A stretch of DNA of 64,000 nt, taken from Gammaproteobacteria bacterium (lineage in GTDB: Bacteria; Pseudomonadota; Gammaproteobacteria; Pseudomonadales; Alcanivoracaceae). The translations under genes and the position numbers were made by a program. Shown here piece after piece: positions 1 to 64,000 of this stretch (positions are counted from its first letter, which is position 1; every line of letters starts with the position of its first letter). Location: positions 62,001 through 126,000 of the forward strand of contig JAGPVL010000037.1 in assembly GCA_018067045.1 (NCBI GenBank), written 5' to 3'. The notes below the pieces were generated by a model. The model was given only the letters and a program-made list of their open reading frames with translations. It made no database searches and was not told the origin of the DNA.

Positions 1-1511
1 CCCCAGACTTTGTCTTTTACCTGAGGAGGGCGCAACCCGGATGACACTTTATACAACCAGCTTTCGCTGAAAGTTCCGGCAGTCTCTAGAGTCAGATCCG
101 CAATACGCTGGCCACCTATCTGCTCATTAACAGTCTCTAGAAAGCGCATCTGTAATTCAGTGCTCGGCAAGACGGAAAGCTCGTCCTTTTTCAACTCCAG
201 TCGCAAGACAATATCATCGTCACGTTGGGAAAAAGTGAAGTTTCTTATCGCAACACTTTCCCGACTCGCCGCCCTTGCGACCGCTTCAATCAGTACGGAC
301 TCAGTCACAGGATTAAGCGCGTTGTAACGCCCCATATATTCAAGCTCCGGCGCCTGACCGGAAAAACCGCTGACTTTGACGATATCGCCAAGCACATAGC
401 GGTATAGCCCCGACATGTGCGTTACCACCACGCGATAGTGCCCCCCTTGCTGTAATTCATCGAGCAACAGCGGCCTATTCTGACCATCCTGTACATCAAT
501 GAACTCATAGAAAGAAGATCGGTACGCTAGGACGTTTTTGATGCCATGCGCTGGCAAGTTCATCGTCAAAGGTGACTCAGATGCACCCAACGGGGGAGCA
601 ATAACGCTGCACTCATTTCCATATAACGGCACGACATTAGGCAAGTACAGGGAGGCGATGCCTTGATCCCAGCACAGCAGACTGCGCATTCTCGGCCATA
701 AATGCCGTGGCAGTAATTTCCCATCGCGCAAACGCTCACGTACTAGCCGTAACGCAAGTAGCTCATCTGGTGCATCTATCTGCGCGTCGCCATAAACGCC
801 CAAACGGAGCTCTTCAATCAGTCTGTCTGCATGTTTTTCCAGCAGGTCCGGCAAGGCAGCAATCACTGCCGGATTGATCCCAACAATCTGGCGAATATCA
901 TGCTTAGCCGCTAAGCGTATGCGGTAATACAAACGCTCTACCGGACAATCAATCGCCTCCGGCACTTGTGACCAAGGGGAACGAGTGCCCGGCTCCGACA
1001 ACCCCTCATTCTGAAAGCTTTGATTTAAATCGACCTGACTAACACCAAGGTGCAACGCACCATTTGCTAAGGTAGCCGGGCGATAAAGAGGATCCCATTT
1101 GAAGTTAATCGTAGCGTCCCAATCACTACGGACATGATTGCAGTGCCGCATAAGAGCCGACATGTATAAATGCAGGAAAGGATTATATATATCTGTAAAG
1201 TAGGCTTGGCTCATCGGCAAAATCTTGGCTTTTCCCGACGAACTCCCACTACTCGATAAGTAGCAGTACGGCAAACCTGCAAATAGAATATCTTTTTCGC
1301 CAGAAAGAATTCGGTCGATATATGGCGTCAGATCGCTGTACTCGCATAATGGAACGTTCTTGCGAAATTTCTCAAGCGAATCGATATCAGAAAATCCGTG
1401 CTCCCGACCAAACAACGTCGCTGAACTCTGCTTAAGAAAATCGGCCAACCGCTGCTCTTGGTGCCATCGCGCACGCGGCAACCCTTCGATGAATTCCTTT
1501 TCCTTCATCAT
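1..1511 (-). CDS. GH3-family acyl-adenylate amido synthetase (3' end beyond window)
   Basis: My translation from ATG 1511 gives 503 open codons to the window edge; the family is usually about 550 residues, so some 40-60 C-terminal residues are missing. GH3 enzymes adenylate a carboxylic acid and join it to an amine, usually an amino acid. The Ser/Gly-rich ATP-binding loop SSSGSSGKAK lies at residues 86-95 and the GH3-like stretch YRYVLGDIVKVSGF near residue 370. An SD (GAGG) precedes two adjacent ATG codons, 1511 and 1508. It is the last visible gene of the biosynthetic operon, 17 bases after the PPTase gene. I infer an amide-forming or acid-activating step; the substrate is unknown. Plant GH3s act on auxin and jasmonate; bacterial ones are little studied. 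Confidence 0.8.
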   Translation of the reverse strand, partial: MMKEKEFIEGLPRARWHQEQRLADFLKQSSATLFGREHGFSDIDSLEKFRKNVPLCEYSDLTPYIDRILSGEKDILFAGLPYCYLSSSGSSSGKAKILPMSQAYFTDIYNPFLHLYMSALMRHCNHVRSDWDATINFKWDPLYRPATLANGALHLGVSQVDLNQSFQNEGLSEPGTRSPWSQVPEAIDCPVERLYYRIRLAAKHDIRQIVGINPAVIAALPDLLEKHADRLIEELRLGVYGDAQIDAPDELLALRLVRERLRDGKLLPRHLWPRMRSLLCWDQGIASLYLPNVVPLYGNECSVIAPPLGASESPLTMNLPAHGIKNVLAYRSSFYEFIDVQDGQNRPLLLDELQQGGHYRVVVTHMSGLYRYVLGDIVKVSGFSGQAPELEYMGRYNALNPVTESVLIEAVARAASRESVAIRNFTFSQRDDDIVLRLELKKDELSVLPSTELQMRFLETVNEQIGGQRIADLTLETAGTFSESWLYKVSSGLRPPQVKDKVW

Positions 1512-1528
1512 TACTATTAGCATCCTCG

Positions 1529-2287
1529 CTAAATAAGATTTGAATAATCAAAAACCTCAATATGTGTATCGAACGTGGCGGCTCTTTTCCGCACGTCCTC
1601 ATCCCTGCCCAATACCGCGCTAACCGATACTTGTCGCTGCATCAGTTGTCGTTGCGCCAAAAGATAATCTTTACCCCGATAATGTACGTGCTCTGCCAAC
1701 GCGATCGTCCCTGCGATGCAACACACGACTTCAACCTCCTTCAGCCATGATGTAATACCATCACCACTGGCTTTAAGAACAGCTTCCTTAGCCGTCCAGA
1801 TCTGAGAAAAAGTCAGCGCTCCAGCATTCAGTGCTTCTCGCTCCAAATGACTAAAGTGCTGCTCGGCTATAATGGCAACAGCGCCGCTGTCTGGCTCTGC
1901 TTCGACATCCACACCAACATCTCCTGCGGCAGACAGCGCAACGACAATGCAGTGCTCATCATGAGATAAGTTGAAATAAAGAGACCGATCCGCCATTAAA
2001 ACATCGGGTTTGCCAAACTTTCCCGTCGCTATTATCCAGCTTGTTCTATGCTGCCCTAGGTAATGACTGAGCAATGTCCTAACAGCAAACCGTCCCCGCA
2101 AGAATGTTTCTCTCGCCTTGGCACTACGAAATCGCGATGCGTACGCACGCTCACTGATATGCAGAGCATCTTCCATTTTTCGTATTGAAACCCCTCCCCC
2201 ATCCCACACCCATACATGAACGGAATCTCTTAAGGAGGAGCTCGGCGCCGCAATACTAGATTTCATCTCTAGCAAAAAAAGTGGCAT
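1529..2287 (-). CDS. 4'-phosphopantetheinyl transferase, Sfp type
   Basis: This 252-residue protein transfers phosphopantetheine from CoA to the conserved Ser of carrier proteins. The family signature is clear: FNLSHDEHC, then GVDVEAEP with the Mg-binding acidic residues, then WTAKEAVLKASGDGI with the WxxKEAxxK motif. Length matches Sfp-type enzymes. The ORF begins 32 bases inside the end of the RND permease gene; a second in-frame ATG at 2266 would reduce the overlap to 11 bases. Neither start has a strong ribosome site, so the start is uncertain. Its natural targets here are the ACP at 21343-21615 and the ACP domain at the end of the acyl-AMP ligase, which supports a carrier-protein-based pathway. 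Confidence 0.93.
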   Translation of the reverse strand: MPLFLLEMKSSIAAPSSSLRDSVHVWVWDGGGVSIRKMEDALHISERAYASRFRSAKARETFLRGRFAVRTLLSHYLGQHRTSWIIATGKFGKPDVLMADRSLYFNLSHDEHCIVVALSAAGDVGVDVEAEPDSGAVAIIAEQHFSHLEREALNAGALTFSQIWTAKEAVLKASGDGITSWLKEVEVVCCIAGTIALAEHVHYRGKDYLLAQRQLMQRQVSVSAVLGRDEDVRKRAATFDTHIEVFDYSNLI

Positions 2288-5200
2288 ACACAGCAGGGAG
2301 ACTGAACAAGGTCAGCAGCGTCGCAACAATTAATCCGCCCATCATTGCCGTCGCCATCGGGCCCCAAAAAGTACTCGATGTCAGCGGAATCATTGCTAGT
2401 ACTGCTGTAATTGCAGTGAGCATTATCGGTCTGAATCGAGACGCCACCGCTTGGATAATCGCATCTTTCCGATTCATACCTGCGCGAACCTCCTGCTCAA
2501 TGTGGTCCACAAGAATTAATGCGTTTCGTATAATCATACCGTTTAGCGCAATAACACCTAACATGGCAACGAATCCCATTGGCTGTCCGCTAATCAACAG
2601 ACTGGCTGTCGCACCAATAAAACCAAGCGGGCCGGTTAAAAACACCAACAGACTCTTGGTAAAGCTGCGCAACTGCACCATCAGCAAAGTAAAGATAGAA
2701 AACAGCATCAAGGGCACGTTTGCATTAATGGAATCACTGCCCTTGCCCGATTCAGCTAAGGTTCCAGCCACTTCTATCTGATATCCCAACGGTAGCGTGG
2801 CGCGTATATCGTCTAACTGCGTATTGATGGGCGCAGCTATAGTATTTGGCTGATAACCACGCTCGACTTCGCTCTGCACCGTTACGGCATAACTGCCGTT
2901 CTGTCGCCACATTACGCCAGGCTCCCACTGCATATCAGCGCGCCCCAAATGAGACAAAGGAAGTAACTTTCCGTCAGCCAGATGTATGGCGGCGCCGTTT
3001 ATATAAGCCGGCTCATTCACGCCCTGCCCGTTCTGATGGAGATAGATTCCCTTACGCTGGTGGTCGCTCCAAATCGATGTCAGTTGGACCCCTTCGGCTG
3101 TCGATAGCGCACTATTCGCAATTTGCTGATATGTCACACCCAGCTTCGCCCGCGGACTCTGGTTCCCACCAAGTTGCATTTGCATAGATTTAATTTTTTG
3201 GTGCCAGTTGTTATGTACATTGCGGGTTCCAGGTGATTGCCGCACGATAGCCTCTACAGAGCTTGCGATGTCCCGAACCTTAGCGGCATCCGAACCGATC
3301 ACACGAAACATAATCGGATACGTAACCGGCGGCCCATTGGGCAGCAGCTGTACGCGACTTCGAGCCTCGGGGAATTTGCTTGAAAGGATCTGCGGAAGCT
3401 GCCACCTCAACACGTCCCTAGCCTCATTATCCCGCGGGACTACGATGAGCTGGGAAAAGCAATCTTGTGATAGAGACTGCTCGATAGGCAGATAGAAGCG
3501 TGGGACGCTGGAACCAACAAAGGACGACACCAACTCGACACCATCGATACCGCGCAACTCAGCATCAACACCTCGAACCAGCGCTTCACTCGCCTGCAAA
3601 GTCGCACCCTCTGGCAACCACAAATCAACTAGTATTTCTGGACGATTCGAGTCTGGGAAAAACTGCTGTTCCACTACGACCATGCCCGCACATCCGCCGG
3701 CGAATGCTAGCGCGGTCATCGCCATGACTTTCTTCCGGTTTTCTAAACACCATAGAGCAAGGCCAGCCCCCATACCTTCTGCTGCGCCATTCTCTAGATC
3801 ACTTGCCGCGCGCGGTTTCTCTTCGAGTATCTGATAGCCAAGAAAAGGCACGAAATATACCGACACAAACCACGACGAAAGCAATGCTGCCGCCGTTACT
3901 GCATATATAGCGTAGGTATATTCACCCACCGTAGAAGTCGCCAGACCAATAGGAAGAAATCCAAGCGCGGTAATGATCGTGCCAATCAGCATGGAGGAGG
4001 CGGTCGCCTGGAACGCATAGGTACTAGCGGCCAACCTAGTCATTCCCTGCTCTAACTTCTTGACCATCATCTCCACGACAATGATGGCATCATCCACCAA
4101 AAGCCCTAGCGCAATAATTAGCGCACCAAGAGAAATTTTGTGCAGATATATACCGCCCCATCGCATATATAAAAACGTCGCAGCGAGCACTGCTGGTATG
4201 GTCAAGGCAACAATCAAACCGGGCCGCCAATCAATCCCCTTGCGGCCACGCTCTATGCCTAGCGTAAGAAATGAAACCAGTAAAACAATAAACACGGCCT
4301 CGGTAAGAACACCAATGAATTCATCAACCGTCGCGTTTACAGCTGCGGGTTTATCGTGGACACGAACCAACGTCATCCCTGCTGGAAGCGCTGCATTCAT
4401 AGCTTCTACCGCAGCGCCCACCTGCATCCCCAGCTCAATAATGTCATGGCCTCGAGCAAGGGAAACACCGATGCCAATAACTTCACGCCCGTTCACTAGG
4501 TACTTAGGCGAGCCGTGTGGTGCCACGCCCTCCTCAATCGTCGCTATTTCATCAAGGCGTACGCCGACTCCGTGAGAGGGAATAACAACGCCACCAAGAT
4601 CGCTCATGCTCATCACGACCGCATCAGTCCTTATCGGCATATCACTGCTAGCAACATTAACTGCGCCGAAATCTAGGACATCTACTTGATCACGAACGGC
4701 CGCCGCCAATTCCTCCGGCGTTAGGTTCCTTTCTTTGAGTTGTCCAGCGGACGCATTGATATAGTAGGCAAGATCCTGAACACCAATAAGAATAACCTTC
4801 CCCGTTTCCTTCAGGGCTAGTAATTCACTGCGTACTGTCTCAGCAGCATCCAGCTTTTCCTTGTATGTGTAACCTTGTGCTTCGAGCACATAAATAATTC
4901 CGAAAACCTCACCAAACTCATCGTCAAAATGAGGCCCGGAGACATTAGGAGGCAGGAGATATCGGTTATCAGAAACTTTCTTTCTTATGCTGTACCAGAT
5001 ACTTGGAATATCATCGATCGGCGTAGCATCTTCTAGGTCAACAAATATTGTTGTTTCACCTGGCTTGGAGTAACTACGCACTTTATCGACGTAAGCGACT
5101 TCCTGAATAACTTTCTCAAGAGGATATGAAACTTCCTGCGCCATCTGCTGTGCAGAAGCACCTGGCCAATACGTACTGACCAGCATCACCCTGAACGTAA

Positions 5201-5330
5201 ACGGAGGATCTTCGTCTCGACTTATCCCAGCATAAGCAAGCAAGCCCGCAAGCAACAATGCGGCAAAAAAATAGCGCGTTAGCGAAGGATTCTTAATCGC
5301 AATTAAAGAAAAATTGAATTTATCATTCAT
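2256..5330 (-). CDS. RND efflux permease of the biosynthetic operon
   Basis: A 1024-residue inner-membrane proton-driven pump of the AcrB/HAE1 superfamily. It has the N-terminal membrane anchor, large periplasmic loops and a fourth membrane segment with the paired acids of the proton relay (LGLLVDDAIIVVEMM). The DEDPPF motif after the first helix is shared with the second pump at 27899-30976. It lies 23 bases after its adaptor gene, and no outer-membrane channel gene is present, so it probably uses a general TolC-like channel. Position inside the operon suggests it exports the pathway product or protects the producer. The ATG at 5330 has no strong SD, so translation may be coupled. Confidence 0.93.
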   Translation of the reverse strand: MNDKFNFSLIAIKNPSLTRYFFAALLLAGLLAYAGISRDEDPPFTFRVMLVSTYWPGASAQQMAQEVSYPLEKVIQEVAYVDKVRSYSKPGETTIFVDLEDATPIDDIPSIWYSIRKKVSDNRYLLPPNVSGPHFDDEFGEVFGIIYVLEAQGYTYKEKLDAAETVRSELLALKETGKVILIGVQDLAYYINASAGQLKERNLTPEELAAAVRDQVDVLDFGAVNVASSDMPIRTDAVVMSMSDLGGVVIPSHGVGVRLDEIATIEEGVAPHGSPKYLVNGREVIGIGVSLARGHDIIELGMQVGAAVEAMNAALPAGMTLVRVHDKPAAVNATVDEFIGVLTEAVFIVLLVSFLTLGIERGRKGIDWRPGLIVALTIPAVLAATFLYMRWGGIYLHKISLGALIIALGLLVDDAIIVVEMMVKKLEQGMTRLAASTYAFQATASSMLIGTIITALGFLPIGLATSTVGEYTYAIYAVTAAALLSSWFVSVYFVPFLGYQILEEKPRAASDLENGAAEGMGAGLALWCLENRKKVMAMTALAFAGGCAGMVVVEQQFFPDSNRPEILVDLWLPEGATLQASEALVRGVDAELRGIDGVELVSSFVGSSVPRFYLPIEQSLSQDCFSQLIVVPRDNEARDVLRWQLPQILSSKFPEARSRVQLLPNGPPVTYPIMFRVIGSDAAKVRDIASSVEAIVRQSPGTRNVHNNWHQKIKSMQMQLGGNQSPRAKLGVTYQQIANSALSTAEGVQLTSIWSDHQRKGIYLHQNGQGVNEPAYINGAAIHLADGKLLPLSHLGRADMQWEPGVMWRQNGSYAVTVQSEVERGYQPNTIAAPINTQLDDIRATLPLGYQIEVAGTLAESGKGSDSINANVPLMLFSIFTLLMVQLRSFTKSLLVFLTGPLGFIGATASLLISGQPMGFVAMLGVIALNGMIIRNALILVDHIEQEVRAGMNRKDAIIQAVASRFRPIMLTAITAVLAMIPLTSSTFWGPMATAMMGGLIVATLLTLFSLPAVYATFFARDEI

Positions 5331-5353
5331 ACTTAAAATTTAGCCCCATCGGC

Positions 5354-6439
5354 TCACTCGAAAGATTTCACCGACTGACCGTCTGTTAGGTAATGTACTC
5401 CGGCAGCAACAAGCTGAGCGCCAACACTAATACCTTCAATCAACGCTCCACCGGGCAACACCTCTTGCACAGCAACCTTCCGCCTTTCAATCGTTGATGT
5501 CTGCTCGTCATATAGCCATACCGCTTCACCGCTTTCGGTAGCGAAAACAGCTTCAATAGGCACGACAACTCTGTCTCCTGATTCGCGAGGATAAGAAAGG
5601 CGCAAAGTAACAACCCGCCCAATTTCCGCTCCCTCCGGCAGATCCTTAACCACATATCGCGCACGATAAGTCCCCGCGGCACTACCACCCGAAGCGGCGA
5701 GTTCACGCAATGACGCGCCATACTGCTTGCCATCGATAGTGATTTGCGCATGGGCACGGCCATCAAAATCATTACGAACTTTACCTACCACACTTACCGG
5801 AATCTCGGCCTCGACTTCTAAATGATCACCACTAAGAACCCTCAGCACCGGCTTGTAGCTAGGCACCATTTCGTTTCTCTCGACATAAACCGCATCTACT
5901 AGACCGCTAAAATCTGCCGTCAAAATAGCGTCGGACAAGTCGGCACGACGTTTTTGCACCTCTAGCCGAGCCTGCTCATAACGACGAGCCAACATTTCCT
6001 TCTCCGCGGCCAAATCCAGCATATCTAGGTCAGAAATATGTCGCTGTTCCGCCAATGCTTGGTATCGCTGATTCCTCTGCTCGGAATTCTGCCTTGCCAG
6101 ATTGGCTTCTTCCGCCGTTGCCTGCGAGATCGAAAGCGCTATCTCCAAATCACGCGTATCCATTCTTGCTAGCACTTGTCCAGCAATAACATGCTGACCA
6201 GCATGGACGTTGATCTCTTGCAGCTTGCCAGACACCCTGAAGCTCAGCTCCGAGATGTAGCGTGGCCGGATCTGAGCCGCGAGAGATATAAAGGACATGC
6301 CTGGAGCTTGGGCACGATATAACTTTACCGCTCTAGGTTGGGGCGTAGACTCTTCCTCGCTACACCCGCCCAGAACCAACATGAAAGTTATCAGCGCAAG
6401 GCAAAGCAGCGCACTGTGTACCTTTCGGAGAGCTTGCAT
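5354..6439 (-). CDS. RND periplasmic adaptor lipoprotein
   Basis: About 361 residues from ATG 6439. I chose this start because TAGGG stands at the right distance; ATG 6445 is also possible, while the longer ORF to 6547 would run deep into the acyl-AMP ligase gene. A lipoprotein signal peptide ends in a lipobox (LVLGGC), so the protein should be tethered to the periplasmic face of the inner membrane. The biotin/lipoyl-like hairpin region (GKLQEINVHAGQHVIAGQ) and a coiled-coil segment rich in Glu, Gln and Arg follow, then beta-barrel domains. It links the permease at 2256-5330 to an outer-membrane channel. Confidence 0.9.
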   Translation of the reverse strand: MQALRKVHSALLCLALITFMLVLGGCSEEESTPQPRAVKLYRAQAPGMSFISLAAQIRPRYISELSFRVSGKLQEINVHAGQHVIAGQVLARMDTRDLEIALSISQATAEEANLARQNSEQRNQRYQALAEQRHISDLDMLDLAAEKEMLARRYEQARLEVQKRRADLSDAILTADFSGLVDAVYVERNEMVPSYKPVLRVLSGDHLEVEAEIPVSVVGKVRNDFDGRAHAQITIDGKQYGASLRELAASGGSAAGTYRARYVVKDLPEGAEIGRVVTLRLSYPRESGDRVVVPIEAVFATESGEAVWLYDEQTSTIERRKVAVQEVLPGGALIEGISVGAQLVAAGVHYLTDGQSVKSFE

Positions 6440-6447
6440 TTTCATCC

Positions 6448-8532
6448 CTAGGCGCCTTCGGCCACTTCTAATTCCGACCGTGCAATTTCGCTTTGCTGGA
6501 CGCTTAGAACATATTTGGCAAAACCATGGATCGTCGGGTTTTCCCATGCAGCTTTGGGATCAATATCGATCCTGTACATTTTCTCAAGTCGCGCCACCAG
6601 TTGAGCGATTTTCACCGAATCAATGCCAAATTCAGCGAAGGTCGCCGACGACGGGATATCCGTCATGGACATATTCAGGCCATCAGCCAACCACGACTTA
6701 ATTATCGCCTTTACCTCAACCAGATCAGACATCTGCACCGGCGGTTTGCGAATCTCCGAACTTCTTGCTGACGACACTCCAGCAGAGGCCGCCGTCGCGG
6801 AAGTGGCAGATGCAATTAATGCTTGGACCCTATCCTTGATATTCCACTCATGGACAACCTTGAGGTCGCGTCGTTCTAGCATCTCTCGGCACTCATTACG
6901 GCGAATTTTTCCGCTAGATGTTCGAGGGAAATTCACAGAATCAATCAGCACCACCCGTGAAATGATGACACCCATCTCACGCAATACCGCCTTCTTAACA
7001 TCGGCGCAGATATTTCCCGCCTCTACCGGGTCAATATCAACCTTCTTGACAGCTTGCACCAGAACCAACACTTCTTGGCCGGCACTGAACATGCTAAACG
7101 CGGCACCGTAACCAACACGTAGACGGGGATCATTGTTCTGTACGCATTTTTCAATATCGGTAGCATAAAAATTACGACCGTTAAGAATAATCATGTCTTT
7201 CACGCGGCCCGTAATAAACAGGAAGTCTTTATACAGCGCGCCAAGATCACCAGTACGCAAAAATGGTCCATTGCCTTGCGAAGAAAAAGCTTGGAATGTT
7301 CGCGCAGATTCCTCCTCATTCTTCCAGTACCCTGCCGCTACGCTGGGATTTTTTAGCCAAATTTCTCCGACCTCGCCAACGCCCTTCTCGATACCAGAAT
7401 TAGGGTCAACAATTCGAATGTCGTGTCCACAAATATTCCGCGTGCCAACAATTTTATTCGAAGCCTTATTAGGAGACGGCGCCACCAATCTATTCTTTTT
7501 CATGGCTTCGCGATCAACCAGCTCAGTATGAAAAACCTCGCCACGGGTATGGCCCGTCACGTATAGAGTTGATTCGGCCAAACCATAACAGGGGTAGATA
7601 GCGTCAGGGCGTAGCCCATATTCGGAAAAGTATTCTGCAAAACGGATCATGGTATCTGCATCAATCGGCTCAGCTCCGTTGAACGCAACACGCCAGGATG
7701 ACAAATCTAACCCCTCCAGATCCTCTTGCTCAGCAGCCTTAAGGCACAATTCAAAAGCAAAGTTCGGCGCACCAGAAGTATGTGGCCGATACTGGGATAT
7801 AGCCTTCAGCCATGACAGCGGAGACTTGAGAAAAGTTTGTGGTGACATCAATGTCGAGGTCGTACCCAAGTACAACGGCTGCAGCGCGATGCCTATCAAT
7901 CCCATATCGTGATACATCGGCAGCCAACCCAGCAGGTCTGACTCATCATCGTGGCCAAATGCTTTACACACAGCGTTTTCATTCGCCATGAGATTCGCAT
8001 GGGTCACTACCACCCCTTTTGGATTGCCGGTAGAACCAGAGGTGTACTGTAGAAACGCGACGTCGTCAGCGCTAGTCTCAGGAAGCTCTCGCATCTGTGC
8101 ATTCGCGACGCATTCGGAAACGGCGTAAACGGGTATCGACCGTTCGCTTTCTCCCAGTCGATCACGCAACGATTGAGCAATCAAATCGTCTGTCATTATC
8201 GCAACGCAACCGCTGTCCTTAAGAATGTTAGATAGGCGCTCCCAGTCTGCTGAGCGAGCCGGAGGGTAAGTCGGTACTGCGACAACACCCGCATAAAGGC
8301 ACGCGATGTAAGCTCGAATAAAGTCAAGACTCGGCGAGCAGCAAATGGCCACTCGGTCGCCCTTCTTAACTCGATCGACTAAGAAGCCTGCTACTCCACG
8401 CGTACAGTCGTGAAGTTGCTCGTATGTCATGGCATCAACCTCGGCACTCAGAAACCGGTACGCAGTCCGCTGCGGACGTGTTATGGCATGCTCTTCAAGG
8501 CGATCAATTATTGTCTTTCCAATATTTTTCAT
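6448..8532 (-). CDS. Fatty acyl-AMP ligase with C-terminal acyl carrier domain
   Basis: A 694-residue two-domain protein. Residues 1 to about 580 are an ANL-superfamily ligase of the FAAL type: ATP-binding motif YTSGSTGNPKGVV near residue 160, the FAAL-like VAVPTYPPAR stretch, and ITGRVKDMIILNGRNFYATDIE. After an Ala/Ser-rich linker comes an ACP domain with the carrier serine in GIDSVKIAQL near residue 637. FAALs activate free fatty acids as acyl-AMP and load them on a carrier protein, here probably in cis. Together with the desaturase (13079-14119) this resembles the FAAL/ACP/desaturase sets that make modified acyl chains, such as JamABC. The start ATG 8532 follows AGGGAT. Confidence 0.93.
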   Translation of the reverse strand: MKNIGKTIIDRLEEHAITRPQRTAYRFLSAEVDAMTYEQLHDCTRGVAGFLVDRVKKGDRVAICCSPSLDFIRAYIACLYAGVVAVPTYPPARSADWERLSNILKDSGCVAIMTDDLIAQSLRDRLGESERSIPVYAVSECVANAQMRELPETSADDVAFLQYTSGSTGNPKGVVVTHANLMANENAVCKAFGHDDESDLLGWLPMYHDMGLIGIALQPLYLGTTSTLMSPQTFLKSPLSWLKAISQYRPHTSGAPNFAFELCLKAAEQEDLEGLDLSSWRVAFNGAEPIDADTMIRFAEYFSEYGLRPDAIYPCYGLAESTLYVTGHTRGEVFHTELVDREAMKKNRLVAPSPNKASNKIVGTRNICGHDIRIVDPNSGIEKGVGEVGEIWLKNPSVAAGYWKNEEESARTFQAFSSQGNGPFLRTGDLGALYKDFLFITGRVKDMIILNGRNFYATDIEKCVQNNDPRLRVGYGAAFSMFSAGQEVLVLVQAVKKVDIDPVEAGNICADVKKAVLREMGVIISRVVLIDSVNFPRTSSGKIRRNECREMLERRDLKVVHEWNIKDRVQALIASATSATAASAGVSSARSSEIRKPPVQMSDLVEVKAIIKSWLADGLNMSMTDIPSSATFAEFGIDSVKIAQLVARLEKMYRIDIDPKAAWENPTIHGFAKYVLSVQQSEIARSELEVAEGA

Positions 8533-8584
8533 AACTTTCTATCCCTACTTTCTATGTTCAGTAACGTCCATTTATACGCGCTCA

Positions 8585-9835
8585 TTATGCCGCGCTTGTC
8601 GATTTAGGCTTGCCTATTGAGGAACCGACATACTTAAGAATATTTCCCGGTCGCAGAAACTGACTGACGGGTATTTTTCTACCAACAAAATCACCCAACA
8701 AATTGGCTACTTCTTGATTATTGGCCGCCGCCTTAAACACCATTTTCTCGAGTACCCCATGAGGCTTGGCCAGAGAGGACTGGACAATAAATTTGTTATG
8801 CGGAAGCAATTCTTTTTGGTGCTTTCTGGCATAACGGATAATGCCTACCCGCTGCATAACTGGGTGCTTAACATGCAAATTCGTCTCGTCAAATAGCCAC
8901 CTCGCAGATTGGATAGCCCAACCACAGCCAATGCCAGACATTGGATCAGATTGCAGAGCAGCATCACCGATCAGAGCAACTCCTTTGCCAGCCGGATAGC
9001 GATAACAGTTGGTCATATCCATCATTTTTTGGATGTCTTCGATTCGCTCCGCCTTGCCGTATTGGGGAGCACGGGGCAGAAGAGAAAACTCTTTCAGGAG
9101 CTTTTCATCAGCATTTTCGCCTTCCCAGCGTTCGCGCTCTGACTGTGGAAGAAACGCACACAGCAGCACTGTGTTTTCACATAACGGGTAAGCAAATAAG
9201 GAGCGGTCACCGTAGAACCAGAACTGCGAGTTCTCTCCAGAGGAAAGCTCGACACCTCGAAAATAGGAAAATACGGCGAAACGTTCGTTCGGGTACAATT
9301 TTTGCTTCGTATTCATCAACCGAGCAATACCGGAGTTCCTGCCATCTGCACCCACCGTAAGGTGCCCAAGAATATTTTTTCTTTCTCCGTCTGATGTACT
9401 TACGACAACCCCGCACACCTGGCCCTCGCTATCTTTGATTAAATCTCTTACAGCCACCCCCAAACGGAAATCGACGCCGGATTCCTCTGCCACATCCCTG
9501 AGCATAGGATCGAGTCGACTACGAGCAATATTAAATCCGTAGTTCGGCTTACTGCTGCTGCGATTTACATCAGGGCTCACCCAGCCATGTTCACTCCAGA
9601 TACTCGGGTTATTGGGCAGTGCGCCTGCATCAAGGAAGCGTTGCTCCAATCCCATCTCTTGAATCACAGGTGTGGCACTCGGCTGTATATAATGCGTGCA
9701 CTTGCGCTTGTAGCTTTTCCGGTCGACCTTTTTCTCCAGCAGCACAACCTTGTACCCTGCTCTGGCATAAAGTGTTGCAGCAATGCACCCAGCAATTCCT
9801 GATCCCACTACGATGACATCGAATTTTTCGTCCAT
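8585..9835 (-). CDS. FAD-dependent monooxygenase/reductase, group A type
   Basis: A 416-residue flavoprotein. The N-terminal Rossmann motif VGSGIAGCIAATLYARAG binds FAD; the second motif GADGRNSGIARL (DG motif) and the third, VALIGDAALQSDPMSGIG (GD motif), place it with para-hydroxybenzoate hydroxylase-like monooxygenases and geranylgeranyl-reductase-like enzymes. I do not see the WxWxIP motif of flavin-dependent halogenases. AGGAG precedes ATG 9835. In this operon it could hydroxylate or oxidise the acyl chain or the N-N unit; the substrate cannot be read from the sequence. It sits between the acyl-AMP ligase and a GNAT gene. Confidence 0.85.
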   Translation of the reverse strand: MDEKFDVIVVGSGIAGCIAATLYARAGYKVVLLEKKVDRKSYKRKCTHYIQPSATPVIQEMGLEQRFLDAGALPNNPSIWSEHGWVSPDVNRSSSKPNYGFNIARSRLDPMLRDVAEESGVDFRLGVAVRDLIKDSEGQVCGVVVSTSDGERKNILGHLTVGADGRNSGIARLMNTKQKLYPNERFAVFSYFRGVELSSGENSQFWFYGDRSLFAYPLCENTVLLCAFLPQSERERWEGENADEKLLKEFSLLPRAPQYGKAERIEDIQKMMDMTNCYRYPAGKGVALIGDAALQSDPMSGIGCGWAIQSARWLFDETNLHVKHPVMQRVGIIRYARKHQKELLPHNKFIVQSSLAKPHGVLEKMVFKAAANNQEVANLLGDFVGRKIPVSQFLRPGNILKYVGSSIGKPKSTSAA

Positions 9836-9846
9836 GATTAACTCCT

Positions 9847-10299
9847 TTAGTTTATCGCTACACTAAAGCGCAGCTTTTCCTTGTGTTGTGCGCCAAGTCG
9901 TTCATAGAACCGAATTGCGCCATGATTATTTGCGGGGGTTTGCCATTCCATAACGCTCATTCCAAGAGAGTGCGCCAAGTGCATTCCGGCATCAAAAAGC
10001 AACTTGCCGCCTCCTTTGCCTCGACAACTCTCATCGATATACAGGCAGTCCATGTGTAAATATCGCTCACTCCGCCATGTACTCGTCGCCAGATTGAACG
10101 CAGCATAACCAATAGCCGCCCCTTCAAACTGCAGAAGAAATATCCAGTTGTCTCGCTTTTCTCGGACAAGCGCGGGCAGGCGTTGCTTCGCATCGTTGGT
10201 AATAGCAGCGGCGTTTTCATAACGGGCATGCGCGTCCATCAACGGCAGTAACGCAGGAACATCTTCAACTTCTGCGGCGCGAACATTTAGCTCAGTCAT
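9847..10299 (-). CDS. GNAT N-acyltransferase
   Basis: About 150 residues from ATG 10299, which overlaps the end of the upstream gene by 8 bases; the longer ORF to 10422 lies inside that gene and is rejected. The acetyl-CoA-binding signature is RGKGGGKLLFDAGMHLAHSLG, a variant of the R/QxxGxG/A motif, followed by NNHGAIRFYERLGA typical of the C-terminal GNAT core. Such enzymes acylate amines with acetyl- or succinyl-CoA. In the triacsin pathway a GNAT acylates the hydrazine intermediate, so an analogous role is plausible here, but a resistance (self-protection) acetyltransferase is equally possible. Confidence 0.88.
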   Translation of the reverse strand: MTELNVRAAEVEDVPALLPLMDAHARYENAAAITNDAKQRLPALVREKRDNWIFLLQFEGAAIGYAAFNLATSTWRSERYLHMDCLYIDESCRGKGGGKLLFDAGMHLAHSLGMSVMEWQTPANNHGAIRFYERLGAQHKEKLRFSVAIN

Positions 10300-10762
10300 T
10301 TGCGCTCTCGTAATGAGTGTTGAGATAGTCAGCCAGCGATAACTTCTTGGGCTTGAGGACCTTGTCCACCCATTGGTCGCGCTCGAACGAAATAATTTCA
10401 AGTTCCCAAACGCAAGCAACAATGTTGGTGTCTGCTATGGACTCCATTTCAAGAGGCGCTTCTAAAGAGCCGCGGTACACTGCTGTACGAAGCATATTTT
10501 CATCGTTCCACCAACACACCACATAGAACACCGCCTCCCGAGCGACATGCGCGATCACAAATCCCACAGGGGCATCAAGCGGGTCGCTACCAATATACTT
10601 CCTGCCTAGTGACACCGAGGCACTGATAACGTCTTTAGGAGTTTCACTTCCATCACGGGTGATGCTGTATAACTTAATCCAAACGCCTCGGGCCTCGTGT
10701 ACCCCGTAGTACTCAAACACCCGTGGTTCGTAGCCCCTTACAATCTTGGCCTCTGCATTCAT
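10292..10762 (-). CDS. Unrecognised 156-residue operon protein
   Basis: I do not recognise the family. The protein is soluble, without signal peptide or membrane segment, and has a mixed alpha/beta composition with conserved-looking aromatic runs (YVVCWWNDENML, CVWELEIISFERDQWVD). Its ATG overlaps the stop of the DUF2834 gene by 4 bases, and its end overlaps the GNAT start by 8, so it is translated as an integral part of the operon. It could be a small enzyme or an accessory protein for a neighbouring enzyme; nothing in the sequence decides this. Confidence 0.75.
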   Translation of the reverse strand: MNAEAKIVRGYEPRVFEYYGVHEARGVWIKLYSITRDGSETPKDVISASVSLGRKYIGSDPLDAPVGFVIAHVAREAVFYVVCWWNDENMLRTAVYRGSLEAPLEMESIADTNIVACVWELEIISFERDQWVDKVLKPKKLSLADYLNTHYESAND

Positions 10763-11127
10763 GCGCCCCCCTCGGATGCAATATCTTCTTTACGGCGCTC
10801 CCTAAAATAGAAAAACAGTGGTAGCGCAGCAGAAAATGCAACCATGTAGGTGATGAGGGGGTATACCCATAAGTAACGCATTTTCAACCGACGTCCTTCA
10901 CCCAGCATCCAGATAAAAAAGACAGCCGATACAATCAACACATCCGAAAGCAGCTGTGTTGACACATTCCCTGAGACGGCCTCCTGATAGAACTGCGGTG
11001 AGAGCATAAGAAGATTTTCAACTGATATCCCGCCGGCGCTTTCCAACACATCTATACAAAACAAAAGCGTGAAATAGGACGGAACAAGCAGTCCAAACAC
11101 AGCAGAAATGAGATAGATATTTTTCAT
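10759..11127 (-). CDS. DUF2834-like small membrane protein
   Basis: A 122-residue integral membrane protein with about three hydrophobic helices: residues 4-25, about 60-77 and 86-107. The pattern of an N-terminal helix, then FFIWMLGEGRRLKMRYLWVYP and a final helix ending in FYFRERRKE matches what I know of the DUF2834 family, whose function is unknown. The start ATG overlaps the stop of the reductase gene by 4 bases. It might anchor a membrane-bound step such as the desaturase, but that is a guess. Confidence 0.75.
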   Translation of the reverse strand: MKNIYLISAVFGLLVPSYFTLLFCIDVLESAGGISVENLLMLSPQFYQEAVSGNVSTQLLSDVLIVSAVFFIWMLGEGRRLKMRYLWVYPLITYMVAFSAALPLFFYFRERRKEDIASEGGA

Positions 11128-13082
11128 GCCGTCACCTCGGAGATGAAGTTCTGCACCTTGTCATGAAGCTGCGTATTATCATGCAACATGAAATGATCCC
11201 CTTCAGCGTCAACGTACAGCTGAGCGTCAGGAAGATAATCGCTGAGGAAAATAGAAGATTCCGGGCTGGCGGTAACATCCTTCAAGCCCGTCGCGACAAG
11301 GCAAGGGCTGCCCACACGAACGATATCTCCCTCAATAGTTTCCTCAATAAATGAGGAAATCAGGCGAGCATAGTTATAGAGCAGATCACTATTTCGGAAC
11401 GGAAAGCTGGTCAGATGAGCATGGCGCGGGTTTGTCGATGCAAGAATTTTGTCGAGCGTCGAAGACGCTACGTATTCACCACCAACGTCAGCTATATCCA
11501 TCGATTCAAATATTGTTTTGAAAAAGAACTCCGCTTGATCCCTATCACCTGCGATCAAAGGCATAATATTGCGCATATTCTCTTGAAAAGCGGTCTGCTC
11601 CGCACCGCACAGATTATAACCACCGTTTAATAACGAAACGCTCGATACCCTATCGCCAAATTCACTGGCAAATCTCAGCGCTACTGTCGCGCCGGTGCAC
11701 CAACCGATGACATGACACTTTGTGACGCCGCGACGATCCATGACCTCACGCATATCACTAACGTGCTCTTCAAGCGAACACATCATTTCAGAGCCGTTTT
11801 CCGGGCGTGATGGAACTCCCCGCGACTCCCACGTAACAACGTTATGTACCAGAGAAAGCTTTCTTGACAACGGCACGAGAAAATCCACCGGCATACCAAA
11901 AGCATTGACTATCACAACTGCTTCCGAGCCCGCATGCTCACCATGGGAATAGACGTTCAGCAACACGTCATCTTTAGTTCTCAATATATCTCGGCTAAAA
12001 AATTGATTTACCGAGAACCCTTCCAGGGATTTAATCCCTTCGATAACGTAGGCACGAAAATCCGACTCAGAAACCGAATTCTTACTTTTAATCTTTCTGG
12101 AAAATATCTTTTGCTCAGATAAATAAGCGCTATAGAATTTGGTCTTACCTATAAGCAACTTTTCAATCGGAGAAGCACTTAAGTCGTCAACCTGTTCAAC
12201 AGTCAGATTTTCTATTCCGAGCTGCTCACATATAACCCGAACTGCGGTTGACGAACTTACACCACCGTCACTAGAGAGGTGGAATATACCATCCTCAACT
12301 GAAGACGCTGATATCAATGACAGCAGATCCTTAATCAGATAATCCACTGGAACAAAATTTGGGACCGTATCGGGATTCCCATGAATACGGACACGCGCTT
12401 TGGCTGCCTTTAAACTAGGCGCAAGCATGCTCAAATCACGAATAAACCCATACAGTCCTGTCTCACTTCCCCCTGTACGGAAAGTTTCACTATGTCCAAT
12501 CACAATTGATGGACGCAGAATGGTTATGGATAGCCCGCTCTCTTTACAAAGCTTCTGCACCAAGTGCTCCGCACGGCACTTTGTTTCCTCATAGAAATTG
12601 TTGAATGGCCCATCTTCATCATGGAGCGATTCAGGAATAACATCGACAGCATGGCCGCAAGTATAGGCTGTAGAAACGTAGATAAACCGCTCCACCCCTG
12701 CGCGCAATGCTAGATCAATAGCATTCTTAACACCTTCAACATTCTGTTTCTCGATGTGCTCAGATCTATCCGCATCAAATTCCAGCGATGCTGCAAAATG
12801 CCAAAACTCTTTAACGTCTTTCTGCACATCTTTAACGCCGCATTCAGACTGTTCCAAATCACCGCAAATAACCGATACGCTATCTTCTTGATCGAATCTT
12901 TCCATAGACGCAGATGCGGCCTTTTCAAGGCTAGCTGCAAGCTTAGCCCGCGCAATGCCTTCACTGGATCCGCGTACAATACAACGAACATCGCCAGAAA
13001 AGTTTCTCAAGTACTCGGTGACAAAGTGACTGCCAAGAAATCCTGTTGCACCGGTCACCAGTATCGGTCTGCGACAAATCAT
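11124..13082 (-). CDS. Thioester reductase fused to alpha/beta hydrolase (Cys nucleophile)
   Basis: 652 residues in two domains. Residues 1 to about 370 are an extended SDR of the thioester-reductase/male-sterility type: NAD(P) motif TGATGFLGSH, serine of VSTAYTCG and the YxxxK pair in NFYEETKCRAEH. These reduce carrier-bound acyl thioesters to aldehyde or alcohol. Residues about 380-650 are an alpha/beta hydrolase with nucleophile elbow GWCTG (Cys462 rather than the usual Ser), an Asp in GLKDVT and His630 in EGDHFM. A Cys nucleophile favours acyl transfer over hydrolysis in several thioesterases. The start overlaps the desaturase stop by 4 bases. I infer a product-release or acyl-transfer enzyme for the ACP-bound lipid. 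Confidence 0.88.
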   Translation of the reverse strand: MICRRPILVTGATGFLGSHFVTEYLRNFSGDVRCIVRGSSEGIARAKLAASLEKAASASMERFDQEDSVSVICGDLEQSECGVKDVQKDVKEFWHFAASLEFDADRSEHIEKQNVEGVKNAIDLALRAGVERFIYVSTAYTCGHAVDVIPESLHDEDGPFNNFYEETKCRAEHLVQKLCKESGLSITILRPSIVIGHSETFRTGGSETGLYGFIRDLSMLAPSLKAAKARVRIHGNPDTVPNFVPVDYLIKDLLSLISASSVEDGIFHLSSDGGVSSSTAVRVICEQLGIENLTVEQVDDLSASPIEKLLIGKTKFYSAYLSEQKIFSRKIKSKNSVSESDFRAYVIEGIKSLEGFSVNQFFSRDILRTKDDVLLNVYSHGEHAGSEAVVIVNAFGMPVDFLVPLSRKLSLVHNVVTWESRGVPSRPENGSEMMCSLEEHVSDMREVMDRRGVTKCHVIGWCTGATVALRFASEFGDRVSSVSLLNGGYNLCGAEQTAFQENMRNIMPLIAGDRDQAEFFFKTIFESMDIADVGGEYVASSTLDKILASTNPRHAHLTSFPFRNSDLLYNYARLISSFIEETIEGDIVRVGSPCLVATGLKDVTASPESSIFLSDYLPDAQLYVDAEGDHFMLHDNTQLHDKVQNFISEVTA

Positions 13083-14119
13083 GACTGTCCTCCAAAGTTT
13101 TTCTCAATTGGGTCTTGCTTAAATATCGGCATATCAAAAATATCTGGGAGGACTTCAGAAAAGGTGATTCGGGTATAAAGGTGTGGCCACTTCTCTTGCA
13201 GAGTCTTCGTTACGTGATGCAAGTGAATTGGTGACATGCTAGGAAAATAGTGGTGTTCGACATGACGTGACACATACATATGTAAAAAATCCATCGGCGC
13301 AGAGACGTATAAAGATGCCGAGTTTCTGATCGGATCATTATCTTCATCCAACGGGAAAAGAGAGTGCTGAGTAAAAAGGTAAATACTAGCAATCCCACTC
13401 GCTGCCACAGAACCGATCACGTAAGCCGCTAGATAGGTCAGCACGTCGAAATCTAGAATCCACAGATAGCCCACCTGGATGGTTACCATGACCAGCATCT
13501 CCAGAACGATTTTCCTTTTCTGCCGCTTATTGAAGTCAGGTACATAAGGAACTACAGAAGACACGTCACCATGCTTTCCGTTCATCAGACCAGAAAAATA
13601 GGCGCTGTGCGTGAGGTAGTAGGTAAGCAGAGATAACGGTGAGTACTTCATCTCCTTATTGGGCGAAAAAAACTTTCTAACAAAGCGCCTCTTTTCACTC
13701 GCCTCAGATTGAGAGAATGCTCTAAAAGTATCGTTCTTGCCGTTTGTATAGCGGTGATGATAGAAGTTGTGTGCGCGCGCCCAAACTGTCGCTGCGGATC
13801 CAACCATTCCCCACAATACGAGCTCGAATAGATAGCAAACGGTTTTATTTTGCAGAATAGCCCGATGGCTCAAATAGTGGGAGAAGTTACCGATCGCAAA
13901 CATTTGGTGCCCGATCAGAATCGCACAACCGACTTTCACTAGCCATGAATGGCTGGCGCCAGCCGCGTACATCAGAGCAATCAGTATTACCGCGTTCACC
14001 AAAGGAAACAGGATCAGCCAAGGCGTTGGCTTGAACAACTTCTCTGGCAGTACTGAACGGACATACTCTCTGACTTCGGAAGGAGACGTACCATCTCCCT
14101 CCATTCTTGAAAATTCCAT
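13079..14119 (-). CDS. Membrane fatty acid desaturase
   Basis: About 346 residues from ATG 14119, chosen because AGGAG lies 7 bases upstream; the longer ORF uses a TTG without such a site. All three histidine boxes that bind the di-iron centre are present: HYLSH, HNFYHHRYTN (HxxxHH) and HVEHH, with membrane helix pairs between them. The enzyme should introduce a double bond (or triple bond, in acetylenase relatives) in an acyl chain. Placed beside an acyl-AMP ligase-ACP it probably works on an ACP-bound chain. Downstream the reductase gene overlaps by 4 bases. Confidence 0.92.
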   Translation of the reverse strand: MEFSRMEGDGTSPSEVREYVRSVLPEKLFKPTPWLILFPLVNAVILIALMYAAGASHSWLVKVGCAILIGHQMFAIGNFSHYLSHRAILQNKTVCYLFELVLWGMVGSAATVWARAHNFYHHRYTNGKNDTFRAFSQSEASEKRRFVRKFFSPNKEMKYSPLSLLTYYLTHSAYFSGLMNGKHGDVSSVVPYVPDFNKRQKRKIVLEMLVMVTIQVGYLWILDFDVLTYLAAYVIGSVAASGIASIYLFTQHSLFPLDEDNDPIRNSASLYVSAPMDFLHMYVSRHVEHHYFPSMSPIHLHHVTKTLQEKWPHLYTRITFSEVLPDIFDMPIFKQDPIEKNFGGQS

Positions 14120-14145
14120 TTCCCATCTCCTATCGTTAATATTTG

Positions 14146-14592
14146 TCAATCATTCAATGTCATGGTGTAGTGAATAAAGTTGCTGTCTTCCTTAAATCCT
14201 ATTTCTGGATATAGTTGCCGTGCTTTCGCATTACCTTTTTCGGTAGCAATTGTCATCGTTTCGAAGCCCATCTCTTTAGCTAGACGCTGGGATGCAGAGA
14301 TCAATGCACGCCCTAGCCCTGTTCCGCGCTTTTCTGTGACTACAAAGAGATCATTAAGAACCATCAATCTGTGCACCGATACAGAAGAGAACATCGGGTA
14401 AAGCTGAGAAAAACCAACCAATCGCCCCTCCTGCTCAACCACCAATATCCAAGATTGCTGATTCAGAAACCGTTCGCGAACGAAAGCCGTGGACTGGTCA
14501 ATATTTGATAGCTGTCGATAAAACACGCGATACGTATCAAATAGTGAACTTATCTCGTTGAGATCAGTGATCGTTGCTAGGCGCACATTCAT
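14146..14592 (-). CDS. GNAT N-acyltransferase (second)
   Basis: About 148 residues from ATG 14592, one base after the stop of the upstream gene; the longer ORF to 14631 is less likely. The CoA-binding segment is VTEKRGTGLGRALISASQRLA, and the C-terminal part has the AxxLYxxxGF-like KARQLYPEIGFKEDSNF of GNATs. It differs clearly from the GNAT at 9847-10299, so two different amines or acyl donors may be handled. One could be a pathway step and the other self-protection. Confidence 0.88.
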   Translation of the reverse strand: MNVRLATITDLNEISSLFDTYRVFYRQLSNIDQSTAFVRERFLNQQSWILVVEQEGRLVGFSQLYPMFSSVSVHRLMVLNDLFVVTEKRGTGLGRALISASQRLAKEMGFETMTIATEKGNAKARQLYPEIGFKEDSNFIHYTMTLND

Positions 14593-14593
14593 A

Positions 14594-15514
14594 TCAAACG
14601 ACATCCAGTAAAGAATCATTAGCCAAATCAAAGACTATGTACTCGCCGAAGCCACTTTCTCGCTCAACAAAACGAACGTCTCCAAAGGACGTTGAAAAGT
14701 TCTGCTTTAGTAATGACCGCTTCGTATCTTCCCCTCTCGACAACGCCACGCATATTTCTAAGCTGGCAATCGTTGATGAAAAATAGGGGCCCGGAAAGGA
14801 CGCGTACTGTTGTCGATACTGTGACAACAGCCGCTCGCCTACTTCACCGCTACCCGGCCGGTAACTAACTACCTTTATCCTTATTGAAAGGCGCTCCGCT
14901 AGAACTAGTAACGCGTCACACAGAGCATCATCGGTTAACCAAACTTCACGGCTATCCATCTCCTGATGACGCGCCAACAAAAACTGTTTCGCTGCCTCAT
15001 AGCGGCCGCAAAACACCAGCGCATCGGCAGACGTTATATCGATGACTGCATTAGGCAGAGCCCTGCCGAGCCGATCAGCAACGTAACGACCATGAACTGA
15101 CTCGTCTTTGTGTATAAACACACTCCCACACCCCGTCTCACCAAGACCGTGGGCCATCTTCGCGATCAAATCGTTATCCGTGCAGCACACCCTGTGGGCC
15201 TGACCGAATTGCGTTAATTCAGGCAAGGTTGCGGCCGGTAGCAACACCGCAATATCGGTACCGCTATACACTTGCAATGCCGCACGTGCTGCGTCGCTGG
15301 CAAAATGCCCAACCACCACATCCACGCCATTTCTCTTCAGCGTCGTCGCGGCTCGACTCCCCATTTCGGCATTCGCTCCGTCATCAGCCCACACTAAATG
15401 CAGAGGCGAGTCATAGACCTGATTAAACAACGCCACACTATTCAGGAATGCGCGAGTGTGAACCGTCCGGGATGCATCGAGGCTGGCACTTATTCCCACT
15501 TTAAATTCACGCAT
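14594..15514 (-). CDS. Periplasmic-binding-protein-like protein without signal peptide
   Basis: 306 residues resembling the Leu/Ile/Val-binding (type I periplasmic binding) fold: an N-terminal segment like substrate-binding proteins (KVGISASLDAS, AFLNSVALFNQV), VVVGHFASDAARAA, and an inter-lobe region GCGSVFIHKDESVHGRYVADRL. It has no signal peptide or lipobox and begins directly with the fold, so it should be cytoplasmic. No ABC transporter genes are nearby. The ATG overlaps the end of the oxidase gene by 8 bases. It may sense or sequester a pathway amino acid, or be an enzyme-like derivative of the fold; function unknown. Confidence 0.72.
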   Translation of the reverse strand: MREFKVGISASLDASRTVHTRAFLNSVALFNQVYDSPLHLVWADDGANAEMGSRAATTLKRNGVDVVVGHFASDAARAALQVYSGTDIAVLLPAATLPELTQFGQAHRVCCTDNDLIAKMAHGLGETGCGSVFIHKDESVHGRYVADRLGRALPNAVIDITSADALVFCGRYEAAKQFLLARHQEMDSREVWLTDDALCDALLVLAERLSIRIKVVSYRPGSGEVGERLLSQYRQQYASFPGPYFSSTIASLEICVALSRGEDTKRSLLKQNFSTSFGDVRFVERESGFGEYIVFDLANDSLLDVV

Positions 15515-16622
15515 CTACCATCTCATCACTATTAGCCTGCGTAACAAGCATTGGTAGCTCCTCCCCGATGCAGTCATCCCACACACTTTCTTGGTAATGC
15601 CCGCTCATCGACTGAATAAGTTTGCGCGCCGCCAATACACCAACGGCGAGCGAGTACTTCACTCCTCGGCCGGAGAGACATCCCAAAAATAAAACACTCT
15701 TTCCATCTATAAAGCGGATAACGGGTCGGAGATCATGGCTGTAGGCATCGTACTTTTGATCGACATTGATTACCTCAATGTCCACATTCCGACCGAGCAC
15801 CAATCGCAGTCTTTTCAGTGCATCGTTTGCCACTGCCTTTCGATCAAATTCTTCACCCGGCACGGACCATTTCTGCGATCCACAAAAAAACACACCTGAT
15901 CTCAACGGGCGCATGTAAGTCGACGCCGTTTCATCGATAATGGGCGTCTCCAGCCGCACCGAATTTGCTCGCACTGTAACTAACGGTATAGACCGGACGT
16001 ATGCACCTTCCATACGTGTCATTTGAACGAAACCGGCGCCCGCACATAGGGCCACCTTATGTGCTGTGAAACTCCCACTATGAGTGCGGACTGTCACCTC
16101 ACCTGACGTCGATACCTCGTAGCCAACCACATGAGTGTTTTCATAAACATCTACACCCAAGTTGATTGCGCTTTGCACCAGTGATGCGCACAGACGGCGG
16201 GCATCAACGTACCCGGAATCAGGTTCGTACAGTACGTGCAATGGATCACTGCGCTCTCGCAAAAAATTAAGTCGAGGAAAATCTGCAACACGTCCGACAC
16301 GAGTATCGGTAGCGATAGATCGGCCAGGTTGATCGGACTTCAGCCAATACACACCGCTTTTTGTGTATGGGGAAGGCCCCTCAACACCCAATTTAGACCA
16401 GTTCAATAGCAGATTACGGCCCGCGGCGGACAAGCTGGATAAAAACGGATCTGGATCATGAACCCTGACAATCCCGCCAGATAAAGCGGTCGCGCCACCA
16501 GCTCCCACCGTGCCTTTTTCAACCAACGCCACACGCACACCTTGCCGAGCCAACTGCAGACAAAGAGAAGCACCCGCTACCCCGGCGCCAATTACAACAA
16601 CGTCATAGTGGTGGGCTGTCAT
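15507..16622 (-). CDS. FAD-dependent amino acid oxidase-like protein (DAO family)
   Basis: 371 residues of the glycine/D-amino acid oxidase (DAO) family. The FAD motif VVIGAGVAGASLCLQLARQG is at the N-terminus, followed by GGATALSGGIVR and a C-terminal FLGCLSGRGVKYSLAVG. It starts at an ATG sharing one base with the stop of the MetRS-like gene. In the Streptomyces s56-p1 and triacsin pathways, a homologous flavoprotein is found with the N-hydroxylase and cupin/MetRS enzyme and is implicated in oxidative cleavage of the hydrazine-linked amino acids to a hydrazino acid plus a semialdehyde. I infer the same role from context. Confidence 0.88.
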   Translation of the reverse strand: MTAHHYDVVVIGAGVAGASLCLQLARQGVRVALVEKGTVGAGGATALSGGIVRVHDPDPFLSSLSAAGRNLLLNWSKLGVEGPSPYTKSGVYWLKSDQPGRSIATDTRVGRVADFPRLNFLRERSDPLHVLYEPDSGYVDARRLCASLVQSAINLGVDVYENTHVVGYEVSTSGEVTVRTHSGSFTAHKVALCAGAGFVQMTRMEGAYVRSIPLVTVRANSVRLETPIIDETASTYMRPLRSGVFFCGSQKWSVPGEEFDRKAVANDALKRLRLVLGRNVDIEVINVDQKYDAYSHDLRPVIRFIDGKSVLFLGCLSGRGVKYSLAVGVLAARKLIQSMSGHYQESVWDDCIGEELPMLVTQANSDEMVDA

Positions 16623-18115
16623 CAGAAAGCTTCACACTCAGCCAAAGCCTCAGCGGTAAGCGGAGCTGTAGCGCCTGCCAACAGTCGTCCATAAAGACTA
16701 GCTAAATACTCGCTCGCCATTTGCTTACTCAAGTCGGGCAACAACGGCCCTGAAAGCATTGCGATGAGCGCCGCTTTTTCCTGACGCTCAAGCTCATCAG
16801 AACTCTGCGAAAAGGAAGCGAACAAATCCCAGATAAACGAAGCATATGAGCGCATGGAGAAACCACTTTTATCAACCACGCTTCTCCACCGGGCGAACGC
16901 TTCCGCCAAAGACAGCGACAGTGAGACGCCAGCAGTGTTGACGGATAGCAAACTCTTCCCGATTCGCAAGTACTCATCTTTCCATGCAAGAAATTCCTTC
17001 AACGAGAAGTTCTCTGGCACTTCCTCAGGAGCTTTGATTGCCAAGAAAAAACGGACAGCATCTACACCGTGCTCTGCAACGAACTCTCCGGCCCAGATGG
17101 CATAATTTCGGCTGGTCGAAAAGTCTTCATTGTCCAGTTTCAAAAATGCATTCGTGTAGTGGTAAATCTCCGGCGGATTCTCATGCACAAGAGAGGCAAT
17201 TGCGGGATAAATCAATGCATGGGAATACGAACAATCAAAGCCAAGAAAGTGAGCTACTTTCGCATCACCCTCTCGCCAAAATCGCTCAGCCTGCGCAGGG
17301 CGCATTTTCCGCGCCCAGTACTCCGTCAGCGCGGCTTCGTAGCCGGCCAACCCAGAAAACCATGTGCTTACCAATATATCGGCGCCCTCGAATTCAACAG
17401 GAATACCTGCATCACCAGTACGCTCAATCGGCCACATCTGGTCATATCCAGAGAAAACGTGTTGGTCGATAAATGCGCCCAACTGTCGCCGGGCAGGATG
17501 CTTAATATAGTGATCCTTCAAAACGCCACTCAACGCCCTCATGTCCACCGCTAAGCGAGTCATTTTCACTACTTCAAGAGGCTTTTTCGTGATCGGCGAA
17601 TGTAAATTCGCCATCAGCCCTGCATCCGGATAACAGGCGCAGTTCTCACATTGGCTCGGATCAGTGGAATACCCGCACTCAGGACACGTACCTCGGGCAA
17701 AGGCCTCGTAGCCGTACTTTTCCAATTCTTGGTCGTAAGGAACGGCGCCTTCAACACGCTTAATAACACCTTTTTCAGCGAGTGCATTTAAATGTTGCTG
17801 CACTCTGCCAATAAAAAATCCGTTTTCACCACTGTGCATGAAATGATCGGCATCTATTCCCATCGCCAGCATTGTCTTTTCTATCTTGCGCGTATTATCG
17901 CGGCTGAGATCAAGCCAATGCTCGCCGCTCTCTTCCCCTTTTCGCGCCATGTAACTCTGGTAGTCATCCGCGTAGCTGAGCAACACCACCTCATCACCAA
18001 GCATCTTTCTCACCTTGGCGAACACATCCGCAGCTAAAAATGGGCCTGCCATATGCCCAAGGTGTAGATCGCCATTGGGAGTTGGAGGTGTGATAGTCAC
18101 GAGATATCTAGACAT
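16622..18115 (-). CDS. Methionyl-tRNA synthetase-like protein of the hydrazine synthetase type
   Basis: About 497 residues from ATG 18115, overlapping the cupin stop by 8 bases; the longer ORF to 18391 lies inside the cupin gene. It is a class I synthetase fold close to MetRS: HLGH (HIGH motif) at residues 18-21, and a zinc knuckle with CPEC and CENC pairs. The KMSKS region is degenerate (NEDFSTSRNYAIW) and the C-terminus is shorter than in housekeeping MetG (about 680 residues). With the cupin gene it reproduces, as two polypeptides, the cupin-MetRS didomain enzyme (Spb40, Tri28) that couples an N-hydroxy amino acid to an amino acid and rearranges the ester to a hydrazine. Confidence 0.9.
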   Translation of the reverse strand: MSRYLVTITPPTPNGDLHLGHMAGPFLAADVFAKVRKMLGDEVVLLSYADDYQSYMARKGEESGEHWLDLSRDNTRKIEKTMLAMGIDADHFMHSGENGFFIGRVQQHLNALAEKGVIKRVEGAVPYDQELEKYGYEAFARGTCPECGYSTDPSQCENCACYPDAGLMANLHSPITKKPLEVVKMTRLAVDMRALSGVLKDHYIKHPARRQLGAFIDQHVFSGYDQMWPIERTGDAGIPVEFEGADILVSTWFSGLAGYEAALTEYWARKMRPAQAERFWREGDAKVAHFLGFDCSYSHALIYPAIASLVHENPPEIYHYTNAFLKLDNEDFSTSRNYAIWAGEFVAEHGVDAVRFFLAIKAPEEVPENFSLKEFLAWKDEYLRIGKSLLSVNTAGVSLSLSLAEAFARWRSVVDKSGFSMRSYASFIWDLFASFSQSSDELERQEKAALIAMLSGPLLPDLSKQMASEYLASLYGRLLAGATAPLTAEALAECEAF

Positions 18116-18500
18116 CAGCATGAGCCCTTTCGCCAATGTAGTTTCCGCAGGTTCCTTTGCTCCACCACAAAGTATAAAAGTGAAAATCCGCACCGAGGCA
18201 GGCATCAACGTGATGCGGCTCGCCAGCAGGGATGTAAATAACATCCCCGCGTTTCGCCGAGTGCCGGCGCTCACCAATAACAACCTCTGCCGTGCCATCG
18301 ATACAAATAAACATCTCTTCTTCGTCTGCCGGCTCATTGACATGAGGAAGCGATACCGTACCTTCTCGCACGACGCAGTAAGCTCCGCCAAACGGAAGAG
18401 TCACACCCGACCACGGCAGCAAGCGCTTACCGTCTAATCCGTACTCATGCTTCAAGGAGCTCCAGTCCATGGACTCAACAATCTTGATAGGCTGGTTCAT
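18108..18500 (-). CDS. Cupin, partner of the MetRS-like protein
   Basis: A 130-residue single-domain cupin. Metal-binding motif 1 is visible around PHVNEPADEEEMFICIDG and motif 2 in GDVIYIPAGEPHHVDACLG. The start ATG 18500 follows GAGGTGG. The stop overlaps the start of the MetRS-like gene, so the two should be translated together. In characterised hydrazine synthetases the cupin domain is believed to catalyse the rearrangement that forms the N-N bond after the MetRS domain makes the amino acyl ester. Here the two domains are separate genes in the same order as in the fusion. Confidence 0.9.
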   Translation of the reverse strand: MNQPIKIVESMDWSSLKHEYGLDGKRLLPWSGVTLPFGGAYCVVREGTVSLPHVNEPADEEEMFICIDGTAEVVIGERRHSAKRGDVIYIPAGEPHHVDACLGADFHFYTLWWSKGTCGNYIGERAHADV

Positions 18501-18510
18501 TGGTCCACCT

Positions 18511-19908
18511 CTAAATAACGTAATCGGTAAAAAAGAATGAGTTTTGGTCTAACGCGAGCTTCATCGACACGGCCTCGCAAGCCGCCATAATAATGTCGAG
18601 CGCGTCTGCTACCGTTTGCTGACTAACATTCAGCGGCGGTAAAAGCCGAACAACGGAGGAGTTCCTTCCGCCCAGTTCAACAATCAAGCCCTGGTCCAGA
18701 CAATATTTCTGCATGTACTTAGCGATCTCGGGCGACCTTTCTTTCGATTCTGGGTCAACTATTTCCATACCCAATAAGAGACCACGCCCACGGACGTCTC
18801 CAATAAACCGATGCTTCTCCGCGAGACTTCCCAACGCATCAACAACTTGATCAGAACGAGAACGAACATTTTCAAGAATTCGCTTACTCTTCATTTCGTT
18901 AACAAACTCGGCTCCCGTTGCGAAAGCAATGTTATTGCCTCGAAAAGTGCCTATATGTTTTCCTGCCGGCCAAGTATTAAGACGCTCTTTATAAAGGATG
19001 AAAGAGCAGGGAGTACCAATTCCACTCACCGCCTTAGACATAACAATAATGTCTGGCTCTATGTCGTACTGCTCAAACGCAAACCAAGTACCTGTTCGGC
19101 CACAACCCGTCTGAACCTCGTCAACAATTAGTGGTACGCCGTTTTCTTGGCAGAATCGGGACGCCTCCTGTATCAACGCTTTACTGACGGGGATAGCGCC
19201 GCCTTCGCCTTGCACACACTCCATGATCACGGCTGCAAGATCGCCAATACCGTTGTGGCTATCTTTCATTGAACGCGCGAAATAGTTGGCGCAAGCATCT
19301 TTGCAAGACGCGCGCTCCAGACCAAATGGACATGCGTAACAATAGGAATAAGGGTAGTAGTGCACGCCGGGCAGCAAATTACTCAGCCCCCGCTTCATGT
19401 CACGATCTGTGGTTAGAGACAAAGCACCTTGCGTACAGCCGTGGTAGCCACCGAAGAATGAAATCACCTCTCCGCCGCCAGTATTGAGCTTTGCCAACTT
19501 GATCGCCGCCTCAACCGCGTCAGCACCAGTAGGCCCGCACAAATGGATACGATACTTTCCACGCAACGACTCCGGCAGCATAGAAAGGTGCGCTTCAATA
19601 AAGTCAGACTTCGCTGGTGTAGGAAAATCGAGGCCATGAACCAAGACGCCAAGCTGATCACGAGCAATATCAATCAGCGCCGGCGGATTGTGTCCCAACG
19701 GCAACACCCCAGCGCCGGTGAGAAAATCAATATATCGGCGCCCCTCAATATCATGGATATAACTTCCAGATGCTGATGCGATGGCGATCGGAATTCTCTT
19801 CGGATAGGAAACAGCAGATGACTCCCTGCGAGTCTGCTCCGACAAAAGGTCGCTACTGGATTTCACTGCTCGAAACGCAACTCTCACATCTTCCTTAACT
19901 GCTGACAT
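18511..19908 (-). CDS. Diaminobutyrate-type class III aminotransferase
   Basis: 465 residues, fold type I PLP enzyme. The N-terminal GVLPLGHNPP, FFGGYHGCTQGALSLT and the PLP-lysine region IIVMSKAVSGIGTPC are characteristic of diaminobutyrate-2-oxoglutarate aminotransferases (EctB/Dat/RhbA type), which turn aspartate semialdehyde plus glutamate into L-2,4-diaminobutyrate. A cysteine-rich insertion (YCYACPFGLERASCKDAC) is also present. GGAGA precedes ATG 19908. Its place between the N-monooxygenase and cupin suggests it supplies, or regenerates, the diamino acid that is N-hydroxylated. A related role on another omega-amino acid cannot be excluded. Confidence 0.9.
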   Translation of the reverse strand: MSAVKEDVRVAFRAVKSSSDLLSEQTRRESSAVSYPKRIPIAIASASGSYIHDIEGRRYIDFLTGAGVLPLGHNPPALIDIARDQLGVLVHGLDFPTPAKSDFIEAHLSMLPESLRGKYRIHLCGPTGADAVEAAIKLAKLNTGGGEVISFFGGYHGCTQGALSLTTDRDMKRGLSNLLPGVHYYPYSYCYACPFGLERASCKDACANYFARSMKDSHNGIGDLAAVIMECVQGEGGAIPVSKALIQEASRFCQENGVPLIVDEVQTGCGRTGTWFAFEQYDIEPDIIVMSKAVSGIGTPCSFILYKERLNTWPAGKHIGTFRGNNIAFATGAEFVNEMKSKRILENVRSRSDQVVDALGSLAEKHRFIGDVRGRGLLLGMEIVDPESKERSPEIAKYMQKYCLDQGLIVELGGRNSSVVRLLPPLNVSQQTVADALDIIMAACEAVSMKLALDQNSFFFTDYVI

Positions 19909-19941
19909 CGTAAAATCTCCATTTTTTCCACAGTTCTTAGA

Positions 19942-21291
19942 TCAAGCAGCATCAACCTTAACGCCATTCATGGAAGCGCTAACGTCATTTTCTGTACTTC
20001 TGATAGACTCAATAATCTCGCTACTTCTTAAGGACAGCAGGCTAAACGATCCCGCGTCCCCCATGCCGTGGGTCGACTCGCACAAGCCATTGAGAAAGCA
20101 CTTAGCTTGACCGCCATACCCAGTCTGCAGCGATACGGAGTAATCTCGATTGACCTGTATTACGCCGCTACGATCCAATTCGCTATAGCGCACCAAGTCA
20201 GAAAGCACCGCCGGGTATTTTTCTCTTCCTTCGCCTACACCAAGATCTTTGAATCCCGTAGCCAGAACCACTAAATCGAAAGTCATCTCAACTTCATCCG
20301 CCCGGTCACGAGAACAAACAGCCATGTGTGTTCGGCCATCATCGAAAGTTATGAGTGGACGAGCGAAGCTGCGACGATGCAGAAATATCCTCTGTTTTCC
20401 CTGAATTTTTTGTACGTATATCTTTCTATACAGAGCATCCAACACATCCAAATCCGAGGATGAGTAATTTGTAAGATGAAGGTCTCCACGTATGCTCGAA
20501 CGCGTTTCGTCAGACGCTTGATAAAATTCGTCGACAAACTCAGGGAAATACACTTCGTTTGTAAACGGGCTTACGTCTTTCTGGCGAAAGCCATATGCCC
20601 GATGAACGGCATGAATTTTCGCCAAAGGGAAACGATCAGCTAGATCCGCCGTCAGTTCCACGGCGCTCTGACTTCCACCAATCACACAGATTCTTTCAGG
20701 CAGCTTCCCGGAAGCCAGCTCTGTAACGGCCGGCAAGTAGTCGCAAAGATGAACAACCCTATCTGACAACAATGGCTCAAATTCGACGGGGACGTAACGG
20801 GTACGACCGGGCGCCACGACCAGGTGCTCGCACTCGTATGCATTACCATCCTGATCTATTACACGATATCCACTAATGACATCATGCTTGCTTGATTCAG
20901 AGAACAGTGGTTCAATTTTTGAAATATTGATCCCGTAGGAAACGTGATCTTTAAAATGTGATGCCACCCAACAAACATATTGCTCATATTCAATTCGGTA
21001 TGGATAGCTCAATCCGGTATTCAAATACTCAAATAGACGTCCTTTAACATGAAGAAAGTTCGTAAAGCTATAATGACTCTTGGGATTTCTAGGTGTCACT
21101 AAATCACGAAGCGGATGATTCTGAATATCTGAATTATTAATAAGCATGCCAGGCTGCCAAGTCGTTTCTTTGGCCCGCTCAAAAAAATGCGCATCCTTAA
21201 GCAAACCACTCTCCTCAAGTGCGGCTGCCAGTGCGATATTGGCTGGACCAAAACCTACACCCAGTATCTTGAACTTCCGTGTTTTATCCAT
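19942..21291 (-). CDS. Flavin-dependent ornithine/lysine-type N-monooxygenase
   Basis: About 449 residues from ATG 21291, chosen because GAGGGG stands 8 bases upstream; ATG 21306 and a TTG at 21336 are in frame. It belongs to the SidA/PvdA/IucD/KtzI family, which hydroxylates the terminal amine of a diamino acid with FAD, NADPH and oxygen. FAD site GVGFGPANIALAAALEESG, substrate/flavin segment WQPGMLINNSDIQNHPLRDL, NADPH site CVIGGSQSAVELTADL and ATG motif VVLATGFKDLG are all present. Known hydrazine pathways start with this step (Spb38, Tri26, KtzI). No siderophore genes are nearby, so N-N bond formation is the more likely use. Confidence 0.93.
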   Translation of the reverse strand: MDKTRKFKILGVGFGPANIALAAALEESGLLKDAHFFERAKETTWQPGMLINNSDIQNHPLRDLVTPRNPKSHYSFTNFLHVKGRLFEYLNTGLSYPYRIEYEQYVCWVASHFKDHVSYGINISKIEPLFSESSKHDVISGYRVIDQDGNAYECEHLVVAPGRTRYVPVEFEPLLSDRVVHLCDYLPAVTELASGKLPERICVIGGSQSAVELTADLADRFPLAKIHAVHRAYGFRQKDVSPFTNEVYFPEFVDEFYQASDETRSSIRGDLHLTNYSSSDLDVLDALYRKIYVQKIQGKQRIFLHRRSFARPLITFDDGRTHMAVCSRDRADEVEMTFDLVVLATGFKDLGVGEGREKYPAVLSDLVRYSELDRSGVIQVNRDYSVSLQTGYGGQAKCFLNGLCESTHGMGDAGSFSLLSLRSSEIIESIRSTENDVSASMNGVKVDAA

Positions 21292-21342
21292 ATCTTCGCC
21301 CCTCATTCCCTTTTTCTTGCTTAAGTCCGTATTCAATATCGT

Positions 21343-21615
21343 CTATTCGTCCACACCACACAGTGCGCAGGAGTTATAATGCATATCGCCAAATGTCCTC
21401 ATTGGCCTAACTTTCCCAAGCGCCTTCTGATAATTAAGCGGTGCAATTATCTTTAACGAAGAAATTATCATCATCGCTTTCAATGAGTTCAGCTGAACAT
21501 CAACCAATAGCGTCTCATCTGTAATATCAATACCAGTAGATACCCTCTGCTTCTCACGAATCTTTTCAGAGAGGAAATCTCTTATTTTCTTCGAATTTAT
21601 CTCTACTTCAGACAC
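21343..21615 (-). CDS. Stand-alone acyl/peptidyl carrier protein
   Basis: About 90 residues from GTG 21615, chosen because GGGAG lies 7 bases upstream; a TTG at 21633 would add six residues. The helix-II phosphopantetheine site is LLVDVQLNSLKAMMIIS, with the carrier Ser in LNSL. The second half is unusually rich in basic residues and ends in CALCGVDE. Before the IS insertion it was the second gene of the operon and its start overlapped the 3' end of the adenylation gene, so it probably carries the acyl or aminoacyl unit activated by that enzyme. Confidence 0.82.
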   Translation of the reverse strand: MSEVEINSKKIRDFLSEKIREKQRVSTGIDITDETLLVDVQLNSLKAMMIISSLKIIAPLNYQKALGKVRPMRTFGDMHYNSCALCGVDE

Positions 21616-21817
21616 CCTCAGTCTCCCGATCAACGAGACGATGAAATGTTCCGCTTACCATCTGATAGGCAGCTGCTGGCTCCACTTCAATAGCGTGGTG
21701 TAATGCTCGGAACATTTCTTTTGGGCTCGTCTTCCCTGTACTACCAAAGGTGACTTCTAGGCAGTAGCCAAAATGCGAAGGAAGCATGTAAAAAGGAAGA
21801 TTCCCTTCAATTGCATC
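21608..21817 (-). pseudogene. 3' remnant of the adenylation gene cut off by IS66
   Basis: If the IS and one copy of the 8-bp duplication are removed, the reading frame of the gene at 24107-25558 continues here for 67 more codons to TGA at 21608-21610. The recovered end contains LPFYMLPSHFGYC followed by FGSTGKTSPKEMFRAL, which matches the C-terminal A10 motif (NGKxD-like) of ANL adenylating enzymes; its Lys is needed for adenylate formation. The original enzyme would be about 549 residues. This stretch has no start of its own and its end overlaps the ACP start region. Confidence 0.88.
21810..21817. repeat. Target site duplication, left copy
   Basis: ATTGCATC stands directly left of the IS66 element; the identical octamer stands directly right of it at 24111-24118. 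An 8-bp duplication is the norm for IS66-family insertion. Confidence 0.95.
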
Positions 21818-21841
21818 GTAAGCGCCTAACCAACCACACCC
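21818..21841. repeat. IS66 left terminal inverted repeat
   Basis: Begins GTAAGCGCCTAACCAACCAC. The right end of the element at 24087-24110 is the inverted copy, with one mismatch visible after the first 20 bases (ACACCC against ACCCCC). GTAA at the tip is typical of IS66-family ends. Confidence 0.93.
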
Positions 21842-23358
21842 TCAATACTCCACGGCAATAGTGCTTCAATTGCATCCACTGAGTTAGCTTGCGGCAATTG
21901 CGTGAATACCTGTTTGAGGTAGCGGTAAGGCTCCAGCCCGTTGGCCTTGGCGGTTTCAATTAAACTGTAAAGATTGGCCGAGGCTCTGGCGCCAGCCTGG
22001 CTGTTAGCGAACAGCCAATTTTTCCGACCGATCACAAATGGCCGCACAGCATTCTCGGCGCGATTGTTATCGATGGGGCGTGCGCCATCGTCCAAGTAGG
22101 CGGTGATTCGCGGCCACTGGTTGCTTAGGTAGCTGAGCGCTCGACCCAAGGCTGTTTTGGGCGGCGTATTGGCGAGACTTTTCTGTAACCACTTTTCTAA
22201 TTTATCGAATATCGGCTTGGCTTTTTCTTGCCGAGTTCGCTGGCGTTCTTCGGCACTCATATCGGCGCATATTTTTTCTACCGCGTAGATTTTCTGGATC
22301 AAACTGATCGCTATGTCGGCCTTTCCCGCTTTATTCTTGGGCTGGGCTTTTTGCGCATCAACAAATTTTCGACGCGCGTGCGCTAAGCAGCCCAGGCGGA
22401 CGATATTGTTTTTCCTGCAAACGGCGGCATAACCTTCATAGCCATCCACCATCAGTGCGCCGTTAAAATCCTCCAGCAGGTACTTGGGTGTATCGCCAGA
22501 GCGGCTCGCGCTGTAGTGGTAAATCATCATCGGCAGACTAGCCTCGGTGGTCGCGAGCAACCACATATAGCTTTGGCTTTCCGCGCTCTTGCCCGGCTCG
22601 TTGAGCACTTGCAGTGGCGTCTCGTCCATATGCAGCACCGATTGCTCGCGCGCTCTTTCCAGCAATAAATTAATCAGCGGTTGTACTAACTCGCCGAGTT
22701 TTATCATCCAGTTGGCCAGCGTGGTTCGATCCACCTCGACGCCGATGCGACTAAACATCGTGACTTGCCGATATAGCGGCAGTGCATCAACGTATTTGTT
22801 GACGCAAACGTGGGCCAGAAGCCCCGGTGAAGCAATGGATTTTTCGATCGGCTGCGCTGGTTTTTGTGCCGTTGCCAGGTATTTCTCACAACACGGACAG
22901 GCGTACTTTTTGCGAATGTGGCGCAGTTCTTTGATTTTGGCGGGTTCAATGTCGAGCTGACGATGAATCTCTTCACCTATGGCCTTCAGCGCCGTACCGT
23001 CGTGCGGACAGGTCTTTTCTGACTCAGGCAGATCGTAAATGATTTCTTCGACGGGCAAGCCATCGGGAATCGAGGCGCGCTTTTTCTTCTTGCGCGTGTG
23101 TGCCGGTACGCTAACTTCCTCAGATTCAACGTCTTCGTCTGAATCAATCTCAGACTCGGATTCAGCCTCGTTAAAGAGTTGGCCTTGCCCTCCATCCCCC
23201 TTTTCGCTGGAGGCACCGAATGTTTTGCTGTTGTGCAGGCGAATGTATTCTTCAAGCAGCTTTATGCGCTGATCTTTGGCGTCGATCTGCTGATCTTTTC
23301 TACTAATTTCACGCTCGAGTAAATGGACTTTGTCGGCGAGTTCGATGGAGGATGGCAT
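21826..23358 (-). CDS. tnpC: IS66 transposase TnpC
   Basis: 510 residues, the DDE transposase of the element. The N-terminal coiled coil (LLEEYIRLHNSKTFGASSEK) and an acidic linker are followed by a zinc-finger region (CPHDGTALKAIGEEIHRQLD, CPCCEKYL), then the catalytic part with VLHMDETPLQVL, LMVDGYEGYAAVCR and NRAENAVRPFVIGRKNWLF. Length is normal for IS66 transposases and no frameshift is seen. The stop lies 8 bases inside the element end. Confidence 0.95.
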   Translation of the reverse strand: MPSSIELADKVHLLEREISRKDQQIDAKDQRIKLLEEYIRLHNSKTFGASSEKGDGGQGQLFNEAESESEIDSDEDVESEEVSVPAHTRKKKKRASIPDGLPVEEIIYDLPESEKTCPHDGTALKAIGEEIHRQLDIEPAKIKELRHIRKKYACPCCEKYLATAQKPAQPIEKSIASPGLLAHVCVNKYVDALPLYRQVTMFSRIGVEVDRTTLANWMIKLGELVQPLINLLLERAREQSVLHMDETPLQVLNEPGKSAESQSYMWLLATTEASLPMMIYHYSASRSGDTPKYLLEDFNGALMVDGYEGYAAVCRKNNIVRLGCLAHARRKFVDAQKAQPKNKAGKADIAISLIQKIYAVEKICADMSAEERQRTRQEKAKPIFDKLEKWLQKSLANTPPKTALGRALSYLSNQWPRITAYLDDGARPIDNNRAENAVRPFVIGRKNWLFANSQAGARASANLYSLIETAKANGLEPYRYLKQVFTQLPQANSVDAIEALLPWSIEGVVG

Positions 23359-23381
23359 GCGCCAATTTTAATCGGTAATGA

Positions 23382-23738
23382 CTAAAAATCCGAGCAATAT
23401 TTTAACGATTTATGCGGCTGAAGTTGGCGCAAATCGAAACCACGAAGAAGCCAGTGGAACTGCTCTTCAGTCAGCGTAATAACGTCTCGATCATCCTTGC
23501 GCGGCCACTTAAACTTTTCTTTTTCAAGCCGCTTATACCACAAACAAAAACCACTGCTATCCCAGTAAAGAATTTTGAGCTTATCGCGCCGCTTGTTGCA
23601 GAACACAAACAGCGCTGCATCAAACACGGACAACCCCATGGCTTGATCAACAAGCAAACTCAGGCCGTCAATCGACTTACGAAAATCCACCGGATCGCGA
23701 TGCAAGTAAACCGATTCAAGATCGACGAACATTCTCAT
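23382..23738 (-). CDS. tnpB: IS66 accessory protein TnpB
   Basis: 118 residues from ATG 23738, which overlaps the tnpA stop as ATGA, the usual IS66 arrangement. The family signature is clear: YLHRDPVDFRKSIDGLSLLV, FVFCNKRRDKLKILYWD and GFCLWYKRLEKEKFKWP. It is required for transposition of IS66-type elements; its mechanism is not known. Confidence 0.94.
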   Translation of the reverse strand: MRMFVDLESVYLHRDPVDFRKSIDGLSLLVDQAMGLSVFDAALFVFCNKRRDKLKILYWDSSGFCLWYKRLEKEKFKWPRKDDRDVITLTEEQFHWLLRGFDLRQLQPHKSLKYCSDF

Positions 23739-24031
23739 GCCAAAGCCACCAATAGGTCTGCCAGCCATTTAGGCGAGGTGCCTGCCGATAATTGCAGCTG
23801 AACCCTGCCGTAGCTTATGCTGATATCTGAAATGACGTGCACGGGTTGCGCTCGCTGAGCGCGGACAAAGGGTTTGTCGCTGCTGGCCTTGCGAAGCTTA
23901 ATGCTGCGCTGATTGTAGAAGTTCTTGGCGATAAGATTTTTATCGCGGCAGAACGCCGCAACCGATAGGCCGCTTTGTTCTTGCTCGGCGAGCAAATCTT
24001 GCCATTGTTGTTTGCTGAGTCGTGTTGCCAT
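23735..24031 (-). CDS. tnpA: IS66 accessory protein TnpA
   Basis: 98 residues with an N-terminal helix-turn-helix-like region (QQWQDLLAEQEQSGLSVAAF, CRDKNLIAKNFYNQR) typical of IS66 OrfA. It probably binds the element ends. The start lies 79 bases inside the right end of the element, so the promoter is in that gap. Confidence 0.92.
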   Translation of the reverse strand: MATRLSKQQWQDLLAEQEQSGLSVAAFCRDKNLIAKNFYNQRSIKLRKASSDKPFVRAQRAQPVHVISDISISYGRVQLQLSAGTSPKWLADLLVALA

Positions 24032-24086
24032 AATCCGCTCCAGTGGTGAGAGCGGTTAGGTTAATGGCCGGCAGCAGGTGTTGTTA

Positions 24087-24110
24087 GGGGGTGGTTGGTT
24101 AGGCGCTTAC
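24087..24110. repeat. IS66 right terminal inverted repeat
   Basis: Ends GTGGTTGGTTAGGCGCTTAC, the inverted copy of the left end at 21818. The octamer ATTGCATC follows at 24111-24118. Confidence 0.93.
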
Positions 24111-25558
24111 ATTGCATCAAATATCTTTGATGCAATTGAAGGGATAGATGTGTTTTTCTCTATACAAACGATGCAACTAATAGCCTTACTATCGAGATGC
24201 TCAAATACATCACAGAACGCATAACGAACGCCTTTGACCGCCATCAGTACAGATTCGATCTCCGCTGTATTAATTCGGCGCCCATTGATCTTCACCTCTT
24301 TGTCCTTACGACCAACGAAAACATAGTTCCCGTCTTCATCAAGACAGCACACGTCGCCGCTGCGGTAGTAACGCTCCCCGTCTATGACAATGAATGCCTT
24401 TTTAGTTTGGTCCGGTTTGCGCCAATAGCCTTCCATTAACTGGGGGCCTCCTAGGAGTAACTCTCCTGGAATTTGTTCCCCCGAAATTGTCCGGTCTTGA
24501 TCGTCCACGAGTCGTGCGAGAACCGTCGGAAGCGGCATACCGATAGGAAAAGTCGTCTGACGTCCCTGACTTTTGGGTGTTATGGCGTAAAGAACACTGA
24601 TTGAATTTACTTCAGTTGGCCCATAGCCATTTAATACTGTCAGGCCGTCATTAAATTGAGACCAGAACTCCAAAACCGACGGCTTACAAATTTCAGCGCC
24701 CGTCATCACGACCCTCAGAGCAGCAAGGTCTCTGGCATTGATGGCGCTCTTATCCTCCGTGATCGTCATCAATAACGAAGCCACGATGATAAGATGCGTA
24801 ACGCCATGCATCTCCATCAACTCCAGCAAATAATCTGGAAACGGCACTCCCGACGTTAAGCAAACTGTCGCGCCAAAAAAGAGCGGTAAAAAGACATCCT
24901 GAATAGATACATCGAAATGAAATGGGGCGTTATTAAGGCAAACATCCCCATTTTTAAAGTGAAAAAATTGATTGTGTCCATAAAAATACGCAACCATTGC
25001 GCGACGAGACATCACGACACCTTTGGGCTCTCCTGTCGAACCCGAGGTGTGCATTATGTAGGCTGTATCGACCCCTTCACATGCCACACTCTCAAACGGA
25101 CCGTCGAGAAATTTCTCCCAGGGCTGATCGCTCAAAAGGAACTTAGGGAACGCCGTTTCGTCATTCAAAAATGCGTCATGCGCACTTGATAGTATCGCGG
25201 TAGACGGCTCAATCGATTGCACCATTTTCTCGAATCGGCCCTTTGGCCAATCCTGATCTATAGGCACATAAACCGCGCCAACACGCCAGATACCAACCGC
25301 CATAGCGACCAATTGCCAAGACTTCAGGGCTGATACCAGCACCCTATCGCCACGCACGACGCCGAGCGTCAGCAGAAACCGTGAGATCTGATTCGCACTA
25401 CCGTTTAAACGCGCAAAAGATATTTCTTGGTCACCGTCAATCAGCGCGGTGTCTTCTGGATTATGGTGAAGTCCTGAGGAAAGAATATCCTCAAGATTAG
25501 GAAACTCATGGAGTTTCTCAAAAAAATCCGTGCTGATTTTCTGCAAAGGATAGAGCAC
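24107..25558 (-). pseudogene. Stand-alone adenylation enzyme truncated by IS66
   Basis: The remaining 483 residues are an amino-acid-type ANL adenylating enzyme: ATP loop IMHTSGSTGEPKGVV, NGYGPTEVN, the Asp of YRSGDVCCLDEDGNY and hinge FVGRKDKEVKINGRRINTAE. The protein now ends in IFDAM, where the IS supplies the ATG-TAA; the last 67 original residues, with the A10 catalytic Lys, are at 21608-21817. Adenylation should be strongly impaired. The start is GTG 25558 with AAGGA about 10 bases upstream. It was the first gene of the operon and probably loaded the ACP at 21343-21615; the substrate is not evident. Confidence 0.9.
24111..24118. repeat. Target site duplication, right copy
   Basis: ATTGCATC, identical to 21810-21817 on the other side of the IS66 element. 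Confidence 0.95.
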
Positions 25559-26033
25559 TACGAGTATTTCCTTATTGTGAAAAACCAGCGCTCCTTGCGC
25601 TAGATATGCGATAAAATTGGCAAATACTCTTACGAGAAAAATTCACACGAAAAGTAAGAACCGCAAAAATCTGGCGCAGCTTCTTACATCAGCATATTTT
25701 TTGTCAAGATTTTTTTGATGGCATATTTTTTTTAAGGAAAAAAAATAATTATGCTCATTTTTGGTGCAGAGGGGATGCTGAAATTGCGGGATAGGTCACA
25801 TTCTGAATACGAAATAACTTGCTTAAAACTGAAAACTTAATGGCTTTTTTATCCTAAAAATAAACTCTAATAACATTTCACTAGCATCAAAATGATTCCA
25901 ATTTTTGTTAATTTAAATGAAATCATTAATCTCAAAACAGAGTCATACACCTCTCATCACAGATGTCATAATAAGATCACACTTCATAAAATCAGGAGGA
26001 ATAGGTTGTTGTTTTTCACCTTTAACATCAAAC
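25559..26033 (-). promoter_or_regulatory. Probable promoter region of the biosynthetic operon
   Basis: This gene-free stretch is much richer in A and T than its surroundings. On the minus strand a perfect TTGACA (about 25703-25708) is preceded by long A and T runs that could act as an UP element; the -10 box is unclear (TAAGAA at 15 bases spacing is the best I see). It stands about 150 bases before the GTG of the adenylation gene. The rest of the interval shows no gene. Confidence 0.45.
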
Positions 26034-26065
26034 AAGTGGAATAGAGCCATCGCTCTATTCCACTT
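26034..26065 (-). terminator. Hairpin after the rhodanese gene
   Basis: A perfect 13-bp stem (AAGTGGAATAGAG / CTCTATTCCACTT) with loop CCATCG starts 10 bases after the rhodanese stop. On the minus strand only a short T-containing tail follows, so termination may be partial. It separates the rhodanese transcript from the operon promoter. Confidence 0.65.
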
Positions 26066-26075
26066 AACAATGGCG

Positions 26076-26471
26076 TTATTCGCAACCGCAGCTGACGTTC
26101 TCCGCTACATCCACCCCACCTTTTCGGGTGGCATGTCCATCACGCTTCCACCAATCGAGCCCACCCATCAACTCCTTCACAGTAAAGCCCAACTTTACCA
26201 TCGCGAGAGCGCCTTTAGTTGACGCGTTACACCCAATGCCATCGCAATAGACAACAATAATCGCCGAGCCTCTAATTGACGATACGCTCTGCGCATCCAT
26301 TAATTTGTGCGGCAGGCTTATAGCGCTAGGAATATGCTCAATCGCATAGGCCTGTGCGGATCTTGCATCTACCACCACCACATTCTCTTCATTTTTTAAT
26401 GCGACGCTAAGATCCCAAGAGTCGATCTCATAAGCCAACTTATCTGTGTAGTGGCGCAATTGGTCATCCAT
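26076..26471 (-). CDS. Rhodanese-like sulfurtransferase domain protein
   Basis: A 131-residue single rhodanese domain. Start ATG 26471 is chosen because AAGGAGC lies 6 bases upstream. The core VVVDARSAQAYAIEHIPSAI and the active-site stretch VVYCDGIGCNASTKGALAM are typical; two cysteines lie in the loop, so it could carry persulfide sulfur. The C-terminus ends in a Cys pair (SCGCE), common in small cytoplasmic rhodaneses. It is on the same strand as the biosynthetic operon but separated by a hairpin and an AT-rich promoter region, so it is probably independent. Confidence 0.87.
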   Translation of the reverse strand: MDDQLRHYTDKLAYEIDSWDLSVALKNEENVVVVDARSAQAYAIEHIPSAISLPHKLMDAQSVSSIRGSAIIVVYCDGIGCNASTKGALAMVKLGFTVKELMGGLDWWKRDGHATRKGGVDVAENVSCGCE

Positions 26472-26511
26472 GTAATGCTCCTTAGTTCCCACTCAATATC
26501 GGAAAGCAGCA

Positions 26512-26536
26512 ACAATAGTGCGATTCGTACTATTGT
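26512..26536. promoter_or_regulatory. Inverted repeat upstream of the rhodanese gene
   Basis: ACAATAGT and ACTATTGT face each other across 9 bases, 41 bases upstream of the rhodanese start. It overlaps the place where the minus-strand promoter should be, so it may be an operator. No regulator gene is adjacent. Confidence 0.45.
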
Positions 26537-26599
26537 CGCAACAGATCATTGACGAATTAGAATGTTTTGATGCTATAAAACACAAAAAATATCCCTCCG

Positions 26600-27898
26600 T
26601 TTCAGCCGCCGATGTACTTTTGATATCATATAATTATTGGGGCGTCTAAACGACGATAGCACTCCATCTTTAGCTAGAAAGGCGTCATGAGGAAAATGGG
26701 GGCCTGCGCAAGGAATACAACGATACTAAGCGTAGGGCCATACCAGAGCTGGCAGATTATTGAGTGACGTTCAGTGATGAGGAGCGATAGCTACACAGCC
26801 TTTCTTAAACGTCCTTGCCCAACCATCGCTAGCTTTGTTGCCTACACTAGCGATGAGTAACTCAACATTGTGATTGCTAAAAACGCTCATATTGGCAGTA
26901 AGGAAGATATGTAAAGACAGTCTAGACAACTGCCTTCCGATAAGACGACTTTCTCCGGAATCGCAAAACACTCCAGAAGATAAAAAACAGCCACTACTCA
27001 CCAAGCGCCATCAACCGCTTATCCCAGCGCTCCGCCTAAATACACACATGGCGTAATCCCTATTCTCAGGCGCCGAGCCATTATCATGCCCGCTGCCGTG
27101 AGCGCCATATAGATGCCTCCCCGATAAACGCAAGACCTTTAAGGAGACGCCTGTGTCCGCGGACTTAGCCAACAAGCACCAACGATGCACAGGTGCGTGA
27201 GCCACGTTTTAATGGGATTTTTATCAGGCAGCTCGAAAAAGCTATACTAAAACCTATACTTAATCGATGAATTCAAATGGTAGACGTCGAACTACTGGGG
27301 ACGATATATGCTTATATTTATTGCTCTATCGGTATATAGGCACCCAATAATAGTCGTTCGACAAGAGACACCTCCTGCCCAACTTTTAACAAAGGTCCCC
27401 GTAATTTTACGGCCAAACTTTGCCACAAAATCACGCCTTCCAAATGAGAACCGCAACTGCCTTTGACCACTTTCTAGTACATAGTCAAAATGAAACTCGT
27501 TCTAAAGGGCAGCGCAGCATCAGTGTGTTCGCATCGTCCGCATTCAATGACACTTCGATGCCTTGCTCACAGCCCAGTACCGTATTCGTTGCCTTCCATG
27601 GCGTATCCGCCACTTCAACATCCCACACTCAACACTTCTTCGATCAGCGTGATCGCACGACGACCAACACTGCGTATTGGTGTACTACCACTCTTCGGTA
27701 CCTGACCGACATTATCGACATACAGATCACCGTACGCTTGTCTTGGCTATGGCCCTCAGTACGCGGCACCAGCAGCTCCACTGGCACGAAGATCGCAGCT
27801 CTACCTCCGACAAGCCGCGGGGCCCTCGACTAATTCAGGCAAGCCTATAACTCCAATCAAGCGTTCACGCCACTCGCCACGTAAAGCCCAGCAAAGAG
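26600..27898. other. Gene-poor stretch, about 1.3 kb
   Basis: I see no credible gene here. Open frames are short, have no ribosome sites and resemble no family I know. A few short protein-like segments on the minus strand (around 27485-27613 and 27011-27205) suggest decayed genes, but this cannot be shown by reading alone. Confidence 0.5.
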
Positions 27899-30800
27899 CT
27901 ATTCCCGAGTAACGCGATATACCACCGCATACAAGGCGGGCAGTGATAGCAGCGTCAGCGCGGTGGCGACGATCAGCCCTCCCATTATCGCAACCGCCAT
28001 GGGTCCCCAGAATGCCGTCGAGATCAGCGGTATCATGGCTAAAACAGCGGTAATCGTGGTTAGGAAAATCGGTCTAGCACGGCGCACGGCAGCCGCCACG
28101 ATCGCGTCAAAACGCGTCATTCCTCTTTGAATATCCTTATCGATCTGATCAATCAGGATCAGAGAATTTCGAATAATCATGCCACTCATGACGATCACCC
28201 CAAGGAACGCCACAAATCCTAGTGGTCGATCCAAAATAATCAACGTCCAGACGGCACCAATAATTCCCAGTGGGCCGGTGACTAGCATCATCAGCGCCAA
28301 TCCGAAACTACGCAGCTGGAGCATTAAGAGTGTGAGAATTAAGGCCGCCATCGGCACCAGCCAAGCCATAATCGATTTCTGCCCCTTCTGCGATTGCTCG
28401 ACAGTACCGGCAATTTCAATTCCGTAGCCGTGCGGCATCAATTGACGAATTTCATCCAGCTTTTGATCCAATCTACGCGCCACCGTGTCACCCTGAGCCT
28501 CGGCAACCACGTCACTCTGTACCGTAACGGCGTAATTTCGATTGTGCCGCCACAAGACGCCCGGCTCCCACGCCAACGATGCGCGAGCCACTTGAGAAAT
28601 CGGCACCGAACGACCGCTTTCAAGTGGCAGGTAACCCTGCGCGATAGAGGAGAGATTGTCCCGCTCATGAACTGGCTGACGCAGCAAAATAGGAACGCGG
28701 TCATCACCATCAAGGTAGGTGCCAAGCGAAAAGCCCGACAATAGAGCCTGGCCAGCCGCAGCAACGCCGGCGGTAGAAGATCCGATCTGGCGGGCACGGG
28801 ACTGGTCTATCCGCAACGCCATCACCTTGATCGGCTCATTCCAGTTGTCATTAAGGCCAGCAACTTCATTGTCCGTAGACATCACATCGCTAACCTGATC
28901 AGCCCAGCTGCGCACTTGCTTCGGATCCGCGCCGGTCACGCGAAACTGGACCGGATACGGTACCGGCGGCCCGTTTGGCAGCAAACGAGCACGACTACGT
29001 ATTTCCGGAAACTCTTCCGCCAGTATATGGCGGACACGTCCAAGTAACTTGTCACGCTGATCAATGTGATCCGCCTCGATGATCATCTGCGAGACATTGC
29101 TCTGCGGAAATAATACATCCATGGGCAAATAAAACCGCGGCGCCCCAGACCCAACAAAACTGGTCACCTGTCCTGTCTCGGGAAGACCGAGCAGGCGCGC
29201 CTCTACCCTCTCGACATTTTCCTGCATGTGCGTCACGCTCGCGCCTTCTTGCAGCCAAAGATCAACCAATATTTCTGGGCGACTCGACTCTGGGAAGAAC
29301 TGCTTTTCTACCAAACCAATGCCCATTACGCCGACGAGCAAGGCTAGCCCGGTCACTGCCAGTGTGCGCCACTTGCGCTCCACACAGCTTTCCACCCACC
29401 CCTTCACCCGCCGGTAGAATGGGGTGTCATAGACGGCCTCTGAGTCAAGATCGCTCGGCTCTCGCGGCGCCTCCCGCAGTAATCTGTGAGCCATGAAAGG
29501 AACAAAATAAACTGCAACCAACCAAGAAATGATCAGCGTCGAGGCGGTCACCGCAAAAATAGCAAAGGTATATTCACCAACCGATGACTTAGCGAGCCCG
29601 ATCGGAAGAAAGCCAACAGCAGTAATTAAAGTGCCGGTGAGCATCGGCATCGCCGTTTCTGAGTAAGCAAAGGTCGCGGCACTAAAACGATCCAGCCCCT
29701 CTTCTAGCTTGCGCACCGTCATCTCAATAATAATGATGGCATCGTCCACCAATAAACCGAGGGAAATAATCAAGGCGCCCAGTGAAATCTTGTGCAAATT
29801 AATGTCGGCGAGATACATCACCAAAAACGTGCCCGCCAGTACGGTCGGGATCGCCAGCGCCACAACCACACCCGGCCGCCAATCAATATTCCAAATACTG
29901 CCCTGCATACCCAAGGTGACGAACGTCACCAACAACACAATCAGCAGTGCCTCGATCAGCGCGCTGATGAATTCGCCAACGGAGTCTGCCACGACTTTGG
30001 GCTGATTTTGCACACGCTCCAGCTCCATGCCTAACGGCAAGTTGGCGCGAATGATTTGAAGTTCACTCTGCAGCCGCTCGCCAAGCTGAATAATGTCGCC
30101 GCCCTTGCGCATCGAAACACCGATGGCGATGACAGGCCTGCCGTTGACGCGCACAAGAGGGTCGCTTGGGTCGACATAACCTTCCTGTACCGTGGCAATA
30201 TCCGAAAGCTTAACGGTGCGCCCATCAGCGTGAACCGGTAACGCCCGTAACGCGTCGAGATTATTAATCTGCCCCGACACCCGCATCGGAATTTGTTCCC
30301 GCTCCGCTTGCAAGACGCCCGCTGGCCGCACCTCACTTTGCAGCGTCAGCTGCTCGGCCAGCGTCGGAATGGTGATACCCAGCATGGCTAGCCGCGCATG
30401 GGAGGCCTCAACAAGAACACGACGCGTCTGACTCCCAAATAGCTTCACTCGTCCCACGTCAGGAAGCCGCATCAGCGATTTACTGATCTGGTCAGCGGTA
30501 TCCTCTAGCTCACGCCAACTGAACTCATCGCCTTGCAGCGCATAAATCAAACCGAAAACATCGCCGAACTCGTCATTAATAAACGGGCCTTGTACCGCCG
30601 GCGGCATTTGTGGCCAGACATCACCAATTTTCTTGCGCGCCAAATACCAGATATGCGGAATCTGGTCCGGCGGAGAAGAATCCTTAATCTGGAAGATAAT
30701 GTTGAGCTCACCGGGCTTCGCGTAGCTGCGAATCTCATCGGCGTACGGAACGTCTTGAAGGGTTCTTTCGAGGCGGTCACCCACCTGCTCGACCATTTGT

Positions 30801-30976
30801 TCAGCCGTGGCGCCAGGCCAATATGCCTGCACAACCATCATCCGGTAGTTGAATGGAGGGTCTTCATCCTGCCCCAGAGAACCGAGGGAGAACCCGCCCG
30901 CCATAAGCAGCAAAACAAGGAAGTATAGCGCCATCTTTGGTTGGCTGATGGCGGCCCGAGACGGATTAAACTTCAT
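27899..30976 (-). CDS. RND efflux permease (second pump)
   Basis: About 1025 residues from ATG 30976; the ORF can extend to a TTG at 30982 overlapping the adaptor stop. AcrB/HAE1-type pump with the proton-relay acids in ISLGLLVDDAIIIIEMTVRK and DEDPPF after the first helix, as in the pump at 2256-5330. Many blocks are closely similar between the two (for example EQFFPESSRPEILVDLW-like and AFWGPMAVAIMGGLIVATAL), so they are paralogues of one subfamily. It is in an operon with its own adaptor and TetR regulator and probably exports hydrophobic compounds. Confidence 0.94.
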   Translation of the reverse strand: MKFNPSRAAISQPKMALYFLVLLLMAGGFSLGSLGQDEDPPFNYRMMVVQAYWPGATAEQMVEQVGDRLERTLQDVPYADEIRSYAKPGELNIIFQIKDSSPPDQIPHIWYLARKKIGDVWPQMPPAVQGPFINDEFGDVFGLIYALQGDEFSWRELEDTADQISKSLMRLPDVGRVKLFGSQTRRVLVEASHARLAMLGITIPTLAEQLTLQSEVRPAGVLQAEREQIPMRVSGQINNLDALRALPVHADGRTVKLSDIATVQEGYVDPSDPLVRVNGRPVIAIGVSMRKGGDIIQLGERLQSELQIIRANLPLGMELERVQNQPKVVADSVGEFISALIEALLIVLLVTFVTLGMQGSIWNIDWRPGVVVALAIPTVLAGTFLVMYLADINLHKISLGALIISLGLLVDDAIIIIEMTVRKLEEGLDRFSAATFAYSETAMPMLTGTLITAVGFLPIGLAKSSVGEYTFAIFAVTASTLIISWLVAVYFVPFMAHRLLREAPREPSDLDSEAVYDTPFYRRVKGWVESCVERKWRTLAVTGLALLVGVMGIGLVEKQFFPESSRPEILVDLWLQEGASVTHMQENVERVEARLLGLPETGQVTSFVGSGAPRFYLPMDVLFPQSNVSQMIIEADHIDQRDKLLGRVRHILAEEFPEIRSRARLLPNGPPVPYPVQFRVTGADPKQVRSWADQVSDVMSTDNEVAGLNDNWNEPIKVMALRIDQSRARQIGSSTAGVAAAGQALLSGFSLGTYLDGDDRVPILLRQPVHERDNLSSIAQGYLPLESGRSVPISQVARASLAWEPGVLWRHNRNYAVTVQSDVVAEAQGDTVARRLDQKLDEIRQLMPHGYGIEIAGTVEQSQKGQKSIMAWLVPMAALILTLLMLQLRSFGLALMMLVTGPLGIIGAVWTLIILDRPLGFVAFLGVIVMSGMIIRNSLILIDQIDKDIQRGMTRFDAIVAAAVRRARPIFLTTITAVLAMIPLISTAFWGPMAVAIMGGLIVATALTLLSLPALYAVVYRVTRE

Positions 30977-30978
30977 TC

Positions 30979-32094
30979 TCAAGGCGCCTCTTGCTCGGCC
31001 GAAATCGGTTCCATAGCACGAGCAGGCATACCATCGGTAATCACATGGACGCCAGCCAAGGCCAGTAACTCACCTGGTTCTACACCCTGTACCAACGCAT
31101 CGTTGCCGCGCACACCCACAATCTCAACCGAGCGATGACGCATCACACCCTGCTCTGCATCGTAAACCCAAACGCCTGCTCCCTGCTCCAGCTGAATCAG
31201 CGAAGCTGACGGTACCAGTACGCCGGGAATGCTGTCCGCCGGTCGAAGTCGCAGAACCCCTGTCATGCCAACCTCTAAAGCAGGCGCTTGGGTGTCAATG
31301 CTGTAACGGGCGCGGAATGTGCGGGTAACGGGATCGGCCGCCGCCCCTAATTCACGCAAGCTAACGGAATATTCCTGCTCACCATGCGCCCATAACCTGA
31401 GCGTGGCATCCGTTGCCATTGCCAGCGCGCGCTGCCCCTCAGGAATATCGACGACGATATCCCGAGGGCCGTCTACCACAAGACTCAAAACAGGCGTTCC
31501 AGGGGCAACAACATCTCCGACATCAACGAATACCCCTGTCACCACCCCCGCATCGACGGCTTTAAGATTCGCGTAATCAAGGCGATTTTTGGCTTGTGAC
31601 AACTCCGACTCGGTTTGATCCAACACTGCCCGCGACCGTCGCGCGGCCAACTCGGCCCGATCCAGCTCAACATCAGAAACAAACTTCTGTTCGTGCAACC
31701 CACGGAATCGTTTCAACTCAGTCTCAGCCAGCCCCCAGTCCGCCTTGGCGCCATCGCGCCTTGCCAATGCAGCGGTGTACTCAAGCTGAAGATCGGCGCG
31801 ATCCAGTCTCATCAACACTTCTCCCTGATGCACCACATCACCAGGACTCACCAGCCTTTGGCTTATTTTGCCATTCACACGAAAGCCCGGCGCCGATTCC
31901 ACTCTGGCCTGTACCGAACCTGCGAACTCAACCATCGTGCTTACGTCGGCCGACTCAACTTTTGTTAATTTAACCGGCCTTGCTTCGGGCACCTCAGGCT
32001 CTGGGCTACAGCCCATAACGGCGGTCAAAAGCATTACCGTGAGCAACCGTGCAGAGCGCTCGAAAAAGATATCTTTCGTCTTACTATTCGTCAC
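30979..32094 (-). CDS. RND periplasmic adaptor lipoprotein (second pump)
   Basis: About 371 residues from GTG 32094, preferred because AGGTGG stands 5 bases upstream; GTG 32103 is the other possibility and overlaps the regulator gene. A lipoprotein signal with lipobox AVMGC is followed by the lipoyl-like domain (GKISQRLVSPGDVVHQGEVL), an Arg/Glu-rich coiled coil and beta domains. Its stop is directly followed by the permease start. Partner of the permease at 27899-30976. Confidence 0.92.
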   Translation of the reverse strand: MTNSKTKDIFFERSARLLTVMLLTAVMGCSPEPEVPEARPVKLTKVESADVSTMVEFAGSVQARVESAPGFRVNGKISQRLVSPGDVVHQGEVLMRLDRADLQLEYTAALARRDGAKADWGLAETELKRFRGLHEQKFVSDVELDRAELAARRSRAVLDQTESELSQAKNRLDYANLKAVDAGVVTGVFVDVGDVVAPGTPVLSLVVDGPRDIVVDIPEGQRALAMATDATLRLWAHGEQEYSVSLRELGAAADPVTRTFRARYSIDTQAPALEVGMTGVLRLRPADSIPGVLVPSASLIQLEQGAGVWVYDAEQGVMRHRSVEIVGVRGNDALVQGVEPGELLALAGVHVITDGMPARAMEPISAEQEAP

Positions 32095-32095
32095 A

Positions 32096-32743
32096 TTAAC
32101 CACCTATTGAGAACAGCGAAGCCACCAACACATCGACAACTTCATCTGCTACATGCGCCATTTCTGAACTCGCCACATCCGTACCTTCGCCAATCAGCAA
32201 TATCGGAAAAACCAATAACCGTGGCGCACCTAACATCAACGCCTCAAACCCGATTCGACCCAGCTGACGCTTTTTACTGCCATGGAGATACATCTCCCAC
32301 AGCACGTCCATAATCGGCCTCAGATAACGCGCACGCAGAAAAGCGGCGCGGCGGTTTTCTTGCTCACCTTCGCGATAAAGAAACGCCAACAAGCCCGGCT
32401 TGCCGAGTAACGAATGCAAAACGCCCCTCATCGATTCACTAAGGTCCACCGCCCCGGCACGATCTGTCGGATGAAGCGAAGCCCGCAAAACCTCCATCTG
32501 CTGCTCATGGATAGGGCCGTATGCGGCCTCTACCGCCTCGAACCAAAGCGCTTCTTTTGTCCCAAACATGTGGTTAAGCAGCGCGGTGCTGACACCCGCC
32601 AATGAAGAAATCTGGCGGATCGTGGCGCTGTCGTAACCCTGGGTCATGAAAACCTGGAAAGCAGCTGCCAACACAGCCTGCTGAGAAACAGGATCGGCCT
32701 TGGATGAAGGTCTGCCACGAGGGCGAATTGATTTATTGGACAT
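32096..32743 (-). CDS. TetR-family regulator of the second RND pump
   Basis: 215 residues. The N-terminal helix-turn-helix region reads AAFQVFMTQGYDSATIRQIS, then SLAGVSTALLNHMFGTKEAL, with a basic arm (RPRGRPSSK) before it. The C-terminal ligand domain shows no assigned subfamily. It is the first gene of the regulator-adaptor-permease operon and most likely represses it. A dyad ATTGG-N8-CCAAT (32735-32752) overlaps its start codon and could be its own operator. Confidence 0.92.
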   Translation of the reverse strand: MSNKSIRPRGRPSSKADPVSQQAVLAAAFQVFMTQGYDSATIRQISSLAGVSTALLNHMFGTKEALWFEAVEAAYGPIHEQQMEVLRASLHPTDRAGAVDLSESMRGVLHSLLGKPGLLAFLYREGEQENRRAAFLRARYLRPIMDVLWEMYLHGSKKRQLGRIGFEALMLGAPRLLVFPILLIGEGTDVASSEMAHVADEVVDVLVASLFSIGG

Positions 32744-32902
32744 TCGGCCAATTTAAGGCACGACTACCGTGAGTGCAAGTGAAAGGAGAATTTTTAGGCT
32801 ACTTTAGGACGGCAGGATACGCGCTCCATCGTTGCCGAGGAGACAGCGCGGATAAATCACGCTATTAACGAAAGGGGCGACACCGCCAGCCCCCGTGGAT
32901 CG

Positions 32903-33517
32903 CTACTGATCAGTTCTGCTAATCACCGCATCCCTAATCAAATGCCAGACGAAGTTGCCAATATCTTCAGCCGAATATCGACCTCCCTCATGAAACCAAG
33001 TCGCCACCCAGTTGAGGGCGCCAAGACCAATCAACCGCAACAAACTCAGATCCACATCCGCACGGACCACCCCCTGAGCCGCCAGCGATTGCAACATCGT
33101 CGCCCACAGCACCTCATATCTGTCACGCAAGCCGATCATTTCTTGCCGCGCCTCCCCGCGCAGGGAGCGCCACTCGAACAACAGCACGTAAACCATGTCC
33201 GAGCCACCAACCAACAGCTCCAAATGCGCATTCAGCGCCCTTCGCAGCTGCTCAACAGGATCTGAAACCCCCGTAATCGCAAGTGAAACCGAATTTGAAG
33301 CCTGCTCCAAAGCCAGTCGCATCAAATCGACCAGCAGACTTTCTTTTGACGGGTAACGGTAATGAAGGCTGCCCGGCAACATGTCACACGCCTCAGCAAT
33401 TTCTTTAACGGTCGTTCGATCAAACCCCTGCTGTCGAAACAAACGCGCCGCTGCCGCCAGCACAAGCGCACGGTCCGCCTCGGCCACCGGCGTGGCCTGA
33501 TTTTTCTTTCTTCCCAT
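32903..33517 (-). CDS. TetR-family regulator, candidate regulator of the lipid island
   Basis: 204 residues with a TetR helix-turn-helix (AARLFRQQGFDRTTVKEIAE, then ACDMLPGSLHYRYPSKESLL). The PGSLHYRYPSKE form and the ligand-domain style resemble KstR2/FadR-type TetR regulators that respond to acyl-CoA esters. It is divergent from the PF10118 gene at 33696, and the gap holds a TTTGG-N8-CCAAA dyad that recurs before three other lipid genes. I infer it binds that motif and controls those units, probably lifted by an acyl-CoA. Confidence 0.9.
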   Translation of the reverse strand: MGRKKNQATPVAEADRALVLAAAARLFRQQGFDRTTVKEIAEACDMLPGSLHYRYPSKESLLVDLMRLALEQASNSVSLAITGVSDPVEQLRRALNAHLELLVGGSDMVYVLLFEWRSLRGEARQEMIGLRDRYEVLWATMLQSLAAQGVVRADVDLSLLRLIGLGALNWVATWFHEGGRYSAEDIGNFVWHLIRDAVISRTDQ

Positions 33518-33641
33518 GAGCCCATCCTACGCTGTAAGTCATTGATTCTAACATCAAAATTAAAGTCATCACACCTTCCAACGCAGCATCATCCGCGTGA
33601 GAACGGCAAAAAACACGACCAATGTGGGTTCATTCATTGAG

Positions 33642-33659
33642 TTTGGCCCACCAACCAAA
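33642..33659. promoter_or_regulatory. Candidate operator, copy 1 (TTTGG-N8-CCAAA)
   Basis: TTTGGCCCACCAACCAAA lies 37 bases before the start of the PF10118 gene and in the divergent gap next to the TetR gene. Same 18-bp dyad as at 34925, 39615 and 51812. Confidence 0.7.
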
Positions 33660-33695
33660 TATATTTATGCAGTACCCTTCGTCTGGAGAAGCCCC

Positions 33696-34637
33696 ATGGC
33701 CCTCGCAAATCGTAAGATCGGTTATAACGAAGTTGTCACCCGAGATATACACTTCCCCATGCATATTAATAATGTGAGCCGCCATTGGTTCGCAAATGAC
33801 CCTTGGTCTACGCACTGGATGAACGCCATTCTCGCCGCCGTTCCTGACGGAGAGCGCTGGGTGATGAATTCAGCAAGACGCCAACTTAACAAGCTTGATG
33901 ATCCAGAGGTTCTCAAAGCCGCGAAAAAATTCATCCTTCAAGAACGGATTCATGCCCGTGAACACGATGAGATGAATGCCGTCGGGGTCAAGCACGGAAT
34001 CCCCATCGACAAAGTTGAAGGCGTCTTCAAGTTGATTCGCAAGCAACTTCAACACCGCCTCACTGACGACATGCAAAGCTCTATCGCCGCTGCTTTCGAG
34101 CATTTCACCGCCATCATCTCTGCGGTATTGCTCGAACACCCAGAGCTTTTTGACGACACTCATCCCGAATTAAGTGCCATGCTCTACTGGCATTTCGTCG
34201 AAGAAACGGAACACAAGAGTGTCAGCTTTGATGTTTTCGTTGACGCCAGTGGCGGCGGCTTACGCAGTTACCGGTTGCGCGCGAGTGGGATGCTGCTGGC
34301 CATTGCGCTGGGTTTCCCAATCATGATCGGCAATCAGACCTATCTGCTATACAAAGATCGACAGATATTGAATCTACGCTCAGCCGCGCACATGGCGAAA
34401 ATGCTTTTCTGGCGGCCCGGTATTCTGTCCAAGGTCCTCGGTGGCGTAACGCCCTACTTCTCCCCGACCTTCCATCCCTGGGATGACGACAACCGACATG
34501 TGATTCATATCTGGAAGCGCGCCTACGAAGAGACCGGCGATCCACAGAAGGCCTATCAGGCACTGCGTGATCACCGCAGACGCAACCTCCCCCCGACACG
34601 TACGACGCCCCTCATGCCTGCTTCGCAACAGGCCTGA
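33696..34637 (+). CDS. PF10118-type putative metal-dependent hydrolase (copy 1)
   Basis: About 313 residues from ATG 33696 (GGAG upstream). The protein belongs to the predicted metal-dependent hydrolase family PF10118 (COG3687), of unknown reaction. Candidate metal ligands are in ILQERIHAREHDEMN, AAFEHFTA and FVEETEHKSVSFDVF; the paired Glu/ExxH pattern looks like a helical di-iron site. A hydrophobic segment follows (ASGMLLAIALGFPIMIG), so it may be membrane-attached. Two paralogues occur at 42090 and 50884 in the same lipid island. I infer a role in hydrocarbon or lipid metabolism. Confidence 0.82.
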   Translation: MALANRKIGYNEVVTRDIHFPMHINNVSRHWFANDPWSTHWMNAILAAVPDGERWVMNSARRQLNKLDDPEVLKAAKKFILQERIHAREHDEMNAVGVKHGIPIDKVEGVFKLIRKQLQHRLTDDMQSSIAAAFEHFTAIISAVLLEHPELFDDTHPELSAMLYWHFVEETEHKSVSFDVFVDASGGGLRSYRLRASGMLLAIALGFPIMIGNQTYLLYKDRQILNLRSAAHMAKMLFWRPGILSKVLGGVTPYFSPTFHPWDDDNRHVIHIWKRAYEETGDPQKAYQALRDHRRRNLPPTRTTPLMPASQQA

Positions 34638-34984
34638 GGGAACTGAGGCGCCGACCGATGCCCGCCGCAGTATTAACTGGGGCCGGCATCACATAGCACG
34701 AAACCGCCATGCTCTTATCAGCGGCAACGCCGGACAACGGCCAACAAAGGGAGCCTTCCAACGAAGCCCAGATTGGGTGCCGGCAAACCCAACCATGCCC
34801 TGCCAAACGGGCGAAAGAAGCGCTCTCAACTACCGCTTACGTTATCCATCGCCATCGCCGTCTTTTTTTGGCCTTTCTAAACCTTCCCCCCCATAGACAC
34901 CCACGCAGAAATTTGACAGTCTTGTTTGGTCGGTCAACCAATCAATCTAAACAACAAAGTCTCGAACCATATTAGGAGTTAAAA
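34638..34984. other. Intergenic gap before the FadL gene
   Basis: 347 bases without a gene that I can support; the only structure I see is the operator-like dyad at 34925-34942 and the ribosome site TTAGGAG before the FadL start. Confidence 0.6.
34925..34942. promoter_or_regulatory. Candidate operator, copy 2
   Basis: TTTGGTCGGTCAACCAAT, one mismatch in the dyad, 42 bases before the FadL-like gene start. Confidence 0.65.
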
Positions 34985-36334
34985 ATGCCTTCAGGAAAAA
35001 ATAAACGCCTGTCCCTTCTTGCTGCCGCACTGTTTTCACCCTGCATCGCCAGTGCCGGCGCTGGCGACAGCGCCACCAACTATGGCTTAGGCCCCATGAA
35101 TGTCGGCAGCGCGTTAGCGTTCAGCCCTTTTACATCAAACAGTTGGTCGGTTTACTACAACCCCGCCGCAATGGCTCGCTCCCCTGAAGGAGAGCTAAGT
35201 ACCATTGTGCAGTATGGTGACCAAGAACTACGCGCCAAGTCGTTAGGCGGCACAGCGCCTTTAGCACGCGAAAATGATGTACTCTCCGACGCCAGCTCCG
35301 AGCTATTACTGATAGGCCTCAAGACCCGTATGGCCGGCGTCACTAGCACAGAGACACCGATATACTTCGGCCTGAACGTTGGCGTTGATGAATTCACCTC
35401 CAACCTCGTGCCCTACCAAGCCAACACCTCACAAAAGGGACAGTTTTTACGCTACGAATCCCAACCACTTTATTTGGCCTTTGGTGGCGCAGTCAGCAAC
35501 ATCGTCAGAGGTGTTGACCTCGGGATATCCGCACGGCTAACGCTAGAAGCGAAGGCCAGCATGCAAGCCGTATCTGACCTTGGCGGAAACACCGATTCAG
35601 AAAAGCTTTCTCTTGAAGCGTCTCCCTCCCTGTCGCCAGCACTCGGCATCAACGTCCGCACAGGCGAAATGTTTTGCGGCTCGGGCGAATGCATGCCTTT
35701 TGGCATGGACAAGTTAGAGGTCGCACTATTTTGGCGGGCCGAAAGCAACTATGAGGTCTCCGTAGACGCCAATGTCGTCGTACCTGGCGTTATACCTGAC
35801 CCTGGGTTGGGCCTGCTACTGACCACAATCGACACCTACCAACCCGAGGTTCGCGGTGCCGCCCTCTTACTGCCTGTCGGAAAATTCGAACTCACGGCGG
35901 CGATCGAACAACACAGCTGGTCCGCCCTGCAAAAAGAATTTGCCCAAGACACCATCCGTGACCAAGCCAACTTGGCCTTTGACGATGTCACCATTCCGCG
36001 TATCGGTGTCAGCTATCAATGGTCTGACTCGCTGAAGCTATTTGCTGGCGCAGCAATAGAGGATTCACCGTTACAGTCAAACCGGTCCCAAGATGTCAAC
36101 TACCTCGACACCGACAAAAAGGTTCTAGGATTAGGCGCAAGCTACCGTCTCGCCAGCGCTCCACTGGTAAACATGCCGCTAGAAATTGCCCTCGCATACC
36201 AGTACCAAATGCTGGATGAGGCTGACTTTGAACTCACCTCCATTGACTCTCCTACCCACCCCGCCCCTTACGAGACCGTAACAGCGGATGGTGAAATCCA
36301 AGTCTTTTCCTCGTCCTTTTCTCTAAAGTTCTGA
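34985..36334 (+). CDS. FadL/TodX-type outer membrane transporter
   Basis: 449 residues with an N-terminal signal peptide (LSLLAAALFSPCIASAGAG). Mature N-terminus and first strands (GSALAFSPFTSNSWSVYYNPAAMARSP without the first residues) carry the NPA motif of the OMPP1/FadL/TodX family, which takes up long-chain fatty acids or hydrocarbons through a beta barrel. It ends in an aromatic residue (SSSFSLKF), as outer membrane barrels do. It forms a two-gene unit with the large lipoprotein gene and has a candidate operator upstream. Probably the uptake channel for the island's substrate. Confidence 0.9.
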   Translation: MPSGKNKRLSLLAAALFSPCIASAGAGDSATNYGLGPMNVGSALAFSPFTSNSWSVYYNPAAMARSPEGELSTIVQYGDQELRAKSLGGTAPLARENDVLSDASSELLLIGLKTRMAGVTSTETPIYFGLNVGVDEFTSNLVPYQANTSQKGQFLRYESQPLYLAFGGAVSNIVRGVDLGISARLTLEAKASMQAVSDLGGNTDSEKLSLEASPSLSPALGINVRTGEMFCGSGECMPFGMDKLEVALFWRAESNYEVSVDANVVVPGVIPDPGLGLLLTTIDTYQPEVRGAALLLPVGKFELTAAIEQHSWSALQKEFAQDTIRDQANLAFDDVTIPRIGVSYQWSDSLKLFAGAAIEDSPLQSNRSQDVNYLDTDKKVLGLGASYRLASAPLVNMPLEIALAYQYQMLDEADFELTSIDSPTHPAPYETVTADGEIQVFSSSFSLKF

Positions 36335-36383
36335 GGTTAAAGTTTTGACACCCCTAAAAATAATGCCTCTCCGGAGAAGAACA

Positions 36384-39300
36384 ATGAATAAAAAATTACC
36401 CCCTAGCTTACGACTGGTTGCCGGGCTCACCTTGCTTTTGGCAGGCCTGTTAGCTGGCTGTGGTGGCGACCAAGGCGGCGTAACCGTTCCTTGGCGCACG
36501 CCAGAGACAGTCATTTTCTCGTACCCCTATCCGCAGCAAACGGAAGTGCCAACCAGCGCCCCCGTGGTATTGCGATTCTCCTCTGCACTTGACCAAGAAG
36601 TGGCCGATGACATCAGCGCACGAATTCAGTTAGTTCGCGACACCGATGGCAGCACGGTAGCGGTTGACTATCAGCTCGTAGAAGACGGCCAAGGGCTGAT
36701 TCTGCGTCCTCAATCCCCTCTCGCCCCAACCGAGACTTACCAGCTAGTGGTCGGCGGCGACGGACTAGGAGTCATTGATGGCGACACCGTCGAACGCGTG
36801 CAATTCCAAGCTGCTGGCGCCCAAGCAGGTTCATCGGAATCGATGGGAACCGGATCTTTCGCACTACTCTTCGCTCAGCCCATGGACCGGCCGTCATTAC
36901 TGAGTGAGATCGATGATGCCAGCCACCCCATCGACATGAGCACATTCAGAATGGCATTCAACCAAGCGCTCGACCCAACCAGCGCGCTCTACGGTGAAAA
37001 CGGTTCTGTTCAGCTTCGAGACAATACCGGCAATCTGGTGCAAGCATCCATGTTCCTACAAGGTCGCTACCTAAGTTTAGATCCCGCCGAGGATCTGCAG
37101 CCGGTTGAGCATACGCTCACCATTAGCGGGGTACGTGCCGACACCACGGGTGCCACACTGCCAGACTACCAGCGTACTTTTATGCCTGATTCATCACTAC
37201 CCCGTGCAACGTCGACACTCAAAGTCGGCGCGCTTGGTGCGGAACAGCCCGAGTTAACCTCAGCATTAACCGGCAACCCGATCAACCAAGTACCGGTACA
37301 ATCATTTGTATTGGGCGATGAGTCATTCACGGGGTTAACGGGTGACCTGAGTGCTGATCTTGGTTTTGCGCCTCACTTTCCAAACGCAGTACCGCTACGA
37401 GTGCCTGCCGGTTCTGTTCTGCGCGGCTCTCCTGTTGCCGTCAATATATTGGGCGAAGTGTCATCCGGCATTGAAACCGGCGAAGTCACCATTACCCTGC
37501 TTAGCGATGCTAACGGCTATCTGATTGCGAATCCGTTCAGCGACTCACCATCAGTACCTCGTTATGCATTGCTCAACATGGATGCAGCCATGACAGCGCA
37601 AGGCCAAGAAGCCAACGCCGCGCTTAGTCAGAATTTGCTCAACTTGCAAATCGTCGGGCTAGCAGTGGTTGAGAATGGCGTGCTGGTACTAGATGCCGTT
37701 AGCGTCGTGGAGCCCGAAGTACTGGGCTTGGAGAAAGCATCTGGCCTGCTCTCATTCCGCATGGAGGCCTACGCGGACCAACGTCAAGCGCCTACGCCAG
37801 CTCAAGACATGCAGTCTTTATCTCTCCAGTCTTGGGCGCCAGGGCAAGACTTTCAGGCCAATGCTAGGCCGGGCGACCCCATCATTCTAAATTTCAACAA
37901 GCCTCTAGACCCTGACTCAGTCTTTCTTGATGGCGCCATACAAGTGAGCGTGAATGGCATCGTGCAAACGCCCCCGATGCGACATGATGGCGCAACAGTG
38001 GTGATTGGCGGAGACGTCCTTCAACACGACGACGATATTCAGGTGCAGTTGAGCAGCCTTCTTCGAGATATTCAGGGCAATCCACTGAATGCGGATATGA
38101 CACTCGACATTCGTCTACCCGAATTCGTTTTGCCCAATGGCACCGCCAATGGACTCCGCGCACCATTGGTCGCCGCCGTCTTTCCTGGTTACCCCTGCGC
38201 CATGACGAGCTTCACACTTACCGGGCCACGCGAAGACTGGCGTAATGGCCGCTGCGTTGGTGGCAAAAATTCCGACCCACTTCACCCCGTGCCCAATCTG
38301 TTCAAGGACTTCAGCCTGCGCGCCATCTTTAGTCGCAGCATTGATAAAACCACCGTTAATGCCAGCACCTTTATTGTCGAACGTTTTGACGCAGACACGA
38401 ACATGTGGACGAACACTACCGGCCGTCGAAAGGTACTTGCCCAGCGAGTGGAGTTTTTCCCAGATACACCCTGGCAGGTTGATGGACTATATCGCTATAC
38501 ATTGCTTTCCCAGGAAAGCGCTCCGAATTGTGGCGTCAACGCCATATGCTCTCCAGATGGTGCGCCCCTACAGACGCGCCAACTCTCTCAGTCCAGCTCT
38601 TCCGCACCAGGTCTCAGAGAGGGAGGGCCGGACCTGACCAATCACTTTGTTGTGACAGGAGAAGATGACCGTATTACCCGGGTATCATTGCGCTCACTGC
38701 CTTCGGCTGATGTGAATACCAACCTCAGCCTTGATAGCAACGAGCAGGGTGCAGTACCCGACGGTAACGGCGGCGCCAGCGCAGACGCGAACTACCTGAA
38801 GCTTCGATTGAAGGACGTTTCAGGCGTCGTCAGCGAAGCCAACATCGGTTGTGATATCGGTGACGATTGCCCGGAGAAGCGATTTGCTTTCGTCGGCTCA
38901 GGAGCGCTGCAAGCGGGGGTTAGTCACTACGTCCCAGATGTAGTCGTAAACCGCCGCCTCATCGACAGCGACCCTACGACGTCGAATGAAATTACCGGAG
39001 CGATCATTGCTAAGGTATTTCCTACGACGCTGACGACGACCAGCGTTTTCCTGCAAGCCAAAGCACTGCGTCTAATCACCATCCCGTTAGACACAGGACC
39101 TCTCGTGCTCCGTCTTGGATACGAAAATAACCAGCCTATTACCGGCTACATTACCGACACCCCTGACGGACCTTGGTTTAGCACGACGTTTGATCTAATG
39201 GTCGATGCACCTGAGCTAGAGCCTCGATTAATCATTGAGCTTGGGCACGATATTCGCAGTAAACAGATCACCGGTGTGACGCTGGAAGGGCCACTGCGTT

Positions 39301-39464
39301 TTGTCGACGATGGTCGCTTGGTGCTCAAAGTTCGTAATCCTGAGTCCTTGATCATACCGGCCAACATTGATCTCCTCGGCATAGGTTTAGCCGGCGTTGA
39401 GCTAGAGGTTCCGCCGCTCGGCGTAGACCTGACCTTTACCTTTCTACCGGTTAAAGATTTTTAA
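36384..39464 (+). CDS. Very large lipoprotein with bacterial Ig-like (SbsA-type) domains
   Basis: About 1026 residues from ATG 36384 (GGAG 7 bases upstream). A lipoprotein signal peptide ends in LLAGC. The mature part has several repeats of the SbsA/Big_5 Ig-like pattern, for example YPQQTEVPTSAPVVLRFSSA, DPIILNFNKPLDPDSV and LRAIFSRSIDKTTVNAS, each ending in an A(L)-x-N-x-x-L/Y-like stretch. Such domains occur in surface and matrix proteins. Asp residues are abundant, so calcium binding is possible. Linked to the FadL gene by a 49-base gap, it may sit at the outer membrane and help present hydrophobic substrate; this is inference. Confidence 0.85.
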   Translation: MNKKLPPSLRLVAGLTLLLAGLLAGCGGDQGGVTVPWRTPETVIFSYPYPQQTEVPTSAPVVLRFSSALDQEVADDISARIQLVRDTDGSTVAVDYQLVEDGQGLILRPQSPLAPTETYQLVVGGDGLGVIDGDTVERVQFQAAGAQAGSSESMGTGSFALLFAQPMDRPSLLSEIDDASHPIDMSTFRMAFNQALDPTSALYGENGSVQLRDNTGNLVQASMFLQGRYLSLDPAEDLQPVEHTLTISGVRADTTGATLPDYQRTFMPDSSLPRATSTLKVGALGAEQPELTSALTGNPINQVPVQSFVLGDESFTGLTGDLSADLGFAPHFPNAVPLRVPAGSVLRGSPVAVNILGEVSSGIETGEVTITLLSDANGYLIANPFSDSPSVPRYALLNMDAAMTAQGQEANAALSQNLLNLQIVGLAVVENGVLVLDAVSVVEPEVLGLEKASGLLSFRMEAYADQRQAPTPAQDMQSLSLQSWAPGQDFQANARPGDPIILNFNKPLDPDSVFLDGAIQVSVNGIVQTPPMRHDGATVVIGGDVLQHDDDIQVQLSSLLRDIQGNPLNADMTLDIRLPEFVLPNGTANGLRAPLVAAVFPGYPCAMTSFTLTGPREDWRNGRCVGGKNSDPLHPVPNLFKDFSLRAIFSRSIDKTTVNASTFIVERFDADTNMWTNTTGRRKVLAQRVEFFPDTPWQVDGLYRYTLLSQESAPNCGVNAICSPDGAPLQTRQLSQSSSSAPGLREGGPDLTNHFVVTGEDDRITRVSLRSLPSADVNTNLSLDSNEQGAVPDGNGGASADANYLKLRLKDVSGVVSEANIGCDIGDDCPEKRFAFVGSGALQAGVSHYVPDVVVNRRLIDSDPTTSNEITGAIIAKVFPTTLTTTSVFLQAKALRLITIPLDTGPLVLRLGYENNQPITGYITDTPDGPWFSTTFDLMVDAPELEPRLIIELGHDIRSKQITGVTLEGPLRFVDDGRLVLKVRNPESLIIPANIDLLGIGLAGVELEVPPLGVDLTFTFLPVKDF

Positions 39465-39484
39465 AACACACCACTTGTTTTCTT

Positions 39485-39525
39485 AAGCACAAAAAAAGCC
39501 CCTACGCGGGGCTTTTTTTGTGCTT
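39485..39525. terminator. Strong bidirectional terminator
   Basis: A perfect palindrome: AAGCAC, seven A, GCCCC, loop TACG, then GGGGC, seven T and GTGCTT (the CG of the loop can pair further). It follows the lipoprotein stop by 20 bases and works on either strand. Confidence 0.9.
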
Positions 39526-39614
39526 CCGAGGCGCGAACTTACCGCCCGCCGCCCCATAAGTGACCGCAAAAATCAGAGCCGTTCTCTTGTCTTTTGGGGC
39601 GCGAGAATATATTG

Positions 39615-39632
39615 TTTGGCCATACAACCAAA
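39615..39632. promoter_or_regulatory. Candidate operator, copy 3
   Basis: TTTGGCCATACAACCAAA, 50 bases before the flavin monooxygenase gene start; same dyad as copies 1, 2 and 4. Confidence 0.7.
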
Positions 39633-39681
39633 TATCATCTGGCGAGACACGCCACACATTCATTAGACGGACAGTGACACC

Positions 39682-41208
39682 ATGAAACACAAACATCTCG
39701 ATGTCTTGATTATTGGTGCGGGCCTATCGGGCATTGGCGCCGCTTGCCACCTGAGCCGCGACTGCCCTCAGTTACGTTACGGCATTGTCGAACGTCGCAA
39801 ACGCATTGGCGGCACCTGGGATCTATTTCGCTACCCCGGCATTCGCTCCGACTCAGACATGTTTACGCTCGGCTATAACTTTCGTCCCTGGACGGAAACC
39901 AAAATGCTCGCCGACGGCCCGTCGATTCGAAAGTACATCGAAGAGACCGCTGAACAGCATACCGTCGGAAAACATATTCGATTCGGGCTCAAAGTCACCG
40001 ATCAAGAATGGAGCAGTAAAAATAATCGCTGGACTATTACCGCCTTGAACGAAGAGACCGATGAAGAGGAAACTTTCACGGCAGGGTTCTTGCTAAACTG
40101 CACCGGCTATTACAACTATGATGCCGGGTATACGCCTAAAATATCCGGTCTCACACGTTTTGGCGGAGAGGTTATTCACCCGCAGCATTGGCCAGAAGAT
40201 TATGACTATAGTGGCAAAAAAGTCGTTGTTATTGGTAGCGGCGCCACGGCCGTCACGTTAGTACCCGCGATGGCCGAAAAGGCCGCTCATGTGACAATGC
40301 TGCAACGGTCTCCCTCCTACGTAGCATCGGTTCCCGAACAAGATCTTATCTCTAAAAACCTGCGCCGCGTGCTGCCTGAAATGGCCGTTTACCGTATCGC
40401 ACGGATACGAAATGTCTTGTTGCAGAGAACCGTTTTTAACCTCTCGATTCGCAAGCCCAAGGCCATCCGTAAACTGTTGCTCGCCGCCGCCAAAAAACAG
40501 CTGGGGCCGGACTTCGACATGACGCATTTCCAGCCGAACTATAACCCTTGGGAAGAGCGTTTGTGCGCAGTGCCAAAGGGCGATCTTTTTAAAGTTCTGC
40601 GCGAAGGTAAAGCCTCGGTCGTGACGGATCACATACACTCCGTCACAAAAACAGGCATAAAACTGCAGTCTGGCGAACGCCTACCGGCAGACGTCATCGT
40701 GACTGCCACCGGCCTTGATCTGCAAATGTTTGGCGGTGCAAACATTCGTGTCGACGGACAGGATGTCAACATTTCAGAATCCATAATGTACAAAGGCCTT
40801 ATGCTAGAGAACGTGCCTAACATGGCCTTAGTTTTCGGTTACACCAATTCCTCTTGGACTCTAAAAGCTGACATTGCCAGCGAGTTTGTTTGTCGACTGC
40901 TAAAGCATATGCAGCGGATTCGCGCGACCAAAGCAACCCCTGTCGACACCGAGGGTTGTGGCTCTGATCTCAACTTTCTCAACCTTCGTTCAGGCTACAT
41001 TCAACGTGCGGATCATCGCCTGCCACGCCAAGGCAATAAGCAGCCTTGGCAAAATCTTAATGACTACCTTCGTGACCTTCCGGCTCTTCGCTATGGAAAA
41101 CTGGATGATGGCCACCTGTGTTTCGAAGGAAAAAATCTCAAACACCCCAAGCGCGGCCTAATCCAACAATTATTAGGCGATCCACTACCGGAAGGAGTCA
41201 AGCAATGA
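39682..41208 (+). CDS. Class B flavoprotein monooxygenase (AlmA/Baeyer-Villiger type)
   Basis: 508 residues. FAD motif IIGAGLSGIGAACHLSRD, flavoprotein segment RIGGTWDLFRYPGIRSDSDM, the Baeyer-Villiger fingerprint FGGEVIHPQHWPED (FxGxxxHxxxWP) and NADPH motif VVIGSGATAVTL are all present. Relatives include AlmA, linked to long-chain alkane oxidation, and Baeyer-Villiger monooxygenases for ketones; the fingerprint is shared, so I cannot choose. Its stop overlaps the SDR start (ATGA), and the two are followed by a PF10118 gene, giving a three-gene unit under operator copy 3. Confidence 0.9.
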   Translation: MKHKHLDVLIIGAGLSGIGAACHLSRDCPQLRYGIVERRKRIGGTWDLFRYPGIRSDSDMFTLGYNFRPWTETKMLADGPSIRKYIEETAEQHTVGKHIRFGLKVTDQEWSSKNNRWTITALNEETDEEETFTAGFLLNCTGYYNYDAGYTPKISGLTRFGGEVIHPQHWPEDYDYSGKKVVVIGSGATAVTLVPAMAEKAAHVTMLQRSPSYVASVPEQDLISKNLRRVLPEMAVYRIARIRNVLLQRTVFNLSIRKPKAIRKLLLAAAKKQLGPDFDMTHFQPNYNPWEERLCAVPKGDLFKVLREGKASVVTDHIHSVTKTGIKLQSGERLPADVIVTATGLDLQMFGGANIRVDGQDVNISESIMYKGLMLENVPNMALVFGYTNSSWTLKADIASEFVCRLLKHMQRIRATKATPVDTEGCGSDLNFLNLRSGYIQRADHRLPRQGNKQPWQNLNDYLRDLPALRYGKLDDGHLCFEGKNLKHPKRGLIQQLLGDPLPEGVKQ

Positions 41209-42056
41209 AGTCATTTGTCGGAAAAGTCGCGGCCATTACAGGAGCAGGGTCTGGCATTGGTCAGGCAACAGCGATTGCGTTGGCGAAAGAAGGGTGCCAT
41301 TTGGCGATCTCGGATATAAGCCAGCAAAGCCTCGAAGATACTGTCGAATTGTTGGCGGGCTATTCGGTAAAAGTGAGCACTCATGTTGTTGATGTCAGTG
41401 ATCGCAAAGCCGTCTATCAATACGCGGACGATGTCGTGGCCGCACATGGCAAAGTCAACATGATAATGAACAACGCAGGTGTTGGCCTCGGCGAAACCGT
41501 TGAGAAAATGCGTTACGAAGACTTTGAATGGCTCATGAACATCAATTTTTGGGGCGTGGTATATGGCACGAAAGCATTCCTGCCGCATCTCAAACAATCA
41601 GGCGAAGGACACATCATCAATATTTCCAGCATATTCGGCATTATCGGCGTCCCGACACAATCTGCCTACAATGCTGCGAAATTTGCTGTCCGTGGATTTA
41701 CCGAGTCGCTACGCGAAGAGCTTGAAATTGAACGCTGTGGAGTCAGCGCCACATCCGTCCACCCTGGCGGCGTAAAAACCAATATCGCCAAAAATAGTCG
41801 CATGGGCGACCTCGACATGGGCAGCAAGGAAGATATTTCCGAGCTGTTCGACAAGATCGCCATGACCACCCCTGAGTCCGCTGCCCGCATCATTTTAACC
41901 GGCGTCCGCAAGAATCGTCGACGCGTACTGGTTGGTGCTGATGCAGCCGTAATGGACACAGCCCAAAGACTAATCCCAACGGGTTATCAGCGTGTTCTAG
42001 AAACACTTTTCAGAATGAAGCGTGGAGAGAAACGCTCTTCACAGCGCATTGCCTAA
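41205..42056 (+). CDS. Short-chain dehydrogenase/reductase
   Basis: 283 residues from ATG 41205, overlapping the monooxygenase stop by 4 bases; the longer ORF to 41118 is inside that gene. NAD(P) motif TGAGSGIGQA, NNAG motif MNNAGVG, catalytic SSIFGI and YNAAK are present, a classical SDR. It probably oxidises or reduces the alcohol/ketone handled by the monooxygenase. Confidence 0.93.
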   Translation: MKSFVGKVAAITGAGSGIGQATAIALAKEGCHLAISDISQQSLEDTVELLAGYSVKVSTHVVDVSDRKAVYQYADDVVAAHGKVNMIMNNAGVGLGETVEKMRYEDFEWLMNINFWGVVYGTKAFLPHLKQSGEGHIINISSIFGIIGVPTQSAYNAAKFAVRGFTESLREELEIERCGVSATSVHPGGVKTNIAKNSRMGDLDMGSKEDISELFDKIAMTTPESAARIILTGVRKNRRRVLVGADAAVMDTAQRLIPTGYQRVLETLFRMKRGEKRSSQRIA

Positions 42057-42089
42057 AACTTACCCAATCATTAGCGAATGGAGATCACG

Positions 42090-42974
42090 ATGGCTTCTTC
42101 CAGTACTGTAACCAAAATTAGAAAACTCACTGGGGCAATGGTTGGCATTCCGCCACGCCATATCGATTTTCTTTTTCCCGATACCACGCCTAAGTATTTC
42201 TACGCAGGCAATGCCACTGCCACAACATTTTTTGTCATGCTCTCCGGCTTTTTCCCGCCCGGCGAACGCTACTTTATGGAATCTGTTCGCCACTTCCGCA
42301 GCCACGTAAAAGATGAAACCTTGCGAGCCGCCGTCTCAGGATTCATGGGTCAGGAGGCTATTCATGGTCGCGAGCACGACCGAATGAATGAGTTCCTGGC
42401 AGAGCGGGGTTTTGATATGGAAGCTCCTGACCGGTTCGTAAAAATCGGGCTTGGCATCCTAGAAATGTTGCCCCATAGCACCCGCTTAGCGGCGACCACA
42501 TTTATGGAGCATTTTACCGCACTGCTCGCCGAACAACTGCTTAATGATGACGGTTTTCGTCAACACGCCGATCCGGAAATGATCAAGATTTGGCAATGGC
42601 ACGCACTCGAAGAACTCGAACATAAAGCCGTCGCTTACGATGTCTATGAGCTCGTCGGCAACACACAAACTGAACGGATCGCCGCAGCACTGGCTTCAAT
42701 GATTGTCCTACTGCCGATGCTTGGCATTACATGGACGTGGATTCTCGCCAAGGACAAACAACTTGGTAATATTCCAGACAACATCGCAGGGCTACTCGCG
42801 CTGTTTGGGCCAAAGGGTTTCGTCTCGCAGATCGTGCCGCGCCTGCCTGAGTTTCTTCAAAAGCGCTTTCACCCGAATGACCACGATACGACAGAACTGG
42901 AGAGCATTTGGCGCGACAAGCTTTTCTCGGAAGAAGGTCAACTCTATGCGCAGCACAATAACCGGATAGCCTAA
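42090..42974 (+). CDS. PF10118-type putative metal-dependent hydrolase (copy 2)
   Basis: About 294 residues from ATG 42090 (GGAG 6 bases upstream; ATG 42078 is the alternative). The conserved motifs are MGQEAIHGREHDRMNEF, FMEHFTALLAEQ and ALEELEHKAVAYDVYE, the last being identical in style to copy 3. A hydrophobic segment follows (ALASMIVLLPMLGITWTWIL). Third gene of the monooxygenase-SDR unit. Reaction unknown. Confidence 0.85.
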   Translation: MASSSTVTKIRKLTGAMVGIPPRHIDFLFPDTTPKYFYAGNATATTFFVMLSGFFPPGERYFMESVRHFRSHVKDETLRAAVSGFMGQEAIHGREHDRMNEFLAERGFDMEAPDRFVKIGLGILEMLPHSTRLAATTFMEHFTALLAEQLLNDDGFRQHADPEMIKIWQWHALEELEHKAVAYDVYELVGNTQTERIAAALASMIVLLPMLGITWTWILAKDKQLGNIPDNIAGLLALFGPKGFVSQIVPRLPEFLQKRFHPNDHDTTELESIWRDKLFSEEGQLYAQHNNRIA

Positions 42975-43026
42975 GCACAGAGCACAGAGCACAGAGCAAG
43001 GAGCAAGGAGCAAGGAGCAAGGAGCA
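42975..43026. repeat. Heptanucleotide tandem repeat, two variants
   Basis: Three copies of GCACAGA followed by four copies of GCAAGGA and a partial GCA, about 7.4 units. It starts at the stop codon region of the PF10118 gene, between two converging transcription units. Confidence 0.95.
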
Positions 43027-43340
43027 TGATCTTTACCCAATCAAAAGGGTACGGATCATGCCGCCTTCCGAACAATACGAGAGATAGAATTAATTAGCGT
43101 AAGCTCATAAATGGCTGCTAAAGAAGATATTCTTTCCTTTCTATTTTTCCTACCTTACCTTTCTCGACCTTCTCTTTCTCTGATTTTTCCGCCCCCGCCG
43201 AAACAGAACGACCCACGCCAGCATTCTTATTCGAATTCTGCAGTGACTGATAATAGTGACTGGTAATCGTAAATAGCAATCGGTCGTCGGTCAGCTGTCT
43301 CGGCAAGGAGCAGAGGGAAAGAAGGGAGGATCAATCAAAA
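43027..43340. other. Convergent intergenic gap
   Basis: 314 bases between the PF10118 gene and the end of the GMC dehydrogenase gene. It is pyrimidine-rich on the plus strand. A 62-codon ORF on the minus strand has no family features. No clear terminator is visible. Confidence 0.5.
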
Positions 43341-44948
43341 TCAGGCTTGATCCTCGAGGATAAATCGTACCGCCCTCTCTCCGATCATCATGCAGGCCGC
43401 ATTCGTGTTTCCGCTAATGAGTAACGGCATGACAGATGCATCCGCCACGCGCAAACCTCGAACACCGTTCACCCGCAACCGTGCATCCACCACCGAATGA
43501 TTGTCCGATCCCATGCGGCAGGTGCCCACAGGATGGTAAATCGTCTCGGCACGCCGACGAATATCGTCTTCAATCTGCGCGTCACTGATGACACTTGCCT
43601 CGGGCTGAACGTCACCGCCGTAAACCCCCGCAAAGGCCTCGGTACGAAACACGTCTCGCGCTAGCTTGACGCCTTCGCGCAACACCGCCATATCTTCTTG
43701 TTCCGAAAGATAATTCGGGTCGATCAAAGGCGCAGCTCTAGGGTCAGGGCTGGCCAACCGAATCTGTCCCCTACTTTTCGGGCGGAGCTGACAGACATGA
43801 ATCGTGCAACCAAAACCAGGAGTCAGTTTACGGCCATGATCACGCAAAAACGTCGGCAAAAAATGCAGTTGCACATCTGGACGCTCCGGGGAACTTAACA
43901 CGCTCGCGAAAGCGCCCGCTTCAGCGGCATTACTCGCGAGAAAGCCGCGACGGTACTTAAAGTACTGATAAAACGCCGAAATCAGACGCGGCAGAAAGAA
44001 CGGCGACAAACCCAAAGCCTGACGACTGCGATCCTTGATCATGACCGTCATGTCCAAATGATCCTGCAGGTTCTCCCCCACTTCGGGAGAATGGTGATGG
44101 CACGCGACTCCAACTTGTGCGAGATGGTCACGATCACCAACGCCCGAAAGCATCAACAGCTGAGGAGAATTGATCGCCCCACCAGCCAAAATGACCTCTC
44201 TTTTAGCGCCAATGATCGAGTAATTTCCCGCCTCATCCTGCACTTCAACACCGACGGCCTGACCGCTGCTAATGATCACTTTCGTCACAAGGGTGTCTGT
44301 CAAAATGTGCAGGTTGTCTCGGCCACGCGCGGAATCAAGAAAGGCACGTGCGGCGCTCCATCGCTGCCCATCTTTCTGAGTAACCTGGAAACGCCCGAAG
44401 CCACTTTGTTCGGGACCATTAAAATCATCATTACGAACAAAGCCCAGCTGCTCTCCAGCTTTAATAAACAGCGGCGTCAACGGATTAATATCCTTCACCC
44501 GGGTCACATTGAGCGGGCCGCCGCGACCATGCCGGTCATCCTCGGCGTACTCATCGTTATGCTCGTGCTCGTTAAATAATGGCCGAACGCTCTCCCAGTC
44601 CCACCCTAGCGCACCGTGTTTCGCCCAGTCGTCATAATCTTGTTGCTGACCGCGAATGTAGACCATGGCATTGATCGAACTACTGCCTCCGAGAGTTTTA
44701 CCGCGCGGCCAATAGAGTGGCCTCATTTTCAAGTTCTGTTGCGTGACGGTGTTGTAACCCCAGTTCCGCGCCCCTTCCTTAATCAGACCAATCAGGCCAA
44801 AGGGAATATTAACGAAACCACTGTTGTCATGAGGCCCCGCTTCGATAACACAAACAGAATACTTTCCACCTTCACTGAGGCCATTGGCAAGTACGCATCC
44901 GGCCGAACCTGCGCCAACGATAACGAAATCAAATTTTTTAAGCGCCAC
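43341..44948 (-). CDS. GMC-family alcohol dehydrogenase, AlkJ-like
   Basis: 535 residues. FAD motif VIVGAGSAGCVLANGLSEGG, GMC signature 1 (RGKTLGGSSSINAMVYIRG) and signature 2 (GAINSPQLLMLSGVG) are clear, as is the C-terminal catalytic segment YHPVGTCRMG with SGNTNAACMMIGE. AlkJ-type enzymes oxidise medium- and long-chain alcohols from alkane hydroxylation, feeding electrons to the membrane quinone pool. It is the last gene after two acyl-CoA dehydrogenases on the same strand (2-base gap). Confidence 0.92.
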   Translation of the reverse strand: MALKKFDFVIVGAGSAGCVLANGLSEGGKYSVCVIEAGPHDNSGFVNIPFGLIGLIKEGARNWGYNTVTQQNLKMRPLYWPRGKTLGGSSSINAMVYIRGQQQDYDDWAKHGALGWDWESVRPLFNEHEHNDEYAEDDRHGRGGPLNVTRVKDINPLTPLFIKAGEQLGFVRNDDFNGPEQSGFGRFQVTQKDGQRWSAARAFLDSARGRDNLHILTDTLVTKVIISSGQAVGVEVQDEAGNYSIIGAKREVILAGGAINSPQLLMLSGVGDRDHLAQVGVACHHHSPEVGENLQDHLDMTVMIKDRSRQALGLSPFFLPRLISAFYQYFKYRRGFLASNAAEAGAFASVLSSPERPDVQLHFLPTFLRDHGRKLTPGFGCTIHVCQLRPKSRGQIRLASPDPRAAPLIDPNYLSEQEDMAVLREGVKLARDVFRTEAFAGVYGGDVQPEASVISDAQIEDDIRRRAETIYHPVGTCRMGSDNHSVVDARLRVNGVRGLRVADASVMPLLISGNTNAACMMIGERAVRFILEDQA

Positions 44949-44950
44949 AA

Positions 44951-46048
44951 CTATTCTCCAGCATCGATAAATCGACGAACATGATGCTCACGATCACCAT
45001 TACTTAACGAGCAATGAGTAATCAAACGAAAATAGTGGCCGATATTGAGCTCCTCGGTCACACCAACGCCGCCATGAATCTGAATGCCCTGCTGAGAAAT
45101 TTGTACCGCCTGCTTTGAAAAATATGCCTTCGCCGCAGACGTCGCATTCGCACGCTCGCCAACCGCTTCTTGCTCAGCCTTTATCGACACCATCATCAGC
45201 ATCGATTCCAATTGCTGGAGATCAATAAACATGTCAACAAGGTAGTGTTGAATGACTTGAAAACTACCGATGGCAACACCAAACTGTTTACGAGTACGGG
45301 CATACTCAAGCGTATGCTGGTAAGCCTGATGCGCAGCACCATACATACGCGCACAATCGAGCGCACACATATAGTCAAACCAACGGCTGATCGCCTGTGT
45401 CGCAGACTGACCACGACACAGAATCATCTCGTCATCGATCTCCACATCATCGAACGTCAAGCTGGCTGCACGACTGCCGTCAAGCAAGCGATAACGCTCA
45501 ACCTCAATCCGACTCAAAGGGAGCGAGAGAATAACGAGCTCATCACCGGCCATCGCGGATACCAGCACGGTATCGGCACAACCACCATCGGAAACAATAT
45601 GCTTCTGCCCCGAAAGGCAATTGCCACTAAGTCGCAACGAAGGTGTCATGACCTGATAGCCCGCATCTTTATCATAAAGAGCGGTGGCGACCTTCGCTTT
45701 ACCGGCAATGATGCCCTCTAGTAGCGCAAGCGCACTCGGATTGTTGATGTACTCCAACAGCTTGCCAGGCGATACCACGAGATCCACAAACGGGTCGAGA
45801 CACAAAGCCGCGCCCATTTCACGAACGATGGCTGCAACATCAACTAAAGAGCATCCATAGCCCCCATTCGACTCGGCAAACGGCAAGCCAAACCAGCCCA
45901 GATCATTCATCGTCTGCCAACGGCTAGCATCGACATGGTTATTCTCTTGAAGCTGAGCACGGTGGGTGTCAAAAGAATAATTTTCTTTTAGATAGCGACG
46001 AGCGGTATCGGCAATCAGGGTCGTCTTTTCAGAGAATTTAAAATCCAC
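44951..46048 (-). CDS. Acyl-CoA dehydrogenase, shorter subunit
   Basis: 365 residues of the acyl-CoA dehydrogenase fold: N-terminal helical domain, a middle beta domain, and C-terminal LEYARTRKQFGVAIGSFQVI with the QIHGGVGVTEELNIGHYFR FAD-contact region. It is followed 2 bases later by the alcohol dehydrogenase gene and preceded by a second, different acyl-CoA dehydrogenase. Adjacent unequal pairs of this kind form alpha2beta2 enzymes in actinobacterial sterol breakdown, so these two may be one hetero-oligomer. Confidence 0.9.
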   Translation of the reverse strand: MDFKFSEKTTLIADTARRYLKENYSFDTHRAQLQENNHVDASRWQTMNDLGWFGLPFAESNGGYGCSLVDVAAIVREMGAALCLDPFVDLVVSPGKLLEYINNPSALALLEGIIAGKAKVATALYDKDAGYQVMTPSLRLSGNCLSGQKHIVSDGGCADTVLVSAMAGDELVILSLPLSRIEVERYRLLDGSRAASLTFDDVEIDDEMILCRGQSATQAISRWFDYMCALDCARMYGAAHQAYQHTLEYARTRKQFGVAIGSFQVIQHYLVDMFIDLQQLESMLMMVSIKAEQEAVGERANATSAAKAYFSKQAVQISQQGIQIHGGVGVTEELNIGHYFRLITHCSLSNGDREHHVRRFIDAGE

Positions 46049-46057
46049 AGTTCCCCC

Positions 46058-47218
46058 TCACAGTCCCAGCAACATTTTTGCCAGAACATTTTTCTGTATC
46101 TCGTTAGAGCCGCCATAAATAGTGCAAGCGCGCAGAAAGTTGTAGCGGCGCGAGGCACAATTAAATGTCTTGCTCCCTATCACCTGCTCATTATCCCAAG
46201 GTAAAGATTGGATACGCCCCAACTCAACCATGGCTTGCGATGCTTGCTGCTGAAGCTCCGTGCCTTTGATCTTTAAACCAGAAGATTCTGGCCCGAATGG
46301 TTTTCCGTCATCCGTCGCCGCAACCGTACGAAAGTTCGTGTACTCCAGCGCCATCAAATCAATTTCTAACTCGGCAACGCGACGAGCCGCTTGAGATGCG
46401 TTGTACTCTTCATCCCGTTGCTTCAACGCGGTTTTCATTCGCTCGATTTCAAAATGAATGTCGGCGACACCAGCAATCGTTGTCCGCTCATGCGTCAACA
46501 AGAATTTGGCGATCGTCCAGCCCATTCCCTCGCTGCCGACAAGATTCTCGGCCGGCACCTTCACATCGGTAAAATAAACCTCGTTAAGATGATGATGGCC
46601 ATCGATCGAATAAATAGGCCGAACTTCTATGCCCGGCGATGTCATATCAATCAACAAGAAGGAAATGCCTTGCTGTGCTTTCACCGATGTATCAGTACGC
46701 ACGAGACAAAACATCATGTCCGCCCAGTGCGCTTGGGTGGTCCATATCTTTTGGCCATTCACGAGGTAATGATCACCTTGGCGCTCGGCACGCGTTTTAA
46801 GCGAGGCCAAATCTGATCCCGCATTGGGTTCGGAGTAACCCTGACACCAAAGCGTTTCGCCATTGCGAATCCCAGCCAACCAACGCTCCTTGTGCTCATC
46901 AGAGCCGAAGGTATACAGCACAGGCCCGACCATAGAAACGCCAAAGGGACTGGTAGCAGGCGCGCCAGACATGGCGCGCTCCAAATCAAAAATATAGCGC
47001 TGGGTGGCGGTCCAACCGGGGCCACCGTATTGCTCAGGCCAGGTCACGGTTAGCCAGCCCTGTTTCGCCAGCAGGCCCTCCCAGTGTTGCTGCATGGCCT
47101 TGTCAGGCATCGCGCCACGGGCCGTGCACTGACGTAATTCTTCCGGCACATTTTCTTTCATCCATTGCCGAATTTCTTGACGAAATTTAATTTCTTCTTG
47201 GCTAAATTCGAGGTTCAC
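46058..47218 (-). CDS. Acyl-CoA dehydrogenase, longer subunit
   Basis: 386 residues. FAD and substrate motifs GYSEPNAGSDLASLKTRAE, NGQKIWTTQAHWADMMFCLV and the C-terminal IYGGSNEIQKNVLAKMLLGL are typical. It introduces the alpha-beta double bond in acyl-CoA. Nine bases separate it from the shorter paralogue downstream and 45 from the acyl-CoA synthetase upstream, so the order is activation, then dehydrogenation. Confidence 0.92.
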   Translation of the reverse strand: MNLEFSQEEIKFRQEIRQWMKENVPEELRQCTARGAMPDKAMQQHWEGLLAKQGWLTVTWPEQYGGPGWTATQRYIFDLERAMSGAPATSPFGVSMVGPVLYTFGSDEHKERWLAGIRNGETLWCQGYSEPNAGSDLASLKTRAERQGDHYLVNGQKIWTTQAHWADMMFCLVRTDTSVKAQQGISFLLIDMTSPGIEVRPIYSIDGHHHLNEVYFTDVKVPAENLVGSEGMGWTIAKFLLTHERTTIAGVADIHFEIERMKTALKQRDEEYNASQAARRVAELEIDLMALEYTNFRTVAATDDGKPFGPESSGLKIKGTELQQQASQAMVELGRIQSLPWDNEQVIGSKTFNCASRRYNFLRACTIYGGSNEIQKNVLAKMLLGL

Positions 47219-47263
47219 AAAACCCTCCTCCTTCGAGCTTCACGCCAACACTTTCACGAGGCG

Positions 47264-48814
47264 TTAATTAACTTTCTTCTGGCTGCCTTCCCAATACGGG
47301 GATCGCAGTTCGTTTTTGAGAATTTTTCCTGCGCCGCTGATCGGCAAGGGCTCCGAGCGGAACTCCACGCTTCTGGGCACCTTGTAACCTGCAATCTTTT
47401 CGCGGCAATGATCGATAATGTCAGACTCGGCGGCCTCGCCTCCCTCACCCAAAACCACCACCGCATGAACAGCTTCACCCCAACGATCATCTGGGATGCC
47501 AATCACTGCACACTCCTGCACCGCTGGATGGCTATAAATCGCGCCTTCTACCTCAACGGAGAAGATGTTTTCACCGCCACTGATAACCATGTCTTTGGCT
47601 CGGTCGACGATAAATACGAAGCCTTCGTCATCCATGTAACCCAGATCACCCGTGTGCAACCAGCCGCGATGTAAGGCTTCCGCCGTCTCGGCTTCCATGC
47701 CCCAATAACCGAGCATTACGTTGCCGCCTCGAGCGCAGATCTGGCCCACACTACCGCGTTCCAACTCATCACCGTTGGTATCCATAATCGCCACTTCGAC
47801 ACCGAGCGCAGCCCGCCCAGCACTGCGTAACTTTGCCCCACCGGGCACATGGAATTCGGGACCGAGCGACGTAATAATCGGCGACGCTTCCGTCTGACCG
47901 TAACCCTGCGCAAAGGCAACCGTCGGCATTTGTTCCATCGCGCTCAACAGCACAGCCTCGGGCATCGGTGACGCCCCGTAGAGCATTCGCTTCATGCTGC
48001 CGACATCGAAATCGCCAATGCGACCAGAGGACGCTAATAAATTGACCATGGTTGGCACCAACAAGGTATTGGTCACCTTTTCCTGCTGAATAAGTCCCAG
48101 CACGGCATCCACATCAAACTTTGGAACAATGCAGTGGGTTCCGGCGGCCAAGGTCACCGCAAAGGTGCTCGCCATATCCGCCAGATGGAACATCGGCCCC
48201 GCATGCATATACACCGAGTCACGGTCATAGCCCATTTCAGCGACAACATTGAGCGCATTGAAGACAAGGTTGTCATGACTGAGCATTACCCCTTTCGATC
48301 GCCCCGTGGTACCGCCGGTATAAAACAGACCCGCCAACTCATCGCCGCCGACATTCGCGTCCGCGACGGGCCCCGACGCCTCGATAAACGATTCATAATC
48401 TAGGCAGCCTTCAGGCTTACTGCCGTCGCCCGCAAATATCACATGACGGACGGTTTTCAGCTGATCCCGCAACGCCGGTAGTAGCGCAGCAAAGGTGTCA
48501 TCCACAAGCAGCACTGTTGAGCCAGAATCATTCAGCGTGTAGGCAATTTCAGGGACAGCAAGTCGAATATTTACCGGATTGACTGCTGCACCAGCCCAAG
48601 GCACCGCGTAAAAATATTCCAGATAGCGATCGCTATTGAGCGACAAAATAGCCACTCGTTCGCCCGCCTTCACACCTAAGCCAATCAAGCCTCCGGCGAG
48701 GCGTGCCACACGATTTTCAAACTCGCGCCAAGTCTGACGACGGCCTTCGAAAACGGTTGCCACCCCGGCACCATTGAGCTGCACAGCTCGACGTAACGTC
48801 TGCGTTATAAACAT
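47264..48814 (-). CDS. Acyl-CoA synthetase (fatty acid-CoA ligase)
   Basis: 516 residues, ANL superfamily. ATP loop LFYTGGTTGRSKGVMLSHDN, YGQTEASP, YMDDEGFVFIVDRAKDMVIS and the C-terminal PISGAGKILKNELR with the catalytic Lys are present, so it is complete. It activates a fatty or alicyclic acid as CoA thioester. The start ATG 48814 stands just after the TCCGTTA repeat, whose minus-strand sequence (TAACGGA) supplies the ribosome-binding purines. Confidence 0.92.
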   Translation of the reverse strand: MFITQTLRRAVQLNGAGVATVFEGRRQTWREFENRVARLAGGLIGLGVKAGERVAILSLNSDRYLEYFYAVPWAGAAVNPVNIRLAVPEIAYTLNDSGSTVLLVDDTFAALLPALRDQLKTVRHVIFAGDGSKPEGCLDYESFIEASGPVADANVGGDELAGLFYTGGTTGRSKGVMLSHDNLVFNALNVVAEMGYDRDSVYMHAGPMFHLADMASTFAVTLAAGTHCIVPKFDVDAVLGLIQQEKVTNTLLVPTMVNLLASSGRIGDFDVGSMKRMLYGASPMPEAVLLSAMEQMPTVAFAQGYGQTEASPIITSLGPEFHVPGGAKLRSAGRAALGVEVAIMDTNGDELERGSVGQICARGGNVMLGYWGMEAETAEALHRGWLHTGDLGYMDDEGFVFIVDRAKDMVISGGENIFSVEVEGAIYSHPAVQECAVIGIPDDRWGEAVHAVVVLGEGGEAAESDIIDHCREKIAGYKVPRSVEFRSEPLPISGAGKILKNELRSPYWEGSQKKVN

Positions 48815-48817
48815 AAT

Positions 48818-48846
48818 TCCGTTATCCGTTATCCGTTATCCGTTAT
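48818..48846. repeat. Heptanucleotide repeat in the leader of the acyl-CoA synthetase
   Basis: Four copies of TCCGTTA plus one base, ending 4 bases before the start codon of the acyl-CoA synthetase gene. On the minus strand each unit reads TAACGGA, so the last unit provides the SD-like ACGGA. Confidence 0.95.
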
Positions 48847-48888
48847 AGATTTAGAGCCAATGGATGGCGTTATAGAAAGCGGGCCTCA

Positions 48889-49350
48889 TCAGCGTACTGC
48901 GGTATAGATGAAGCGCCCTCGGGACACCAATGTCTTCTCTGTGAAAACATCGACCGTAATCACGATAAAACGCTTTCCGACACGCACCGTTATCGGTTCG
49001 GCGCGTAACGTCCCTGCGAATGCAGGGCGCAGGTAGTCAAAGGTCATACTTGTGCAGTCCGGCTCTTCACTTAACTGCAGATCCGATTTCACATGATGGG
49101 CGGCTACTATTTCGGCAAAACTCGCCAATATGCCACCGTGAAATGTCTTAATGAGCGGGTTACCAACATGCTGGTCCCGGAAGCTCATCTGGTAGACGGG
49201 CTCGCCGTTATCCAACACTTGAATGCCCGCTCCGAGGAAATTGACATAGGGGCTATCACTGATCGGCGCTTGCGCTTTCCGATCTTCAATGCCGACCACA
49301 TCCTGCTCTTGTAGCTGCCGCTGTTGTAACTGCTGTTGCGAGACACTCAA
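48889..49350 (-). CDS. Hotdog-fold thioesterase, PaaI type (a)
   Basis: 153 residues. The hotdog core includes QHVGNPLIKTFHGGILASFAE (HGG motif of PaaI-type acyl-CoA thioesterases) and MTFDYLRPAFAGTLRAEP. A Gln-rich N-terminus precedes it. Its ATG overlaps the stop of the second thioesterase gene by 4 bases, so the two form a translationally coupled pair. Confidence 0.9.
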   Translation of the reverse strand: MSVSQQQLQQRQLQEQDVVGIEDRKAQAPISDSPYVNFLGAGIQVLDNGEPVYQMSFRDQHVGNPLIKTFHGGILASFAEIVAAHHVKSDLQLSEEPDCTSMTFDYLRPAFAGTLRAEPITVRVGKRFIVITVDVFTEKTLVSRGRFIYTAVR

Positions 49351-49844
49351 GATACTTTCTCCCTTACTGCTTTCTCTCGTACCGCACCATCAAAGGAAGG
49401 CCCGTGGGTGCCGACAGCAAAACAACCTGACACCGACGCCAGCACGCTGTCATTCGAACATCCCAATGCAACCCCCCTGACATACGCCACATCACCTTTA
49501 ACCTCGTAGCACTCCACCTCACCACGCACGCCCTCTCCGGCCTCAGGCTTGGCAAGAAAATCCACGCGCAGATCAATTGTTGCGATAGGACGCATATCTC
49601 CGAGGTAGGCAAGTATTGCTAGACCACAATTGGAGTCGAGCAACGTCGTAATCGCTCCGCGATGAAGCGCACCACGCTGATCACACATTTCAGGCATGCA
49701 AGGCATTGTCATCGCAGCAAGCCCCTCGCGAGACTCATCCACCCGAATGCCAAACGCTTTGAACAGCGGATGATCTCCACCAAAGAACATCTTCGCCATA
49801 TCCATATACTGAAAATTTCGCTTTGCCATAATTTTCACGCACAA
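49347..49844 (-). CDS. Hotdog-fold thioesterase, PaaI type (b)
   Basis: 165 residues with the hotdog signature MCDQRGALHRGAITTLLDSNCG, in which HRG replaces the usual HGG, followed by TIDLRVDFLAKPEAGEG. A second PaaI-type acyl-CoA thioesterase next to (a); together they may act as a hetero-oligomer on acyl-CoA intermediates. Confidence 0.9.
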   Translation of the reverse strand: MCVKIMAKRNFQYMDMAKMFFGGDHPLFKAFGIRVDESREGLAAMTMPCMPEMCDQRGALHRGAITTLLDSNCGLAILAYLGDMRPIATIDLRVDFLAKPEAGEGVRGEVECYEVKGDVAYVRGVALGCSNDSVLASVSGCFAVGTHGPSFDGAVREKAVREKVS

Positions 49845-49873
49845 CCTTTACGATACGTCTAGTAACGGACGGA

Positions 49874-50884
49874 TTAGAGTGTCAAAGCCAACTCGACATA
49901 GCGTCGCTCAGCAGCACGAACAGTTTCGATAGACTGCGTAATATCATCTAGGGGAAAACTCGACGCTTTCGATCCAGCTTCTAAACACGCAGCCAATGCA
50001 GACCACGCCGAAGCGCACTCTCGCATATGACTCACCAAACCCATTTCTCCCAGCTCAGGCAGCAGTGCCTGCGCTTCATCAAGAAACTCCGCGTACATAA
50101 TTCTGAAACCACCACCGCCACTGCCACGTTTCTCGATAACCTGATAGGCAAAGCGCAGCAGCCAAGGCCATTTTTCATGCGCGCTCCAGCGAGGCAGATC
50201 ATTAATCCACGTATCCAGAGCTTCAATTCCGCTCAGGCGTCCGCCGTTTTTGAGTGCTTTTGCGTTATCGACAATGGCCGAGCGAACGCGCTCAGGGCGC
50301 ACATCGAGCTGCGCCTTATCGAGCACAAATAAATTACCGTGATGAACAAAGGGGGGCGCCAAAGAAAACCTAGCGTCCGCCAAACTTTCGGACGGTACCG
50401 GCAATAACTCCGGACGCTCAGTATCACTCACCATAACCGCCCTCTCTTTGTCACTGTAATGCCAAGCGACAATGGCATGACCGGGGAAGTGAGTGGCGCT
50501 ATTGAAGTACGGCAGGTAAAAAATATCCGTCAATAAAAGTGCAGGCTTGCCTGCATCTAAGTATTGATCCAGTGCAGCCGTCGCCGTGGGTTTATCAGGA
50601 TAGGTCTCCCACTGAAACGGCACCCCCAACGTTTCGAACACCTTTTCTTCAAACCCCATAGAACGGACATGAACAATAAAAGGTGTCACCGTGTCAGGAA
50701 GCTCGACATAGGTTATACCAAGCCCCGCACCGAGCCCGAAGCAGAAGGCCTCGGTCAAATTAAGGCCATGAAATTCCAACAGGTCTCGAATAGCCGAGCT
50801 ACCACAGTGCCTTCCTGGTCGATGCGTGTGCTCAATCCTAGCGACAGAGTCAGACCCTTTAGAACCCAAACTAATCTGCCCCAT
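49874..50884 (-). CDS. BtrH N-terminal domain protein (with DUF4872-like C-terminus)
   Basis: 336 residues. The N-terminal half resembles butirosin protein BtrH: GRHCGSSAIRDLLEFHG with a Cys nucleophile, and FPGHAIVAWHYSDKERAVMVSD with His and Asp, a papain-like triad. BtrH moves an acyl group from a carrier protein to an amine; many other members are uncharacterised. The C-terminal half is mainly helical and matches the DUF4872 region usually attached to this domain. The start overlaps the PF10118 stop by one base (TAATG), so the two are co-translated. Confidence 0.85.
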   Translation of the reverse strand: MGQISLGSKGSDSVARIEHTHRPGRHCGSSAIRDLLEFHGLNLTEAFCFGLGAGLGITYVELPDTVTPFIVHVRSMGFEEKVFETLGVPFQWETYPDKPTATAALDQYLDAGKPALLLTDIFYLPYFNSATHFPGHAIVAWHYSDKERAVMVSDTERPELLPVPSESLADARFSLAPPFVHHGNLFVLDKAQLDVRPERVRSAIVDNAKALKNGGRLSGIEALDTWINDLPRWSAHEKWPWLLRFAYQVIEKRGSGGGGFRIMYAEFLDEAQALLPELGEMGLVSHMRECASAWSALAACLEAGSKASSFPLDDITQSIETVRAAERRYVELALTL

Positions 50885-51753
50885 TAAGCCACCTCGGCCA
50901 ACGGCGGCGTCCCGAAAATAAGATTAGACGCGCTCATCGGATCGCCATCTTTTTCATATTCCTCAAGCCACGCCGCTACTTTCTCCGGCATTCCAGTGTC
51001 CCAAGGGTGAAAGCCGGGACGGAACCATGCCAAAAACTCTGGCACCATTCCTGAGAGAATTCCGCGACGACCATATAATTTGTTCAGCCCCTTCAAAATG
51101 ACACCGGGCTTGCGAGCCAATCCGTCGAGCCGCAGCATGTCGATGAAAACCGGCGCCACAACCAAGTGCATCGCAACCGTCGCAACCACGAGAGCGGACG
51201 CTCGCGTCAAGTAACCGCCTCCTGCTGCTGATTGGTAAACATCATAGGCAACCGCCTTATGCTCAACCTCTTCGACACCATGCCAAAGAAAAAGGGCGCG
51301 CATCACAGGCTCCGCCTGACGAAACATTTCGCTCTCGTCACTGATCATCGCCTCACCTAATGTTGCGGTGAAATGCTCGAACGCGGCGGTCATGGCTAGC
51401 TGATACTTTTTAGGCAGGTACTTCTGTGTCGTGCGAATAAATAAACGCAAGCTGGCCGTCGACTTCGTCACGTCGACCCCCTGACCGGCCATCACATCAT
51501 TAAACCGATCATGGACAATCCCGTGCTGCGCTTCCTGACGAATAAAATGGCGAATGTCTTCGCGAAGCTGACTATCCGTTACTTGATCTTGAAAATTACG
51601 AACGGACTGAATGAAGAATCGCTCGCCTTCAGGAAAATGCACTGACAGCGCATCAAAGAAACGCGTAAGCACTGGGTCTCCGCCATTCCAATGGCGCGGA
51701 ATCGACGACAGGTCAAAAGCAACTTTACGGGGCTTAATAGGCAATGAGTTCAT
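50884..51753 (-). CDS. PF10118-type putative metal-dependent hydrolase (copy 3)
   Basis: About 289 residues from ATG 51753, chosen for the strong GGAGGAAACA site; ATG 51783 is in frame upstream. Motifs are IRQEAQHGIVHDRFNDV, AAFEHFTATLGEAM and HGVEEVEHKAVAYDVYQ. A hydrophobic stretch (LVVATVAMHLVVAPVFI) lies in the C-terminal half. It is first in a unit with the BtrH-like gene, under operator copy 4. Confidence 0.85.
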   Translation of the reverse strand: MNSLPIKPRKVAFDLSSIPRHWNGGDPVLTRFFDALSVHFPEGERFFIQSVRNFQDQVTDSQLREDIRHFIRQEAQHGIVHDRFNDVMAGQGVDVTKSTASLRLFIRTTQKYLPKKYQLAMTAAFEHFTATLGEAMISDESEMFRQAEPVMRALFLWHGVEEVEHKAVAYDVYQSAAGGGYLTRASALVVATVAMHLVVAPVFIDMLRLDGLARKPGVILKGLNKLYGRRGILSGMVPEFLAWFRPGFHPWDTGMPEKVAAWLEEYEKDGDPMSASNLIFGTPPLAEVA

Positions 51754-51811
51754 TGTTTCCTCCAATAAACCGCTATTTTTCATAGCATGAATTCAGGTAT
51801 TTCTCGACTTT

Positions 51812-51829
51812 ATTGGTCAACCAACCAAA
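51812..51829. promoter_or_regulatory. Candidate operator, copy 4
   Basis: ATTGGTCAACCAACCAAA, same dyad as copies 1-3, 59 bases upstream of the minus-strand PF10118 gene start. Confidence 0.68.
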
Positions 51830-51920
51830 TGTCAAACCCTGAACAGGCCAGATAGTCCCTGCGCCCCTCCCCCCTGTGCGCCCCTAAATCGCAAGCATCG
51901 ATATAGACTCGCGTCCGCGA

Positions 51921-52976
51921 TTAATGCGGGCCCAGCGACTGTTTTCGGTATTGATCAGGAGTGCATTGAAACCAACGCTTAAAGGCTCGTCGAAAATTCG
52001 AACTGTCGTGGTAATTCAGCAGTGCAGCAATCGCATCGACGGACATGTGACTACTGACGAGATAGCTGGCGGCCTGCTCGGACAATATCTCATCCCTAAT
52101 TTTTCGGAAGCTACCGCCCTCCCCCTCCAACTTACGCGCCAAGGTACGCTTACTAATAAACAACATGGCCGCTGCTTCATCTTCGCCAAGCACACCCGGC
52201 GGATGCGATAGCATCATTTTCTGAATTCGGAACGTGTAATTATTTTCTTGATGCTGCAACTTCTCCAGCATGGATTGGCACTGCTGCAACGCCAGCGCAT
52301 AACTCTCGTGATTGGCCGATGCATTAGGGATATCGCATAAATCCACAGGCACCTTCAGAACCAACTCCGGCGCTGAAAATTCAATTGATCCTGGCAGAAG
52401 CTCGGCATAACGATGACTATAGCTAGGCTCACTATATGAAAAACAGATATGCGCGCCGTCTAATCTTTTCCCGACAATGTACTCGGCACATTGAAATAAA
52501 ATGGACGCGTACACTTCAGATATAAGACGGTGTATATCGGCATTAAGCTCCACATCAAAATAGCAGCAGCATTCCCAATATTTGTTGCTACGCCTTAACT
52601 CCAAACGAGAGAAATCCACACGCGTGGGCAGGTACATTTCGAACGCCCTCAACGCTATAAGCAGGTTAGGACTGCTGCTCGTGAGAAACCCCAACGCGCC
52701 GTGCGTTGCCGGTGTCAGGCACTGACCCAGTCGCAAACCAAACATCACATCATCAGACAATCTCAAAGCATTTTGGAGAATCTGTATTTGCTGAGCGGAT
52801 GTCAGCATCGTGTCGTCCTGTATCAACTGCTCCACCGAAATGCCGGCCTGCGCAATAAGGGCGGGCAATTCGCGAGAATGCAGGCCCAATACCCGCGCAA
52901 TCAAACGAGAGTAGTTCGACGGAATTCGAGCAGCACCAGCAATAGACGCCTCATTGATCATCTTCTTATCGCTCAC
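51921..52976 (-). CDS. AraC-family regulator, likely of the CYP153 operon
   Basis: 351 residues from GTG 52976 (AGGAAGG upstream). An N-terminal arabinose-binding-like domain (as in OruR/GadX relatives) precedes the C-terminal double helix-turn-helix: AAAMLFISKRTLARKLEGEG and VDAIAALLNYHDSSNFRRAF, followed by TPDQYRKQ. It is divergent from the ferredoxin-P450 operon, as in alkane clusters of marine bacteria, and probably activates it in response to a hydrocarbon or fatty acid. Confidence 0.92.
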   Translation of the reverse strand: MSDKKMINEASIAGAARIPSNYSRLIARVLGLHSRELPALIAQAGISVEQLIQDDTMLTSAQQIQILQNALRLSDDVMFGLRLGQCLTPATHGALGFLTSSSPNLLIALRAFEMYLPTRVDFSRLELRRSNKYWECCCYFDVELNADIHRLISEVYASILFQCAEYIVGKRLDGAHICFSYSEPSYSHRYAELLPGSIEFSAPELVLKVPVDLCDIPNASANHESYALALQQCQSMLEKLQHQENNYTFRIQKMMLSHPPGVLGEDEAAAMLFISKRTLARKLEGEGGSFRKIRDEILSEQAASYLVSSHMSVDAIAALLNYHDSSNFRRAFKRWFQCTPDQYRKQSLGPH

Positions 52977-53211
52977 CCAGCCTTCCTCACATTGGTCATT
53001 AGCATCGAAGGAACGAGCACACAGGGCCCGATCAGAGAAAAATCATTGTCTTTAAATGACTCCCAGAAGTCAAAATATGACCTCCTGGAGCTAACCGCGG
53101 CTCGCTAGTCTGGCCCTATCAACAAATTTCATCTGCCCTTATCAACTCACGAGGCACGCAGGTTGGCAGCCGTGCCCGATAAGGGATTCACTATTTTTTA
53201 CGGAGAAAACT
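52977..53211. promoter_or_regulatory. Divergent promoter region, AraC gene and CYP153 operon
   Basis: 235 bases between divergent starts. A hairpin-capable GGCACG-N12-CGTGCC lies at about 53152-53175 near the ferredoxin end. I see no perfect sigma-70 boxes. The ferredoxin start has ACGGAG upstream. Confidence 0.5.
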
Positions 53212-53532
53212 ATGGGCAACATTACTTTCGTCGAACATGACGGGACCGAGCACGCCGTTGAGATTGAACCGGGAAAATCTCTAATGGACCTTGCTCTAGA
53301 TAACGGCATTCCAGGTATTGATGCAGACTGCGGCGGCGAATGCGCCTGCGGCACCTGTCATGTCATCGTCGAAGGCAACGGCGTTAGCATTACGGGGAGC
53401 GCCAGCGATGCGGAGTTGCAAATGCTGGATCTCACACCCGAGCGCGCAGATAGCTCACGCTTGGCGTGCCAGATTGTCATCTCCGACGCAATGGACGGCA
53501 TGATCGCGCGTCTACCTGAATTTCAAATGTAG
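53212..53532 (+). CDS. [2Fe-2S] ferredoxin of the CYP153 system
   Basis: 106 residues of the adrenodoxin/putidaredoxin class: DCGGECACGTCHV carries three cysteines (Cx5CxxC) and the fourth lies in RLACQIV. It passes single electrons from the reductase at 55123 to the P450 at 53589. First gene of the three-gene electron transfer and hydroxylation operon. Confidence 0.95.
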   Translation: MGNITFVEHDGTEHAVEIEPGKSLMDLALDNGIPGIDADCGGECACGTCHVIVEGNGVSITGSASDAELQMLDLTPERADSSRLACQIVISDAMDGMIARLPEFQM

Positions 53533-53588
53533 CCGAGCTTTGTTAGCTCACAATAATTCAACGCAACATTCGACAGGTTGGAAGAGTT

Positions 53589-54971
53589 ATGAATATCGTT
53601 AATTTAGTAGCCAAACAAAGCGCCGCAATCGTCCCCATGCCGCTTCAAGTTAAGGCCGCCCATTTACTTTACAAAACCAAAGTTAAACTAGGCGTATACA
53701 CAGAATTTCCTGAATTCGTTGAAGCGCCTGTCCCCGATGTTTCAACCCTAGCGATCGAAGATATTGACGTCAGCAATCCGTTTCTGTTTAAGCAAGGCTG
53801 CTGGGAGCCTTACTTCAAACGCTTACGCGATGAGTGCCCTGTCCATTTCCAAAAGAACAGCCTATTCGGCCCCTTCTGGTCTATTACGCGCTATGAAGAT
53901 GTCATGTTCGTAGACAAAAACCACGAGCTGTTTTCTTCAGAGCCCTTTATCGTGATTGGTCAGGCCCCTAAAGAACTTTCTGTTGAAATGTTCATTGCCA
54001 TGGACCCGCCGAAGCACGATGTGCAGCGACAAGCCGTTCAGGGCGTTGTGGCGCCACAGAATCTTAAAGAAATGGAAGGGCTCATTCGCAGCCGTGCCCA
54101 AGAAGTTCTCGATAACCTTCCGTTGGACAAGCCGTTCAACTGGGTAGATGAAGTCTCTGTCGAGCTCACTGCAAGAATGCTCGCCACACTGCTCGACTTC
54201 CCTTACGAGGAACGTCAAAAGCTCGTTTACTGGTCTGACTTAGCCGGAGGTGGCGCCCAGTCAACCGGCGGATCAAATGACATGGATGAGCTGTTCAAAG
54301 GTATGGGCGAGATGGCCAAGGACTTTTCACTCCTTTGGCGCAAAAAAGAAGCCGAAACTGCCGCAGGAAAAAAACCAGGCTTCGACCTGATCAGCATGCT
54401 GCAGAACAATGACGCCACTAAGAACCTGATCAACACGCCAATGGAATTCCTTGGCAACCTCGCTCTCTTGATCGTCGGCGGCAACGACACCACCCGTAAC
54501 TCAATGTCCGGTGGCGTGCTTGCTCTGAATAAATTCCCCGACGAATTTGCCAAACTCAAGGCGAACCCTAGCCTAATCCCGAATATGGTGTCCGAAATTA
54601 TTCGCTGGCAAACGCCGTTGGCTCACATGCGCCGCGTTGCGACACAAGATGTTGAAGTGAACGGCCAGACCATTAAGAAGGGTGACAAGGTCGTCATGTG
54701 GTACGCCTCAGCAAACCGTGATGAACGTGCGATTGATCAGCCTGACCAGTTCATCATTGATCGCAAAGGCGCGCGCAACCATCTCTCCTTTGGGTTTGGT
54801 GTCCACCGTTGCATGGGCAATCGACTAGCGGAACTACAGCTACGTATTCTCTGGGAGGAATTACTCGCGCGCTTCGACAGCATTGAAGTGATCGGCGAGC
54901 CGGAGTACGTGCAATCCAACTTCGTGAAAGGCTATTCCAAGATGATGGTTAAGCTGACCGCGAAGCAATAG
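53589..54971 (+). CDS. Cytochrome P450, CYP153 type alkane hydroxylase
   Basis: 460 residues. The I-helix GGNDTTRNS (residue about 296), ExxR in SEIIRW, and heme loop FGFGVHRCMGNRLAE (near residue 400, Cys ligand) are present. The long N-terminus and the IAMDPPKHDVQRQ stretch fit CYP153, soluble terminal hydroxylases of n-alkanes and fatty acids. The gene lies between a ferredoxin and a ferredoxin reductase, the normal CYP153 arrangement in Alcanivorax-like bacteria. Confidence 0.93.
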   Translation: MNIVNLVAKQSAAIVPMPLQVKAAHLLYKTKVKLGVYTEFPEFVEAPVPDVSTLAIEDIDVSNPFLFKQGCWEPYFKRLRDECPVHFQKNSLFGPFWSITRYEDVMFVDKNHELFSSEPFIVIGQAPKELSVEMFIAMDPPKHDVQRQAVQGVVAPQNLKEMEGLIRSRAQEVLDNLPLDKPFNWVDEVSVELTARMLATLLDFPYEERQKLVYWSDLAGGGAQSTGGSNDMDELFKGMGEMAKDFSLLWRKKEAETAAGKKPGFDLISMLQNNDATKNLINTPMEFLGNLALLIVGGNDTTRNSMSGGVLALNKFPDEFAKLKANPSLIPNMVSEIIRWQTPLAHMRRVATQDVEVNGQTIKKGDKVVMWYASANRDERAIDQPDQFIIDRKGARNHLSFGFGVHRCMGNRLAELQLRILWEELLARFDSIEVIGEPEYVQSNFVKGYSKMMVKLTAKQ

Positions 54972-54983
54972 CGGCGCGTAGGC

Positions 54984-55022
54984 GCTGTAGTAAATGGCTG
55001 TAGTAAACGGCTGTGGTCGGTG
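54984..55022. repeat. Imperfect 13-bp tandem repeat after the P450 gene
   Basis: Three units based on GCTGTAGTAAATG, with the third more diverged (GCTGTGGTCGGTG); another similar unit occurs near 55035. Lies in the 151-base gap between P450 and reductase. Confidence 0.75.
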
Positions 55023-55055
55023 GCTTAGCAGGTCGCTGCAGTAAATGACCTTAGT

Positions 55056-55083
55056 GAGAGACTGACTTAACACTCAGTCTCTC
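55056..55083 (+). terminator. Hairpin between P450 and ferredoxin reductase
   Basis: A 10-bp perfect stem GAGAGACTGA / TCAGTCTCTC with an 8-base loop, followed by only a weak T-rich tail (TTCT). It may lower readthrough into the reductase gene or protect the upstream mRNA. Confidence 0.5.
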
Positions 55084-55122
55084 TTCTACGTGGCGGCAAA
55101 AATCATTCAGGAAACATTATTT

Positions 55123-56376
55123 ATGACAAAAAAATGCATCATTATCGGCGCCAGCCATGCTGCCGCCCAGCTGACCACTAGCCTGCGTCAAGGAGGCTGG
55201 GAGGGCGAAATATTGGTCATTGGCGATGAACCTCATCTCCCCTACCAACGCCCTCCGCTGTCCAAAGCCTTTCTGTCTGGCGAAAAAACAGCAGAAGACT
55301 TGGTGATTCGTCCAGCTACCTTTTACCAAAAGCAGGATGTGCAATTTAGGCAAGACCGCGTCATAGAAATAAATCGAGAGAAACAAACGGTAACTCTCGC
55401 CAACGGCGAAGAGTTAGGTTATGACAAGCTAGCGTTGTGCATGGGCTCTCGAGTCAGAGAAATAAATCTACCCGGCTGCAACCTGAACGGCATACATTAT
55501 CTTCGCAATCTCGCCGACGCCGAATCCATTAAGAACAACGCTGCAAAGGACCAGCACGCCGTTATTGTCGGCGGCGGTTATATCGGCCTAGAAACCGCTG
55601 CGTCACTGAGAAAACTGGGGATGCAAGTCAGCGTGCTTGAGATGGAACCAAGAATACTGAAACGCGTGACCGCCCCTGAAGTATCTGAGTTCTATCATCG
55701 ACTGCATACGGAAAACGGTGTTCAGATCATCAACAACATTTCAGTCAGTGGCTTTCAGGGTAACAGCCATGTAGAAAAAGTTGTCTGTGCCGATGGAAGC
55801 GAGCTACCCGCTCACTTAGTTGTGATCGGCGTTGGTGTGCTACCAAATACCGAGCTCGCAGAAGCATCGGGGCTCGTGGTGAACAACGGCATTATGGTCG
55901 ACGAATTTTGCGTCACGAGCGATCCTAATATTGTCGCCGCAGGAGACTGCACCAACAAACTCAGCAAAATATACGACCGTCGCATTCGCCTAGAATCCGT
56001 CCCCAATGCAACAGAGCAAGCTAAAACGGCTGCTGCGTCCATGTGCGACTCTCAAAAAGACTTTACAACCTTGCCGTGGTTTTGGTCAGACCAATACGAG
56101 CTAAAATTGCAAATTGCCGGACTCAGCCAAGGCTACGATCAAATCGTTGTTCGCGGGAACAGATTAACGACTCAAAGCTTTGCCGTCTTTTACCTAAAAA
56201 GCGGGCAACTGATAGCCGCCGATTGCGTGAACCGGCCACAAGAATTTTTACTAAGCAAGAAACTCATTGCGGAAAATATAGCGATACCGCCAGAACAGCT
56301 CGAGGATGATTCCATTCCAGCAAAAGAAATACTCCTGCGCATTGCAGGTAAGTCGGGGCAACTCACTTTCACGTAA
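55123..56376 (+). CDS. Ferredoxin reductase, FAD/NADH-dependent
   Basis: 417 residues from ATG 55123 (AGGA upstream); a GTG at 55090 is in frame. FAD motif IIIGASHAAAQLTTSLRQGG, pyridine-nucleotide motif VIVGGGYIGLETAASLRKLG and VVAAGDC are typical of putidaredoxin-reductase-like enzymes. Completes the CYP153 electron chain. Confidence 0.94.
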   Translation: MTKKCIIIGASHAAAQLTTSLRQGGWEGEILVIGDEPHLPYQRPPLSKAFLSGEKTAEDLVIRPATFYQKQDVQFRQDRVIEINREKQTVTLANGEELGYDKLALCMGSRVREINLPGCNLNGIHYLRNLADAESIKNNAAKDQHAVIVGGGYIGLETAASLRKLGMQVSVLEMEPRILKRVTAPEVSEFYHRLHTENGVQIINNISVSGFQGNSHVEKVVCADGSELPAHLVVIGVGVLPNTELAEASGLVVNNGIMVDEFCVTSDPNIVAAGDCTNKLSKIYDRRIRLESVPNATEQAKTAAASMCDSQKDFTTLPWFWSDQYELKLQIAGLSQGYDQIVVRGNRLTTQSFAVFYLKSGQLIAADCVNRPQEFLLSKKLIAENIAIPPEQLEDDSIPAKEILLRIAGKSGQLTFT

Positions 56377-56907
56377 GAACTTCAATTTTCTAGCGTCATC
56401 TATTCAGATGATAATCTGTGTTGCTGCCTAAGAAGCGCTTACTTTCCCCCTCGCACCATCAAGGGCTTTACAATATCTCTGGCTCGATATTTTCGCCAAG
56501 ACAGTAATTTCCTGCTTCATTTCCTACTCAGCTTTACCAGCAACATGAATCTCCTCCTCCAAACATGCATGCTCTGCAGTATAACAATCGATAAAATGGC
56601 ACGGACCGATAGTTGCTTACTGTCTTGTTTGTTATGCTTCATCATCTTGATCCGCAAATATCAACAATTCCTAGCAACCCCCTACAAGCTAGACCGAATA
56701 CGGCCTACCGCTATTCCTGTATAGCTTTTTGGCACTATATCACCAATCCTCAATCCTCAATCCTCAATCAAAGCGAAAAAAACTATACTAAATAACGATA
56801 TATAGACGGATCTCTACGGACATGGCCGGACGGCAACGGAAACAAAAATAGTCTAACCCATTGAAAATAATATATAAATTTGAACAAATACAGGCTGAAA
56901 CGCAGAT
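56377..56907. other. Intergenic gap before mutS
   Basis: 531 bases with no gene. AT-rich in its last 130 bases, where the mutS promoter should lie. Contains the CAATCCT repeat at 56744-56769. Confidence 0.6.
56744..56769. repeat. Heptanucleotide tandem repeat CAATCCT
   Basis: Three copies of CAATCCT and a partial fourth (CAATC), 138 bases upstream of mutS. Confidence 0.95.
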
Positions 56908-59505
56908 ATGACAAGCACTGATTTTTCGTCGCACACACCGATGATGCAGCAGTACCTACGCATTAAGGCAGAGCATCCGGACGAGTTAATTTTTTATCGG
57001 ATGGGCGATTTTTATGAGCTGTTTTTTGCTGATGCGGAAAAGGCATCGCGGTTGCTCGACATCACCCTGACGGCGCGCGGGAAAGCGGGCGGCAATTCGA
57101 TCCCGATGGCAGGTATTCCATATCACGCGGCCGAGGGTTATATCGGCAAGCTCGTACGTGCTGGTGTATCGGTTGTTATCTGCGAGCAGTTCGGCGACCC
57201 GGCGACAACGAAAGGCCCGCTGGAGCGTAAGGTCGTCCGCATTGTCACGCCGGGCACGGTAAGCGATGAGGCGTTTTTAGATGATCGTCGCGACACCTTG
57301 TTATGCGCAATTTATCAACACGATGATCACTTCGGTGCGGCCAGCTTAGACCTCGCTGCGGGGCGCATGTTAGTAACACAAGCGCACGGCCACGACGCAT
57401 TGCTGGCGTTGATCGAACGTTGGGGCCCTGCTGAGGTGCTGTATTGTGAAGACAGCGCCCTGCCAGACAGCCTGAAAAAACGTTCGGGTAGCCGCGCGCG
57501 GCCGGTGTGGGATTTCGACTCTGACACCGCGTTACGACAACTTTGCCAACAATTTGGCACACACGATTTATCTGGCTTTGGCAATCCATCGCCGCTTGAA
57601 ATCTCCGCCGCCGGTTGCCTGCTCAGCTATGCGCGCGAAACACAGCGTACAGACTTACCACACCTCGCGGGTTTAAGTGTTGAAAACGAAGATGACTGCA
57701 TTCGGATGGACGCGGCCACGCTAAGTAACCTTGAGCTAGTGCAAACCTTAGACGGACGCGACACCCACAATCTTGCTTGGGTGCTCGACAGCACCGTCAC
57801 GGCAATGGGGGCACGCTTATTACGTCGCTGGTTAGTGCAGCCGTTGCGGCAACACCACGCCATCCGTTTACGCAGCGATCGTGTTGCCGCCTTACGCAAT
57901 AGCTGGCTATTCGAGAGTATTCGCCAAACCCTCGACGACGTTGGCGACATGGAACGTATTCTTGGCCGCATTGCATTACGCTCTGCGCGGCCACGAGACC
58001 TTACCCGCCTCGGCCGCAGTCTCGCTGCGCTACCCCAACTGCACGCCGATCTAAATAAGGACAACGCGTTAGCGCCGCTGTGCGAAACACTGGGCCTGTT
58101 TCCCGAACAAGTGGAATTGTTGCAGCGAGCAGTCATTGAAAACCCGCCCATGCTTATTCGCGATGGCGGCGTGATTGCGCCAGGTTACAACGCAGAATTA
58201 GATGAGCTGCGTACGATTAGCACCAATGCAGGTGATGTGCTGGTCGACATCGAAACCCGCGAACGCGCGCGCACCGGGCTGTCGACTTTGCGGGTAAATT
58301 ATAATCGCGTGCACGGCTACTTTATTGAGTTGTCTCGCCGTGAAGCGGACAAGGCGCCCGCCGACTATATTCGTCGGCAAACAATGAAAAATACTGAGCG
58401 CTATATCACCCCGGAGTTAAAAGAATTCGAAGACAAAGCGCTGTCCGCCGCAAGCAAAGCGCTCACGCTGGAAAAGCGCTTATATGAAGAGTTACTCGAA
58501 AACGTTGCCGCGCACTTAGTTGCACTGCAACGCAGCGCCGCCTGTATCGCAGAACTGGATGTACTCGCATGCTTTGCGGAGCGTGCGGAAGCACTCGGCT
58601 GGGTCCCAGCAGAACTGCAATCCACGCCCGCGGTTGAAATTGTTGACGGTCGTCACCCTGTCGTGGAGCGCGTTCTAGACGATGCGTTTGTACCGAACAG
58701 CCTGCATCTTGATACCGAGCGCCGCATGTTAATTATTACCGGCCCGAACATGGGCGGTAAGTCGACGTATATGCGTCAGACTGCGCTTATCGTGCTGCTC
58801 GCCCACGTTGGCGCCTGTGTGCCCGCCGCCAGCGTGCGGCTTGGGCCGATAGACCGTATTTTTACCCGCATTGGCTCGTCGGATGACCTTGCCGGTGGCC
58901 GTTCGACGTTTATGGTCGAAATGACCGAAACCGCGAACATTCTTAACAACGCCACCGACGAAAGCCTAGTACTGATGGATGAAATTGGCCGCGGCACCAG
59001 TACGTTCGACGGCTTGGCACTGGCCTGGGCGGCGGCGTCTCGACTGGCAACTGAGCAAGGCGCGTTTACGTTATTTGCTACCCATTACTTCGAGCTAACC
59101 CAGCTCGCGGACTTGCTGCCCGGCGTGCACAACGCGCACCTCTCCGCCAGCGAACATGGTGACAGCATTATCTTTCTACACCGTGTGCAAAGCGGGCCCG
59201 CTAGCCGCAGTTACGGCCTGCAAGTCGCACAACTCGCAGGTGTGCCAGCAGGCGTTATTCACAACGCCCGCGGTAAACTGGCGGAGCTAGAGGCCGGCGC
59301 CGCCGTGTCGGCCAATGCGACAACAACCACGCCGCCAGCAGCGACCTCAGCCACCTCTATCGCATCGAGTAGCGTCCCAGCACAGGCGGAGCTGTTTAGC
59401 GCTCCGTCGGCCATTGAGCGGCAGCTTGGCAAGCTTGACCCGGACACGCTCACGCCAAGGCAAGCACTCGACGCGCTATACAGTCTCAAGGCATTGGAAA
59501 AGTAG
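56908..59505 (+). CDS. mutS: DNA mismatch repair protein MutS
   Basis: 865 residues, normal length. The mismatch-contact motif [12 protein letters not shown] is near the N-terminus, and the ATPase domain has Walker [14 protein letters not shown] (about residue 612), [16 protein letters not shown] (Walker B/signature) and FATHYFELT. It recognises base mismatches and recruits MutL. A Thr/Ala-rich linker precedes the C-terminal tetramer helix. Followed by fdxA as in Pseudomonas. Confidence 0.98.
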
Positions 59506-59664
59506 GACGCTTCACAACGAAAAAACGCAATCGTAATAAGCTTATTGGCTTGCGCTATTTGCCTGCTTCGCAGACTCCCAGTAGACTAGCCGCGCTTCGG
59601 GAGTGGCCTAGCGCTGCTCTCTTTAAGCTTATCCTTTTTAGATCATCCGGCGAGGTAGTGGCTG

Positions 59665-59994
59665 ATGACGTTTGTAGTCGGCGAAAATTGCATCAACTGT
59701 AAGCACACAGACTGTGTCGAAGTGTGCCCTGTAGACTGTTTCTATGAGGGTCCTAACTTTCTGGTTATCCACCCAGATGAGTGTATTGACTGCGCCCTGT
59801 GTGAGCCAGAGTGCCCTGTGAATGCGATCTTTTCTGAAGATGAACTCCCTGACGATCAACAGGAGTTTATGCAGATCAACGCCGATCTAGCAGAAAAGTG
59901 GCCGAATATTACCGAAATGAAAGACGCGATGCCGGACGCTGAAGAGTGGGATGGTGTAGCGGGTAAAGCTGATAAGCTAATTAGAGACTGCTAA
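59665..59994 (+). CDS. fdxA: 7Fe ferredoxin FdxA
   Basis: 109 residues. The N-terminal CxxCxxxxC pattern ([14 protein letters not shown]) and the second cluster [12 protein letters not shown] give one [3Fe-4S] and one [4Fe-4S] cluster. The C-terminal extension ([17 protein letters not shown]) is usual for FdxA of gammaproteobacteria. Stands alone, with its own terminator. Confidence 0.97.
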
Positions 59995-60094
59995 AGGCTA
60001 GTGCGCGGGGTGTGTCTGGTCTGACGGTAGAGCGCTGCGGCGGAACTGTTACAGCAGATACATCAAGTTAGTTCGCACAAGTCCCAGAAAAAGT

Positions 60095-60121
60095 AAAAGG
60101 GCGGCATCCTGCCGCCCTTTT
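60095..60121 (+). terminator. fdxA terminator
   Basis: AAAAGGGCGGCA, loop TCC, TGCCGCCCTTTT: a GC-rich stem flanked by A and T runs, 100 bases after fdxA. Confidence 0.92.
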
Positions 60122-60374
60122 GTTTTCGAGTAATCCCTTACTCTATTTGCGCTCACTCACATCCTTGTAGCTGTCCTTGCTAATCCCTGTGCAGCTCTCC
60201 GTGTGCACGAAGGCTATCTTAGCAAAGAGTTCAGCCTCAAAACCCCTCCATACACCCCGCCAAGCAGGATCATCATGCTCGCCCCTCTTTGTAAGTGTTA
60301 TTTTTCAATAACTTAGATGCGCGGGCGCTCTTCCATAACTGAAATGATGACAATATATAGATGGCATAACTTAC

Positions 60375-60402
60375 GGCCGTGTAAGCCGTGGCTTACACGG
60401 CC
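60375..60402. repeat. Perfect 12-bp inverted repeat
   Basis: GGCCGTGTAAGC, loop CGTG, GCTTACACGGCC. No T tract follows on either strand, so it is not a standard terminator. Confidence 0.9.
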
Positions 60403-60505
60403 TATTCACGTAGACGGCAAAGCCAGTCCGCTGTGCGCCCAAGCTCCTCCGATTCCCTCCAAGAAGAACCCACGCCAGCGACAATCTTATGGCTGTTTAG
60501 CTAAT

Positions 60506-60546
60506 CGGCCTGCTCAAGCCCTCCTAGGGCTGCGACGAACAGGCCG
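60506..60546. repeat. Nested inverted repeats
   Basis: Outer arms CGGCCTG and CAGGCCG enclose an inner stem AGCCCT-CCT-AGGGCT. Looks like a folded RNA element or a remnant of a mobile repeat. Confidence 0.75.
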
Positions 60547-60689
60547 CCTAGACACCCTAGCGCTGTGCTATTTCATTGCGTGAGTTTTACAAAATACGGG
60601 CTGTTTTTACACATAAGAAAAGAGACTGCGCGTATGATGATCGCCATCAAAAGGCAAGCAGGACGCTTACCTTTAACTGCAGTCATGAT

Positions 60690-60872
60690 ATATAACCTGC
60701 AGCTTACAACGAACATTTAACGAACATTTTTTGGTACGGAATATCGTGAGTTGCGCTCACCACTTTCCTTGTAAAAGAACTGAACAATTAAACGAGTATC
60801 CCCCCAAGGCGCTATGAAAGTGATAGCGCTCACAACACCCTCTTCGCCCCCCTTATGAAGAGGGTTTTTTTT
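60690..60872 (+). ncRNA. Predicted small RNA between fdxA and the HPt gene
   Basis: A strong plus-strand terminator ends here although the only upstream gene, fdxA, already has one. The stretch before it has two further stems: GTGAG-CTCAC (60746-60760) and GCGCTAT-ATAGCGC (60809-60829). A TATAAC box near 60693 could be the -10 region. Pseudomonas carries rsmZ after fdxA, but I find only one ANGGA-type site in the predicted RNA, so it is probably not a typical RsmZ. The 5' end is an estimate. Confidence 0.45.
60837..60872 (+). terminator. Strong orphan terminator
   Basis: ACCCTCTTC and GAAGAGGGT pair around an 11-base loop, followed by eight T. It faces the plus strand. Confidence 0.9.
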
Positions 60873-60940
60873 GCCTGCTAAACCCTGCCTTTAGGCTCAA
60901 ACCACCCATTACGACGCCACAAATCCAACCATGGAACAGT

Positions 60941-61291
60941 CTAAGACGCTAACCGTAGCAGCTCTTGCTCGGCGTTAAGCACCGCCTCTCTAAGCTTGGG
61001 CAAAGCCATTTTTGCAGCGTCCATATCTTTTAGGTTAGCCAGCTTTTCCATTTCAATACAAATATCCACCACAGCGCGCGCGCCGAGATTGCTGCTGCTG
61101 CCTTTCAGCGAATGTGCTACTTGCCTGAGCTGAACACCATCTTCAACATCTATAGCGGCTTCCATCGCCGACACTCTCTGACGTGTGTCGTCTTGCCACG
61201 ATTTCACTAACTTGCCAAAGTCTGAGCCCATAATATCTTGCAGCTCAGCCAACACTTCTTGATCCATATCCGGCATATCAAAGCTCGCCAT
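60941..61291 (-). CDS. HPt phosphotransfer domain protein
   Basis: 116 residues, a single HPt four-helix domain. The phosphorylated His lies in RQVAHSLKGSSSNLGARAVV. It relays phosphate between hybrid histidine kinases and response regulators; no partner gene is nearby. Three bases separate it from the upstream glycosyltransferase gene, so it is co-transcribed with the arsenosugar genes, perhaps by chance of gene order. Confidence 0.93.
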   Translation of the reverse strand: MASFDMPDMDQEVLAELQDIMGSDFGKLVKSWQDDTRQRVSAMEAAIDVEDGVQLRQVAHSLKGSSSNLGARAVVDICIEMEKLANLKDMDAAKMALPKLREAVLNAEQELLRLAS

Positions 61292-61294
61292 ATG

Positions 61295-62059
61295 TTATTC
61301 CCCTATTCCCTTGCCAGATCGCTGCAACAAGCCTGCCTGTATCGCACGACTTACATCTGCAGCGGTATCAACATCCCACAGTCTGTCGAGAATGGTGACC
61401 TGTGCGTACGCGTCATGCAAGCAGTTGAGTGTATCCCCTAGAGCACTCTCAGTGCTCCAGCGCACACCGCTAAACATTGCCTTATCGCTCCAAGCCGTTT
61501 TGCTGGCAGCGGCAATCAATACAAAGCCGCCGTCTTCTGCCGGCGTCAGCACCACATCTGCATGCTCAAGAGCAGCAAAGGATTCTTCCAAACGAGGAGC
61601 CGTCAACACAGGGCAATCAGAACCAATTAAGACAGCATGCTCGTTCCGAGAGAGCATCCACTCCATCGCGGTTTGCATCCGTTCGCCTAAATCGCCGTCC
61701 ACTTGTAGCCTTAGTTGGCAATCATATTGAGCCGCCAAGGACTGCAAATAATCACAATGAGTATCGGTCGCCCAAAGATAAAGCGTTGCGTCCATGTGCG
61801 CCGCGCGCTCAAGTGTTCCCGACAGCAGCTGCTTATAGATTGCTAATGCCGCTTCATCGCCAAGCTGCGCGGCGATGCGCGTTTTTACGTGGCCGAGCTG
61901 AGCCGCACGGGCGAAGATACCAATACAGCGTTTCTGCGCCGCATCAATGGAATCAGTCTCAGGGGAATCTGTTTCGACTAGGTGTTGATTAATCACAGGG
62001 GCCAACCTTCTAGCTTCTTGCCGCTCCAACGCTGAGCATAGGTTTGTTACACCGCCCAC
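61295..62059 (-). CDS. Arsenosugar biosynthesis glycosyltransferase, TIGR04282 type
   Basis: 254 residues from GTG 62059; a GTG at 61996 with AGAAGG upstream is a reasonable alternative. The core GIFARAAQLGHVKTRIAAQL, IGSDCPVLTAPRLEES and TPAEDGGFVLIAA match the DUF2064/rSAM-selenodomain-associated transferase 1 family. It sits two genes after the ArsS radical SAM gene, the usual association. Confidence 0.88.
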   Translation of the reverse strand: MGGVTNLCSALERQEARRLAPVINQHLVETDSPETDSIDAAQKRCIGIFARAAQLGHVKTRIAAQLGDEAALAIYKQLLSGTLERAAHMDATLYLWATDTHCDYLQSLAAQYDCQLRLQVDGDLGERMQTAMEWMLSRNEHAVLIGSDCPVLTAPRLEESFAALEHADVVLTPAEDGGFVLIAAASKTAWSDKAMFSGVRWSTESALGDTLNCLHDAYAQVTILDRLWDVDTAADVSRAIQAGLLQRSGKGIGE

Positions 62060-62079
62060 AACGACATAGTTTGTATCGA

Positions 62080-62823
62080 TTACTTATTATGGGAGGAATA
62101 ATAGTAACCATGTAAACGGGCTGCGCTGACGCCCAAGAAATACAGAAGCCGCAACCACCACATCAACACAATTGTTTTGCCAATGCCATGTTCCGTCCAA
62201 CGTCGGCTACTCACACCAATCTGATTACGCAAACATAACGGCGCCATTTCTTTACGCAAGCGCGAACAGAGCTCCACATCTTCCATTAACGGAATATTGG
62301 CGTAACCATTAATACGGGCAAACAACGCACGACTAACAAAAATGCCTTGATCACCTGTCGCGATCGCCGTGCGCCGTGAACGCCAGTTCATCAGCGTTTC
62401 GATCAGACGAAAAATAGTCGCAGAATGATCAAGCCGCACATCGCACCGTCCCCAACAAAACAATTCGCCTCTTTGACGGAAATTGCCGTGCCGCACATTT
62501 TCTTGCTCAGCGCTTAATCGCGTCAACGCGGACAATAGATCTGCGCTGACGTTAGCATCGGCATGGACAAACCAGACAATGTCGCCGTTAGCTTGCGCGG
62601 CGCCCGCGTTCATTTGCTGTGCTCGGCCCGTCGCAGCCGTTAGGATGGTATCGGCAAAACGTTCAGCCACTGCCATGCTCTCGTCGGTGCTACCACCATC
62701 GACAACAATTATTTCCCATAAGGCATTACGCATACCCTGCAAAGACGAGAGTAAACGCTTCAGTGGTGCAGCATCATTCAGCACCGGCACCACAATAGAC
62801 ACTGCGCACTGACGCGACACCAT
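62080..62823 (-). CDS. Arsenosugar biosynthesis glycosyltransferase, TIGR04283 type
   Basis: About 247 residues from ATG 62823, which shares one base with the ArsS stop (TAATG); the longer ORF is inside ArsS. A family 2 glycosyltransferase: SIVVPVLNDAAPL, IIVVDGGSTDESM, VWFVHADANV and MEDVELCSRLRKE. The TIGR04283 family accompanies ArsS and the TIGR04282 transferase. Confidence 0.9.
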   Translation of the reverse strand: MVSRQCAVSIVVPVLNDAAPLKRLLSSLQGMRNALWEIIVVDGGSTDESMAVAERFADTILTAATGRAQQMNAGAAQANGDIVWFVHADANVSADLLSALTRLSAEQENVRHGNFRQRGELFCWGRCDVRLDHSATIFRLIETLMNWRSRRTAIATGDQGIFVSRALFARINGYANIPLMEDVELCSRLRKEMAPLCLRNQIGVSSRRWTEHGIGKTIVLMWWLRLLYFLGVSAARLHGYYYSSHNK

Positions 62824-63788
62824 TAACTCAGCGCACCGCCGCAACTACTACCTGCGCCAGCAGTACACCCAAAGCAATGATCTGCAACCGCAATTTCATT
62901 ACCGGCAAAATCGCTGCTCAACAAATCGGATAAATGGCGCTCTTTACCCTGCGTCCGCAATGGCAACTCCAACATCTGATTAAAATCGCAATCATACAAG
63001 TTGCCGAGATAATCAACGCTAACGGTATCCCGACACATCAGCGCTGGAATGGTCGTCGCATTATAATTTTCCCGCAGTAATTCCATATACGGATCAAACT
63101 CATCATGTGCAAGCAAGACCGCCCCGAAACGACTAATCGGCATATTGGTAATGGTGAGAAGCTGATTAAACTGAATATCAAATCGCGTCGCCAACTCGCG
63201 CTTATAGTCTTGCTCTAGAGCTTGCTGAGGGGGCGGCAGACTCGCGCCGCCTGGGTTGTAAACGAGATCCAAAATAAGCCCGCTCCCGTCAACGCCATAA
63301 CCGAGTTTATTTAACTGCATCAATGCTTCAATACTGTCTGCGTAAACGCCTTTGCCACGCTGTTTTTCAACATTCTCTTGCTCGTAACAGGGTAATGACG
63401 CCACGATGCGCACACCTTCTTCAGCCAAAAACGCAGCCATGTCTTCGTAATCTGGCTCAAGCAAAATAGTGAGGTTACAACGATCAATTACTTCCAACCC
63501 TTTCATGCGTGCAGCACGAACAAGACGTCGAAAACCTGGATGCATTTCTGGTGCGCCCCCGGTTAAGTCTAAGGTTGTGAAGTCACCTTTTTCAATAACG
63601 CTTAGCAACAACTCCAGCGTCGCCTCATCCATCATTTCAGTACGCATTGGTCCCGCGTTAACGTGACAATGCACGCATGACAAGTTACACAGGTAGCCGA
63701 CATTCACCTGCAGAACACGGGCGCCAACGCGGCGCAACGCCGGAAAATCCGTCGTCGATTTAATTAATAGTGCTCGTGAGTCACGCAT
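62823..63788 (-). CDS. arsS: Arsenosugar biosynthesis radical SAM protein ArsS
   Basis: About 321 residues from ATG 63788; the ORF can be extended to 63881 but that part lacks family features. The radical SAM cluster motif is CNLSCVHCH (CxxxCxxC), followed by LDLTGGAPEMHPGF. The C-terminus ends in CFGCTAGAGSSCGGALS, the Cys-rich tail of this rSAM/selenodomain family; where some relatives have selenocysteine, this copy has Cys. ArsS makes arsenosugars from methylated arsenic. First gene of the four-gene minus-strand group. Confidence 0.92.
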   Translation of the reverse strand: MRDSRALLIKSTTDFPALRRVGARVLQVNVGYLCNLSCVHCHVNAGPMRTEMMDEATLELLLSVIEKGDFTTLDLTGGAPEMHPGFRRLVRAARMKGLEVIDRCNLTILLEPDYEDMAAFLAEEGVRIVASLPCYEQENVEKQRGKGVYADSIEALMQLNKLGYGVDGSGLILDLVYNPGGASLPPPQQALEQDYKRELATRFDIQFNQLLTITNMPISRFGAVLLAHDEFDPYMELLRENYNATTIPALMCRDTVSVDYLGNLYDCDFNQMLELPLRTQGKERHLSDLLSSDFAGNEIAVADHCFGCTAGAGSSCGGALS

Positions 63789-64000
63789 AAGATTGCCTTT
63801 GATATAACCTAAGCGCCTACAAACAGCGTAACCCCAAGCGAGGCAACGGGCGGCGATGACATACAAACAGCCGTACAACACCGTCCTCTGAATGTATGAG
63901 ATAAGCGAAAGTCATTGGATGATTGAGATGAGCAAACGTTACGTGGAACACAAGGCCCTGACAAATGTTCCTGCACAGGTATAATGCGCTGCACTGAATG

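Follow-up and report, generated by a model that had tools for sequence, protein, structure and literature searches.

Little is known of how oil-degrading marine bacteria perceive alkanes and induce their uptake and the oxidation of the long-chain members. Two regulators of almA have been described: APR1 of Acinetobacter venetianus, an activator of the AraC/XylS family, and AlmR of Alcanivorax dieselolei B5, a reported repressor (both in PMC11784139) whose family is given as None in PMC8784404, so that one genus is credited with an AraC activator and another with a "repressor" of no stated family. The uptake operon that encodes AupA and AupB in Marinobacter SP17 is induced on hexadecane (PMC5989066), and the consulted portions of these texts name no regulator of aupAB. 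TetR-family proteins appear elsewhere in alkane metabolism: AlkX of Dietzia is a repressor of alkW1 that is reported to be released by C10-C24 fatty acids (PMC8784404), a TetR gene downstream of alkB1 in A. hongdengensis is listed as not tested (PMC3664771), and a study of a Rhodococcus alkB cluster mentions a TetR protein (PMC6921075). A limited search of the literature on aupAB and almA in Alcanivorax or Marinobacter, which cannot establish absence from print, found no TetR protein or operator recognised for these genes.

Here we describe four 18-bp dyads in a 64,000-bp stretch of an Alcanivoracaceae genome (the window), one of them beside a TetR-family gene (32903..33517, minus strand). Judging from the sequences, the four dyads are very probably the operators of this TetR protein, which would be an acyl-CoA-released repressor of units for long-chain alkane uptake and oxidation. 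Because several genera share the same 18-bp operator code and the TetR gene linked to it, one protein and one oligonucleotide suffice to test the idea; if the proposal is true, it connects alkane use with the PF10118 proteins, whose function is unknown, and offers a possible alkane or acyl-CoA biosensor.

An earlier note on this DNA had placed the dyads 37-59 bp before start codons, and all four are found there, each with no or one mismatch to TTTGGYCNNNCAACCAAA. Operator 1 (33642..33659, plus strand; TTTGGCCCACCAACCAAA, no mismatch) lies, as that note had it, beside the divergent TetR gene, 125 bp 5' of the TetR start and 37 bp 5' of the PF10118 copy 1 ATG at 33696. Operator 2 (34925..34942, plus strand; TTTGGTCGGTCAACCAAT, one mismatch) precedes the start codon of an AupA/FadL-like gene (34985) by 43 bp, and operator 3 (39615..39632, plus strand; TTTGGCCATACAACCAAA, no mismatch), between an aupB-like gene and an almA-type monooxygenase unit, precedes the monooxygenase start codon (39682) by 50 bp. 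Operator 4 (51812..51829, minus strand; ATTGGTCAACCAACCAAA, one mismatch) heads a PF10118-BtrH-ligase-dehydrogenase unit and is 59 bp from the ATG at 51753, which has GGAGG 5' of it on the minus strand; the longest open reading frame starts at 51783. Within the window alone, loose thresholds exclude chance only modestly: with up to three mismatches there are 7 matches against 3.44 expected (5 of 100 shuffles reach 7), and TTTGG-N8-CCAAA with up to one mismatch gives 6 against 2.64 (2 of 100 shuffles reach 6). A further dyad at 32735 (ATTGGACATTCGGCCAAT), which had been thought similar, exists, but it fits 8-9 of 13 motif positions, represents a different motif and was rejected as a fifth site; its form ATTGG-N8-CCAAT, with up to one mismatch, is found 6 times against 2.65 expected, a number that 6 of 100 shuffles reach.

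The units behind the sites, previously called four lipid units, are present, and their gene content suggests a set for taking up and oxidising alkanes, not general lipid genes. Operator 1 faces PF10118 (Metal_hydrol) copy 1 (33696..34637, plus strand, identified by domain scan). Operator 2 precedes a gene for a FadL-family outer membrane protein (34985..36334, plus strand; Toluene_X) that scores 380.6 bits (E 8e-114) against the AupA model NF041571, below its cutoff of 840, and is thus called AupA-like only. Directly downstream in the same direction, and in the same order in the relatives mapped, is an aupB-type gene (36384..39464, plus strand; the frame opens at TTG 36345) whose product has a Big_5 Ig-like domain and which is named by position and by homology between loci, without comparison with an AupB reference. 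The flavin monooxygenase behind operator 3 (39682..41208, plus strand) is considered AlmA-type: its FGGEVIHPQHWP matches the Baeyer-Villiger fingerprint FxGxxxHxxxWP. It is 48% identical to its best match in one Acinetobacter genome, a comparator that is not a named reference AlmA, in line with the 50% identity given for the AlmA proteins of B5 and DSM 17874 in the available part of PMC12449030. A short-chain dehydrogenase (SDR; 41205..42056, plus strand) and PF10118 copy 2 (42078..42974, plus strand), both recognised by domain scan, belong to the same unit by adjacency. The unit of operator 4, entirely on the minus strand, begins with PF10118 copy 3 (50884..51753) and continues, by adjacency, with a BtrH_N/DUF4872 protein (49874..50884), both from the domain scan, followed by two open reading frames placed by synteny in relatives (49347..49844 and 48889..49350), which we take to be thioesterase-like. 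Then come an acyl-CoA ligase of the long-chain-fatty-acid--CoA ligase subfamily (47264..48814; NF004837, 519.9 bits, cutoff 476), acyl-CoA dehydrogenases of the large-subunit type (46058..47218; best model pimC, 390 bits, below the cutoff of 623.85) and of the small-subunit type (44951..46048; best model pimD, 217.3 bits, below 652.7), and, as last gene, a GMC-family oxidoreductase (43341..44948; best model choline dehydrogenase subfamily, 583.9 bits, below 605).

A genome-wide scan for random copies inside genes, proposed in the earlier note, favours the near-exact sites and dismisses the degenerate ones. The exact symmetric pattern TTTGGYYNNNNRRCCAAH occurs at 10 places in the whole genome (3.31 Mb): four in the window cluster, four in a cluster on contig C1, and two inside other open reading frames. 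The exact pattern WTTGGTTGNNNNNCCAAW is found at 7 distinct sites, all within the two clusters, against 2 for the reversed control. When one mismatch is allowed, TTTGGYYNNNNRRCCAAH has 74 matches against 72 for the reversed control, and an earlier, looser pattern had 17 against 14; as one-mismatch copies are at control level, degenerate copies are background and only near-exact sites count. Five one-mismatch places that were inspected are all inside open reading frames, which by eye we presume to be dnaA-, truB- and phosphotransferase-like.

The C1 cluster is paralogous to that of the window; it has four sites and its own TetR gene, whose product is 62% identical to the first. Its sites head PF10118-SDR-hydrolase-BVMO, ACAD-ACAD-GMC-SDR and hydrolase-PF10118 units, with the fourth site located between divergent aupA-like and PF10118 genes. 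The first strict pattern, which required the half-site TTTGGTTG, missed this fourth site as well as those of Acinetobacter, all of which, in the upstream DNA, fit the symmetric form. Since the patterns were partly fitted to the window sites, the independent evidence is that of the second cluster and of the relatives. The genome encodes 14 PF10118 proteins, and the six genes that fall, by adjacency, in operator-headed units are the six of the two clusters. A local regulon under the 32903-33517 TetR had been proposed; the proposal is supported, with a site that travels with orthologues of the protein, but because C1 adds four sites and a second TetR the regulon would not be merely local. The C1 paralogue, too, probably uses these operators.

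Orthologue loci were taken from Alcanivorax, Alloalcanivorax, Marinobacter, Limnobacter, Moraxellaceae, Acinetobacter and others, with the stretches around the loci, not whole genomes, being read (L008, L009, L170-L181 and L190 lie outside this reading). Among the named TetR loci (the best 80 of 115), 75 have, no further than 200 bp from the start of a mapped gene, a site that matches 9 or more of the 10 core bases, and 48 have one within 200 bp of tetR; five (L083, L089, L108, L109 and L129) have no assigned site. The 230 core matches comprise 162 assigned to a gene start, 49 without an adjacent mapped gene and 19 inside mapped genes; related genomes are not independent, and 20 loci with overlapping double registers are counted twice among the sites. 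Some unassigned matches (L103:8115; L150:694-773) look like true sites 5' of genes outside the query set. After reduction to 378 distinct 212-bp upstream regions, the dyad is found in 90, whereas 68 control half-sites average 1.9. It is present upstream of PF10118a (22 of 23 distinct regions), PF10118c (14 of 15), the alpha/beta hydrolase that begins the relatives' hydrolase-almA unit (7 of 7), aupA (7 of 12) and, within 200 bp, tetR (34 of 49, the other 15 being without a site at that distance).

In ten of 194 genomes the TetR has a match that is 69% identical or more, and in these the strict pattern marks 31 distinct sites. Of these, 27 share a contig with such a TetR and lie no more than 60 kb from it (a partial copy in G028, the paralogue on C1); two more separate aupB from the almA unit on short contigs (L166, L167) and two are elsewhere. 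With both strands counted, the same ten genomes give 33 strict matches against 6 for the reversed control. Of the 194 genomes, 101 contain one or more strict matches, mostly without a close TetR, which means that single matches carry little weight. Where the TetR is 51-58% identical, there are two strict matches in G169 (positions not listed), none in G063, G192 and G025, and five scattered ones in G151, which has a split tetR; the 22-bp form of the site is located 5' of tetR in G063, G192 and G169 and was not found there in G025. In Acinetobacter (TetR 51% identical), TTGACA-TTTGGTCAATCGACCAAT heads a PF10118-tetR-BtrH unit, while at 15 loci whose TetRs are more distant (31-36% identical) no upstream site was found. 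On the other side, there is no credible site in the stretches examined around other almA-type genes (G000 C17; G182 C1:606565; Acinetobacter L185), and none in the approximately 300 bp examined 5' of aupA in Marinobacter L133.

The protein encoded at 32903..33517 combines a TetR N-terminal helix-turn-helix (TetR_N, PF00440; E 4.1e-15, 55.7 bits, cutoff 24) with a TetR-type ligand domain (TetR_C_24; 93.5 bits, cutoff 26.4). Its predicted model has nine helices (mean pLDDT 84.6) and TetR structures as top folds, and the family trait of a palindromic operator near the own gene is seen in operator 1. The recognition stretch PGSL.YRY is invariant in 31 orthologues. Membership in the Bacillus-type FadR family (NF053878; 54.4 bits, cutoff 200) was rejected, the protein being a relative of that family, as was membership in PsrA (NF053516; 20.9 bits, cutoff 300). 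The best reading of the sequence is that of an acyl-CoA-class repressor.

The architecture of the sites is compatible with repression. Positions that were not selected in the site search are also palindromic, giving TTTGGTYRNNYRACCAAA over 76 unique sites (3 SDR-assigned sites of 165 were removed before this count), with T6 in 67 and A13 in 57 of them. In 31 of the 76, TTGACA (up to one mismatch) occupies precisely positions -6 to -1, whereas no other offset tried has more than 8; this would place the bound protein inside the promoter and fits steric repression. Among the window sites exact abutment is seen only at operator 4, with TTGACA directly 5' of it; at operator 2 TTGACA is six bases further upstream, near operator 1 there is a weak pair of boxes, TTGAG and TATATT, and no clear promoter box was found around operator 3. 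A TetR dimer would thus occupy TTTGGTYRNNYRACCAAA, directly behind the -35 box in many promoters, and would shut out RNA polymerase. Under such control would be PF10118 copy 1, divergent from tetR, the aupAB-like alkane uptake genes, the almA-type Baeyer-Villiger monooxygenase-SDR-PF10118 unit, and the PF10118-BtrH-thioesterase-acyl-CoA ligase-acyl-CoA dehydrogenase-GMC unit. Alkane uptake and oxidation would supply long-chain acyl-CoA, which would free the repressor and switch on the uptake and oxidation set; a ketone, a fatty acid or the alkane itself would be a less likely inducer.

Other explanations of the sites are conceivable. An unlinked regulator, such as the fatty-acid regulators PsrA or FadR, could own them, with tetR a mere neighbour, a notion favoured by Alloalcanivorax, where some 6 kb separate the tetR orthologue from the nearest site, 5' of PF10118a, and strict sites are 30-44 kb off (G182, G043), and by the fact that linkage alone is no proof of binding; we nevertheless regard it as unlikely, given that tetR has an upstream site in Alcanivorax, Marinobacter, Limnobacter and Pseudomonas loci despite differing neighbours and that the Acinetobacter site heads a unit that includes tetR itself. 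It is distinctly unlikely that the TetR is an activator, against which the abutting TTGACA speaks, or that it represses only its own divergent gene, the other sites being decoys or relics, since the site is conserved 5' of several kinds of unit.

The AraC-type activator CypR (51921-52976; NF053784, 550.8 bits, cutoff 500, a family member) deserves mention because its gene adjoins operator 4 and in many relatives lies only a few kb from tetR. That the dyads are CypR sites is nonetheless very unlikely: the dyad is absent from the distinct upstream regions of CypR (0 of 33), ferredoxin (0 of 34) and CYP (0 of 26) genes, CypR-less stretches of Marinobacter (L117, L126, L127, L131, L132) and Pseudomonas (L135, L140) have a site beside tetR, and strong palindromy would be unusual in the site of an AraC activator. 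Finally, a short dyad picked by eye in one window could be fortuitous, as the modest excess of loose matches in the window and the control-level number of one-mismatch copies in the genome might suggest. This we reject as having a negligible probability: 8 of the 10 exact matches are in promoters of the two clusters, the second cluster and the relatives repeat the arrangement, and binomial estimates come to no more than about 1e-11, although the related genomes do not count as independent samples and the pattern was in part fitted.

Set beside the known systems, the proposed TetR repressor, likened by description, resembles AlkX in being a TetR-family regulator tied to alkane oxidation genes, but AlkX controls an alkB-type gene in a Gram-positive host, whereas the present protein is found with aupAB-like, almA-type and PF10118 units. 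PfmR, AibR, KstR2 and the Bacillus-type FadR, all with catabolic roles, are among its nearest folds and nearest PDB sequences, at approximately 20-33% identity in the fold alignments; according to the structure titles, AibR was solved with isovaleryl-CoA and FadR with stearoyl-CoA, and PfiT, the top fold match, is called a superantigen. The A. hongdengensis gene near alkB1 is another alkane-linked TetR in an Alcanivorax and may correspond to the orthologue of the present protein in that species, at L082. AupA/AupB of Marinobacter SP17 is a related uptake pair, for which the main text of PMC5989066 contains no "TetR" and uses "regulat" once, not for a regulator. APR1 is likewise a regulator of almA, but an activator of another family that is not adjacent to almA.

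The comparison with AlmR is by description: it is reported to contain an Ig-like domain and to be encoded a short distance upstream of almA, whereas the present candidate is a TetR. In the relative genome G182, which shares its genus label with G043 and which we take to be probably A. dieselolei (B5), the only Big_5 protein near any of the three almA-type genes is AupB-like (Big_5 being the only model scanned), and AlmR may therefore be AupB, with the present TetR as the missing direct repressor. We see about an even chance for a fuller version, in which the TetR would be the unrecognised direct repressor of alkane uptake by aupAB and of subterminal alkane oxidation of the almA type in marine hydrocarbon degraders, AlmR the AupB-like uptake protein whose gene lies just upstream and which does not bind DNA, and the two paralogous TetRs of this genome would share one operator code, leaving their clusters cross-wired. 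If so, deletion of AlmR would alter almA expression indirectly, through changed uptake of the inducer.

The four 18-bp dyads of the window (operators 1–4, at 33642, 34925, 39615 and 51812) lie 37–59 bp 5' of start codons, exactly where the earlier note had placed them, so that the sequence and position of these putative operators are established. Since their excess over shuffled sequence within the window alone is modest at loose thresholds, the motif was judged on DNA outside it. In the host draft genome (3.31 Mb, 44 contigs, the window lying within contig C37), the exact strict pattern WTTGGTTGNNNNNCCAAW occurs at seven distinct sites, of which the window contains four and contig C1 the other three; the reversed control gives two. 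The exact symmetric pattern TTTGGYYNNNNRRCCAAH is found at ten places, namely those seven, C1 24017–24034, and two that lie inside open reading frames outside both clusters. The proposed regulon is thereby supported, but it is not only local, given the four sites and the second TetR in the C1 cluster. Set against the refuting condition of the earlier note, many copies at random places within genes, eight of the ten exact copies fall in the two clusters, whereas copies with one mismatch (74 matches versus 72 for the reversed control) are at control level and count as background. The dyad at 32735–32752, which had been considered similar, is an exact ATTGG-N8-CCAAT (ATTGGACATTCGGCCAAT) but represents a different motif; it overlaps the start of the other TetR gene (32096–32743), beside an RND pump, and is perhaps the operator of that gene.

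The closest named relatives of the TetR protein encoded at 32903–33517 on the minus strand, among the best 80 of 115, are from Alcanivoracaceae (98% identity in a MAG, 76–78% in Alcanivorax species), which indicates a host of the Alcanivorax kind. When 194 genomes of the order were searched for this TetR, 45 gave a match with E of 1e-20 or better, and in ten of those the identity was at least 69%. These ten genomes contain 31 distinct strict sites. For 27 of them, a TetR of this kind is encoded on the same contig no more than 60 kb away (a partial copy in genome G028, the paralogue on C1); of the remaining four, two separate aupB from the almA unit on short contigs and two are elsewhere. Single matches are common background, with at least one in 101 of the 194 genomes. 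Where the TetR is 51–58% identical, strict matches number two in G169, none in G063, G192 and G025, and five in G151; a 22-bp form precedes tetR in G169, G063 and G192, and in G025 neither the strict pattern nor the 22-bp form before tetR was seen. In G151, the TetR orthologue (C33:15543–16078) is broken into two reading frames, and the strict matches are scattered over five other contigs, a pattern that would fit loss of the repressor.

Conservation of the putative operators is apparent from tblastn mapping of the 80 named loci (the best 80 of 115) and 24 further stretches, the window included. A site that matches nine or more of the 10 core bases lies at most 200 bp from a mapped gene start in 75 of the 80 named loci (no such site in L083, L089, L108, L109 and L129), and within 200 bp of tetR in 48. 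The dyad is present in 90 of 378 distinct upstream regions, compared with a mean of 1.9 for 68 control half-sites, although the loci are related and hence not independent trials; the top control, TGGTT (37), is the same motif in a shifted register and the next scores 8. By gene, the distinct upstream regions with the dyad number 22/23 for PF10118 genes of the copy 1 type (33696–34637 in the window), 14/15 for the copy 3 type (50884–51753), 7/7 for hydrolase-almA units, 34/49 for tetR, 7/12 for aupA, 0/11 for aupB, and 2/14 for almA-type monooxygenase genes, several relatives having a hydrolase gene between the site and almA. Fifteen loci of more distant TetRs (31–36% identity) have no upstream site, a single 9/10 match (L035) being at the gene start. 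In Acinetobacter (TetR 51% identical), TTGACA-TTTGGTCAATCGACCAAT and a second site precede a PF10118-tetR-BtrH unit, and no credible site was found for the almA-type gene in the stretch examined. In locus L168 (G169 C18:77172–77663), an aupAB-like pair is immediately preceded by the gene of a TetR relative that contains an in-frame stop; no operator is present, and the locus may be a degenerate copy of the arrangement described here. A stretch from Alkanindiges (L150:694–773) contains three tandem dyad-like sites (694, 725, 756) spaced 31 bp apart, with no mapped gene adjoining.

The consensus of 76 unique sites is TTTGGTYRNNYRACCAAA; sites known only from tetR were oriented to point away from that gene, the two registers were counted as separate sites where they overlap (20 loci), and three SDR-assigned rows of 165 were dropped. 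The symmetry extends to positions that played no part in selecting the sites (T6 in 67/76, A13 in 57/76), with a pyrimidine at 7 in all 76 and a purine at 12 in 75, a purine at 8 in 73 and a pyrimidine at 11 in 75. In 31 of the 76 sites, TTGACA (one mismatch allowed) directly abuts the 5' side, and no other offset tried gave more than 8; the putative operator thus begins right behind the -35 box in many promoters, a textbook place for steric repression. Operator 4 alone in the window has this exact placement; for operator 2, the TTGACA lies six bases farther upstream, while operator 1 has a weak TTGAG and TATATT pair and operator 3 no clear promoter element. In L118, L122 and other Marinobacter loci, a 22-bp palindrome, TTTGGTTGGTTAACCAACCAAA, about 150 bp before tetR, comprises two overlapping operator copies offset by 4 bp and might bind two dimers.

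We infer that the TetR binds the dyads, represses the units behind them and is released by a ligand. The protein carries TetR_N and TetR_C_24 domains, and its recognition stretch, PGSL.YRY, is invariant over 31 orthologues, in keeping with a conserved operator. The folds nearest to a structure model built from these orthologues (mean pLDDT 84.6) are PfiT, PfmR, AibR and KstR2, with FadR structures lower in the list; because the AibR and FadR entries contain CoA thioesters, an acyl-CoA is favoured as the inducer by analogy.

The genes under putative control include one for a FadL-family relative of AupA (34985–36334), which scores 380.6 bits with NF041571, short of the equivalog cutoff of 840; directly downstream is the gene of an AupB-like protein that contains a Big_5 Ig-like domain. 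The monooxygenase (39682–41208) has the Baeyer-Villiger fingerprint, and its best match in one Acinetobacter genome is 48% identical. Its unit is without the hydrolase gene found before almA elsewhere. Behind operator 4, on the minus strand, PF10118 is followed by BtrH, a pair of thioesterase-like ORFs, an acyl-CoA ligase (score above the subfamily cutoff), two acyl-CoA dehydrogenases and a GMC oxidoreductase. Together, these predicted functions suggest a gene set for uptake, for the oxidation of ketone to ester and for feeding into beta-oxidation. Beside the putative regulon, 51921–54971 encodes CypR, which scores above its NCBIfam cutoff, together with ferredoxin and a P450; we take this to be a CYP153-like unit. 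The dyad is absent from all CypR (0/33), ferredoxin (0/34) and CYP (0/26) upstream regions examined. On C37 at about 32.7–40.9 kb, some 20 kb before the window start, a 12,627-residue open frame with Big_5 matches is a giant Ig-repeat protein.

The TetR of the C1 cluster is 62% identical to that of the window. A perfectly palindromic site separates it from a divergent PF10118-SDR-hydrolase-BVMO unit; others precede ACAD-ACAD-GMC-SDR and hydrolase-PF10118, and the fourth lies between divergent aupA-like and PF10118 genes. Six of the genome's 14 PF10118 genes are in operator-headed units, as assigned by adjacency, and these are the six of the two clusters. A hydrolase ORF on C1 (L007:13161–13844) appears by eye to be a 5'-shortened relative of the hydrolase preceding almA in other genomes.

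Genome G182, which we take to be A. dieselolei B5, has three almA-type genes, one of which carries an in-frame stop; the window monooxygenase is 72% identical to one of the three. Upstream of the operator-bearing almA-type gene, beyond a single intervening hydrolase gene, lies the gene of an AupB-like Big_5 protein, and a search limited to Big_5 found no match within 250 kb of those at 606565 and 4465144. Since only the operator-bearing gene has a Big_5 protein nearby, we consider it probable that AlmR is the AupB-like protein and offer the TetR as a candidate direct repressor of almA acting via the operator between aupB and almA. An Acinetobacter AlmA is reported to be a Baeyer-Villiger enzyme (PMC12449030), and a subterminal route with a different monooxygenase is described for Thalassolituus (PMC6304351). 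AlmR of A. dieselolei B5 is reported as the repressor of almA, encoded close upstream of that gene and with a predicted Ig-like domain (PMC11784139), and is assigned no regulator family in PMC8784404; judged by this description, it differs from the candidate presented here, which is a TetR protein.
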